From Rubripirellula sp. (GTDB lineage Bacteria > Planctomycetota > Planctomycetia > Pirellulales > Pirellulaceae): DNA of 44,732 nt. The notes below the pieces were generated by a model. The model ran no database searches and was not told the DNA's origin. It saw nothing but the letters and a program-made list of their open reading frames with translations. The stretch covers positions 1 to 44,732 of the forward strand of contig JAQWPZ010000255.1 of NCBI GenBank assembly GCA_029245125.1, in the 5' to 3' direction. The position numbers were made by a program, and so were the translations under genes. Positions 1-44,732 of this stretch are shown here, one piece after another (the first letter of the stretch is position 1; each line of letters starts with the position of its first letter).

Positions 1-210
1 CTGTCACGACCTCTTCATGAAATTGGACTTGGGTTTTTCGTCATAATGAATGATCCGCAAGACGTTGCCCGCTCTTTTCATCGCGGACGATTCGATTGCG
101 AAATATTACCCGGCGGGACGTTGATTCTGTCTTGCTGGTCCGGCAAAGATGCCGACCGAAACTCTCTCGCCAACGAAATTTGATCCAGCAGCCGAGAAGG
201 AATAGAACGA

Positions 211-2583
211 ATGAAAATGATCGTGGTCGTGAACCGAGCGCTGGTTGGATTTTTGGTCGGCGTAGCCTGTTCGTTGCAGTGCTCCATAAGCTGCGGGCAA
301 ACAGACGATGGGACAGCCTTGCCGTTTCCACCGACTCCGTCGGCCAGCATTGCCAGGCCGCGTCTGCAAGATTCGGTAATGAAGCGTCGCGTCGACCCAA
401 ACCGGTTACCGGCCGATGCCCCCAACATCTTGGTTGTGCTGGTCGATGATGTTGGCTTTGGAACCCCCGACACCTTTGGCGGATTTGCGCACACACCAAC
501 CCTCACTAGGATCGCCAACGAGGGGATCAGTTACAACCGTTTTCATACAACATCGATTTGCTCGCCGACGCGTGCCGCGTTACTGACCGGACGCAATCAT
601 CAACGCGTCGGTTCCGGCACCATCGCTGAGCGTGCTGTCGACTGGGACGGCTACGTCGGAATTATCCCGAAGACGTCGGCAACCTTCGCAGAGGTGCTGC
701 GGGAATATGGTTACAAGACCTCCGCCTTTGGGAAGTGGCATAATTCGCCAGCCAACCAGACGACAACGATGGGCCCATTTACCTATTGGCCCACTGGATA
801 TGGATTTGACTACTTTTACGGTTTCCTTGCTGGGGAAACCTCGCAATATGAGCCTCGCTTGATTGAAAACAGGAACCCGATCGAGCCCCCACAAGACGAG
901 AAATATCACCTCACCGAGGACATGGCGGAGAAAGGGATCGATTGGCTCAAACGGCATCGCTCCTTTTCACCCGACAAACCGTTTTTAATGTACTGGGCAC
1001 CCGGTGCTGCCCATGGCCCACACCAAATTTTCCCGAGCTGGGCGGACAAATACAAAGGCAAATTTGATCAAGGCTGGGACAAGTTGCGTGAAGAGGTGTT
1101 TGCGCGGCAAAAAAAACTCGGCTGGATTCCCGCAGACACTGAATTGACCCCTCGTGATGACACGATGGCTGCTTGGGATGACATTCCCGAGTCGCAACGT
1201 GCTTTCCAAATTCGACTGATGGAGTTGTTCGCCGGATTCGTTGAGCATACCGACGCTCAAATCGGAAAGCTGGTTGATTTCTTGGACGAAACGGGACAAC
1301 GCGAGAACACAATCATTTTCTTCATTTGGGGTGATAACGGTTCATCCGCAGAAGGTCAAAAAGGATCGATCAGCGAGCTCCTCGCACAAAATGGAATCGC
1401 CAATACGGTCGGCGAACAGATCAAGACGCTAAATGAACTCGGTGGACTAAAAGTCCTTGGTGGACCTCAGACCGACAATATTTATCACGCCTCTTGGGCG
1501 TGGGCAGGGTCAACACCCTTTCGCTCTACCAAACTCGTCGCCGCGCACTTCGGTGGCACGCGTAACCCGTTGGTAGTTTCATGGCCCAAGAAGATAACGG
1601 CTGATCGAAAGCCACGTTCCAATTTTTATCACGTCAACGATATCGCGCCGACAATTTATGACCTGCTCGATATCAAGCATCCAGAAGTCGTGAACGGGTT
1701 CAAACAAGATCCCATGGACGGTGTCAGCATGGTCGATTCGTTCTTTGATCGCGAAGCACCAGAGAATAAACCGATCCAATACTTTGAAAACAACGGGAGC
1801 CGAGGGGTCTACCAAGACGGTTGGTACGCCTGTACGTTTGGCCCGCTCATTCCCTGGGTAAATGCCCAGCAAGGTCTCGGTAAATGGGATTCAGCAGACG
1901 ATAAGTGGGAACTCTACGACCTGACAAAGGATTTCTCCCAGGCCAACAACCTGGCCAGTTCGCATCCTGAAAAGCTAACGGAATTGAAAAAGCTGTTTCT
2001 TGAACAGGCAAAAGAAAACCAAGTGTTTCCGATCGGAGCTGGTATCTGGCTACGCATCCATCCCAAAGATGCGCTTTCGACGCCCTACACCGAATGGACA
2101 TTCGATACCACGACAACCCGCATGCCGGAGTTTACTGCTCCAGGACTGGGCAAAAAAAGCAATACGGTAACGATTGACCTGGAGGTCGGTGAGAATCCAA
2201 GTGGCGTTCTATACGCGCTCGGCGGTTCGAGCGGTGGTCTGACGTGTTACCTGGACGAGGGCTATCTGACCTATGAATCCAATCTCATGATCATCGAACG
2301 TTACGTCATGAAGTCAAAAACAAAGCTCGCTGCTGGAGAGCACACGATTGTAATCGACACCTCCCTGCCAAGGCCCGGAGCGGCAGCCGACATCGTGATG
2401 ACAGTGGATGGATCGGAGGTTGCCCGCATGCACACAAAACGTACCGTTCCCCTCGCCTTTACCGCGAGCGAGACGTTTGACGTGGGGGTCGATCTAGGGT
2501 CACCAGTCTCACGGGCGTATTATGATCGCCGACCATTCAGGTTTCAGGGACAAATTGGTGACGTCAAAGTCAAATATAAGTAA
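211..2583 (+). CDS. Secreted sulfatase (arylsulfatase family)
   Basis: Predicted periplasmic or secreted enzyme that hydrolyses sulfate esters, probably of polysaccharides. Residues 1-30 read as a signal peptide. The sulfatase signature C-S-P-T-R followed by LLTGR is at residues 117-127, so Cys117 should become the catalytic formylglycine. A metal-binding Asp pair lies at 79-80 (VLVDD) and a second metal motif GDNG at 374-377. The last 170 or so residues are beta-rich and belong to the long-form sulfatases; 790 aa is normal for these. The ATG start is chosen because GAGAAGGA sits about 9 nt upstream. It appears monocistronic, followed by a hairpin. No anaerobic sulfatase maturase or sulfatase-modifying factor is in the window. 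Family assignment is firm; substrate cannot be read from the sequence. Confidence 0.95.
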   Translation: MKMIVVVNRALVGFLVGVACSLQCSISCGQTDDGTALPFPPTPSASIARPRLQDSVMKRRVDPNRLPADAPNILVVLVDDVGFGTPDTFGGFAHTPTLTRIANEGISYNRFHTTSICSPTRAALLTGRNHQRVGSGTIAERAVDWDGYVGIIPKTSATFAEVLREYGYKTSAFGKWHNSPANQTTTMGPFTYWPTGYGFDYFYGFLAGETSQYEPRLIENRNPIEPPQDEKYHLTEDMAEKGIDWLKRHRSFSPDKPFLMYWAPGAAHGPHQIFPSWADKYKGKFDQGWDKLREEVFARQKKLGWIPADTELTPRDDTMAAWDDIPESQRAFQIRLMELFAGFVEHTDAQIGKLVDFLDETGQRENTIIFFIWGDNGSSAEGQKGSISELLAQNGIANTVGEQIKTLNELGGLKVLGGPQTDNIYHASWAWAGSTPFRSTKLVAAHFGGTRNPLVVSWPKKITADRKPRSNFYHVNDIAPTIYDLLDIKHPEVVNGFKQDPMDGVSMVDSFFDREAPENKPIQYFENNGSRGVYQDGWYACTFGPLIPWVNAQQGLGKWDSADDKWELYDLTKDFSQANNLASSHPEKLTELKKLFLEQAKENQVFPIGAGIWLRIHPKDALSTPYTEWTFDTTTTRMPEFTAPGLGKKSNTVTIDLEVGENPSGVLYALGGSSGGLTCYLDEGYLTYESNLMIIERYVMKSKTKLAAGEHTIVIDTSLPRPGAAADIVMTVDGSEVARMHTKRTVPLAFTASETFDVGVDLGSPVSRAYYDRRPFRFQGQIGDVKVKYK

Positions 2584-2596
2584 CTTGCTGAATGCT

Positions 2597-2624
2597 CGAA
2601 ATGAGCGTGTACTCGCTCATTTCG
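2597..2624 (+). terminator. Stem-loop after the sulfatase gene
   Basis: A perfect 11-bp inverted repeat (CGAAATGAGCG and CGCTCATTTCG, 6-nt loop) begins 13 nt after the sulfatase stop codon. There is no U-run after it, so it could be a Rho-dependent end, an mRNA-stabilising hairpin or an intrinsic terminator of weak type. Part of the left arm (CGAAATGAG) recurs at about 2667. Confidence 0.5.
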
Positions 2625-2824
2625 CACGCTGTATCGCAGGCCCCTCGACAGCCGGGTCTTGTCGTCGAAATGAGTTGCTGTCGGCTCATGCTAGGCCCGC
2701 GAATTTGCCTGGCAAGGTTCGTCGTTCAAGTTTCTTCGTTCCGAGAGATCAGGAATGACTGACCACGCCGCCTACAGCAAAAGAGATGACCGCGACTTAC
2801 CTTGCTGAGTCATTTTCAACATTC

Positions 2825-3050
2825 GCTGCGTCTTCTCCATGGTTGCTGCGTCTTCTCCATGGTCGCTGCGTCTTCTCCATGGTCGCTGCGTCTTCTCCAT
2901 GGTCGCTGCGTCTTCTCCATGGTCACTGCGTCTTCTCCATGGTCACTGCGTCTTCTCCATGGTCACTGCGTATTTGCCATGGTCACTGCGTATTTGCCAT
3001 GGTCGCTGGGTATTTGCCATGGTCGCCGGGTATTTGCCATGGTCGCTGGG
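2825..3050. repeat. 20-bp tandem repeat array (11 copies)
   Basis: Eleven consecutive 20-bp units run from 2825 to 3044, plus a 6-bp partial unit. Each has a central CCATGG palindrome. Two sequence classes are blocked rather than mixed: seven units with TCTTCTCCATGG (2825-2964) then four with TATTTGCCATGG (2965-3044). Because 20 is not a multiple of 3, the array has no stop in any forward frame and all three frames give the same 20-residue peptide period, so the long ORFs over it are not good evidence for a gene. The flanks of this gap (2625-2824 and 3051-3272) show nothing else recognisable. Confidence 0.9.
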
Positions 3051-3272
3051 TGGCTCGTCTGGCATCGTGGCAAAATGCAGCGATTTGCGGCAACCAATCA
3101 TTCGATTTTACGATCACCGATCGCGATCCCTGCGATTCCGTTGCCGCCCAATTGTTCAGATCGCGAAGTTCATCTTGCGATCGCGATTTCGTCTACCTAG
3201 GCTAAACCGATTCGTGGACTTCCAAGTGAGCCCATCCTTCATCTTTCTTAAAGCTACGGGAACGGAATCCCC

Positions 3273-4334
3273 ATGTTTTTGCTAAAACTCTTACCGCTTG
3301 CCTTTGCTCTCATTTGCTCCTTTGCCGTTGTTGCACAGGCGATCGAGCCTCTTCCCGCGGCATCGTCAAAATCTGTCAAACCAAGCAGCATCAAATCGGA
3401 AAGTAAGCCATCCGAAATCAAAATTTTCATGCGAATGTCAGATCGCCTGTTTCGGGACCTCACGCATGAGATGGTGACGGTGACCATGCCAGTTCGGGAA
3501 TGTGCCGAGGGAATGCCGATTCGCGGTCAAGCAATTGGAAAAGGACGCACGGATGTTCAGCTCGATATCTCCCCCGAGAAAGCTGAATTCCTGATCAGCC
3601 TGACGGGAACCGCCATTGCCTCTTTGCAGGCTGATGCCGGTCCGGCCAACGCAAATCTTACTAGCCACCTTCACTTCACCTCGCAAAAAACATTCCGGTT
3701 TGATGGAGTCCAATTTACATCGGACCCGGCAAGCAGCACTTCGCAAAATAACACAACCATCGATCAGATTTTGGCAAAGAGAAATGGAGTCAGCGGTCGC
3801 CTGATTGAGCGTATCGGGAGAAGAATCGCCGACCGAACCGCTCCCGAAATCAATGTGATGGCCGAGGGAATGAGCCGAAAGTTGATCTCGAAGACGTTCG
3901 ACGACATCGCCACGGAACTTCTTTCGAAACTAAACAGGACCACCAACTTTCAAAAAACGGTGGTCAAGCATTTCCCCGAAGCAAAGCGATGGGAGTACCG
4001 CCTCGCTACACGGCCGAACTTTCTATTGACTGGCATCGGCCCGCCTGGAGCGGCATTTCCCGAATTCCTGAACGCTGAAAACGAAACAGTCGAAGCAATG
4101 ATGGAGTTGTGGCTACCGCTCACGCCAAGCGAAGCCACTCTCTTGCAAATGGCGAACGACTTGGGAGTCACGCACGATCTGTTAGCCGAATTCTTGACGG
4201 AGAAGGAAGCAACTAAAATCGCCAAAGAGGTGAAACTAATCCGCCGCGGCGAATGGTCGGTGATTCAGGTGGGACTGCCAACATCCGAAAGCGGCAAATC
4301 GTCACGCCACCTAAGTCAATCTATATCGAGATAG
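3273..4334 (+). CDS. Secreted protein of unknown function
   Basis: A 353-residue protein that I do not recognise. Residues 1-23 are a clear signal peptide ending AVVAQA, so it is exported. Residues 24-50 are Ser/Lys-rich and low complexity; the rest looks globular, with alternating beta stretches (55-150) and charged helices (about 165-225 and 285-330). No metal-binding, catalytic or lipid-anchor motif stands out. It is preceded by the 20-bp repeat array and followed by a 626-base gap, so it is probably transcribed alone. The ATG is chosen because it begins the signal peptide. Coding potential is good (long, hydrophobic leader, ordinary composition), function unknown. Confidence 0.8.
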   Translation: MFLLKLLPLAFALICSFAVVAQAIEPLPAASSKSVKPSSIKSESKPSEIKIFMRMSDRLFRDLTHEMVTVTMPVRECAEGMPIRGQAIGKGRTDVQLDISPEKAEFLISLTGTAIASLQADAGPANANLTSHLHFTSQKTFRFDGVQFTSDPASSTSQNNTTIDQILAKRNGVSGRLIERIGRRIADRTAPEINVMAEGMSRKLISKTFDDIATELLSKLNRTTNFQKTVVKHFPEAKRWEYRLATRPNFLLTGIGPPGAAFPEFLNAENETVEAMMELWLPLTPSEATLLQMANDLGVTHDLLAEFLTEKEATKIAKEVKLIRRGEWSVIQVGLPTSESGKSSRHLSQSISR

Positions 4335-4960
4335 CTTAGAAACGACGCGAGGGCAAACGTGTTCAAACGCGATTCAGTGGAAAGATGTGCTGCATTAGCT
4401 GTCCGCTACTGAGACTCAAACAGCCGCTTGAACGTTTCCGTTTCCAGCATCAATTTGCCCATACATACGCTCGGTCTTTCTCGCTACATAATGAGAAATA
4501 AAAGGCAAGACGTGGAGGTGAATCCCTGGCGGTTTGGGCAAACATTCCGCCCTACATTTGCGATGTGTTCTTTCTGTAAACGGCAACGCTTCGCTTCGAT
4601 CAAGCTTTGCATTCCGAGATAATTTCACCTTGCCAATCCCTATCACTCATTCGCTTGCCGAGATAGAGTTGGTAGCCGGTGTCACAGCTTATGCGAAACG
4701 CACTTGTGCTCGTGGAAGCGGTTTATTCCGCAGCGACGTTCAAGAAATTCGTCGCTTGCTCCCGATTAGGAAGCATGACGACCATTAAACAGGGTGTCTG
4801 ATTTCGACACACCGAACGTATGGCGAGCGAGAGACCGGTTTTGCGCTGATCTGTGTTTCCATTGGAATGGGGCGGTGCAATCAACTCGAGAGTTGATAGA
4901 CACTGCCAACGCCGTTGAGTACGTTCCGCCTCGGTACGCAGGACCGTGCACTAGGCGATT
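4335..4960. other. Intergenic region upstream of nrfHA
   Basis: No convincing gene. It holds two inverted repeats in front of nrfH (GTGTC/GACAC at 4794-4810 and the 18-bp element at 4880-4897) and an AT-rich TACATAAT at 4485-4492 that resembles the one in front of the Rrf2 gene. The small ORFs here lack ribosome binding sites and recognisable sequence. Confidence 0.5.
4880..4897. promoter_or_regulatory. 18-bp inverted repeat, candidate nrfHA operator
   Basis: ATCAACTC and GAGTTGAT form 8-bp perfect arms around a GA centre, 63 nt before the upstream GTG of nrfH. The arms are in the order ATCAA-N8-TTGAT, which is the reverse of an FNR/Crp-type box (TTGAT-N4-ATCAA), so it is not a standard FNR site. 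It may be an operator for another dimeric regulator; function is inferred only from symmetry and position. Confidence 0.4.
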
Positions 4961-5578
4961 GTGGTTGGCCTGAACAAACTGTTCGGGCAGCCATGTTCGG
5001 CGAAGCAACTGGATAGATTAGTGACGAAGGATACGTCGAAAGCGGATACAACGCCGCTAGATCAACCTCAACTTGAGGGGAGCTCCGCCTCCTCCGTTGA
5101 CGCAGTAACCGATGGCACATCCACGCCACGAATCGGCAAGGCTGCTATCCTATTTGCCATCGCTTTGGGTGTATTTGCCGGGCTGGGCGTGTTCACGTTT
5201 GGCTACGGCAAAGGGGCAAGCTATCTAAGCAATAATCCGCAAACCTGCGTCAATTGTCATGTGATGCAAGATCATATGGATTCATGGCAACAAAGCAGCC
5301 ATCACCATGTCGCCGTTTGTAATGATTGCCATCTGCCGCATGATGCAATCGGAAAATGGGTTACCAAAGCGGACAACGGATTCTTTCATTCGTTAGTTTT
5401 CACTCTGGGTGGCTATAAAAATCCAATTCAGATCAAGCCTCGCAACCGGCGTGTGACACAGAGCACATGCGTCGATTGCCATCAAGATTTCGTACATAAC
5501 TTGCTGCCCGCTTCCACCGATGGGGACATGCAATCGTGTGTTCATTGTCATGCAGATGTAGGGCACGCGGGGCGTTAG
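4961..5578 (+). CDS. nrfH: NrfH, tetraheme quinol dehydrogenase of cytochrome c nitrite reductase
   Basis: Membrane-anchored NapC/NirT-family cytochrome that takes electrons from menaquinol and passes them to NrfA. One transmembrane helix lies at about 61-82, after a hydrophilic N-terminal extension. Four CXXCH motifs begin at Cys96, 120, 170 and 193, and the first is followed by Met102 (CVNCHVM), the NrfH-specific heme-1 ligand arrangement. The start is uncertain: both GTG at 4961 and GTG at 5021 (185 aa, closer to usual NrfH length) are in frame and no ATG precedes the membrane helix. It lies 102 nt before nrfA in the same direction, the standard nrfHA order. Identification is firm. Confidence 0.93.
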   Translation: MVGLNKLFGQPCSAKQLDRLVTKDTSKADTTPLDQPQLEGSSASSVDAVTDGTSTPRIGKAAILFAIALGVFAGLGVFTFGYGKGASYLSNNPQTCVNCHVMQDHMDSWQQSSHHHVAVCNDCHLPHDAIGKWVTKADNGFFHSLVFTLGGYKNPIQIKPRNRRVTQSTCVDCHQDFVHNLLPASTDGDMQSCVHCHADVGHAGR

Positions 5579-5680
5579 TAATTACCTCCCGAACCCCAGG
5601 TGCAGAACTGAGTAGAGCCCCTTGGGGGTCTCTCAATTCTCTCGCTTGCGACGTTCAGAACTATTAATCCACTAGATGAC

Positions 5681-7222
5681 ATGACAAAAAAACACGGCTT
5701 CGGATGGCTGCTACTCCTGACGAGCGTGACGGCAATTGCGACCCTTGGCGTGGCCGCTCTGCTGGTCAACATTTTCGAACGCAAGCAGGAAGCTCGCACG
5801 CCATTCACCAAGGTTGTCGAGGTCACCGAGATCAGTACGGATCCAAAACCTTGGGGGTTGAACTTTCCCCAGCAGTACGAAGATTACCTCAAAACGGTCA
5901 ATGATCCTTATACAGATTTTGGCGGAAATCACGCTTTGCCGCCCAGCAAGCTGGAAGAGCATCCTTGGCTGAAGCGATTGTTCGCCGGCTATGCGTTCAG
6001 CATTGATTATCGCGAAGCTCGCGGGCACTCTCATATGCTGGCGGATCAAAAAGCGACCAAACGGGTCACCGATGTCCAGCAATCTGGCGCTTGCTTGCAC
6101 TGCCATGCATCGATCATTCCAACCTATCGTCGCATCGGCTTGGAAATCCTGGGGGAAGAACCTACGACGGAGCGATTAGCAAACGACTTCGAAGCAGAAG
6201 CAGTGCTCGCAGGGTTCAAAGAGGTGAGCACGAAAACCTACGAAGAAATCCACGCCGAAGTCGAAAAGACACCCGACGGAATCGACGCCGCTTCAGGAGA
6301 CCCGCATCTCGGCGGCGCGCATCCAGTCTCTTGCGTCGACTGCCACGACCCACAAACGATGGAAATTCGCGTGACCCGCCCCGGTTTTATGCTGGGCATC
6401 GATAAATTGGCCCATAGCGATGATCCAGTACCGCACTTGCCGTCGATTCAAGCATGGCGGAACAACGGATCAAAAGGAGTCTATGACCCAAACACGATGG
6501 CCACACGGGCGGAAATGCGAACGTTCGTGTGTGGTCAGTGCCATGTCGAGTACTACTGTGCGAACAAAATGACGCTCACGTTTCCTTGGGCGAACGGCTT
6601 GAAGATGGAAGACCTCGAAGCCGAATGGGACAGTACGGTCTTTCCGGATGGCGGCGAGTTCTACGATTACGTTCATAAGGAAACCGGCACAAAAGTCTAC
6701 AAAGCGCAGCATCCAGAATTTGAACTGTGGAGCCAAGGGATCCACGCTCGCAGTGGTGTCAGTTGCAGTGACTGCCACATGCCTTACGAAAAGAAGGGGG
6801 CGACCAAAGTCAGCAGCCATTGGGTCCGCAGCCCAATGGAAAATATCAACAAAGCCTGCCAAACCTGTCACAATATTCCTGAGCAAGAGATTAAAGATCG
6901 CGTCGATTTGATCCAAGCTCGGACCAGCACAATGATCGATCGGGCTGCCACCGCAATGACTGAAATGCTCGACGCGATCATCGCAGTGCAAGCCGCCGGA
7001 GCCAACGAAGAACAACTCGCACCGATTCGAAAATTGCAACGCAAAGCGATGTGGCGTCTCGATTACATCGCTAGCGAAAATAGCAAGGGCTTCCACGCTC
7101 GACAGGAAGCAGCCCGAATTCTGGGTGAGTCAGTCGACTACAGTCGCCAAGCGATCGCGGCTTGCTACAAGTTAGATCTCGACGCGAAAGCAGACGAGGA
7201 AACAGTGGCGAAGGCTGACTGA
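5681..7222 (+). CDS. nrfA: NrfA, pentaheme ammonia-forming nitrite reductase (CXXCH active-site heme)
   Basis: Reduces nitrite to ammonium with six electrons at a periplasmic pentaheme centre. An N-terminal membrane helix (8-30) probably acts as anchor or uncleaved leader. Heme motifs begin at Cys138, 218, 284, 362 and 393. NrfA hallmarks are present: CGQCHVEYYC after heme 3 and KAQHPEFELW before heme 4, which hold calcium and active-site ligands. The usual active-site heme motif is CXXCK; here it is CLHCH, so His142 replaces the proximal Lys. This CXXCH variant is known in some NrfA lineages. The stretch between hemes 1 and 2 is long (about 75 residues). It follows nrfH and ends before a clear terminator. 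Confidence 0.96.
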   Translation: MTKKHGFGWLLLLTSVTAIATLGVAALLVNIFERKQEARTPFTKVVEVTEISTDPKPWGLNFPQQYEDYLKTVNDPYTDFGGNHALPPSKLEEHPWLKRLFAGYAFSIDYREARGHSHMLADQKATKRVTDVQQSGACLHCHASIIPTYRRIGLEILGEEPTTERLANDFEAEAVLAGFKEVSTKTYEEIHAEVEKTPDGIDAASGDPHLGGAHPVSCVDCHDPQTMEIRVTRPGFMLGIDKLAHSDDPVPHLPSIQAWRNNGSKGVYDPNTMATRAEMRTFVCGQCHVEYYCANKMTLTFPWANGLKMEDLEAEWDSTVFPDGGEFYDYVHKETGTKVYKAQHPEFELWSQGIHARSGVSCSDCHMPYEKKGATKVSSHWVRSPMENINKACQTCHNIPEQEIKDRVDLIQARTSTMIDRAATAMTEMLDAIIAVQAAGANEEQLAPIRKLQRKAMWRLDYIASENSKGFHARQEAARILGESVDYSRQAIAACYKLDLDAKADEETVAKAD

Positions 7223-7249
7223 AGGCGAATTGGCAATTGAACCACCGAG

Positions 7250-7280
7250 GGCCGCGTGACATTTCACCGCGGCCTTCTTT
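7250..7280 (+). terminator. Rho-independent terminator after nrfA
   Basis: GGCCGCG (7250-7256) pairs with CGCGGCC (7268-7274) across an 11-nt loop, followed by TTCTTT. It lies 27 nt after the nrfA stop, separating nrfHA from the radical SAM gene. Confidence 0.7.
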
Positions 7281-7325
7281 GTGGACCGATTCTATACCCT
7301 GGCATGCAGAATGCAGTAAGATCAG

Positions 7326-8513
7326 ATGAAAGAGTTCACCGATCCCAGGATTCAACGCATGATTGCCCGCCCCACCGACAACTTGACCACCACGAAGTCC
7401 GAGGCGACACGCCCGGTTCACGTTCGGTCACGCAAGTCACTCGACCAGAGTCCCATGCTGGTTTTTTACGAGCTGACGCAGGCGTGCGATTTAGTCTGTG
7501 CACATTGTCGCGCATGCGCGCAAAGACAACGCGATCCGAATGAACTGGATACCGCTCAATCGAAGCGATTGATCGATCAACTCAGTGAATTCCCTATTCC
7601 GCCCATGTTGATCTTGACTGGCGGCGATCCATTAAAACGGTCTGACATTTTCGAACTGATCAACTACGCAGTTGCCAGCGGGATCTACGTATCGATCACT
7701 CCCAGTGCGACCCCACTGGTCAACCGGGATTCGATCGAGCGACTGCGTGAGGCGGGGATCTCGCGGATGGCGATCAGTGTCGACGGTGCTGACGCCGCTA
7801 CGCACGATGCTAACCGAGGAGTAGCTGGCAGTTTCGACCACAGCATGGATGTGCTGCGAATCGCTCGCGAGCTGGGTGTCGAGACACAAATCAACACAAC
7901 CTTACTGCCGGCCAATGTGGATCAGATTGAGGCAATGGGAGAAACGTTTGGGAAACTTGACATCGCCCTGTGGTCGGTATTTTTCTTGATCCCAGTTGGG
8001 CGTGCTACCGAGATGAACAGGTTAAACGCAGAGCAATGCGAAGATGCATTTGTGCGATTGCATGCACAGTCCAGTCAGCAACCCTTCATGCTCAAAACGA
8101 CCGAGGCCCCCCATTACCGGCGGTATGTGATTCAGAACACTCCCAAAAGCGAACAGAAGGCTCCCCGTGGCTTTACTGCCGCTGGTATCAACGATGGCAA
8201 AGGCGTGATGTTCGTCAGCCATACCGGCGAGATTTTCCCGACTGGATTTTTGCCGTTGCATTGTGGCGATTTCCCCCGCCAAGGGATCGTGGATGTCTAT
8301 CAAAATTCACCGACCTTCCAGATGCTCCGCGACACGGATCGCCTGGAGGGTAAATGCGGCATTTGCTCGTTCCGCAACGTCTGCGGTGGGTCGCGAGCCA
8401 GAGCGTTTGGCGTGACAGGCAATCCGATGGCAGAAGAACCTGACTGCAACTACATCCCACCGCAACCTAGCCCCGAAGGGGATCGCGGGAAAAACGGCTC
8501 GCAAGCTGGATAA
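7326..8513 (+). CDS. Radical SAM/SPASM protein, NirJ/AhbD-like
   Basis: S-adenosylmethionine radical enzyme. The CX3CX2C motif is Cys54, Cys58, Cys61; LTGGDP is the SAM-binding GGE-type motif; RGVAGSFDHS is typical of the heme-modifying radical SAM group. The C-terminal SPASM-like block (CGICSFRNVCGG, RARAFGVTGN, then a final Cys) matches the auxiliary cluster region of NirJ (heme d1) and AhbD (coproheme decarboxylation), except that CGG is followed by Ser where those proteins usually have Cys. Neighbouring hemY supports a role in heme synthesis or tailoring for the many c-hemes encoded here. Exact reaction is not determined. An internal ATG at 7360 is an alternative start in another reading only if the N-terminus is trimmed; the 7326 start has AAGATCAG nearby. 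Confidence 0.85.
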   Translation: MKEFTDPRIQRMIARPTDNLTTTKSEATRPVHVRSRKSLDQSPMLVFYELTQACDLVCAHCRACAQRQRDPNELDTAQSKRLIDQLSEFPIPPMLILTGGDPLKRSDIFELINYAVASGIYVSITPSATPLVNRDSIERLREAGISRMAISVDGADAATHDANRGVAGSFDHSMDVLRIARELGVETQINTTLLPANVDQIEAMGETFGKLDIALWSVFFLIPVGRATEMNRLNAEQCEDAFVRLHAQSSQQPFMLKTTEAPHYRRYVIQNTPKSEQKAPRGFTAAGINDGKGVMFVSHTGEIFPTGFLPLHCGDFPRQGIVDVYQNSPTFQMLRDTDRLEGKCGICSFRNVCGGSRARAFGVTGNPMAEEPDCNYIPPQPSPEGDRGKNGSQAG

Positions 8514-8627
8514 CCAGGATCCATACGCTTATTCAAAACGGATCGATTCAATCGCCGATCATTCGTTGCCTCGCCCAGCCACTCCGTTTCGATTGGCCTT
8601 CATCAACCTTCCTACCCATTCTTTCCC

Positions 8628-10094
8628 ATGAACCAAAAGCACATCGCTGTCATCGGCGGCGGAATTTCTGGACTCGCGGCGGCTCACCGACTCAGGCAAC
8701 TCGACCCGACGGTCGAGGTCACGCTAGATGAATCAGCATCAAGGCTAGGAGGCGTCATCAAGACGACTGAAAAAAAGGGATTTTTGATAGAAGGGGCGGC
8801 AGATAATTTTATCACCACCTCATCGACCGCGATCGAACTTTGCAAAACGCTGGGTTTAGGAGAGGAGTTAATTCAAACTAATTCCGGCGGCGGCGGAGCC
8901 ATGGTAGTCAGTCACGGCAAGCTCGAGCCGATACCGCCTGGATTTATGGTGATGGCTCCATCCCGGATGTGGCCGATCTTGGCCACCAAAATCTTATCGC
9001 CAATGGGAAAACTGCGGTCCGGCATGGAGCTGTTTGTGCGTCCCAGGAAATACCAGCATGACGAATCGCTGCGTTCGTTCATCTGCCGGCGATTTGGCAC
9101 GGAAATGTTTGAACGACTCGTGCAGCCGCTGGTGGGCGGCATTTACACCGCAGACCCAACCCGATTGAGCGTCGCGGCAACGATGCCGCGGTTTTTAGAG
9201 ATGGAGCGTGAGCACGGCAGCTTGATTCGCGGCATGATGAATGGTCGTCGCCATCGCAAACACGATAAAGAAGGCCGCGGCGGCGCGAGGTACAGTCAAT
9301 TCATGACGCTTCGTGGAGGCATGTCACGTTTGATCAATGCGCTCGGTGATAGCTTGCCAGCACAAAATCTGCATCTGAATTCGCCAATTGAACGAGTGGA
9401 GCGTTTGGGAAATGGCTGGTTGATTTACAAGCAAAACTCTCGGCCGGTGCACGCCGATGCGGTGGTGATGGCGACACCGGCAACTCATACCGCTCGTTTG
9501 CTGAAAGGCGTCGATGCCAAGATGTCGCGGAGGTTGCGCAATATCAAATACGCCAGTTGTGCTGTGGTTTCACTCGGCTTTCGGAGGGATCAAATCAAGA
9601 ATCCGCTCAATTCATTCGGGTTTGTCGTTCCGCACGTCGAGAACCGCTTGATCTTGTCGTGCAGTTTTTCGAGCGAGAAGTACGTTGGCCGCGCGCCCGC
9701 TGGTACCGTCTTACTGAGAGTCTTTATCGGCGGCGCGATGCAGCCAGGACTACTGCGGATGCCCAGCAAGCAATTGATTGAGATGGCCCATCTGGAGATT
9801 GCAAAACTCTTGCAGGTCAAAGGCAAACCTATCCTTCGTCACATCACGCGGCAAAATCACGCCATGCCGCAATATCATGTTGGCCATCGAACACGAATCC
9901 ATGAAATCAACGATCGCTTGGGGGAGCATCCAACCCTTGCACTTGCAGGCAGTGCCATCTCTGGTGTCGGCGTTCCAGGTTGCATCCAGAGTGGGAACAA
10001 CGCAGCCGAAAAAGTGATCCAAGAACTCTGGAAAACTGACCCGAATCAGGACGGATCGACAACTCGTCGGGAGTGTATCCCAGCGCACTCTTGA
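8628..10094 (+). CDS. hemG: Protoporphyrinogen/coproporphyrinogen oxidase (HemY/HemG type)
   Basis: FAD-dependent, oxygen-using oxidase in late heme synthesis. The N-terminus has the dinucleotide-binding motif IGGGISGLAAAH (residues 9-20), followed by the flavin motif with RLGGVIKT and the EGAADNF segment typical of the HemY family. The motif QPLVGGIYTADP (about 164-175) is a family signature, and the C-terminal GSAISGVGVPGCIQSG is the second FAD-binding block. Length 488 aa is normal. It lies 114 nt after the radical SAM gene. The TGA overlaps an in-frame ATG of the next gene (TGATG). Gene naming varies (hemG/hemY/pgoX); substrate (proto- or coproporphyrinogen) cannot be told apart here. Confidence 0.93.
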   Translation: MNQKHIAVIGGGISGLAAAHRLRQLDPTVEVTLDESASRLGGVIKTTEKKGFLIEGAADNFITTSSTAIELCKTLGLGEELIQTNSGGGGAMVVSHGKLEPIPPGFMVMAPSRMWPILATKILSPMGKLRSGMELFVRPRKYQHDESLRSFICRRFGTEMFERLVQPLVGGIYTADPTRLSVAATMPRFLEMEREHGSLIRGMMNGRRHRKHDKEGRGGARYSQFMTLRGGMSRLINALGDSLPAQNLHLNSPIERVERLGNGWLIYKQNSRPVHADAVVMATPATHTARLLKGVDAKMSRRLRNIKYASCAVVSLGFRRDQIKNPLNSFGFVVPHVENRLILSCSFSSEKYVGRAPAGTVLLRVFIGGAMQPGLLRMPSKQLIEMAHLEIAKLLQVKGKPILRHITRQNHAMPQYHVGHRTRIHEINDRLGEHPTLALAGSAISGVGVPGCIQSGNNAAEKVIQELWKTDPNQDGSTTRRECIPAHS

Positions 10095-10234
10095 TGGCCG
10101 ACCTTCCCGTTTCTTATTCACTGCCTCCACGCAACGCCGACACACAACACTTTCAGACAATGGCGAACCGTACTTCGTTAAAGCATCATTTCTTTCTGTC
10201 GTCTCCAAATCGACCTCCCCAGTTTTTTAATACC

Positions 10235-11026
10235 ATGAGCACGGCATCCATTCGTCGCCCAGACACCACACGCATCCAACCGGCGGCGAAACTGCAGCCT
10301 AAAGAACATGGCGCATACGCGATTCTGGGAATCCCGATCACGACGGCACTACTTGTCGCTGCACCCAACACTGCCGGCGTCTGCATCGCAATCGCTGCGA
10401 TCGCTGGATTCCTTGCTCACGAACCGTTGCTGATTGCGGTTGGTCGTCGCGGCACTCGAGCCCAGCGAACGACACCAGCGGCGGCAAAACGGCTCAGCAT
10501 TTTACTGGGGCTGACGATCGCCTGCGGCGGCGCGGCATTCGCAATCGGGTCGCCAAACGTACAGGGAGCGTTGTTGCTGTGTGGTGCCCTGGCAACCGTC
10601 AGTTTCGCTTTGGCATTGCTTGGAAAGCACAAAACAATCCTCGGCCAACTTGGGGGAGTGATCGGACTGACTGCCCCGTCTGTTCCCATCCTGCTGGCAG
10701 GCGGTGTTACCCCTGCCGTGACAGCTGAAATCTGGACTGCTTGGCTGATCGGTTTCTCCGCAACGACGATGGCGGTGCGTGGAGTGATTGCCGCCCAAAA
10801 AAAGAATTCGCGAGTCATCCACTGGACATCGGTCATCACCTTCACTCTGCTAGCCACAGCACTAGCGACCAGCAACTTCGGTCCACTCATGGCCGTCTTT
10901 CCAATGCTGCTGATGGCGTGGTACCTAATGTTCGATCCGCCGCATGCCAAGCAACTCAAACGCGTTGGCTGGGCCTTGGTTGCTGGTACGATCACTTCGG
11001 CGATTTGGATTGTCGTGACTGTCTAG
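10235..11026 (+). CDS. YwiC-like integral membrane protein
   Basis: Polytopic membrane protein of about 263 aa with seven to eight hydrophobic segments. The N-terminal KEHGAYAILGIP motif matches the YwiC-like family (PKEHGA-type start). In Bacillus subtilis ywiC lies beside the narK/fnr and narGHJI genes (family knowledge), so its presence here fits nitrate respiration, but the molecular role is unknown. The start is uncertain: the reading frame is open back to ATG 10094, which overlaps the hemG stop as TGATG and could allow translational coupling (311 aa); the extra N-terminal 47 residues look poorly structured, so 10235 is preferred. Last gene of the radical SAM-hemG-ywiC run. Confidence 0.8.
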   Translation: MSTASIRRPDTTRIQPAAKLQPKEHGAYAILGIPITTALLVAAPNTAGVCIAIAAIAGFLAHEPLLIAVGRRGTRAQRTTPAAAKRLSILLGLTIACGGAAFAIGSPNVQGALLLCGALATVSFALALLGKHKTILGQLGGVIGLTAPSVPILLAGGVTPAVTAEIWTAWLIGFSATTMAVRGVIAAQKKNSRVIHWTSVITFTLLATALATSNFGPLMAVFPMLLMAWYLMFDPPHAKQLKRVGWALVAGTITSAIWIVVTV

Positions 11027-11701
11027 TCAGTGGATCGTGCTCCCAATTGCCTTCTCACCATCCTTGCTGATTTGAGACTGATCGCGAATTTTGCGTTGGA
11101 ATTGCGATTGAGCGATGCCCGGTCGTTGTGGTTGTTCGCGAACCTCGGCGCCGCAGCCAACACCGGGAACCAGCGGTCAGCACTGGCAACATGCAGCCAG
11201 GCGATTCGGCCGGAAACCATGATTCGAAACGGGCACTCTATGCCCGCACCAGCCCTTGCTCAAACGGAGCAAACGGGCTGATAAGATTGATGTCACGACT
11301 GGATTTCGTAGCCGACTCAACGCGGCATTTCGTGCCCACCACGAGTCCAACCACGAGCGTGAAAGGAAGCACCAGCAAAGCCGTGCACCGGAGGGCGGCT
11401 TGAACGCTTCTAAAATTGACACGTCAACTCGCCGTCCACGCTGTCGACCAGCGTTTGCCCGCAGAGTGCTTCGCAGGTGAGTCGAGGCTCGAGCAGTCCA
11501 ACGCAGCCTAGGCTGCGATTCCCTGCTTCGACCCCACACTTCAACTCGGATCGTGTCCATTCACGATGCCGCAAACGTTACTGAACACCGCGTACTTGCT
11601 GATTGACGCATTGCTGATTGCTGCATGCTTGATTGCTGCATGCTTGATTGCCGCATGCTTGATTGCTGCATGCTTGATTGCTGCAGCCTCGATTGGTCGG
11701 G
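11027..11701. other. Intergenic region between convergent ywiC-like and nrfD-like genes
   Basis: A 675-base gap between convergent genes. Apart from the 15-bp repeat (11601-11690) it contains no recognisable gene, RNA or strong terminator. ORFs here are short and read in several overlapping frames. Confidence 0.6.
11601..11690. repeat. 15-bp tandem repeat downstream of nrfD-like gene
   Basis: Six units of the type GATTGCTGCATGCTT: a degenerate first copy (11601-11615), four near-identical ones (11616-11675) and a degenerate last copy. On the minus strand it reads as a pentapeptide A-A-I-K-H in a frame that overlaps the end of the nrfD-like gene, but that ORF has no start signal. It begins 11 bases past the stop codon of the nrfD-like gene. 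Confidence 0.85.
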
Positions 11702-12958
11702 TTAATATTTGGCCGGATTTTTCAAGGTCGGCAACGCGGTTTTGATCGCGATGGTAAAGACCATTAAGCCAAACGCCCAGATCCCAACGGTAACTTTCCA
11801 CTCAAGCTGGCTGGGAACATATTCGACGATTTCATGCAGAGTGCTAGGCACGAAGCCTGGGATGATGAGCCCCATCCCTTTTTCAATCCAAGCACCAACG
11901 AACGCCATGCAGCAGGCGGCGACGAGCAGCGGACGCCAGCGAAAGGCCAGCAACCCAGGCCACAGGAATAACGCGGCAGCGGTTAGGTTCAGGCCGATCG
12001 CGGTCCATGTCCACGGAACGAGTGCCGTTTTTCCGTGTAATCCGAAGAACAGATACTTTGCGGCACTTGCGTGACTGCCGCCAGTGTAAAACTCTGTAAA
12101 CAGCTCAGAGGCAACCATCAGCAAATTGATCAAGATCGTCACGCGGATGATCTTGGTCAGGGTGGCGATGGGTTGGTCCAGTCCACCGACGCCTGTAATT
12201 CGCTTGATGAACACCATTGCGACGATGATGAACGCGGGGCCGGACACAAAGGCAGACGCGAGAAACCGAGGAGCGAGCAGCGCGGTATTCCAAAATGGCC
12301 TGCCGCCAAGTCCGCAGTACAAAAAAGCAGTGATCGTGTGAATGGAAATCGCCCACACAATCGACAACATGACAAATGGAATGTACCAAGTTGGATTTGG
12401 TTTTCGGCCAAGAAACCGCATGTATAACAAGTAGCCACAAATATGCAGGTTCAGCAACAGGTAGCCGTTCAAGACGATGACATCCCAAGTGAGCATCGAG
12501 ATGGGAAAGTTGAACTTACCGATCAGAGGCAGCAGATGCCAAAAACGATCCGGTCGCCCGAGGTCGGCGACAACAAACATCAGACACATCACGATTGCAG
12601 CGATTGCCAGTAACTCGCCAATGATCACCACGTCATGCATCTTGCGGTCATGATACAAATACGCCGGAATCACCATCATCACACCACCGGCGGCCAAACC
12701 AACCATGAATGTAAAGTTGGCAATGTACAGTCCCCAACTCACTTGGTCGGTCATGTTGGTGCCGATCATTCCACCAGCAACCTGATTGGCCCAGGCGTTC
12801 GCGCCCACTAGGAACACGGCGGTTAGCATCGTCATCCAAGCGTAAAAGGCCAGCGATCCCTCGGTCGCGAGCCACAGCGAGCGGCCCACAAATTTCGGAT
12901 AGCTCGTGATGTGCGATTCGTTCTCGCTCGGTGTTGCGGTGAGGCTGCTCATGATCAA
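11702..12958 (-). CDS. NrfD/PsrC/DsrP-type membrane quinol dehydrogenase subunit
   Basis: Integral membrane subunit that exchanges electrons between the quinone pool and a periplasmic iron-sulfur partner. About ten hydrophobic helices are visible across 418 residues, which is the ten-helix NrfD/DsrP/HybB form rather than the eight-helix PsrC form. Conserved acidic and His positions lie in the loop VADLGRPDRFWHLL (about 129-142). The upstream partners are a Tat-exported ferredoxin and a tetraheme cytochrome, giving the order cytochrome-FeS-NrfD, like DsrJ-DsrO-DsrP. In this locus it may feed NapA/NapB, since no NapC or NapH is present besides NrfH. Alternative starts are ATG 12958 and the nearby ATG 12952. 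Confidence 0.88.
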   Translation of the reverse strand: MIMSSLTATPSENESHITSYPKFVGRSLWLATEGSLAFYAWMTMLTAVFLVGANAWANQVAGGMIGTNMTDQVSWGLYIANFTFMVGLAAGGVMMVIPAYLYHDRKMHDVVIIGELLAIAAIVMCLMFVVADLGRPDRFWHLLPLIGKFNFPISMLTWDVIVLNGYLLLNLHICGYLLYMRFLGRKPNPTWYIPFVMLSIVWAISIHTITAFLYCGLGGRPFWNTALLAPRFLASAFVSGPAFIIVAMVFIKRITGVGGLDQPIATLTKIIRVTILINLLMVASELFTEFYTGGSHASAAKYLFFGLHGKTALVPWTWTAIGLNLTAAALFLWPGLLAFRWRPLLVAACCMAFVGAWIEKGMGLIIPGFVPSTLHEIVEYVPSQLEWKVTVGIWAFGLMVFTIAIKTALPTLKNPAKY

Positions 12959-13057
12959 TTTTTCGGCGGGAACCAGAAGTGAGAAAAACAGGGCGTTGAA
13001 CGGAAATCGAGCTTTACGACTGGCAAGCTGGCATGTTCCGTGATTCCATCTCGTGCC

Positions 13058-13987
13058 CTAATCGAAGTAGTAAAAGAATGCCGGTTTTGTGCCGAGCTCT
13101 TCTTTCAGGATGTAAACACGTTTGTGATTCAGGATCCAACGAATGCTAGAATCGGGATCGAGAATATTGCCAAAGACACGAGCACCCGTTGGACAGGCTT
13201 CCAAACAAGCAGGCAATTTGCCACGCCGGGTGCGGTGCAGGCAAAACGTGCACTTTTCGACGACACCCACCGGACGAATGCGATTGCTTAGATAGCTTTG
13301 ATCCGGGTTCACGTCTTCAGGGGGAACCGTTGGCTGCTTCCAATTGAAGCGTCTGGCATGATAGGGGCAAGCCGCTTCACAGTACCGGCAACCAATGCAC
13401 CAGTTGTAATCAACCACCACGATGCCGTCTTCTTCTTTCCAAGTTGCCTTCACTGGGCAAACATCTACGCAGGGTGGCTCGTCGCACTGTTGGCATTGAA
13501 CAGGCAGATAGAATTTGTCGTCTTTCGGCACCGCCCCAGAATAGGTCGTTGACCCTTGCTCCATATCCATGGTGCCCTTGGGCATCTCAAGGACTCGGAT
13601 ATAAGACTGATTTGTATCCCGGTCGTGGTTGTTTTCCTTGTGACAAGCTTCGACGCACTTGCCGTTGCCATTGCAAACACTCAAATTGATGGCATAGACA
13701 AATTTCGTATTGGGGATTGGCCGATCGTCCGCGATCTGCACATCCACGCCGTAGTTCTCTTTGGCTTCCTCTTCCAGTCGTGCGATCACCTCCGCTTTTT
13801 GCTCGGCGGTCAGTTCCTGGTAATGTTGCTGCATGAACTCGGCTGCTGTCGAATTCTTGGCCGCTTGACGGAGCGGCGAGACGGCAGCGACAAACGCACC
13901 GGCCCCTAAGGTCGCAAAAGCACCCTTGACCGCAGCACGCCGCGAGAAATTCTCGACGACAGGCAGGCTTGGTTTCTGTTCTGCCAT
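13058..13987 (-). CDS. Tat-exported 4Fe-4S ferredoxin (NrfC/DsrO-like)
   Basis: Periplasmic electron carrier between the NrfD-like subunit and the tetraheme cytochrome. A twin-arginine leader (SRRAAVKGA, residues 15-23, then a hydrophobic stretch) directs folded export. Cluster motifs: 165/168/173/177, 197/200/203/207 and 246/249/261/265 are complete. The first motif is CNGNGKC plus C115: Cys105, Cys111, Cys115, with Asn108 where the family normally has the second Cys, leaving 15 rather than 16 ligands. The start is 3 nt after the stop of the cytochrome gene, so the two are translationally linked. NrfC/DsrO/HmcB-type proteins share this layout; exact partner is inferred from position. Confidence 0.9.
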   Translation of the reverse strand: MAEQKPSLPVVENFSRRAAVKGAFATLGAGAFVAAVSPLRQAAKNSTAAEFMQQHYQELTAEQKAEVIARLEEEAKENYGVDVQIADDRPIPNTKFVYAINLSVCNGNGKCVEACHKENNHDRDTNQSYIRVLEMPKGTMDMEQGSTTYSGAVPKDDKFYLPVQCQQCDEPPCVDVCPVKATWKEEDGIVVVDYNWCIGCRYCEAACPYHARRFNWKQPTVPPEDVNPDQSYLSNRIRPVGVVEKCTFCLHRTRRGKLPACLEACPTGARVFGNILDPDSSIRWILNHKRVYILKEELGTKPAFFYYFD

Positions 13988-13990
13988 GTT

Positions 13991-14671
13991 CTATTGCCCT
14001 TCCTGGTCGTGTTCGGCTGGCGCGTTGAAGCGGTCTTTCGGTTTGAAGTCAACAATCATGCTGGGAAAACTTGGTGAGTGGGGGTCGTGACAATCCACGC
14101 AGTTATTCTTCATCTGTGGACCACGTGTTAAATCCCAGTGGCCATTCATGCCCCCGTGAGCACCATGGGCAAAGGCCGTTGCCTGCTGTCCGTGGCACTG
14201 GGAACAGAGAGTCATCACATCTTGATAGGCGACGTTTGTTCCATCAGCCAATCGCAATGAATCAGAATCGTCCGGATTGTGGCAGGCGTAGCAGGCCAGC
14301 TTGCCGTGATTGACAACCAAGCCCTCATGAAACTCGTTGAGCGTGTCTGTTGTTTTGTTTTCAAGATTCGCTTTTCGAACGCTATGACAAGTTGAACAAG
14401 CGACTTCACCGCGACGACCTTGAGGGTCGACACCTGCAAGCGCGACTCGAGGTGGACCTGCAGGGCGATGAACCACCACTGCAAAGGCTTTGTCATCGCT
14501 CTCAACCTTGTCGTCATTCGCAACTTGAAGCAGACCGCGCACATCCGCACGGTCATGGTGCGGATTGCCGCGTTCCGCGCGCTTCAGGTACAGACCGAAG
14601 GTCATGATTACGACAAGAAAAACAGTCGTGGCAAAAACCAGATTTGTGATTCGTAGCTTCAATTTTTTCAT
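13991..14671 (-). CDS. Membrane-anchored tetraheme cytochrome c
   Basis: Periplasmic electron carrier with one N-terminal membrane helix (10-28) and four CXXCH motifs starting at Cys92, 127, 156 and 191, 226 aa in total. Several extra His residues (for example FAHGAHGGMNGHW) can serve as distal ligands. It is first in a leftward operon with the ferredoxin and NrfD-like genes and divergent from napDABF, with the ATACAC-GTGTAT element between them. By position it resembles DsrJ, NapM or NrfB, but it is none of these by sequence that I can show. It would pass electrons from the ferredoxin/NrfD module to NapB/NapA or NrfA (inference). Confidence 0.88.
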   Translation of the reverse strand: MKKLKLRITNLVFATTVFLVVIMTFGLYLKRAERGNPHHDRADVRGLLQVANDDKVESDDKAFAVVVHRPAGPPRVALAGVDPQGRRGEVACSTCHSVRKANLENKTTDTLNEFHEGLVVNHGKLACYACHNPDDSDSLRLADGTNVAYQDVMTLCSQCHGQQATAFAHGAHGGMNGHWDLTRGPQMKNNCVDCHDPHSPSFPSMIVDFKPKDRFNAPAEHDQEGQ

Positions 14672-14704
14672 CCAAAACGAGGTTCCGCTGCCGACTCAAA
14701 AGAT

Positions 14705-14720
14705 ATACACTCGGGTGTAT
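14705..14720. promoter_or_regulatory. Candidate Rrf2/NsrR-type operator in the nap divergon
   Basis: ATACAC-TCGG-GTGTAT, perfect 6-bp arms, flanked by AAAAG on the left and TTTTC on the right, lies between the divergent tetraheme-cytochrome gene (start 14671) and napD (start 14785). It resembles NsrR boxes, whose arms end in ATACAT/ATGTAT, and shares ATACACTC and GGGT with the element in front of the Rrf2 gene at 22745. Regulatory role is inferred. Confidence 0.5.
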
Positions 14721-14784
14721 TTTCGCGAAACCCAATTCGCGCTCTTGTTTCGTCCGCTTCCTCTACCGAAGAGATGCAAGCCTG

Positions 14785-15102
14785 ATGCCAATCAGCGGCC
14801 TCGTGATTACTTTTGACTCACCAGTGGATCAATGCACCGAAGCGATTGATGCTCTGAATGCGATGACAGAGGTCGAGATCGGAAACCAAGCTGAGCATAA
14901 ATTAGCGATCGTGGTTGAGACAGAATCAAAGGAACACGACCGAAAAATTTGGGAGTCGGTACAACAATTGCCCCAAGTCACGGACGTCGCGATCGCGATG
15001 GTCGCGTTTGACGAGGAGATAGCAAGAGAGAGAGCCCCCAAGGCGGGGGCATCGTGTACCGCAGAGCAATGCTCCATCGGTGGTAGTCGACAGCACTCAT
15101 AA
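14785..15102 (+). CDS. napD: NapD, NapA maturation chaperone
   Basis: Small cytoplasmic chaperone (105 aa) that binds the Tat leader of NapA and helps molybdenum cofactor insertion. The start MPISGLVITF and the ferredoxin-like alternation of strands and helices (about residues 1-80) match NapD, including the E-V-x-x-G-x-x-x-H strand turn and the final AMVAFDEE. The C-terminal 20 residues, with CTAEQC, are an unusual tail. First gene of the napDABF operon; 120 nt separate it from napA. Identification rests on short motifs plus position directly before napA. Confidence 0.88.
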   Translation: MPISGLVITFDSPVDQCTEAIDALNAMTEVEIGNQAEHKLAIVVETESKEHDRKIWESVQQLPQVTDVAIAMVAFDEEIARERAPKAGASCTAEQCSIGGSRQHS

Positions 15103-15133
15103 GACAATTCCCGCATTCCGCGAGGAAAGTCTT

Positions 15134-15148
15134 AGGTTGAATCAACCT
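15134..15148. promoter_or_regulatory. 15-bp inverted repeat between napD and napA
   Basis: AGGTTGA-A-TCAACCT, 7-bp perfect arms around one base, 75 nt before the napA ATG. It could be an operator or an mRNA hairpin of the napD-napA gap. No U-run follows. Function unknown. Confidence 0.3.
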
Positions 15149-15222
15149 GTACCCGGGTTTGCCTTCACCTCTTTCAATCTTGCGATCCCGCGTCAAATTT
15201 TTTGAACACAAAGAGAAACTCC

Positions 15223-17649
15223 ATGAAGACGCTGAATACCGATCGTCGTCAATTGATGAAGACCGCCGCGATGGCGGCAGCCGGTTCGCTGGTTACCGGT
15301 GGAGTGTCGTTGCCGGTCGTGAATGCTGATCAAGCTGTCGGGGAATTGCCCGCTGGCGAAGGCTTGTCGTGGAACAAAGCCCCCTGCCGATTTTGTGGAA
15401 CTGGATGCCACGTTCAGGTCGGTGTGGAAAACGGTCGCGTCGTTGCGATCGCGGGTGATAAGGCCGCTGACGTCAACAAAGGATTGTTGTGCGTCAAAGG
15501 CTATCATGTCGGCGGAATCCTGTATGGCAATGATCGGCTGACCAAGCCGCTGCTGCGAAAGGATGGAAAACTTGTCGAAATTGAGTGGGACGAAGCGCTC
15601 GATGTGATCGCCCAACGGATCATGAAATCGCCCGAGACCTTTGCGTTCTATGGCTCCGGCCAATGGACGATTCCAGAAGGTTACGCCGCCCAGAAATTCA
15701 TGAAGGGCGGATTAAGCAACAACCACATCGACCCCAACGCCCGACTCTGCATGGCATCAGCGGTGACCGGGTTCATTGCAACCTATGGCGTCGACGAACC
15801 AGCTGGCTGCTACCAAGATCTTGATGAGTGCGATGTCCTGATCACCTGGGGGAATAATCCCGCCGAGATGCACCCTGTGCTGTTTTCAAGGGTCACCGAT
15901 CGCCGCTCCCGAGGTGAGAAAGTCACGATCATCGACATCGGCACGCGGCGGACACGAACCACTGATGCAGCCGACGACTATTTGGAAATGAAACCGCATG
16001 GTGACGTTGCCATCGCTCTGGGCATCATGCATCTGTTGATTGAAAACGACAATTACGACAAGTCATTTGTCGAAAAGCATTGCAACTTCCGAGCACTGGA
16101 AGCGGCGACACCAACCTTGAAGGGCGAGGCAATCACGGAAGACGAATACCGGAAACGAATCGCGAAATACACCCCCGAACTTGTCGAGGAGCTTTCGGGA
16201 GTACCTGCGGAAAAAATTCGTATGCTAGCCGGGCTGTTCGCCAATCGTGATCGCCGCATCACCAGCCTGTGGTGCATGGGGATGAACCAACACACAATGG
16301 GGACGGCGGTCAATTCACTCGTTCACGGTGTGCATTTAATGTCGGGCCACTTCGGTCGTCCGGGGGATGCGCCAACCAGCCTGACCGGTCAACCATCCGC
16401 CTGTGGAACCGTACGCGAAGTCGGGACACTCGCTCATGCCCTGCCCGGCGGTCGCCTGGTCGCCAAAGAAGACCATCGGCAACAATGCGAAGAGTTCTGG
16501 AATCTGCGAGCGGGCAGCATCCAAGGCGTGCCCGGATACCACACGGTCAAGATGTTCGAACAGTTCACCAAACCGACCTCGGAGGGGGGCGACATCACGA
16601 CAATGTTTGTCCAGGTCACCAATCCTGGACAAACACTGCCAAACTTGAACAAGCTATTTAACAGCAAGCAAGGACTCGAAGATAAGTTTTTGATCGTCAG
16701 CGATGTCTATCCAACCGCGAGCACAGAGCTTGCCGATCTAATCTTGCCTGCCGCAATGTGGGTTGAAAAAAATGGGGTCTACGGCAACAGCGAAAGACGG
16801 ACGCAGCAGTGGTTCAAGATGGTCGATCCACCCGGTGACGCTCGCGATGACACTTGGATGACGATTGCCATTGCCCGCAAACTGTTCGATCTTGGCCATG
16901 AAGGAATGAAAGACAACGATGGCGAGTTCATTTTCTCGGTCAAAGATGAGACCGGAAAAGAAATCCCAATTTGGGAATTCGAGCATTACTACGACACGAA
17001 TGTTGACAAACATCTGTTCGAGGAATACCGCCAATTCACGACGATGAAGCACAAGAACCTGGCCCCGTACGATGAGTATGTAAAGGCTCGCGGCTTGCGT
17101 TGGCCCGTGGTCGAGCAAGATGACGGATCGTGGCGAGAAACCCGATTTCGCTTTTCAGCATTTGACGATCCATTCGTCAGCGAAGGCCAAGAATTTGAGT
17201 TCTACCACTCGACATCCCAAGATGGGCGGGCGCAAATCTGGTTCCACGACTACACGCCTCCACCGGAGCAGCCAGATCAGGAATATCCATTCTGGCTCTG
17301 CACCGGTCGCGTGCTAGAACACTGGCATACCGGCACAATGACACGACGATTGTCACCGTTGAACCGGGCGATGCCGACCGCGTACATCGAAATGAATCCG
17401 CAGGATGCCAAGGCTGCAAACATTCGCCAGGGAGAGACAGTGGTGATCGAAACACGACGCGGCAAAACTGAATTGCCGGTCTGGATCGATGGGCGTGGTC
17501 GGCCACCTGCTGGTTCGGTGTTCGTCCCATTCTTTGATGAAACGAAGCTGATCAACGACTGCACGCTCGATGAACACGATCCGTTCTCGAAGCAGCCAGA
17601 TTACAAAAAATGCGCTGCCCGTATCGTTAAAAAAACAGCAGCCGGTTGA
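15223..17649 (+). CDS. napA: NapA, periplasmic nitrate reductase catalytic subunit
   Basis: Molybdopterin-guanine-dinucleotide enzyme reducing nitrate to nitrite in the periplasm. A Tat leader (DRRQLMKTAA, residues 7-16) precedes the 4Fe-4S motif Cys55, Cys58, Cys62, Cys90. Cys176 in NARLCMASAV is the molybdenum ligand characteristic of NapA-type nitrate reductases. The C-terminal molydopterin-dinucleotide-binding domain is recognisable by LCTGRVLEHWHTGTMTRR (about 693-710), a typical NapA segment. Length 808 aa is normal. ATG 15223 is chosen over the TTG at 15202 because AAGAGAAA lies 7 nt before it and the Tat leader then has ordinary length. Followed by napB after 22 nt. Confidence 0.97.
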   Translation: MKTLNTDRRQLMKTAAMAAAGSLVTGGVSLPVVNADQAVGELPAGEGLSWNKAPCRFCGTGCHVQVGVENGRVVAIAGDKAADVNKGLLCVKGYHVGGILYGNDRLTKPLLRKDGKLVEIEWDEALDVIAQRIMKSPETFAFYGSGQWTIPEGYAAQKFMKGGLSNNHIDPNARLCMASAVTGFIATYGVDEPAGCYQDLDECDVLITWGNNPAEMHPVLFSRVTDRRSRGEKVTIIDIGTRRTRTTDAADDYLEMKPHGDVAIALGIMHLLIENDNYDKSFVEKHCNFRALEAATPTLKGEAITEDEYRKRIAKYTPELVEELSGVPAEKIRMLAGLFANRDRRITSLWCMGMNQHTMGTAVNSLVHGVHLMSGHFGRPGDAPTSLTGQPSACGTVREVGTLAHALPGGRLVAKEDHRQQCEEFWNLRAGSIQGVPGYHTVKMFEQFTKPTSEGGDITTMFVQVTNPGQTLPNLNKLFNSKQGLEDKFLIVSDVYPTASTELADLILPAAMWVEKNGVYGNSERRTQQWFKMVDPPGDARDDTWMTIAIARKLFDLGHEGMKDNDGEFIFSVKDETGKEIPIWEFEHYYDTNVDKHLFEEYRQFTTMKHKNLAPYDEYVKARGLRWPVVEQDDGSWRETRFRFSAFDDPFVSEGQEFEFYHSTSQDGRAQIWFHDYTPPPEQPDQEYPFWLCTGRVLEHWHTGTMTRRLSPLNRAMPTAYIEMNPQDAKAANIRQGETVVIETRRGKTELPVWIDGRGRPPAGSVFVPFFDETKLINDCTLDEHDPFSKQPDYKKCAARIVKKTAAG

Positions 17650-17671
17650 GGGAAAACCAGGAAGTCGCAAC

Positions 17672-18463
17672 ATGAAACGTTTAACAACCATTTTTCTGTC
17701 AGTCGTGATCGCTGTCGCTGTCGTCGGCTATCTAGCTGGCATGCTCGATGGCATCCCGAATGCCGAAGGCATGGACCAGCACGCATTGGTAACGAGCCTC
17801 GACACGAAAGCAATCGAAGCAGACCCCAAGCTGATTCCCGCGGTCACCTATGCGGAGATTGCGCAAACAGCGATGGGACCAACAGCCGCCTGGAGCAACG
17901 AAGCGAAAGCCCTGCCCAGTGCCGAGTACGATCTCTATACCAAGATCGAGCCGAGCGAAGCGGATAAAGCAGCTTCCAGTGCATTGCGGGCATCGCGGCG
18001 GGCCTACAATGGCGCGCCACCCATCATCCCACACGCGGTCGAGAATACGACAGACGCTGCTTGCTATGCCTGCCACGGTCAAGGTGCAAAGATCGCGGGC
18101 TTACGAGCGAGCGTGATGTCGCATCAATTCCTAGCGAACTGCACGCAGTGCCATGCACCGCCGGCTCCCAAGCCGTTCCAAAATATCGACAGCAAAGTCG
18201 ATTCCAGCTTTGTTGGATTGCCAGCCCCCCGCCAAGGCGAGCGGGCCAGCAAAGGAGCGCCGCCAACGATCCCACACTCGCGCTGGATGCGGGAAAATTG
18301 CAATGCCTGTCACGGTGGCCCACACGGTTGGGCGGGGATGGAATCAACGCACCCTTGGCGAACCAATTGCACGCAATGCCATGCCCCCTCCGCAGCACTC
18401 GACCAGATGCCGGATTCCGACGCCGTCCCAATGCTGCCACCGCTTGACGTGGTAACAAACTGA
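17672..18463 (+). CDS. napB: NapB-like cytochrome with duplicated diheme unit (four hemes)
   Basis: Periplasmic electron donor to NapA. Residues 1-24 form a leader or anchor helix. NapB normally has two c-hemes; here there are four CXXCH motifs at Cys131, 157, 210 and 233. They fall in two similar blocks: GAPPIIPH (114-121) with CYACH and CTQCH, then GAPPTIPH (195-202) with CNACH and CTQCH. The second block (MRENCNACHGG, then HPWRTNCTQCH) is the canonical NapB pattern, so the first looks like an internal duplicate. At 263 aa it is long for NapB. Located 22 nt after napA and before napF. Start ATG 17672 is supported by GAAGTC-type purines and the leader; an in-frame upstream extension overlaps napA and is rejected. 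Confidence 0.9.
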   Translation: MKRLTTIFLSVVIAVAVVGYLAGMLDGIPNAEGMDQHALVTSLDTKAIEADPKLIPAVTYAEIAQTAMGPTAAWSNEAKALPSAEYDLYTKIEPSEADKAASSALRASRRAYNGAPPIIPHAVENTTDAACYACHGQGAKIAGLRASVMSHQFLANCTQCHAPPAPKPFQNIDSKVDSSFVGLPAPRQGERASKGAPPTIPHSRWMRENCNACHGGPHGWAGMESTHPWRTNCTQCHAPSAALDQMPDSDAVPMLPPLDVVTN

Positions 18464-18508
18464 AGCGTCGGGAAGTGTGGTAGCGAATTGAAACAAATTG
18501 GGTAGCGC

Positions 18509-19333
18509 GTGTCGCAGGGCGAAGAAGACTCCGAGAAACAACCGCAGGCGCGTCGACTCGCAGGGGTGAGCCGCCTCGCCGCTGCCTTGTTTCACTTCCC
18601 CGCGCGGGCTTGGGCTTTCTGGTTCAAGCCAAACAGAACCTCGGCAAGCCGCCGAGCCTTTCTGCAGGGCCGCGTTTGGAAACTAGTGCCACGATCAAAG
18701 TTTCCGCCGCTCGTGATGCGGTACCCCCGCACGCGGGCTGATATCGACACGGAAGCCTCCACCGAACCAAGCCACTCAACCCGTCATATCGCGGGGATCA
18801 GCATCGAACCGGTGGCAGCGACCAACCTCGGCCCAGTCCCCAAATTGGCTGCCCAGGCAATACCTGTCCATCGCCCACCCGGCGCCGTCGATGAATCGCA
18901 ATTTTTGTTGGGCTGCACGCGCTGTGGCGAATGCATCGCGGCGTGCCCGCATGACGCGATTCGCAAAGCGGCAAACCGCCTGGGGCCGGTTGCCGGCACG
19001 CCCGTCATCGAAGCCGACCTCGCAGCCTGTCTAATGTGCGAAGACTATCCCTGCATCGCTGCCTGTGAACCAGGTGTCCTCACCGACTCCCTTCCCGTCA
19101 CCATGGGAACTGCCAGGGTTACCGAGCATCTCTGCCTGGCCCATCACGGGACAACCTGCACCATCTGCAGTGAACGTTGTCCCGTTGAGCACGCGATTTG
19201 CGTCAATGACGGCAAGCCCGCCGTCAACGAGGATGCCTGTACTGGCTGTGGTGTTTGCCGTTATGTTTGTCCCGCACCCGAAAATGCCATCCTCTTAATG
19301 CCGGCTTTTAAACGACCGAGGTACACAGCATGA
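18509..19333 (+). CDS. napF: NapF-like cytoplasmic 4Fe-4S protein
   Basis: Iron-sulfur accessory protein for NapA maturation. The pattern SRRAFLQGR (47-55) followed later by RPPGAVDESQFLLGC matches the SRRxxLxGR...RPPW...ESxFLxxC layout of NapF, as do CLAHHGTTCTICSERCP and the terminal CTGCGVCRYVCP. Cluster cysteines: 136/139/142/146, 174/177/182/186, 217/220/224 and 244/247/250/254. SRRAFLQG resembles a Tat motif but sits at residue 47 without a following hydrophobic core, as in cytoplasmic NapF. Compared with enteric NapF it has an N-terminal extension (1-45) and an insert of about 50 residues (60-115). Start is GTG 18509; no better ATG precedes the motif. Its stop overlaps the next ATG. 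Confidence 0.85.
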   Translation: MSQGEEDSEKQPQARRLAGVSRLAAALFHFPARAWAFWFKPNRTSASRRAFLQGRVWKLVPRSKFPPLVMRYPRTRADIDTEASTEPSHSTRHIAGISIEPVAATNLGPVPKLAAQAIPVHRPPGAVDESQFLLGCTRCGECIAACPHDAIRKAANRLGPVAGTPVIEADLAACLMCEDYPCIAACEPGVLTDSLPVTMGTARVTEHLCLAHHGTTCTICSERCPVEHAICVNDGKPAVNEDACTGCGVCRYVCPAPENAILLMPAFKRPRYTA

Positions 19334-19629
19334 ACGATCAGCCCCTGCCAGAAATTTTACAGGCGGAGTGGGATGCTGACCAAGTGAGACAATTATTTGC
19401 GGATCTGTCGGCTGGCGCACAAGTCGAACATGTTCAGTTGCGAACTGACGAGGCTGATGCAACCGTTGACCTAGCTCAAGCGGGTGCTGCTTTCTCCGCT
19501 GGTGCAGCACGAGCCATTCAGGTGCGATATCTGTTCGAAAATGAAATGTGGTGCGACACGATCATGCCCGGGGATCCCACCACGAAGATCATTCGCAATC
19601 GCTTGCCAGACGCTCCACCAACCGAGTAA
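19330..19629 (+). CDS. Small acidic protein coupled to napF
   Basis: 99 aa, not recognised. The ATG overlaps the napF stop (ATGA), so translation is coupled and it belongs to the nap operon. The first half is helical and acidic, with no Cys until CDTIM near residue 75; the second half may be a strand pair (RAIQVRYLFENEMWCDTI). No signal peptide or membrane segment, so it should be cytoplasmic. It could be a nap-associated chaperone or a regulator of assembly; nothing proves either. Confidence 0.75.
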   Translation: MNDQPLPEILQAEWDADQVRQLFADLSAGAQVEHVQLRTDEADATVDLAQAGAAFSAGAARAIQVRYLFENEMWCDTIMPGDPTTKIIRNRLPDAPPTE

Positions 19630-20140
19630 GGAATTTTTCCTAGCCGGCCTGCGGCAGCGGTGACGACACCAGACGCCTCAACCCGCAGCAGAAGTGAATA
19701 TGCAATTCGCAACTTAGTTTCTTTCGGCATCCACGCCTCCCTTGAGCATCCACGCCTCCCTCGAGTGTCTCCGCCTCCTTGGAGTGCCGCCGATCCCTTC
19801 CCTGTGTGCCTACATTCTTTTCTATTGCATGCCTGCATTCTTTTTCGTTTAGCAAAAGCACTCTGCCCGGCACCCCGCGTTTCCGCACTACAAGCCACAT
19901 CCGGTGAGCGAGGCCCGTAACGCGATTAAGACCGCTGGGATCGTTAACGAAAATAGGCCTAGCCGAAACCTGCACCTTGTTGTATACTTTACGTGTTTGA
20001 CACAGAGAACACTCGCGGAGGCTCAGCCAGTACCAGGTATTTTGCTGGCATCGCTGCTGCAATTCGTTGATTGCGGTTGGCGATCGAACCTCCGCTTCGC
20101 TGATCGTTTAAAGATTACCCATCGCTGGACAAAGCCAATC
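19630..20140. other. Intergenic region between the nap operon and ric
   Basis: 511 bases without a convincing gene. It contains decaying tandem repeats (19727-19852) and, nearer ric, TGTATACTTTACGTG (19981-19995), which has half-site likeness to the ATACAC/GTGTAT elements seen elsewhere. The reading frame of ric is open upstream to 19904 but that part has no ribosome binding site and is not ric-like. Confidence 0.5.
19727..19852. repeat. Decaying 19-bp and 23-bp tandem repeats
   Basis: About four 19-bp units start at 19727, 19746, 19765 and 19784; the first two are nearly identical (GCATCCACGCCTCCCTTGA type), the others degrade. They are followed by two 23-bp units at 19807 and 19830 (TGCCTRCATTCTTTTY core). 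No ORF is supported. Confidence 0.7.
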
Positions 20141-20869
20141 ATGCTTACACTCGACCCCCAAATGACTGTTGGTGATTTTGTTCGTCAGCGCCCCTCACGC
20201 GCTCGCGTATTTGAAAATCTGCAAATCGATTATTGCTGTGGCGGCAAACTGACGCTCAACCACGCCTGTGAAAAACGTGGGATGGAAGTCGTCGATGTGC
20301 TGCGGCAAGTCGAAGCATGTGATGCGACCACCGACTCACAGGAAATTGTTGATGCAGATGCGATGACGATGACCGAACTGGCGGACCACATCGAATCAAC
20401 GCACCATGCGTATCTACGCAGCGAGCTTCCGCGGCTAGACGCGATGACGGAAAAGGTGACACGTGTTCATGGCGATAAAGACAAGCGGCTATACCGTATG
20501 CGAGACGCTTTTGTTGCTCTGAAAGCCGAGCTTGAACCGCATATGATGAAAGAAGAGCGCATCTTGTTTCCAATCGTAAGACAATTGGATGCATCGCAAT
20601 CCCGGCCCGAATTTCATTGCGGTAACGTCGCAAATCCCATTCGCCAGATGGAGCACGAGCATGAACAAGCCGGGCTTGCCTTGGCGACTCTTAATGAAAC
20701 CACGGATGGGTACACCGCTCCAGAGTGGGCGTGCAACACGCACCGTGCGCTGCTCGATTCACTTGCGAAGCTCGAAGCAGACATGCATCAACATATTCAC
20801 AAAGAAAACAACGTGCTCTTTCCCAAAGCGATCCAGCGAAACAACGAATCCGGATTGCGAGAAATTTAA
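20141..20869 (+). CDS. ric: Ric/ScdA/YtfE, iron-sulfur cluster repair di-iron protein
   Basis: Cytoplasmic di-iron protein that repairs iron-sulfur clusters or handles NO after nitrosative or oxidative stress. The N-terminal DUF542/ScdA_N domain (MTVGDFVRQRP, 8-18; IDYCCGG, 29-35 with the CC pair at 32-33) is followed by a hemerythrin-like four-helix domain with the ligand set HIESTHHAY, EPHMMKEE, MEHEHEQ and HQHIHKEN. 242 aa is typical. ATG 20141 is used because the domain begins right after it. Its TAA overlaps the ATG of the cupin gene. Location beside nap/nrf and an Rrf2 regulator fits nitrosative-stress defence. Confidence 0.95.
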   Translation: MLTLDPQMTVGDFVRQRPSRARVFENLQIDYCCGGKLTLNHACEKRGMEVVDVLRQVEACDATTDSQEIVDADAMTMTELADHIESTHHAYLRSELPRLDAMTEKVTRVHGDKDKRLYRMRDAFVALKAELEPHMMKEERILFPIVRQLDASQSRPEFHCGNVANPIRQMEHEHEQAGLALATLNETTDGYTAPEWACNTHRALLDSLAKLEADMHQHIHKENNVLFPKAIQRNNESGLREI

Positions 20870-21186
20870 TGGACTTCACCTGTCTCCCGAACGTGATCGA
20901 ATCAATCGATATCCAAGCGGATGGCACGATTAGCAAGACGCTGTACCAAGACAAATCATTGAAAGTTGTGTTATTTGGTTTTGATGCCGGTCAAGAATTG
21001 TCCGAACACACCGCCGCGGTTCCTGCCATTTTGCATTTTCTCGAGGGTCAAGCCGCGGTCACGCTGGGGGAAACAACCCAGCAAGCTGCGGCGAACACAT
21101 TCATTCACATGGCGGCAAAATTGCCGCACAGCATTGTGGCGCAAGAGCCGACCAAAATGCTGCTGATCCTTCTGAAAGGAACTTGA
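20869..21186 (+). CDS. Small cupin-domain protein
   Basis: 105 aa single-domain cupin. The beta-barrel motifs are visible: EHTAAVPAILHFLEG (about 44-58) and the second motif around FIHMAAKLPHSIVA (82-95), with His residues that could bind a metal. The start overlaps the ric stop by one base (TAATG), and the PQQ-propeller gene begins 4 nt after its stop, so the three genes form one transcription unit. The role is not known; small cupins of this kind are found with anaerobic and NO-stress genes. Confidence 0.85.
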   Translation: MDFTCLPNVIESIDIQADGTISKTLYQDKSLKVVLFGFDAGQELSEHTAAVPAILHFLEGQAAVTLGETTQQAAANTFIHMAAKLPHSIVAQEPTKMLLILLKGT

Positions 21187-21190
21187 ATCC

Positions 21191-22663
21191 ATGCTCCAGA
21201 ACCTGACGATAGCAGGCTGTTGCCTATTGGCTTGCAGTTCGTTGCCAACCACCGCGGTGCACGCCGATGATTGGACTGGATTTCGAGGTGGTGGCAGCGG
21301 TACGGCAACCGCCAATTTGCCAAGCCATTGGTCTCCGGAGGAAGGCATAGGCTGGCAAGTAGAGATTCCTGGCTACGGACAATCTTCTCCGGTCGTTTGG
21401 AAAGACCACGTCTATGTCACCAGTAGCGAGGGACCGTTTCAACAAGATTGCCAGGTTCATGCCTTTGATTTGAAGTCGGGCGAAAAACGGTGGGGCCTGC
21501 AAGTTGATGCGACCACGAAAGTTGAGAACTATTTCCGTAACAGCCGGGCAGCCCCCACGTGCTGTGTCGATGAAACGGGTGTCTATTCATTTTTCCCCAG
21601 CGGTGACGTGACGGGGATAACCCATGAGGGGAAAAAGCGATGGACGACGCCGGTCATCAAACGTTTCGGTGAAGTCGAAAACGAACGTGGAGTTGCCAGT
21701 TCACTTGCCCAAACTGGTAAACATATTTTCGTGCTGGTCGATCATCACGGCCCGTCTTACTTAGTCGCCATTGCGAAGAGCGACGGCGCGATCGCGTGGA
21801 AAGCGGATCGTGGCATTCGTGTGCCGTCTTGGTCATCCCCCGTCATTGCCACACACCATGGCCGGCAGATTGTCATTACGAGTTCGGCAGACACGGTCGA
21901 TGCCTACGATGCGGACACAGGAAATGAGCTATGGCAGATCGACGGATTGCAGGGTAACCACATTCCTTCGGCCAGCGTGATTGGCGACAAAGTTTTTATT
22001 GGTTCCACCACGATGTACGGCGGGGCGACAGACGAGAATGCGGTCGCGGGATCAAATTGCTGCATTCAACTGACCACCAAACGTGGGAAACCAAGTTACG
22101 AAGTGCGCTGGGGAGCCGAACGCGCGAATTCGTATTACTCAACACCACTCGCGTTTGCGGGGTATGTCTACTTTGTCAATAAAGTCGGTGTGTTGTACTG
22201 CGTCGATCAGGAGACCGGAAAGCAGTTGTTCGCAAAACGGATTGGGAATCCATGCTGGGCTTCAGCCATTGGCGTGACTCTGCCCGACGGGCAACAACGT
22301 GTTTACTTCGTTTTGAAAAATGGCTTCACGGTGGTTCTTCGTCCTGGGGATCAATACGATCAGGTTGCCCGTAATCAGTTGTATGATGCGGAAGCGATGA
22401 TGGAAGCGAGAGAAGTCGCAGCGAAACAACGCAGCGAGAATGCTGTGCCGCCCGACCAAGCGGCGCCAAAATCGGGTCCAGAAAGAGTATTCGCAGGGAT
22501 GCCAGAAAGTCGTTTGCATCAAATGTTCTCCTATGCTGATCCGATGGTTTACGGCGTCGCTGTCGCAGGCGAACGGTTGCTGATCCGGACGGGCCAACGG
22601 CTGTTTTGCGTTGACGGCCAAACGTCACCAACGCAAGTCCGCCAAATCCCTCCGCCAAAATGA
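21191..22663 (+). CDS. Secreted PQQ-like beta-propeller protein
   Basis: 490 aa exported protein with a signal peptide (1-26, ending VHADD) and repeated propeller blades such as SSPVVWKDHVYVTS, GEKRWGLQV, YDADTGNELWQIDG and DQETGKQLF, each with the W/G pattern of PQQ-type repeats. No dehydrogenase or heme motif is visible, so it is probably a binding or scaffold protein rather than a PQQ enzyme. It is the third gene of ric-cupin-propeller. Such secreted propellers are very common in planctomycetes, so linkage to nitrogen metabolism may be incidental, although the 4-nt gap argues for cotranscription. Confidence 0.88.
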   Translation: MLQNLTIAGCCLLACSSLPTTAVHADDWTGFRGGGSGTATANLPSHWSPEEGIGWQVEIPGYGQSSPVVWKDHVYVTSSEGPFQQDCQVHAFDLKSGEKRWGLQVDATTKVENYFRNSRAAPTCCVDETGVYSFFPSGDVTGITHEGKKRWTTPVIKRFGEVENERGVASSLAQTGKHIFVLVDHHGPSYLVAIAKSDGAIAWKADRGIRVPSWSSPVIATHHGRQIVITSSADTVDAYDADTGNELWQIDGLQGNHIPSASVIGDKVFIGSTTMYGGATDENAVAGSNCCIQLTTKRGKPSYEVRWGAERANSYYSTPLAFAGYVYFVNKVGVLYCVDQETGKQLFAKRIGNPCWASAIGVTLPDGQQRVYFVLKNGFTVVLRPGDQYDQVARNQLYDAEAMMEAREVAAKQRSENAVPPDQAAPKSGPERVFAGMPESRLHQMFSYADPMVYGVAVAGERLLIRTGQRLFCVDGQTSPTQVRQIPPPK

Positions 22664-22743
22664 TGAAACCAGAGCAAGCAAGCAGTCGAGGAGGGTTGAC
22701 AAGAACTCGAATTGCGATTGCCGAACGCCTTTGCGGAAACTAA

Positions 22744-22765
22744 CATACACTCTTGGGTACATAAT
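22744..22765. promoter_or_regulatory. Candidate autoregulatory operator of the Rrf2 gene
   Basis: CATACACTCTTGGGTACATAAT lies 46-67 nt before the Rrf2 ATG. ATACAC and GTACAT are imperfect arms, and ATACACTC...GGGT is shared with the element at 14705-14720. Overlap with the AT-rich TACATAAT, a possible -10, is compatible with repression by the Rrf2 protein. Inference only. Confidence 0.45.
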
Positions 22766-22810
22766 AATGGCAAACCTGTTCAAATCGACTTTTGCAATTG
22801 ACTGGTTATC

Positions 22811-23239
22811 ATGATTTCCAAAACTGCCGAATACGCTTTGCGTGCGACCGCCTGCATGGGAAGCAAACCTGATCAACCTGTCTCCGCAGATGAGTTGGCG
22901 AAGCAAACAAAGGTGCCCAGGCGATACTTGACGCGGGTCCTACAAGACTTGTGTGCCGCAGGAATGGTGCGGTCACGCCCCGGCCCCGGCGGTGGCTACG
23001 AGCTGATCCCTTCGACTGACAAAGTGACCATCCTAGATGTGATCAACACCGTCGATCCGATCGAACGGATAAAGAACTGCCCGCTGGGGCTGAAGAGTCA
23101 CACCAAGCTCTGCCCGCTTCACACTGAGCTTGACCGCGCTTATGCGGCCACTGAAAAAGCATTCGCTGGAGTTACGATTCGTGAGTTGGTCGAATCGGCG
23201 AGTCCAATTATTCCGCTGTGCGAAAGCTCGTCCTCGTGA
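22811..23239 (+). CDS. Rrf2-family regulator, NsrR-like
   Basis: Winged-helix transcription factor of 142 aa beginning [12 protein letters not shown], the standard Rrf2 start. The recognition helix region is [19 protein letters not shown] and the wing is [10 protein letters not shown]. Iron-sulfur ligand region: Cys90 in RIKNCPLG and Cys101 in KLCPLH, with His97 and His104 nearby. The usual third cysteine of IscR/NsrR is absent in this segment. Given ric, nap and nrf around it, NO or redox sensing is likely (inference). DUF3565 starts within its stop (GTGA), so they are coupled. Confidence 0.88.
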
Positions 23240-23538
23240 CCCGCTCTGACCTTGCGCGGCAGCAACCAATCACTGGGTTTCACCGGGACACTGAAGATCA
23301 CTGGGTCGCACAACTCGCATGCGGCCACAATCAACACGTGCGTCACGATCCACCACTTGTTCGCCGTTTTTGGACGCAGAGCAAAAATGGTCGGACGTCA
23401 ATGCTTGGCTACGATCTGCCTTGCAAGAAATGTGTCGAAGGTGCCGCACCAGACGAGCAACCGAAGCGACGCCCCGAGTTGCACGCACCGCGTCCCAAAT
23501 TGAACGCACCGCGCAGTTCACCTCTATCCACCGATTGA
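23236..23538 (+). CDS. DUF3565 family protein
   Basis: About 100 aa. [20 protein letters not shown], then [11 protein letters not shown] and LPCKKC match the DUF3565 family, a small protein with a probable Cys/His metal site (CGH...CKKC). The GTG start at 23236 overlaps the Rrf2 stop as GTGA; the longer frame from 23218 is less likely. The last 30 residues are Pro/Arg-rich and vary. Its 3' end overlaps the 3' end of moaA on the other strand by 15 bp. Function unknown. Confidence 0.8.
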
Positions 23539-24537
23539 ATACATCGGGCGTGAAGGGCGGTCAAAGGAAAGGTCGTCGGTACCATGACCGCGGTGTTTAG
23601 AAAGCACTGCGTCATGCAACAACTGCGCGATCGTCTCATCGCTACTGCCACCTCGCAACAACTGACGGACGTCGCCCGAATCACCGCCGAACAGGCAATT
23701 TCTCAGTTGCCCGTCAGCGGTCAACCGAAAGCGATTACAGGTACTGCAAAATGGCTCGGTGACCGACGCGATAATCCCAACTGTACCGACACCGTCGTCG
23801 AACTCGTAGTCAGTCGCAGGTGAAGCATTCGGCTGATTTTTGGGAACCACCGGCCGAACCTGCTGTGAGAACATTTTCAAAATCTGCTGACCACTAAGCA
23901 CCTTCGATTCAACCCAGTTGCCATCGGAATCCAGTGGCATAAATTCGATGAACCGCACAGGGATTCCCGTGCGGCGAGCAAATTCGCCAAACGCAACGAT
24001 TTGATGTTCGGTGAAATCACGCATCGCGATCGCATTGATCTTCACCTTGATTCCCTGTTCTTGGCAGACCGCGATCACGTCGAGCACCCTTTTCAGTCCC
24101 GGCCGCCGAGTGATTTGAGTGAAAGCCGACTCATCGAGAGCATCCAAGCTGATATTGACGCTTTTTAAGCCAGCGGACAGCAGATCTGGCAACTGGTCGG
24201 CAAGTAAGATGCCGTTCGTCGTAAGAGAAACCTTTTTGATCCCTGAAATCTCACCGATTGACGCCACCAATTTATGTAATTGTGATCGCACCAGTGGTTC
24301 ACCGCCTGTCAGGCGAACATCATCGACCCCCAAGCCGGCAGCGATCCGCACGACGCGAGTGATCTCTTCGAAAGTCAGTATCTCCCTGCGTTCGGCGTAA
24401 TCTGGCGTATCGGCTGGCATGCAATACGTGCAGCGAAGGTTACAGCGATCGGTCACGCTGACACGCACACTAGTGTGCTTTCGGCCAAATTGATCCACCA
24501 ACACGTTTGGTTCAATCCCTACGGGTAAGATTTGCAA
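23524..24537 (-). CDS. moaA: MoaA, GTP 3',8-cyclase
   Basis: Radical SAM enzyme for the first step of molybdenum cofactor synthesis, needed by NapA. The N-terminal cluster is Cys32, Cys36, Cys39 (CNLRCTYC), with LTGGEPLVR as SAM motif. The C-terminal cluster is FCSTCNRFRL...RNCLFG and the protein ends in the double glycine MYSIGG that inserts into the active site. 337 aa is standard. The start is a TTG at 24537; no ATG occurs before the first cluster, so a downstream GTG (residue 12 or 14) is an alternative. Convergent with DUF3565 and downstream of the porin terminator, so it has its own promoter. Confidence 0.96.
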   Translation of the reverse strand: MQILPVGIEPNVLVDQFGRKHTSVRVSVTDRCNLRCTYCMPADTPDYAERREILTFEEITRVVRIAAGLGVDDVRLTGGEPLVRSQLHKLVASIGEISGIKKVSLTTNGILLADQLPDLLSAGLKSVNISLDALDESAFTQITRRPGLKRVLDVIAVCQEQGIKVKINAIAMRDFTEHQIVAFGEFARRTGIPVRFIEFMPLDSDGNWVESKVLSGQQILKMFSQQVRPVVPKNQPNASPATDYEFDDGVGTVGIIASVTEPFCSTCNRFRLTADGQLRNCLFGGDSGDVRQLLRGGSSDETIAQLLHDAVLSKHRGHGTDDLSFDRPSRPMYSIGG

Positions 24538-24578
24538 ACCAATATTCTAACCACCAAACCGAGTTTCCCACAGGCGCG

Positions 24579-24612
24579 AAAAAAGCGACCGACAGCTTTC
24601 GCCGTCGGCCGC
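24579..24612 (-). terminator. Rho-independent terminator of the porin gene
   Basis: On the minus strand GCGGCCGAC and GTCGGTCGC (one G-U pair) form a 9-bp stem with a 10-nt loop followed by TTTTTT. It begins about 50 nt after the porin stop and precedes moaA. Confidence 0.85.
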
Positions 24613-24662
24613 CCAGGTTGACATCAAAATCACTAAGTGGGGGTTCGTTTCGTCCGCTGCAA

Positions 24663-26378
24663 TCAATACCGGGTTTGGAATTGAGCGTAGAAGAAGTCCG
24701 CGTCTTTATCCCCGTTCGCAGGACCAATGCCTGCCGGATCGTAGTAGTCACCACCAAAGAAGTGCGAGTAGCCCAGCAAGACGTTATCACGCGGGCTGAG
24801 ATTGATGTTAAACAGAACATCAATCTCATGGCCGAGTTCACGGTCCTGAGCAGGTACGCCTCCCAAGTTGTACGGAATCATTGCCAAGTTGTACGGCAGC
24901 GTATTCTCAGCCAACATGAGATAGTGATACCAAACCAGCACATTGACTTTGTCGGTGATTGGTGTAATCACCTGAGTGCTAAGATCGTGCAAGTTCCGTC
25001 GCCCAAACAAGTCCATGAACCCGTTGTATTTGTGGGCCAATGGGAACAGATGGTGATACCCGTTGTCACCAATCGAAACATCGGCAAAGTTTTTCTCACC
25101 CGACGCGTAGTCGTACCACGCCCAGACAGTCGGTTGGAAATTACGACAGTCAAGCTTTCGCCCCAAACCTAAGGTGACAAAACCTGCTGAATGGTCGGTG
25201 CCGTTATTGTTCTTTCCAAACTGGTAGGCTCCTTCAAAATCATAGAGCATGCCGCCACTTGTTTTTCCGTCCGTCCTTCCGCCAACCGTGTGAAAAGTAA
25301 AGTCACGATTGAGAATCGGATTCGCGGATACATTGTCACTGTTGTAGCCCAGGTAATATGCGGCAACGGATCCACCACCCGCCTTCTTCATCGTGGCATA
25401 AGCACCAAAGAAATCTTCTTTTTCGTCGCTGCGGTCTTCACCCTTCGGGTTCACTCGGACAGGTCTCGTCCAAAATGCATCTAACGACAAATCGTTATTT
25501 TTGTATAACGCCCGAACACCTTCAAAGGTCCGCCGTGTATTCGCCCAATCAAGCGGTGAAATCGTCCGCTGAGCGCTGTAAAGCATTTCCTGGCGGCCGA
25601 TTCTGGCGATCAATGAAGTGTCGCCACACTCAAAGAGTTTTAGATCGACGAATAGATTGAGAATGTCAAAATCATTCTCTTCGATGATCAACGGCTGAAA
25701 GTTTTCGCCTGATGAATTCGCGTCAAGGATTTCACCATAAATGCGAACATCATCGGTCATTTTCCAATCCGCGTAAAACCGCTGACGAAACAACAAGAAG
25801 CTGTCGTCATTGCCAGTCAGTCCATTCGGTCCACGGAAATTTCGTTCGTCTTGGTAGCGAAAGCGTGTTTCACCCCCCAGGCTAATCGTCCCAAACCGGG
25901 TTCTCATATTCTTCAGCGATTCGCCACAAAAACTCGGGCCGGTGTAACACGGATCGCACAAATACGAAAAGTTGTTCGCGTAGAAGACTCCAGCATAAGC
26001 CGACTTCATCGCCTTCGTTGCAGATTGCTTGTCAGCCTTGGTGCAACATTTCGTCGTGCAGCAATCGCATTGGCTACTTAAAACGATGGCTTCAGAAGGA
26101 ACCTCTGCTTGTGAATCAGCATCGGGGTTGTCACTGATGGCATTCTCAACAGATTGCGAGGTTGCCAGAGTCGATTCCTCAAGCGGCAGGTCACTCGGTG
26201 AGGCCTGCTCTTGCGTGCTGGCAAGATGCACAACCGTTTCGACAAGTTGCGTTTCATCCGCTACTGCGATGCTGGGACTTAATAACGAAACGGCTGCTGA
26301 TTGGGCGAGTATCGCCACCGCCAATCGAAATTGGCTTGAAGAAAAACGTTGCACCACATCACTCCCTTGATCATGCAT
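24663..26378 (-). CDS. Outer-membrane porin, alginate-export (PF13372-like) type
   Basis: 571 aa, signal peptide within residues 1-40 (LAVAILAQSAAV, cleavage near ADE), then a Cys-rich linker (QCDCCTTKCCTKAD, about 105-118) and a beta-barrel of about 400 residues with alternating strands ending in aromatic YAQFQTRY. The segment GRQEMLYSAQRTISPLDW is typical of alginate-export-type barrels. ATG 26378 is used; the frame is open to 26513 but the extra 45 residues precede the signal peptide. In the nitrate cluster it could admit nitrate or nitrite (inference); such barrels are abundant in planctomycetes. Transcribed leftwards, with its own terminator. Confidence 0.85.
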   Translation of the reverse strand: MHDQGSDVVQRFSSSQFRLAVAILAQSAAVSLLSPSIAVADETQLVETVVHLASTQEQASPSDLPLEESTLATSQSVENAISDNPDADSQAEVPSEAIVLSSQCDCCTTKCCTKADKQSATKAMKSAYAGVFYANNFSYLCDPCYTGPSFCGESLKNMRTRFGTISLGGETRFRYQDERNFRGPNGLTGNDDSFLLFRQRFYADWKMTDDVRIYGEILDANSSGENFQPLIIEENDFDILNLFVDLKLFECGDTSLIARIGRQEMLYSAQRTISPLDWANTRRTFEGVRALYKNNDLSLDAFWTRPVRVNPKGEDRSDEKEDFFGAYATMKKAGGGSVAAYYLGYNSDNVSANPILNRDFTFHTVGGRTDGKTSGGMLYDFEGAYQFGKNNNGTDHSAGFVTLGLGRKLDCRNFQPTVWAWYDYASGEKNFADVSIGDNGYHHLFPLAHKYNGFMDLFGRRNLHDLSTQVITPITDKVNVLVWYHYLMLAENTLPYNLAMIPYNLGGVPAQDRELGHEIDVLFNINLSPRDNVLLGYSHFFGGDYYDPAGIGPANGDKDADFFYAQFQTRY

Positions 26379-27189
26379 TGCAAAACTTTTGAGTAGCGAA
26401 CTTCGCGAAGAGTATCCGCAGATCCATGTTGCTACGTTTAAATTCGGACTGTTCAGATATCGTCCAAACACGATGAAGAAGGGTTGCCCAAACAAACCAA
26501 GCAAAGGCTTCATTGTGAATTTTCCGGTGGAAAACGAATAATCGCGACAACCGGAACAAATTCAATTTTGGTCTCATCGAGAACTTGACGAATTCTTTTT
26601 GCTTGCGTCTTTTTTATTGCGAAGGTCGTCCCCGCAAAGACCGAAGCCTGTCGGAAAATCATCTGCCCCCCAACAAGTCTGCCCCCAACGAATCGGCGGA
26701 ATACGAACTTGCCACACCGGGAATTGAGTCTGCCAAAACGATAAATCAATTGATTTCGAGCGACTGATTGAACGCCAAGATGGATTGATTACCGTGACAA
26801 TTTTCAAATGGCCCTGATCAAATCGCCCGAATTAGCCACTTGACGGAAGTTGGCCGCGAAAGACCAGGGGATCGCCAACGCTAACCGGGCAAAAATGGAG
26901 CGCAAGTCCGGACAGCAGCAAATGAAAAACAACTAAACCTGCACTGAACACCGATCGGTTACCGTACATCGGTTAGCCAATCTTTTCGATTTTGTCTGCG
27001 TTTTCCCAAACGGTCGTTCCAATGCTGGTCAAAATTCTCCGGCGACGGCAACAGGAAAGACACGGCGCGGCCCTCGTTCTCGCACCTTTGTTTTATCGTT
27101 CGTCCCCCACTCGACCACCCTGAACAAGCGGAGATGATTAGAATTTAGCGACAACAATGATGTCCCACTTCCAACCTGGACAATGAACG
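26379..27189. other. Intergenic region, divergent promoters
   Basis: 811 bases between the divergent porin and ThuA genes. It should hold both promoters. I see no gene, RNA or strong inverted repeat; ORFs are short and unsupported. Confidence 0.5.
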
Positions 27190-28872
27190 ATGAGCCGCAG
27201 CCCGAAAGTCCTATCCACCCTCGCTTTATCGCTTTTATTCGCCCTGATTACAGAATCTGCGTTCGCTCAGCAGTGGTTGACCTATCCCCCCAGTCAACCG
27301 CCCGGTCGGGGCAAGAAAATTGTTCTCATTGCGGCCGAGGAATCGTATCGCTCCGAGCTTTCCATGCCATTGATGGCACGGATTTTGGCCGCGCAGGGAT
27401 TCGATTGCACCGTGCTGTTTGCCATCGACTCCAAAACCGGCACGATCGATCCGCGCGTGAAAAATAATATCCCAGGGTTGGAGATGCTCGATTCCGCGGA
27501 CCTGTTGATCGCATTCATGCGATGGCGTGAGCTTCCGGACGAACAGATGAAACACCTTGTCGACTATACCGAATCGGGAAAACCGATTATCGGTATTCGG
27601 AATGCGACACATCCCTTTCGTTACACCACTGGATCGCAAAGCCCCTATGCGAAATATGATTCCAGCAGTAAGTCACCCTTGGGCGGCTGGGGACGCGAGG
27701 TACTCGGCGAAACGTGGGTCTCCCATTACGGCAAGAATTTAGTCGAGAGCACGCAGTGTGATGTGATTAACTTCGCTGCCAGTCATCCCATTTTCCGTGG
27801 TACACGACGAAGTTTTTGGATCCCAGATGATGTCTATGGAATCAGTGAAACGCTATCGGGCGACAGCGAACCACTACTGCTGGGTCAGCCCCTGGTCGGT
27901 TGGTCTCCGGACGACGCCGCGGTAGCGACGAAGAAACCTGTTCCGATTGCATGGACAAAAACCTACACGGGATCAAAGGGCAAGGCTGCCCGAATTTTTA
28001 CAACCACGATGGGACACGGCGATGCATTCAAGATAGATGATTTCCGCAGGATGCTGGTCAACGCAAGTTACTGGTGCATGGAACTGGAAGACCAAATTAC
28101 ACCTCATTTGAATGTTGCCATCAATGGAATTTTTGATCCTGGACCGGCAGGCGTTAAGGGACTCAAGTTAGGGGTCAAGCCAGTGGATGACTCGTTTCGG
28201 CGAACGCAGAACGAGAAGGATGTTCCTGTTGTCACCAAGCGAATCATTGAAGACCCGACTGGCTGGCGTACGCTGACTGCCGCTGATTTCTCCAAAGTCA
28301 ATAGTGCCGACGAAACGTGGAGTTGGCGTGAGGGAGTGCTGCACTGCACCGGCAAGCCGGTCAGCGTCATACGAACGAATGATCAGTATCGGAATTTTGA
28401 ATTAGTGGTCGAATGGATGCACGAAAAACCAACGGGAAACAGTGGCGTGTTTGTTTGGACCACCCCGGCATCCATCGAGCGACTCACCAAAGCCGGAAAG
28501 CCCGGCTTACCACAAGGTATCGAAGTCCAAGTTCTTGATCATCAGTTTACAGAGATGATGAAATCTCGCGGAGCAAAGACTGATTGGTTTGGCACCAATG
28601 GCGATGTTTTCCCTGTCGGAGTCAAGATGACTCCATTTCCACCACTGTCCCCCAACGGTAATCGGAGCTACCCGCGACGTCACATGGCAAATGGGCATGG
28701 GCACTGGAACCAATATTACATCCGTGCCCAAAACGGTGAAGTTCGCTTATGGGTCAACGGCGTCGAAGTGTCCGGGGGCAGCGGTTGCGACCCGAGTGAA
28801 GGTTATCTGTGCTTTGAAAGCGAGGGTTCCCCAATCCAATTCCGCAACATACGCGTGAAGGAGTTGCCCTAG
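27190..28872 (+). CDS. Secreted ThuA-like/DUF1080 two-domain protein
   Basis: 560 aa, signal peptide 1-26 (SAFAQQ). Residues 37-300 form a ThuA-like trehalose-utilisation domain (KIVLIAAEESYRSE; DLLIAFMRWRELP; GKPIIGIRNATHPF; FTTTMGHGDAF). Residues 355-560 form DUF1080 (3-keto-disaccharide hydrolase fold), recognisable by WMHEKPTGNSGVFVW, LPQGIEVQVLDH and the end GYLCFESEGSPIQFRNIRVK. Such proteins are expanded in planctomycetes and take part in sugar degradation, often as glycoside-acting enzymes. Monocistronic by position. The domain assignment is firm, substrate unknown. Confidence 0.92.
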   Translation: MSRSPKVLSTLALSLLFALITESAFAQQWLTYPPSQPPGRGKKIVLIAAEESYRSELSMPLMARILAAQGFDCTVLFAIDSKTGTIDPRVKNNIPGLEMLDSADLLIAFMRWRELPDEQMKHLVDYTESGKPIIGIRNATHPFRYTTGSQSPYAKYDSSSKSPLGGWGREVLGETWVSHYGKNLVESTQCDVINFAASHPIFRGTRRSFWIPDDVYGISETLSGDSEPLLLGQPLVGWSPDDAAVATKKPVPIAWTKTYTGSKGKAARIFTTTMGHGDAFKIDDFRRMLVNASYWCMELEDQITPHLNVAINGIFDPGPAGVKGLKLGVKPVDDSFRRTQNEKDVPVVTKRIIEDPTGWRTLTAADFSKVNSADETWSWREGVLHCTGKPVSVIRTNDQYRNFELVVEWMHEKPTGNSGVFVWTTPASIERLTKAGKPGLPQGIEVQVLDHQFTEMMKSRGAKTDWFGTNGDVFPVGVKMTPFPPLSPNGNRSYPRRHMANGHGHWNQYYIRAQNGEVRLWVNGVEVSGGSGCDPSEGYLCFESEGSPIQFRNIRVKELP

Positions 28873-29273
28873 CGACCAGATTTGATTCACCATCCGCCAG
28901 CGGTACTTTTACCACACGCCAACGATTTCCATTCAGGGGACGAATTTCAGCAAACTGGAATTCCTACGAATGCAGAAAACGGCGAGAGGATCAACCGTCC
29001 CACGAAATGATTCGACGCTCGAATGAATCAATCCGAGGTGCGATTCAATCAAACGGTGGCGTCTAGAAAATTACCGCCAGCTTTGAACAAAGTGGGACAA
29101 GAGCAGACGTATCCACAAGCAAGTTCGCCCTACAGTTCGTAAACGCCGAACTGCAGGACGAGATTCATCCTTGCTGTTTGCTTCGCCAGCTTTCTAAACC
29201 AGAAATACGCTCCCAGGCATCACATGCCGTCACACCACTCATCACTCAATCTGGCAAATACCCTCCGCGAAAA
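28873..29273. other. Intergenic region between convergent genes
   Basis: 401 bases between the convergent ThuA/DUF1080 gene and the minus-strand hypothetical gene. I see nothing recognisable and no clear terminator with a U-run. Confidence 0.5.
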
Positions 29274-30395
29274 CTACCTTCGTCGCTTGGTTGATGACTG
29301 CTTTCGGGCGGCGGACGCCTTTGCTTTACGCTCGGCGTACGCGACTTTACGTTCGACTAACTGCTCGACGCGAGAGGAGTGAATCACGTACAAGGCAGGG
29401 TCGTCGATGGCGAATGGTGTCGACCAAGTCTGGCCATTATTTCGATTGCAGATATTGAAGAAGAAAGAATTCAAGCGTTCAGCTCGGTAGCCATAAGGAT
29501 ACTGACTCGATAAGTGATCCTGCATCGTAAGATCTTCGATGCCCGGCTTCGCAAAGTAGTGAATTTTCCCATCGGCACTGACTGACATCCCAAAGGTCCA
29601 CCACCCGAATTGCTCGACCGGAATCTGCTTCGACGGAAAATCACCCCCACGGGTGTTACTGCGAATCGTTAAAAACGCAGAGTCTTGATCGACTCCGCGA
29701 TTCGTCTCGCTCTTGAAATGCACCCAGATTCCGGGCCAGTAGGGCTCCGTTTTCATTTGCGTACCAATCGCAAAGAGTCCCTCGCGAGGTTTCTCGGCAG
29801 TCGTCCGAACCCCCAAACGAATACCGAAGTGGGGACCGGTGCGATTCTCCCACAAAGAGGCTTCCGGCAAAAAGACTCGCACCACACAGTTCGGCAATTC
29901 CTCAGCGCGAATCGTCGTACCGATTCGGTTGTTGATGTTCATAATCAAGTCATCTTGTTGAACATCGTTTGTATTTCGTCCAGGGATCCCAGACCGCAGC
30001 GTGGAAATTTGCAAAGATTGCGTGCTGCCTACCAAACCGTTTCTTGGTGTCGGAATCACCTTCAACACGTCGGGCTGCCCACGCATCGGCCCTTCGCTCC
30101 AGCGACGATTGACCGAATACGCCATAGGGCCATAGGTGCGTTCATTGAGTTCACTTGAACTCTTAGGCATGTTGTGTACGAACCGCCAATCCGTGGATTC
30201 AAAATCGTCACCCACGTAATCGATCTTCTTTCCCGTTCCCGGCACTGGGACCTGCGAGGATGAGACCTGGGAGTAACTACGACCGGGGTATTGAGCCGAA
30301 ACGACTGGCACCCCAAATCCCGTGTGTAACAGCAGCGTGCCAACCAATATCGTGGCCGCATCAATTCTTGATAAATTTCGCATGAACGCATCCAT
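29274..30395 (-). CDS. Secreted planctomycete hypothetical protein
   Basis: 373 aa, not recognised. ATG 30395 gives a signal peptide (SRIDAATILVGTLLL, cleavage near VSAQ); the frame is open back to 30599 but that part is unlike a leader. The middle is rich in beta-strands and aromatic residues (WTFGMSVSADGKIHYFAKPG, FFFNICNRNN) and suggests a jelly-roll or concanavalin-like fold, which often binds sugars. The C-terminus is a strongly basic tail (KAKASAARKQSSTKRRR), unusual for an exported protein and possibly involved in anchoring. No enzymatic motif seen. Confidence 0.8.
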   Translation of the reverse strand: MDAFMRNLSRIDAATILVGTLLLHTGFGVPVVSAQYPGRSYSQVSSSQVPVPGTGKKIDYVGDDFESTDWRFVHNMPKSSSELNERTYGPMAYSVNRRWSEGPMRGQPDVLKVIPTPRNGLVGSTQSLQISTLRSGIPGRNTNDVQQDDLIMNINNRIGTTIRAEELPNCVVRVFLPEASLWENRTGPHFGIRLGVRTTAEKPREGLFAIGTQMKTEPYWPGIWVHFKSETNRGVDQDSAFLTIRSNTRGGDFPSKQIPVEQFGWWTFGMSVSADGKIHYFAKPGIEDLTMQDHLSSQYPYGYRAERLNSFFFNICNRNNGQTWSTPFAIDDPALYVIHSSRVEQLVERKVAYAERKAKASAARKQSSTKRRR

Positions 30396-31171
30396 TCGTA
30401 ATACGGAAAGCTGAGCAACGATCAGCTGACGTTTCTTATCGGATGCGAATTGAAATCGCCCCAGTCCGTCAAACCTGTTCAGCCCAACAATTCCATGAAG
30501 CCGGATGCTGAGTCGCCGGATTGGACATGATGTGTCGGTTACTCCGGCAGCGATCAAAAACGTAACCGCAACAAAAAACCCCGCAGCCGCAGACTGCACC
30601 AGCTAAAACTCGATCAGTTTCACTGCCTGGGGAGTATCTCCACAAAATTCAACCCAGCGAAAATTCGCAAAGCGGGAAGCGTGATGTGCCTGAATCATTT
30701 GCTTCTGCAAAGCAGTGAAACGTAGCGACTGGGATGTAGACGTCACCTGATTCGAACGCTGCAATTGCAGATCCGACCCCACAAGCCAAGCGCCTAAATG
30801 CAGAACTGCCTTAGTCTTCTCAAAACCAGTGCCAACCGATTATCCAACCTGATTCTGCGGGAACTGCAAAAACGTGTGACGGAGTATCGCCATCATCAAT
30901 CGAACGAAATCACCCCGAAACCGTTTTCGGGCAACGAACAGAGGCAGCCTCGAGCTAAAGAGATCAATTGACGACCGCAGGCAACGATAAACTCAAGGGC
31001 GGAGTGACCGCGATAGCGGTTGCAGCGCCCGCCACCCGCAGCACCCAAAACGCGACATCCTAGACGCACGCAACCTCCGATCAGCTCGGCTTGGCAGCAT
31101 CCGCGATCGACCAAACCAAACAACGCTGCCTGTTGCACCATTGATTAATTGAATCACTGAGTCGGCAAAAC
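30396..31171. other. Intergenic region
   Basis: 776 bases between two minus-strand genes. No gene, RNA or repeat identified. ORFs are short and compositionally non-coding. Confidence 0.5.
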
Positions 31172-32890
31172 TCAATCGATGCTGCTGGTTGAGAATCGTA
31201 CGGTGCGGATAAAACTATACCCACCGACCAAGAATACCACCGTGACGATCGCACCAAAAACCAACGCTGTGATGAAGAATAATACCGCTTCTTTGTAAGC
31301 AGCATCAACTCGCTTCATGGAATACCCCTTCAGCGTAGCAGAAAAATCCTTCATCCCTTTTTGATAAGCCTTCTTTTGAGTCAGGTAAGTCTCGCTGGTT
31401 AGCAAATCCAAAGCCTCTGCTCGGTTTTCCTGAGCGACCGCCTCGAATGCACGCGTTTCAATTTGTATCAATTCTTCATTCGCTGTGTTCACTTCATCAA
31501 GACCTGCCTTTGCATCAGGCACAAGCGAAACCGCTTCATCGATACTCGCGAGCAATTCACGCTCATGCTCCTTATAGCGTTTTCGCCACATTTCATCAAA
31601 GGTTAGCGTGGCAAGCAGACAAGAATTCGTAAGTACTTCGTCATCGTACAAAATGATGCCACGCAATTCTTGGACCCGCATGTCGCGTTCCTGAATCGTC
31701 TTGATGATGCGATTATTTCGGTATGCCATCGCGGCGAAGGTTGCTGACAGGATCGCCAGCATCAAAACGCTAACGCCAGCAACAAGCGAAGGTAACGGAT
31801 TGCGTCGCGTCCAAGAAATGATCTGCTCGTAAGGCGTGGAAGCACGAGCAAGAATTGGTTCACCATTCAGAAAGCGTCGAAGATCAGCGGCGAGTTCTGC
31901 ACAGCTTGAGTAGCGATTGGAAGCCGACTTTTGCAGACACTTCAAGCAGATCGTATCCAAATCTTGCGGACAGGAAGGATTCAAGCGACGAATAGGAACA
32001 ACGTCTCCTTCGATCACCAAATTGAGTGTTTCAATGACACTCGCGCCTTGAAAAGGTGGTTGGCCAGATAACAGCGAATAGAGAATTGCGCCGATCGCAT
32101 AAATGTCCGTGGCATGATCCGTTTGCCCGCTCTTACCGCTTGCCTGCTCGGGTGACATGTAGCCCAAGCTTCCCATCACCATTCCAGTACGGGTATGGCC
32201 TTTGTCCTCATCTAATTTTTTTGCTAAGCCAAAGTCAACAACTTTGGGGGCTCCTGCGGAATCAAAGAGAATGTTACCTGGCTTCAAATCTCGATGGATG
32301 ACGCCCTCACTATGCGAATGTTCCATCGCATCAGCGATACTCACAACAAGCCGGGCAGATTCTTGCGGCGAAGGACTATTTCCGCGTAAGAGATCCGAGA
32401 GGCATCCGCCAGAGCAGTATTCCAACGCGATAAATGGACGACCATCCTGTTCGCCAATTTCATACACTTGGACGATGTTCGGATGTTTCAATCTGGCAAC
32501 GGCTTCAGCCTCGGTTTGGAATCGCTCGAGTTCGCTATTGCCCGCATGTCCGCCGGCAAGGATCACCTTCAGTGCGACGGTTCGCTTGAGACGCATATCG
32601 CGTGCCTCATAGACGACTCCCATTCCTCCCCGACCAAGTTCCGCCACAATCTCGTATGAAGCGATCTGCTTCGGCGCAGGGCTTTCAATTCCCTGCCGGG
32701 CGGGCTTTGTGACCTCCTTGGACAAACCTTCCTTGACACGAATGGTTTCTAACTCAAACGTACTGTCATTCTCTGGGAAAAACGCCGCTGTCTCACTGAC
32801 TTCGTCGTCTGCGCGTTCTTTCGATCGTTTCGCAGCTTCGCCATCAGTTGTATCAGGCGACTCATCAGCAGGTTTGTCATCGGTCGGCAT
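31172..32890 (-). CDS. Membrane Ser/Thr protein kinase with 4HB-like sensor
   Basis: Hanks-type kinase, 572 aa. Residues 80-340 are the kinase domain: glycine loop GRGGMG (86-91), Lys108, HRDLKPGN (199-206), DFG (219-221) and SPEQA (246-250). Two membrane helices (about 367-389 and 535-558) bracket a helical extracytoplasmic domain (390-530) with the pattern of four-helix-bundle chemoreceptor sensors (IETRAFEAVAQENRAEALDL then YLTQKKAYQ). The order kinase-TM-sensor-TM makes it a receptor kinase with a small C-terminal cytosolic tail. Acidic N-terminal 75 residues are low complexity. ATG 32890 has AGGATC upstream. Ligand unknown. Confidence 0.92.
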   Translation of the reverse strand: MPTDDKPADESPDTTDGEAAKRSKERADDEVSETAAFFPENDSTFELETIRVKEGLSKEVTKPARQGIESPAPKQIASYEIVAELGRGGMGVVYEARDMRLKRTVALKVILAGGHAGNSELERFQTEAEAVARLKHPNIVQVYEIGEQDGRPFIALEYCSGGCLSDLLRGNSPSPQESARLVVSIADAMEHSHSEGVIHRDLKPGNILFDSAGAPKVVDFGLAKKLDEDKGHTRTGMVMGSLGYMSPEQASGKSGQTDHATDIYAIGAILYSLLSGQPPFQGASVIETLNLVIEGDVVPIRRLNPSCPQDLDTICLKCLQKSASNRYSSCAELAADLRRFLNGEPILARASTPYEQIISWTRRNPLPSLVAGVSVLMLAILSATFAAMAYRNNRIIKTIQERDMRVQELRGIILYDDEVLTNSCLLATLTFDEMWRKRYKEHERELLASIDEAVSLVPDAKAGLDEVNTANEELIQIETRAFEAVAQENRAEALDLLTSETYLTQKKAYQKGMKDFSATLKGYSMKRVDAAYKEAVLFFITALVFGAIVTVVFLVGGYSFIRTVRFSTSSID

Positions 32891-33801
32891 CTTGGCAGAT
32901 CCTGTTATTTAAATCGCGCGAGGGATGCGTGACGGAACGGATTTTCGAAACGGGTGGCGGTGCAAGACTGCGACTACAGTCCACCATCCGCGTCTCGAGC
33001 AGGCAAAACCCGACGCTCTGTCGTAGCTGCGTCACGGAAAGCTCATAAGCACATTGTTCCTGTTGTTGCAAGCGAAACACCAGGACGCCGTTTCAGGGAA
33101 CATTCACAACAACAGCGTGAAACCCGTCATTTCTTGCCCGGAACAATCACGAGTATGGCAGATCATGGACCGTTCAAATCCAATGAAATCGCCCGTGAAA
33201 ACCTGCAAAACAAACACGTCCGCAATGTGCCTTCACCCCTCAACACAGCCATCCAACGGTACCCCTGGCATAAGCTTACGTCAATGATATTGCAGGTTGA
33301 TTGACGCCGTCATTTGCCAAACCGGGGATGGTATAAGCTCAGCCAGACCCATCCCCTCACAATTTTGCAAACAGCAGACCGCAGTCCTGAATTCCTTCCG
33401 GTCCCCAATTCCCTCCGCATCCGAAATCCGCTGCAACAAGGAACCCAGCGACGCTGTTCCGGCAAGCGGATTGAGCCGAAATTGGATTTCGCTTGGTCCT
33501 GCCTACGAAGATCCGCCATTCTTCATTTTGATAACTGGATGCAAGCACGAGGAGATCACTCACACTGAAACAAACCGCCTTCCCTTTCGCTTCAACGCAA
33601 CAAAACCCCACGCACCAAATTCTGCCCCACGCAGATTCAAAGTCGGGGATCGCCGCGGCCAGACGCCTGGTTCACTGATTTCTCGCATCGGCCCGCACCG
33701 ATGATAGCAACCAAAAACACGAACCGATCAACCTCGCATGTTCAGGAATAGCTCGCACGTGATTCACAAGGGCTGAATCAATGAAGGCTGAAAAACAAGC
33801 C
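32891..33801. other. Intergenic region
   Basis: 911 bases between two minus-strand genes. ORFs of up to 135 codons occur on the plus strand, but none has a ribosome binding site, a signal peptide or recognisable motif. No RNA gene identified. Confidence 0.5.
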
Positions 33802-34407
33802 TCAAGAATGGTGACCAATTTCGCCAACTCTCGTTTGCAGCCGCTTGACGCGAGTTGCCAAAAACACAAGCAAGCAACCGATCAGCAACGCGCCGAACCC
33901 GATCAACCATGAAATTGTCACCACCCCCGACGTTGGCCAGAACACAAACACTAAGCCAATCGCGGCCATCACGCCACCAATGGAAAGAGTCAAGCCACGG
34001 GCTCCGTCGTCATCACTCGTCTTGAAGGCTGCCAAGAAGAGACCGGCACCTTGCAACGCCAACCAGACACCGACCAGAACCAAGAAAATCTTCGCGCTAA
34101 CTCCAGACCACAGCAACAAGACGAGCCCGATTGCCAGACTCGCAATCGCTTGCAGCAATGGTGATGTCTTATCACCGCTGCGGTGGGCACTGATCCCACC
34201 AATGACGCCGTCAATTAATAAATAGCCACCGAGAAGCTTCACCATCATGCCGACAGTCTTCTCAGGCCAAACAAACGCGCAAGCCGCGAGCAAAAGCGCC
34301 AACAAACCACGCAACAAGATTGCCCACCAAATTTCTCCCAACTTCGAATTCACTCGCTGTTTCGCGTTCGCGCCAGCCTCTGCCACACGCTGCTGTTTAT
34401 CAGACAT
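33802..34407 (-). CDS. HdeD family membrane protein
   Basis: 201 aa with six hydrophobic segments (for example WAILLRGLLALLLAACAFVWP, 28-48, and the repeated hydrophobic helices to residue 185), matching DUF308/HdeD proteins, linked to acid stress in enteric bacteria. The N-terminus (MSDKQQRVAEAGANAKQRVNSK) is a soluble charged segment. AAGG and GAGGAG precede the ATG. It is followed by the divergently unrelated gap and lies upstream of, and in the same direction as, nothing tightly linked; mscS begins over 1.6 kb away. Role beyond membrane stress protection is not readable. Confidence 0.85.
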   Translation of the reverse strand: MSDKQQRVAEAGANAKQRVNSKLGEIWWAILLRGLLALLLAACAFVWPEKTVGMMVKLLGGYLLIDGVIGGISAHRSGDKTSPLLQAIASLAIGLVLLLWSGVSAKIFLVLVGVWLALQGAGLFLAAFKTSDDDGARGLTLSIGGVMAAIGLVFVFWPTSGVVTISWLIGFGALLIGCLLVFLATRVKRLQTRVGEIGHHS

Positions 34408-34521
34408 ACCTTACTAGTCTCCTCATCCCAACTGGTGATTCAATTCGCTTGTCAACATTCACTAAAATCAGTGCCGCTCGTTAGATCAACATCTAAATAA
34501 GCCACGCGAAGCCGCGTCGGT

Positions 34522-36066
34522 TTACCTCGTTTCCTGGTAAACATGGATATCCTGCTGTGGGAACGGTATCGAAATCCCGTTTCGGTCAAATTCAAGTTTG
34601 ACTGCACGTGTGATGTCCCAATAAACCGTCCAGAAGTCACTTGTCTTCGTCCATGGTCGACAGATGAAATTAATCGAAGAGTCTCCGAGCTCATTCATTT
34701 GCACAATGGGGGCTGGAGCAGGAAGGACCAATTCATGATCTTGAACCAATGATTCAAGAATCGCCTTCGCTTTATCAACATCATCTTCATACCCGATTCC
34801 GAACACCATATCGACGCGTCGCGTTTCGCTTGCAGTGGCATTCGTGATGGTTCCACCCCAAATGTCGTTATTGGGCACGATCATCACCTTGTTATCAAAG
34901 GTGCGGATGTGTGTCGAAAACAATGACACCGAACTCACCATTCCCGAAACACCTGCAGCCTCGATGACATCATCCTCATCAAACGGGTTGTAGGCGAGGA
35001 TCAACAGACCGCTGGCAAAATTGCTCAAAGTGTCTTGCAGAGCAAACCCAACCACGAACCCGGCGGCACCGACTGCTGCCAGGAGCGGTGCAATGTTCAC
35101 CTCGAGCGCAGCCAATGCGACAATCACACCAACGACCATAATGACCTGCTTGATGAATTTACGAAGAAACGCAATGAGTAATGTCGACGCATTTTTCACC
35201 CGTGAAGCTGCCCTGCAGATGAAGCCGGCAATGATGCTCGCACCGAAATAAAAGGCCATTAAGATGACGAAGAACTTGATGATGTTCCACATCCAACGCT
35301 TTCCGCCCTGCTCACTCGTCAGCCAAGCTTTGATCACAGCCCAGCTTGTTCGCGCATCAGTCACATCTAAATCAATCCCACGGATTGCCGACGTGTATTG
35401 CCGATAAGATTCCGCATCACCGCCCTTTGCCTCAAACGCATTTAAAACAGTTCCCAATCTTTCGATCAGGTCAGATTGCTCCTGCTGAAGATCAGTAAGA
35501 GAATCAACGACCTGCTGCTCCCGAAGTGAGGTCGCTTCCTCCGCCGCCGCCCCAGCCTGATCGGAACCAGCCTGATCGGAACCAGCCTGATCGGAACCAG
35601 CCTGATCGGAACCAGCTTGATCGGAACCAGCTTGATCGGAACCAGCCTGATCGGAACCAGCCTGATCGGAACCAGCTTGATCGGAACCAGCTTGATCCGC
35701 CCCAACGTCATCCGCTGGCGTTTCAGATTCATCAGCTTCGACTTCCGCCTCTGCCTCTGCCTCAACAGCCCTAGCCTGATCCTTCACAGCAATTTTCATA
35801 TTGCTGATTTCTTGAACTTTCCCCTTCAGCAAATCACGCCACGCATTTGCCTCTACGACCAATTCCTCTCTCGTCAATGGCTTGACCAACAACTTCAAAT
35901 TGTCCAGCGGGACTTCAGGATCTGCAGTCGTTACAGCGGACGGCGGTGCGGGCTTTACATTGGCAGGTTCCTGCGCGTGCGAGGTCCGCAAAGCAGAGCC
36001 AGCAAACACAATGGCAAGAATCCACAGCAGGAAATTTACGGGAGAGATCTTCATTTTGTTTCTCAT
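34522..36066 (-). CDS. MscS-family mechanosensitive channel with DQAGS repeat linker
   Basis: Small-conductance mechanosensitive channel, 514 aa. Signal peptide 1-31, then a periplasmic segment with helices, a tandem DQAGS linker (about 123-171), and three membrane helices (about 262-370). The pore helix LLAAVGAAGFVVGFALQD and the following NFASGLLIL are the MscS signature, followed by NPFDEDDVIEAAGVSG, the beta domain with VPNNDIWGGTITNAT, and the C-terminal alpha/beta part. ATG 36066 is supported by GAGGA about 12 nt upstream; ATG 36054 is an alternative. The linker is probably flexible and repeat-length variable. Confidence 0.93.
   Translation of the reverse strand: MRNKMKISPVNFLLWILAIVFAGSALRTSHAQEPANVKPAPPSAVTTADPEVPLDNLKLLVKPLTREELVVEANAWRDLLKGKVQEISNMKIAVKDQARAVEAEAEAEVEADESETPADDVGADQAGSDQAGSDQAGSDQAGSDQAGSDQAGSDQAGSDQAGSDQAGSDQAGAAAEEATSLREQQVVDSLTDLQQEQSDLIERLGTVLNAFEAKGGDAESYRQYTSAIRGIDLDVTDARTSWAVIKAWLTSEQGGKRWMWNIIKFFVILMAFYFGASIIAGFICRAASRVKNASTLLIAFLRKFIKQVIMVVGVIVALAALEVNIAPLLAAVGAAGFVVGFALQDTLSNFASGLLILAYNPFDEDDVIEAAGVSGMVSSVSLFSTHIRTFDNKVMIVPNNDIWGGTITNATASETRRVDMVFGIGYEDDVDKAKAILESLVQDHELVLPAPAPIVQMNELGDSSINFICRPWTKTSDFWTVYWDITRAVKLEFDRNGISIPFPQQDIHVYQETR
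35553..35697. repeat. 15-bp coding tandem repeat (DQAGS) in mscS
   Basis: Ten copies of a 15-bp unit inside the mscS gene, read as DQAGS on the minus strand. Units differ only at one silent base in the Gln codon (plus-strand CCTGATC or CTTGATC), in the order C C C C T T C C T T from low to high coordinate. The order suggests a 60-bp higher-order duplication. Confidence 0.95.
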
Positions 36067-37064
36067 TTCTTTAGCTCGTCCTCATGCTTAAAGAGACGCA
36101 ATAAAACATTTGCAAGATACATTCAATACAAAACACAGCAAGCGGGTTAACTTGCACCACCCTAGACAGCCACTGTGTCAACATGCTGGTTACAAGGCCT
36201 CACCTTGCAACGTCATCGGAATCAAAACGCGTCACCAACAAACGCTAACTCGAATCAACTGTTTTCAATACCGTGTATCACTGATTGTCAGAACGGAGGG
36301 TTGTTAGAGGCTTGCCAAGTGGCCGGTCGAAAAAACCGATTCGGATCGCCGCTTTTAAAATTGGCCGTTCCATGACATCACTGGCGGGACCACACCAGAG
36401 CCTCGATGGGACACGCCCTTCAGCCAAAGAGCTGGGATAATGGTAGCAGTGCATCGCAGCAGATGAGAGTGTAAGGGCCGGCTCGGCCACAGTGATTCAA
36501 CGATTTCATTGGCTCATCCTTGAGGAGCCCGTGACCTCGGAAACCGTGGGGGGGGGTGCCGGCAGACAGGTCAAAAAACTCGCAAATCAGTTTCCCGCTC
36601 CGCGGCACAATGAGCCATTTTCTGCGCGCATCGAAATCGTGTTCACACGAGCGGCAACCCAGCCCCCGCCTGCTGACTTGTCCTCCACAATTTAACGCTC
36701 AACAAGCAAAAGGGGCAACACTTAAACCGAGCATCATTTCATCAACTTGGTCCTGCGAACGTTACGGTTTGACCCGCTTGAATTCACACCAAGAAAACAC
36801 TTGTCTAGCACCAATCTGACTACCAACAGATGAGACCGCACATATCCACCGTATCGTCCACGAATTTCGAAGTCGAATGCTCGGCCGGAGCACTTTTCTG
36901 ATATACAACTTGCTGCGATGCCACGAGCTAGATCGCGTTATTCGCTCATGCATCAGCCAGATGCCAGAGCACAGCCGCCAAGTCAATATCGACAAAATTT
37001 AACCGAATCACCAATCACCAATCACCAATCACCAATCACCAATCACCAAGAAGGGCCAACCAAT
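36067..37064. other. Intergenic region with G9 tract
   Basis: 998 bases between divergent mscS and the amidase gene. It holds a run of nine G at 36548-36556 and, near the amidase start, the AATCACC repeat. The ORF that is open from 36918 into the amidase frame reads through that repeat and has no matching protein features. No other gene seen. Confidence 0.5.
37006..37047. repeat. 7-bp AATCACC tandem repeat before the amidase
   Basis: Six perfect AATCACC units from 37006 to 37047 end 17 bp before the amidase ATG at 37065, immediately upstream of the AGAAGGG ribosome binding site, so copy number changes would alter the leader spacing. Confidence 0.9.
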
Positions 37065-38647
37065 ATGTCGCTGGATCACGAAATGTCTTCGCAGGACGAA
37101 GCACCGAATGCGAGCCGGCGATCTTTCCTCAAAACAGCAGCAACGGTTTCTACCGCCTGTTTACCAGGACTGGTTGACAATTCGCAGGTGCGTGCCGAAT
37201 CGATGCAGGATGAACTCGCCTACATTGAAGCCACCGAAGCCATCAGGCAATTCAAAACTGGCGAACTTTCACCGGTCGACCTCCTTAAGGTGCAGATCGC
37301 TCGTATCGAAAAATACAATCCTCAAATCAACTGCATCACACACCGACATTTTGAGCGGGCGCTGAAGTCTGCCGAGGAATCTGCAAAGCGGTATCGCAAC
37401 GGTACCGCGCGACCATTGGAGGGAATTCCCGTCGCAATCAAGGATGAAAACGAAGTGGAAGGTTGGCAAGTCACGATGGGCAGCCTGCTGCTGAAAGATG
37501 CAGAACCGTCTGAAGAGGACGCACCCATTATCGACTTCCTGAAAAATCGGGCGCGGTTCTCCACATCCAAACAACGGTTCCCGAATTTTACCTCGGGCCT
37601 CATACCGCGACGCGACTGTGGGGTGTGACTCGGAATCCATGGAACTCCGAATTCACACCGGGTGGATCCTCTGGTGGATCGGGCGCAGCACTCGCCGCAG
37701 GCTTTGCAACACTGGCAACAGGCTCCGATATGGGAGGCTCAATTCGCATCCCATCATCGCAATGTGGTTTGTACGGATTCAAACCCCCTTTTCAACGCGT
37801 TGCCACCTCCGAAACAAGCTATGAAAGTCTGGGGCCGATGGCCCGGAATTTGACTGACATGCTGCTTATGCAAAATGTAATCAGTGGGCCGCACCCTCAT
37901 GCTCACTCCTCATTAAGACCGAAGCTCGATTACCCGCTTGAGTATGCTCCGGCAAGTGGAATGAGAGTGGTAATCGATCATGCACGAGGAATTGGGCCAT
38001 CCGATTCCGAAGTCAACCAAGCCATGCAAGTCACCATTTCTCGCCTCAAAGAGCTAGGTTGCGAAGTGGTCGTCAAAGATCTCCAGTTCAAATACCAAGG
38101 CGATTTCCCTATCTGGGCGAAAGGTCTGCTATCCACATCTCTTGGGATGATGATCGAAGCGGCCGCTGAGCATCCTGATGACATAACTCCTTACGTTCGA
38201 GAGTTCGTCAATAAGTTCCAGGGCGATTTAGGTCCTCGTCAAATCAGCGAAGCAGAACAGTTGCAATCGCAGTACCAAAGACGCATTCAAGACGAAGTTT
38301 TCACAACTGGTTTTGATGCCATTGTCATGCCCACGATGTTGACGCCCTTTGTTCCTGCCGATTGGTACATGACGAACGAGAAGCACTTCGTTTATATCAA
38401 TGGCAAGAAACAGAAAAACACCTGGGCCTTTATGGCAACCTGGATCTGGAACATGCTGGGACGTTATCCAGTCATGAACGTTCCGGTTCAGGTGGGTAAA
38501 GAAAACATGCCACTGGGAATTCAGATCATTGGCAATACGTTCGATGACCTGACTTGCATGCGTCTCGCCGCCGGACTTGAAAAAGTCACACCACCCTTGT
38601 TTACCGGCAATCTCAAACCAAATCTCGATGGAATCAAGGTGCGTTAA
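37065..38647 (+). pseudogene. Exported amidase-signature protein disrupted by a single-base frameshift
   Basis: Amidase signature (GatA-like) enzyme. Tat leader SRRSFLKTA begins at about residue 14. Catalytic Lys is in GIPVAIKDEN, the serines are in GGSSGGSGAALAAG and GSDMGGSIRIPSS, so the full Ser-Ser-Lys triad is encoded. The frame breaks near 37542-37546, where a run of five A (CTGAAAAATCGG) would need six to give DFLKKSGAVLHIQTTVPEF; as given, the first frame ends at 37628 while the second open frame continues to 38647. Repaired length would be about 527 aa. ATG 37065 is chosen with AGAAGGG upstream. The break could be a true mutation or a homopolymer sequencing error; no slippery heptamer is present. 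Confidence 0.85.
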
Positions 38648-38797
38648 CCTTGCAGCCGCTAGCTTCGACGCTGGTTAAAATTGATTCATGCTCCGGTGGG
38701 TCGCCAAGCTTCACCGGGTGGCATTCGAAGGCGACACAACGCGGGTTCATGCTTCGCATGCATGTGTGGCGTTCCTCAATCTCCGCTCGTTGCCGCC

Positions 38798-40042
38798 CTA
38801 CTGCTTGCTGTCGCTCACCACTTGTCCATTGATGATGACGCCGGTGCAGTGCGAGGTATATTCGAATGGGTCGCCATCGTACATCGCAAGGTCACCATCC
38901 TTGCCGACTTCAAGTGAGCCAACTCGTTCTTGGATGCCGAGGATTCTTGCTGCGTCGATCGTGATGGTCGCCAGGGCCTGTTCGAACGTTAGTCCGTTTG
39001 CCGCGGCCATCCCGGCTTCGAATAACACCACGCGAGTCTTCGGGACGTAAGCTTCGTAGCCACTTTGCAGCGCGACTGGGATCCCAGCTTCCACGAGCTT
39101 GCTCGCTGTTTCGAAACTCAGGTTCGAGAGGTCACTCGTTGGTCGGGCCATCGTCGGATGAATCAACACCGGCACTCCAGCTGCGAGGATTTCCTCGGTC
39201 AATCGGTAGGCTTCCGCGGCGCCATCAAGCCAGATGGTAATGTCAAACTCTTTCGCCAATCGCAGAGCGCTGGCAATGTCCTGAGTACGATTCGCGGTGA
39301 CCATCAAGGGCATTTCACCGGACAAAACTTTCGCGAGTGTTTCCAGTCTCAGATCTCGCGGAGGAGGAGTTTTTTCTTGGTCATCATCTGCGTTTTCAGT
39401 GGAACTCAACTTGTCGGTGTACTCCTGAGCGCGAATGAGCTCCGAACGCAGCATCGAAACCATCTTGCCGCGAGTCCCGGGTGATTTGCTGTCCGATTTT
39501 CTGGCGAGCGAACTCAAAGTGGCCGCGACCGCCCGAGCTTCGAATAGAGCCGCCTCTTCCACGGTCGTCCCTGTGGTTTTCACGATCATGGTTTGTCCTG
39601 AGATCAGTTCACCCGGCGCATGACCGGTGTGAATGGTTGTCACACCAAAACTTCGCACCCATGCGATCAGATCCTCTTGCGAGTTATACGCATCGACCGC
39701 CCGCAGTTCCGGTTGGATTGGCTCACTTCGATCAAATTGATCTTGGTCTTCTTCTTGATTGAACATCCCGGACAGCCCAACACTGGTATGCGCATCAACC
39801 AAACCGGGCGTCACGATTTTTGCGTTGAGCAACCGGAATCCCTCGGGAATCTTGATTGCATCCGCCCGTCCAATCGCCGAGATTTTTCCGTCTCGAACAA
39901 CGACGACACCGTCCTTGATAGGATCTCCCGCCATGGTGTAGATCGTTTCACCATGGATCGCGACTTGGGCACTTAGCTGCGAGCCACCGATCAGTGAAGT
40001 GAACACGACAAGGAACAACGTGATTTTGTTGGAGTGACTCAT
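38798..40042 (-). CDS. Secreted amidohydrolase-like protein lacking metal ligands
   Basis: 414 aa of the amidohydrolase superfamily, with signal peptide (1-25, LSAQ) and the usual end (RVGSLEVGKDGDLAMYDGDP). Compared with its upstream partner, the ligands are gone: HxH at 85-87 is HTS (His85, Ser87), the HHHTHRHDD block corresponds to VTANRTQD, LHHVSEG corresponds to LDGAAE, and FHTDD corresponds to LQSGY. It should be catalytically inactive or use another mechanism. Its ATG overlaps the partner's stop by 4 nt (40039-40042), so it is cotranslated. A regulatory or structural subunit is one explanation. Confidence 0.87.
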   Translation of the reverse strand: MSHSNKITLFLVVFTSLIGGSQLSAQVAIHGETIYTMAGDPIKDGVVVVRDGKISAIGRADAIKIPEGFRLLNAKIVTPGLVDAHTSVGLSGMFNQEEDQDQFDRSEPIQPELRAVDAYNSQEDLIAWVRSFGVTTIHTGHAPGELISGQTMIVKTTGTTVEEAALFEARAVAATLSSLARKSDSKSPGTRGKMVSMLRSELIRAQEYTDKLSSTENADDDQEKTPPPRDLRLETLAKVLSGEMPLMVTANRTQDIASALRLAKEFDITIWLDGAAEAYRLTEEILAAGVPVLIHPTMARPTSDLSNLSFETASKLVEAGIPVALQSGYEAYVPKTRVVLFEAGMAAANGLTFEQALATITIDAARILGIQERVGSLEVGKDGDLAMYDGDPFEYTSHCTGVIINGQVVSDSKQ

Positions 40043-41382
40043 TTGGCACCTCCTGTTTGTGAATCGTCATAACAGCACAGGTAGGGTGTAATGTCGTATC
40101 CCGCACCAAAACCACCTACGGCATACAGATAATCGTCCGGATCACTTCGGTCGAAGGTTCTTTGCCCCTCCACCCAGGTTTCCAGCACTTTGGAATAGAT
40201 ACTCAGGGGATCGCCATCCAGGATAATGAAGTCGGCGTCTTTCCCAACTCGCAACGAACCAACGCGATCCTGCAGATCCAACATTTCTGCACCGGCGAGT
40301 GTCAATCCTTCGAGTGCTTTTTCGCGGGACATACCAGCGCGGACTGCCAAGGCAGCCATTCGAAAGAAATAGCGAGAATCGGTGATCAGATCATCGGTAT
40401 GAAACGCCACACGCACACCCGCCTCCTCGAGAATCCGACCGGTTTCGAACCGCAGATAACGAGCTTCAAGTTTGCCCCCGGGGGAATCGACCAAAATCAT
40501 CGAGCAAGGTGCACCAGCTGCCGCAATTTGATCCGCGACTTTCCACCCCTCACTCACATGATGTAACACGACTCGGAAACCAAATTCACGTGACAAACGC
40601 AGAACAGTCATGATGTCGTCGTGGCGGTGCGTGTGATGATGGACGATGCGGGTTCCCTTCATCACTTCCACAAGAGTTTCTAAATGAAGATCGCGTGGCG
40701 GCATCTTGGTCGGGTCATCTTTGGCACCATCGACCTTGGCTTGATACTCGCGAGCTTCGATAAACTTCTGCCGAACTAAGTAAGCCGACTTCCCACGCGT
40801 CCCAGGAAACGGTGAGTCCCGCATCGAATTGGTGCCGTTGGCCATTTTCAAACCGCCCAGATAACGGTTGTCACGGTCACGAATAAAAAGATCTTCGACC
40901 TGGCGAGGGCCAGAATCAAAGAAACGAAGTTTGACGTAACTCGTTTGGCCACTGCTGAGGTGCCCCGAACCCGGCATGATATTGAGTGTGGTGAGGCCGC
41001 CAGCCAACGCGCGGCGAAATCCAGAATCCTGGACATTGATCGAATCAAAGACGCGGACACCGGGCTGAATCGGACCGCTTCCATCGGCGGCACCGACGCC
41101 TCCGATATGACTGTGAGTACAGATCAGGCCAGGCATGATGACTCGACCCTTGACATCGATCTGTTCGGCATTGGCCGGAACCTTGACTTGATCTGCGGCG
41201 CCGACTGCGACGATTCGCTTGCCCTCAACAACGAGGACACCCGCTTCGATCGGCTCGCCTTCAATCGGCAGGATTCTGGCTCCCACAAATGCCTTGGGAC
41301 CATCCGCGAATGCGGTCCGTTCTAACCCACTGATGAACAAACAGCCGGCCAGGCTCAAAATCAATCTCGTACGCAATCGCAT
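40039..41382 (-). CDS. Secreted metal-dependent amidohydrolase
   Basis: 447 aa imidazolonepropionase-like amidohydrolase, exported (signal peptide 1-26, TAFADG). Metal motifs: HSH at 90-92 (CTHSHIGG), HHHTHRHDD, LHHVSEG and FHTDD, i.e. a complete binuclear-type site. The C-terminal RVGSLRVGKDADFIILDGDP is the family's beta-sandwich return. ATG 41382 has TAGGAACC upstream. It is the first gene of a two-gene unit with the ligand-less paralog. Substrate unknown; such enzymes in planctomycetes often degrade cyclic amides or dipeptides. Confidence 0.9.
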   Translation of the reverse strand: MRLRTRLILSLAGCLFISGLERTAFADGPKAFVGARILPIEGEPIEAGVLVVEGKRIVAVGAADQVKVPANAEQIDVKGRVIMPGLICTHSHIGGVGAADGSGPIQPGVRVFDSINVQDSGFRRALAGGLTTLNIMPGSGHLSSGQTSYVKLRFFDSGPRQVEDLFIRDRDNRYLGGLKMANGTNSMRDSPFPGTRGKSAYLVRQKFIEAREYQAKVDGAKDDPTKMPPRDLHLETLVEVMKGTRIVHHHTHRHDDIMTVLRLSREFGFRVVLHHVSEGWKVADQIAAAGAPCSMILVDSPGGKLEARYLRFETGRILEEAGVRVAFHTDDLITDSRYFFRMAALAVRAGMSREKALEGLTLAGAEMLDLQDRVGSLRVGKDADFIILDGDPLSIYSKVLETWVEGQRTFDRSDPDDYLYAVGGFGAGYDITPYLCCYDDSQTGGAK

Positions 41383-41624
41383 GCCAAGGTTCCTAAACGG
41401 GGAACTGACAGATCAGCCAGTTCAGGGTAGGTCCAGCGCCAGTATTCCCTGGCAGGCCCTTCAAAGTAGTTTGCTGGGGGACGCAGTTCAAGGATCGGTC
41501 CCCCCAGCAAGGAGAGGCAGACCTCTGGAGAGGCCCGCTGAAAAATTGCTGAACCGGCATCGCCACGTCGTGGCACGAACGCAGCGAAACCAAACAGGAG
41601 CCACACCCCTCGCCTACCAACGCT

Positions 41625-41656
41625 GGCTTCACGTCTCGCTGGCTTCACGTCTCGCT
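41625..41656. repeat. 16-bp direct repeat at the end of the symporter gene
   Basis: Two adjacent perfect copies of GGCTTCACGTCTCGCT (41625-41640 and 41641-41656). The stop codon of the symporter gene lies in the second copy, so the first copy is just downstream of it. Confidence 0.85.
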
Positions 41657-42994
41657 GGGAGCCGGGTCAGAATCCTCGGGGAAGGTGGTGTCAATGATGG
41701 CGGCTCCACAGGCATCCCCAAAAGCATTGACAGCGGTTCGGAAACGATCCAGCAGCCAATCGACACTCAGGATCAGGGACACAAACTCGACGGGCAAACC
41801 GACAGCGTTCAGCACAATCAACATGGTGACCAAACCTGCTTCGGGAATTCCCGCGGCACCGATCGCAGCGAGGGTGGCCGTCAACGCGATGGTAACCTGC
41901 TGCATGAGGGTCATGTCCATCCCGATCACCTGAGCAATGAAGATCGCAGCCGCAGCCTCGTAAAGGGCCGTTCCGTCCATGTTGATGGTGGCACCAAGCG
42001 GTAACACAAAGTTCGTACTCCGCTCTGAAACACCCGCCTGACTTTCAGCGCATTCCATGGTCACTGGCAACGTTGCCGAGGAACTTGCAGTACTGAATGC
42101 GGTCAAAATGGCACGCGACATTTGCAGGATAAAACGATACGGATTTCGCCGCGTGAACACCCACAAAAGAATCGGCAAGGTGACCAACGCATGCAAGCCC
42201 AAGCCACTGACAACGGTGATCATGTACCAACCGGTTTGTTGAACGATCTCGCCCAATTCACCTTTGGATTGCGCCTCACCAAATCTTGCAGTCACAAGAC
42301 AAAAAATCCCAAACGGCGCAACCTTCATCAACAACATCACGAACGCCATTAAGGCGTGATTGATTTGCTCGATTCCAGTCTTCAAGACCTGGACATTCTC
42401 ACCGAGCGTGGTCAACATCGCCGCAAAGATAATGCTGAAAACAATTAACGGCAGTAAGTTTGTTTCGACAGCTGATGTAAACAGGTTGTCGGTGAACAAT
42501 GACTTGACGAGGTTTTCCAGGATCATCGCGATCGTCGGTTCGACTTTCTCTTCCTCCCCGAAGAAATCAGCGACCTCAGTTGGGGTAACCTTCACCTTCT
42601 CGGCTAGAAAAGCGTAAACCTTGTCTTTGGTTTCAGATGAGCCTTCCCTAATCTCAGCAATCGTGTCAACGTCGACAGTGCCAACTCCGGGGCGGATTAC
42701 ATTCACGACCACCAGTCCAACCACCACAGCCAGAACGGTTGTGCTGAGATAATAGACAATCGTGTAGAAACCCGGCTTGCCCAGTTTTCGGACGTCCCCC
42801 ATGCCGAGAATGCCACACATCACACTCGACATGACCAGCGGGACCACCATCATCTTGAGCAGATTCAAAAAGACTTCGCCGCCAAGATGGAACTTCATGG
42901 CCGTGCTTGGCAAAAAGATCGCCAGCAAAATCGCTGCCACAATCGCCATGCAAATATAGATGGTCTGCCGTGCGCTATGCTTACCCTCAGACAT
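41645..42994 (-). CDS. DAACS-family dicarboxylate/amino acid:cation symporter
   Basis: 449 aa inner-membrane symporter. Hallmarks are the serine-rich hairpin STASSSATLPVTMECAE and LGATINMDGTALYEAAAAIFIAQ, both in the C-terminal half, plus the N-terminal helix pair with LKMMVVPLVMSSVM. Between helices 3 and 4 (about 108-165) there is a charged insertion (EIREGSSETKDKVYAFLAEK and following) longer than in GltP or DctA. ATG 42994 has GGAGAA about 6 nt upstream. The substrate is likely glutamate, aspartate or C4-dicarboxylate; no linked two-component pair is visible, although a histidine kinase starts 1 kb to the right on the other strand. Confidence 0.93.
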   Translation of the reverse strand: MSEGKHSARQTIYICMAIVAAILLAIFLPSTAMKFHLGGEVFLNLLKMMVVPLVMSSVMCGILGMGDVRKLGKPGFYTIVYYLSTTVLAVVVGLVVVNVIRPGVGTVDVDTIAEIREGSSETKDKVYAFLAEKVKVTPTEVADFFGEEEKVEPTIAMILENLVKSLFTDNLFTSAVETNLLPLIVFSIIFAAMLTTLGENVQVLKTGIEQINHALMAFVMLLMKVAPFGIFCLVTARFGEAQSKGELGEIVQQTGWYMITVVSGLGLHALVTLPILLWVFTRRNPYRFILQMSRAILTAFSTASSSATLPVTMECAESQAGVSERSTNFVLPLGATINMDGTALYEAAAAIFIAQVIGMDMTLMQQVTIALTATLAAIGAAGIPEAGLVTMLIVLNAVGLPVEFVSLILSVDWLLDRFRTAVNAFGDACGAAIIDTTFPEDSDPAPSET

Positions 42995-44060
42995 CAGTTC
43001 TCCATTGCGATTTTGGTTCGTACATTCAGTTGGAAGACCAGACCATTCAACCTACCCGCCCATACATTCCAGCGATGAACACTCCATTTCAATCAATGGT
43101 CAGTGGCAATGGCTGGGGGAATGGCTGGGGCAGTGGCTGCGGCAACAGCTGGAAAGATCAATGATCCGGGGGATTGCCCGTCGTGGTTTTTGGCGAAAAC
43201 AGGAGCGTTACAGGGCAATCCCTTTTTAATATTTTGCTTTCCAATTCTCAGTATCACCATTTTCGACCCTCCAAACAAACCGAATTGGTGGCAAACCGAA
43301 TCGGGGCGGCGAAATTGATTGGTTCAACATACCGAATCCCCTCGGGTGAGATTTGGATACGAACAACCAAATCTCAGCTGATTGAAGGGAAACCCCGCCC
43401 CAATACATCAACACGACGAATCAAGGGCACTAATTTGTCGCTCGGAAAACTGCCGCAGGAACGCGATGCGATCGTAGTGAACACTTCGGAATTCACCGTT
43501 GAAATCCAACTGCAGGCCACATCCAGTGCCAAGCCACCGGGTTTGCCCAGCCTCCCAAGATCGCCTCCCAAGAACGCCTCCTACGATCCTGCCGAACTGG
43601 ATTCGTTCAGAATCATCAATCCACCCTCGAAATCGTCCTCAATTGCTGAGGTCATTTATGCACTCTGTTTGGCGATCGGCATCATTCGACCGATCTCATC
43701 GTGATTGGAATCGATCGGAACGTGACCTGGGCAAAGGCAAGCCAACCCTTGTCAGCTTCAAATCAATTCTCGGTCCGCATGAGCCGCGAGTGACAGAGAG
43801 TATCCAGCAGAAGGATAAGTTCTGACCACTAAAGGGTGACGAAAACAGTTAGGCATCGCCAAGTAGAGCAAGTAGAGCGACGAATCTCCTCTGCAGCGTG
43901 GCACAACGGTTGCTGGTCAATCTGCCATCCCGAACTCTCAAGGTATGACGTGCACGAATCAATGTTAGAATGGGGTTCTCGCGAAATCTGTAAGCAACCA
44001 TCTGCAGATTTTCGTCGCGGACGCCTTGCTCGCTTACCCCAGCTTGATCAGTTTTCTCGA
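42995..44060. other. Intergenic region
   Basis: 1,066 bases between the divergent symporter and histidine kinase genes. It contains the 12-bp repeat below. A 176-codon ORF at 43174-43704 is Ser/Pro-rich, has no signal or domain and no ribosome binding site, so I do not call it. Both promoters must lie here. Confidence 0.5.
43101..43152. repeat. 12-bp degenerate tandem repeat
   Basis: Four degenerate units of 12 bp (CAGTGGCAATGG, CTGGGGGAATGG, CTGGGGCAGTGG, CTGCGGCAACAG) followed by CTGG. On the plus strand one frame reads GNGWGNGWGSGCGNS, but no gene is supported. Confidence 0.75.
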
Positions 44061-44732
44061 ATGCCCCACCGTGCTTCAGCGTTGTCGTCGATCCTGCGTT
44101 CGCCGGCAAGGATATTGGGGACCGTCCTGATGCTAGTCTTCATCGCAGAAGTCGGGGTTATGTTTGTTCTGCCTTACGTGTTGCCCAGTGTCTTGAGTGA
44201 GACAGGGACAGCCGTCGTGGACGCCTTGCTGTTGACCTTGGTTTGCGCCCCCGTGCTGTGGCTGGTCATCATTGGCCCACTACGAAGAATTGCGATTCAA
44301 GAACATGAACGGAGTGAAACGATTGTTGCGAATGCGAGTGAAGGCATTGTGACCTTCGCCCGTGACGGTGTGATTCTGTCTTGCAATCGAGCGACCACCG
44401 AATTGCTCGCGACCCCAATGGCGAATGTCGTTGGCAAAACAGCACATTCTTTCCTGCCGAGTTTCCCGGATACCTTTGAAACCTTACCTGTATCGTTGCG
44501 ACTCGATGCGACACGCGCTGACGGCACTTTGTTTCCGGTTGAAGTTTCCGTCAGTGAATATCAGTCGGAAGCAAACCCACGAAGAATCGCCATCATTCGT
44601 GATTTGACCGCGACGAAGCAGGCCGAATCGGAGCGACTCACGATGGCCCGCGAGACCGAGGCGTTGCGGGCACAGCAAATGGCGACGCTGGCTCAATTGG
44701 CCACAGGCGTTGCTCATGAGATTCGCAACCCG
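44061..44732 (+). CDS. PAS-domain sensor histidine kinase, 5' part
   Basis: Open to the right edge of the window, so only the first 224 residues are seen. Two membrane helices (about 19-40 and 52-73) enclose a short periplasmic segment, followed by a PAS domain (about 80-190; SETIVANASEGIVTFARDGV, then FPVEVSVSEYQ and IAIIRDLTATKQ), a coiled linker and the start of the HisKA helix with H-box HEIRNP, whose phospho-acceptor is His219. The ATG at 44061 is preferred; an in-frame ATG at 43962 would add 33 polar residues. The catalytic HATPase domain and any partner regulator lie outside the window. Confidence 0.9.
   Translation, partial: MPHRASALSSILRSPARILGTVLMLVFIAEVGVMFVLPYVLPSVLSETGTAVVDALLLTLVCAPVLWLVIIGPLRRIAIQEHERSETIVANASEGIVTFARDGVILSCNRATTELLATPMANVVGKTAHSFLPSFPDTFETLPVSLRLDATRADGTLFPVEVSVSEYQSEANPRRIAIIRDLTATKQAESERLTMARETEALRAQQMATLAQLATGVAHEIRNP

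Follow-up and report, generated by a model that had tools for sequence, protein, structure and literature searches.

A conserved NrfD-type membrane module beside periplasmic nitrate reductase genes as its candidate quinol dehydrogenase

Gene content of the locus

The window, the whole stretch of 44,732 nucleotides that was analysed, comes from a Rubripirellula sp. genome (assembly GCA_029245125.1, contig JAQWPZ010000255.1; 91% complete, here G000), and the genes described lie within 4961–24537. An nrfHA pair and heme genes are followed by a minus-strand trio encoding a tetraheme cytochrome c, a Tat-type ferredoxin and an NrfD/DsrP-like protein of about ten helices, and then by napD, napA and napB and genes for a NapF/G-like ferredoxin, Ric, an Rrf2 regulator and MoaA. 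This grouping of Nap, Nrf, trio, heme, molybdenum, Ric and Rrf2 genes had been noticed in an initial annotation made from the sequence alone, and profile matches confirmed it:

4961–5578, plus: NrfH, quinol dehydrogenase of NrfA (TIGR03153, 166 bits, cut-off 134)
5681–7222, plus: NrfA, ammonia-forming nitrite reductase (PF02335, 370 bits; five CXXCH)
7326–8513, plus: radical SAM/SPASM protein of the TIGR04053 family, AhbD-like (439 bits, cut-off 395)
8628–10094, plus: protoporphyrinogen oxidase (TIGR00562, 303 bits, cut-off 98)
10073–11026, plus: YwiC-like membrane protein (PF14256, 57 bits)
11702–12958, minus: NrfD/DsrP1-type integral membrane subunit, about ten transmembrane helices (NF045798, 428 bits, cut-off 350; PF03916, 130 bits)
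13058–13987, minus: Tat-type ferredoxin subunit, NrfC/DsrO type (NF045797, 190 bits, cut-off 200; PF13247)
13991–14671, minus: trio cytochrome c, tetraheme and membrane-anchored (four CXXCH)
14672–14784, no strand: predicted shared divergent promoter region, with a dyad, between the trio and napD
14785–15102, plus: NapD chaperone (PF03927, 32.5 bits, cut-off 28)
15202–17649, plus: NapA, catalytic Mo-bisPGD subunit (PRK13532, 872 bits, cut-off 904; TIGR01706, 832 bits, cut-off 931)
17672–18463, plus: NapB, tetraheme (PF03892, 31 bits, cut-off 25; four CXXCH)
18509–19333, plus: NapF/NapG-like ferredoxin (100 bits against NapG and 61 bits against NapF, neither reaching its cut-off)
19904–20869, plus: Ric/YtfE di-iron repair protein (TIGR03652, 245 bits, match from residue 89; the true start is probably near residue 80–88)
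22811–23239, plus: Rrf2-family regulator (TIGR00738, 104 bits)
23524–24537, minus: MoaA, molybdenum cofactor synthesis (TIGR02666, 366 bits)

The YwiC-like gene adjoins the trio in two further loci (L180 and L183) too. The gap of 113 bases between the trio and napD holds the dyad TATACACT-N3-GTGTA; ATACAC-N4-GTGTAT, at 14705–14720, is unique in the window (mean expected 0.00). A degenerate dyad was recognised by eye in ten of 13 aligned Pirellulaceae intergenic regions, the window counted. The exact dyad was rejected as a conserved operator, since it was not found in the 56 relatives examined and only the degenerate form is common to Pirellulaceae.

Subunits of the trio and of Nap

The roughly ten transmembrane helices of the NrfD-type subunit were counted from hydropathy windows merged by eye. 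Eighteen of 20 published DsrP1 residues are identical in this subunit at piecewise offsets, the positions having been mapped by these offsets from the table in PMC8076601 rather than by aligning the protein with DsrP of D. vulgaris; the match score was 15, and the maximum among 100 shuffles was 7. Asp132, Ser154 and Asp159 are invariant in 17 aligned sequences, the quinone-site residues (the Asp in TM2 and the Ser) are kept, and the half-channel residues, a predicted ion path, are largely conserved. The subunit probably carries a quinol site. All ten NrfD proteins scanned from groups A to D (group A being the closest trio clade and group B a separate group) pass the cut-off of the NCBIfam DsrP model NF045798, so this model is not specific, and caution is needed where it labels Nap-linked NrfD proteins as sulfate-reduction subunits.

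The trio ferredoxin has a Tat-like motif, SRRAAV, at residue 15, and its nearest solved chain is 2vpw_B, labelled as an NrfC protein. In the cytochrome, four CXXCH motifs and four more histidines are invariant among 43 aligned sequences, and the predicted structure (mean pLDDT 80.5) begins with a helix at residues 2–33. It had no match to the DsrJ model, and DsrJ is triheme. Judged by these profiles and motifs the trio is not DsrJOP; the DsrJOP likeness first proposed for it holds for the DsrP-type NrfD protein and the DsrO-like ferredoxin, and fails for the "J".

NapA is 43% identical to E. coli NapA and is a NapA-type Mo-bisPGD catalytic subunit by profile ranking, in which the two NapA families come out best, slightly below their cut-offs, and the next family reaches 447 bits. 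We infer nitrate as its substrate here. An in-frame TGA was initially read once in napA of seven genomes (G016, G128, G190, G192, G246, G249 and G271), and selenocysteine was considered and dropped; on re-reading of six of them, the codons in G271 (L056) and G192 (L099) are terminal stops, and the re-aligned matches of G128, G190, G246 and G249 contain no stop.

NapB belongs to its family by PF03892 but is tetraheme, its four CXXCH motifs resulting from tandem duplication of the diheme unit, whereas E. coli NapB has two. The halves are 45% identical (E 2e-12; HHalign 99.6%), a profile search retrieves the diheme NapB structures 3ml1, 1jni and 1ogy, and the predicted structure (mean pLDDT 71.8) has an N-terminal helix at residues 2–25. 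This duplication was overlooked in the initial annotation. The ferredoxin encoded after napB shows no Tat-type hydrophobic stretch (N-termini, those of relatives included, judged by eye); despite its higher NapG score, calling it NapF-like is reasonable, if not settled.

Linkage of the trio to napA and other candidate donors

In a phylum sample of 294 genomes (50 with NapA, 244 others), the group A trio is joined to napA in 22 of the 24 genomes that have it, and in the other two a contig end interrupts the trio locus. The co-location in planctomycetes that the initial annotation had proposed looking for was thus found. Among the best 80 GTDB loci of this clade, napA adjoins the trio in 66 (57 divergent, nine co-directional), one more has a distant NapA alone, and 13 have no called napA; in 12 of these the sequence upstream of the NrfD gene is shorter than 3.4 kb. 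By record title these loci come from Planctomycetota, Verrucomicrobiota, Myxococcota and others; cultured carriers of trio and Nap are found in Rhodopirellula, Stieleria/Roseiconus, Adhaeretor, Archangium and Haloferula. The species name of one carrier, Roseiconus nitratireducens (L149), is suggestive of nitrate reduction, as a name.

More distant trios had napA on the fragment in none of 20 loci. The arrangement recurs in group B, where trio, octaheme cytochrome and napA are co-directional in nine of 12 loci, six of them with a NapA of just 37–39% identity; the octaheme cytochrome (HAO-like) lies directly by the trio in all 12. NapA and NrfD distances are moderately correlated (Spearman 0.38 over 79 loci, above all 200 permutations), too modestly to count as strong evidence of co-evolution, and the branch separating group A in the NrfD tree has support 0. 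In planctomycetes the trio is missing from several napAB loci. Linkage of nrfHA to the trio is occasional: among mapped group A loci the pair was seen on the trio's fragment in just three cases, L197, L203 and the window, and the idea of a fixed Nap and Nrf island is not upheld. On the whole, comparative genomics supports a link between trio and Nap.

No ordinary tetraheme NapC was found in 40 genomes (the 24 sampled group A genomes and 16 named ones). In the Rubripirellula genome itself, PF03264 retrieved only NrfH and a 729-aa protein with seven CXXCH. NrfH-type PF03264 matches adjoin NrfA in 15 of the 24 group A genomes, five of which have no match, and all 12 NapC/NrfH-size matches in the named genomes do so as well; wherever it was followed, in 15 genomes of the sample and 12 named ones, NrfA had an NrfH alongside it. 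G152, a single contig, and G009 contain no PF03264, NrfA or NapH match, yet both carry the trio and napDAB. This rules out NrfH as the general donor, a role the initial annotation had offered it as an alternative to the trio, and separates the NrfD module from NrfA. Three genomes (G254, G116 and G179) have a frame of 476–653 aa with a NapC/NirT-type N-terminal domain and five further CXXCH, which could be a quinol dehydrogenase there.

A linked NapG/NapH pair was not recognised at the window locus, NapH was above cut-off in none of 44 genomes, and five of the 24 group A genomes had no NapH match of any score. G271 and G279 have sub-cut-off NapH- or NapG-like matches directly after napB in trio-bearing loci, so the two modules can coexist. 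The absence of NapC, NapG and NapH first noted holds for NapC in the genome and for linked genes at the locus; elsewhere the genome encodes an unlinked 783-aa NapH-NapG-like fusion (C319:6866–9214). The fusion was rejected as a general Nap donor because its occurrence does not track NapA: with the three best candidates per genome scored, it is present in six of the 50 NapA genomes and 49 of the 244 others, and its nearest ortholog (63%) comes from a genome without a NapA match, G121.

Proposed electron route and comparison with known systems

We consider it likely that this periplasmic nitrate reductase works independently of NapC and has the trio as its dedicated quinol dehydrogenase. The reading draws on the adjacency to napA, its restriction to the closer trios, its recurrence in group B, the missing alternatives and the anatomy of the subunits, for which the Tat motif, the N-terminal helices and the conserved quinone-site residues were counted. 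Quinol would be oxidised at a periplasmic-side pocket of the NrfD/DsrP1-type subunit, and we infer that the trio contacts Nap and that electrons would run from this subunit to the ferredoxin, next to the membrane-anchored tetraheme cytochrome, and then by way of tetraheme NapB to NapA, where nitrate would be reduced to nitrite. NrfHA of the window organism could then take nitrite to ammonium with its own quinol dehydrogenase, NrfH. Against this model stand the further NrfD proteins discussed below, the fusion, the NapH/NapG-like genes of G271 and G279, the NapC/NirT-type frames, the moderate correlation, the unsupported branch, the trio-less napAB loci and the sub-cut-off NapA scores.

Alternative Complex III (ACIII) and bc1 complexes are generic, whereas the trio is specifically linked to napA, and this counts against the former as the source of electrons. 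Such a complex could nevertheless feed NapAB via cytochrome c, leaving the trio accessory, as QcrABC feeds Nap in its published Campylobacter jejuni precedent (PMC6195509). Six genomes, G152 and G009 among them, were checked with PF03916, and every one encodes at least one additional protein of the NrfD family, probably ActC of ACIII by this Pfam match. The claim that the trio or NrfH must supply NapA is therefore too strong, even as the conserved adjacency and the gene content of G152 and G009 support an NrfD-based route; given the linkage in 22 of 24 genomes and 66 of 80 loci, we regard a generic complex as an unlikely donor.

A role of the trio in nitrite reduction, with NrfA or an HAO-like octaheme cytochrome and with nap nearby as part of the same pathway, would resemble E. 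coli NrfBCD. The octaheme gene beside every group B trio, its presence in L166 with no napA on the contig, and nrfHA beside the trio in the window and on its fragment in L197 and L203 suit this role, but the two genomes with trio and napDAB have no NrfA match and NrfA has its own NrfH where followed, which makes it improbable. Least probable of all, in our estimate, is that the donor is NrfH (4961–5578), a protein resembling NapH-NapG or one of the larger members of the NapC/NirT family: each occurs in some carriers, as described above, and G152 and G009 lack a match to any of them.

The trio may also conserve energy. NapC and NapGH routes are considered non-energy-conserving; proton movement by the NrfD subunit, if it occurs, would make the dehydrogenase step of periplasmic nitrate reduction energy-conserving in these bacteria and alter the growth yields to be expected. 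More tentatively, and with rather less confidence than in the electron route itself, the trio could represent a widespread further Nap wiring: a module linking quinol to NapB, with an NrfD/DsrP1-type subunit that translocates ions at its core, would make nitrate reduction electrogenic and replace the missing NapC in many NrfH-using organisms. It is in any case a concrete candidate quinol module for Nap that has cultured carriers and, judged by record titles, spans several phyla; it pairs Nap with a type of membrane module not normally used for nitrate, a pairing that recurs in several bacterial groups.

Nap without NapC is already known from Wolinella and Campylobacter, as described in PMC6195509. 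An NrfD cluster downstream of Nap was reported from the MAGs OFTM8 and OFTM33 (PMC10732223, 2023), whose account suggests a role in respiratory electron transfer and, rather than making it a partner of Nap, treats it as a reduced version of a cluster with ActD that is proposed to be a nitrite reductase or a respiratory complex. L154 and L155 originate from these MAGs and are thus probably the same loci. This was the one earlier description found of such a cluster by nap; the subscription literature lay outside the search, so others may exist.

The locus shares NapA, NapB, NapD and a NapF/G-like ferredoxin with the NapC- or NapGH-linked systems of E. coli, Wolinella and Campylobacter, but its linked membrane module consists of NrfD, ferredoxin and tetraheme cytochrome, its NapB is tetraheme, ordinary NapC was not found, and some group A genomes have no NapH match. 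The trio follows the logic of E. coli NrfBCD, of the NrfCD family, in which an NrfD-type subunit, a ferredoxin and a multiheme cytochrome serve a periplasmic reductase, but its cytochrome is tetraheme and not pentaheme, its NrfD is of the DsrP type, its neighbour is NapAB, and NrfA is served by NrfH. With DsrMKJOP it shares an NrfD protein that scores above the DsrP cut-off and retains the set of DsrP1 residues, and a DsrO-like ferredoxin; it differs in that its cytochrome carries four heme motifs and not three, no DsrM or DsrK match occurs among the cluster genes scanned, and DsrA is above cut-off in none of 24 genomes. Caldithrix abyssi Nap, as presented in PMC5317091, likewise does without NapC and is tied both to an octaheme cytochrome (epsilon-Hao) and to a different quinol-oxidising module, but there the module is NapGH and Rieske/cytochrome b with NapM, and here it is the NrfD module.

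Gene content of the nap cluster

The cluster extends from NrfH (4961) to MoaA (24537), and profile searches of the window bore out the gene content named in the initial annotation. Three minus-strand genes form a trio divergent from napDAB:

14671-13991, minus strand, tetraheme cytochrome c, first in transcription order
13987-13058, minus strand, ferredoxin with a Tat-like motif, second in transcription order
12958-11702, minus strand, NrfD-family protein, third in transcription order

A 113-base gap separates the start of the trio cytochrome from that of NapD, after which the plus strand encodes NapD, NapA, NapB and a NapF/G-like ferredoxin; NapA shares 43% identity with its E. coli counterpart. 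NrfA (5681-7222) contains five CXXCH motifs, and its first heme motif is CLHCH, whereas that of E. coli NrfA is CXXCK. The cluster is terminated by an Alginate_exp-family outer-membrane porin (PF13372; 24663-26513), a possible nitrate/nitrite porin; porins 22-49% identical to it recur in the nap loci of relatives. Upstream of the cluster (2786-3205), repetitive reading frames overlap one another in three frames and, judged by eye, suggest short tandem DNA repeats. The protein encoded at 34522-36066 resembles, by eye, a mechanosensitive channel and carries a stretch of AGSDQ repeats close to its N-terminus.

Linkage of the trio to napA

Across 294 genomes sampled evenly from the phylum, NrfD was matched in 73 (1e-10) and NapA in 50 (1e-150). 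Group A, in which NrfD is 64-74% identical to that of the window or trio genes adjoin a close napA, comprises 24 genomes including the window's own. The initial annotation had proposed looking for co-location of the trio with napDAB in other planctomycetes, and in group A trio genes and napA do share one fragment in 22 of 24 genomes. NrfD accompanies napA in 20 loci (19 genomes), always on opposite strands, and in three more genomes (G236, G254, G164) the cytochrome or ferredoxin gene adjoins napA. G179 and G116, the remaining genomes, have a contig end at the trio/napA junction; G116 gave no NapA match. In the 12 group B loci (52-57% identity to the window NrfD) an HAO-family octaheme cytochrome always adjoins the trio and napA is co-directional in nine, six of these encoding a NapA 37-39% identical to that of the window. 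One further trio, at 51% (L103), also has a co-directional napA. No napA was found on the fragments of L144 and of 20 mapped distant trios, the latter part of roughly 30 hits at 37-50%. In a 129-row NrfD tree group A forms one side of a branch with support 0, and group B lies, weakly, closer to the distant trios than to group A; on this placement the link to Nap could be ancestral or have two separate origins.

The NrfD alignment was also scanned against 84,980 species genomes, giving at least 586 pattern matches and at least 569 relatives, and the best 80 loci were analysed (six duplicate sequences already in the G-numbered genomes). NapA at 63% identity or more is encoded in 66 of these 80, divergently in 57 and co-directionally in nine; the sole NapA of L198 is distant (33%). 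No NapA was called in 13, and in 12 of these the sequence upstream of NrfD is shorter than 3.4 kb; a partial NapA is visible in one (L174). L166 has 4.7 kb upstream of its NrfD gene, with an octaheme gene in place of napA. By record title, the best 80 include Planctomycetota, Verrucomicrobiota, Myxococcota, Sumerlaeia and a Vicinamibacteraceae MAG, with Rhodopirellula, Roseiconus, Roseimaritima, Stieleria, Adhaeretor, Archangium, Haloferula and Persicirhabdus among the cultured carriers. The pairing of trio and Nap is genuine and extends beyond a single genome.

Several loci depart from the common arrangement. In L173, NapA and the trio ferredoxin are 83% and 87% identical to those of the window and NrfD only 70%; going by these identities, an exchange of the NrfD gene inside the trio is possible. 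The trio NrfD of L085 (5973-7526) and L086 (4421-5983) carries a C-terminal hemerythrin-domain extension (PF01814; by alignment for L085 and family scan for L086), which may let the quinol module sense oxygen or NO. Many planctomycete loci place an HAO-family octaheme cytochrome next to napA, whether the trio is present (group B) or absent, which may represent a second Nap-linked ammonification layout:

L097, 10252-11694, octaheme cytochrome (nearest solved chain 4qo5)
L101, 8258-9703, octaheme cytochrome
L105, 7475-9055, octaheme cytochrome
L104, L129-L131 and L133-L136, further loci with an octaheme gene adjoining napA

A proposed route from quinol to nitrate

NapB of the window has four CXXCH motifs, overlooked in the initial annotation, and E. 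coli NapB has two heme motifs. The halves of the window NapB are 45% identical (E 2e-12; HHalign probability 99.6%), and this NapB is therefore a tandem duplication of the diheme unit. All four heme motifs and four further histidines are invariant in 44 aligned sequences chosen for having four motifs, whose profile retrieves diheme NapB structures. Among the best 80 loci NapB was called in 61, with four CXXCH in 59, five in one and three in one broken-up sequence. The trio cytochrome likewise has four heme motifs, with four further histidines invariant in 43 sequences also chosen for four motifs. With four heme motifs and no DsrJ match, it is not a DsrJ.

The NrfD residues Asp132, Ser154 and Asp159 are kept in 17/17 aligned sequences, and hydropathy windows merged by eye indicate about ten helices. 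PMC8076601 lists 20 quinone-site and ion-path residues of DsrP1. Compared by published residue numbers rather than by alignment to the D. vulgaris protein, 18 of them are identical in the window NrfD, 17 at offsets 26-31 and one at 24; 15 are invariant in the alignment. The DsrP1 set scored 15, and 100 shuffles reached at most 7; residue sets of seven further families had 6 to 11 identities and scores within their shuffled range. Among solved structures, the closest relatives are the ActC subunits of Alternative Complex III. From these residues and relatives we propose that electrons probably pass from quinol to NrfD, the trio ferredoxin and the trio cytochrome, which would deliver them through tetraheme NapB to NapA and nitrate.

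NF045798, the NCBIfam DsrP equivalog model, scores above cut-off for all ten scanned NrfD proteins of groups A-D and for that of the window. No DsrA scored above cut-off in any of the 24 group A genomes; only two of these, the window's own and G152, contributed scanned NrfD proteins. Automatic annotation with this model will label such NrfD proteins sulfate-reduction subunits.

Other possible electron donors and known Nap systems

The initial annotation held that NapC, NapG and NapH are lacking and that the trio or NrfH must serve NapA. The first part stood for NapC, which was not found in the window's own genome (7.06 Mb, 334 contigs, 91% complete), but had to be amended for an unlinked fusion of a NapH-like membrane domain to a Tat-motif NapG-like domain:

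Contig C319 of the same genome, 6866-9214 (L146), NapH-NapG-like fusion, 783 aa

With three candidates scored per genome, this fusion is matched in 55 of 294 genomes, namely 6/50 with NapA and 49/244 without, and is not tied to NapA. It adjoins a protein with, by eye, an FMN-binding-like C-terminus. NapH (TIGR02163) was above cut-off in none of 44 genomes and without any match in G152, G147, G176, G100 and G009; G271 and G279 have sub-cut-off NapH hits directly after napB in a trio-bearing locus, and NapG-like hits too. A match to the NapC/NrfH family (PF03264) adjoins NrfA in 15 of the 24 group A genomes. Four others have only matches of other kinds (below cut-off in G018, a seven-CXXCH protein in G190 and G246, a larger protein in G254), and G152, G077, G009, G264 and G164 have none. 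Among 16 named genomes surveyed separately, leaving aside second hits in frames of ~700-860 aa, 12 have a match of NapC/NrfH size, adjoining NrfA in every case, three have no match and one has a match solely in an 818-aa frame. G152, assembled as one contig, and G009 (40 contigs, 94% complete) retain the trio and napDAB with no match to PF03264, NrfA or NapH, which counts against NrfH or NapGH as the general donor and against service of NrfA by the trio as a general explanation.

Frames of 476-653 aa in G254, G116 and G179 (L240, L243, L244) combine a NapC/NirT-type N-domain (CGxxCH) with five further CXXCH motifs; these are no ordinary NapC yet could oxidise quinol, and are possible unrecognised quinol-oxidising cytochromes. 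Alternative Complex III remains a rival donor to Nap, in keeping with at least one further NrfD-family protein in each of six genomes checked.

The proposed trio route might also move charge. QrcABCD, whose subunit is related, proved electrogenic when placed in liposomes (PMC6303296), and the NapC and NapGH routes are held not to be energy-conserving (PMC6195509). How NapC is replaced in NrfH organisms is described as less understood (PMC12285233). No Nap partner for NrfD is named in the introduction, taxonomic or quinone-site sections of an NrfD census (PMC8076601) or in the list of PMC6303296. An NrfD cluster downstream of nap was described in MAGs OFTM8 and OFTM33, the sources of our L154 and L155, with general respiratory electron transfer suggested (PMC10732223). 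The cluster is best described as a variant of Nap that combines an NrfD-type quinol module with a tetraheme NapB.
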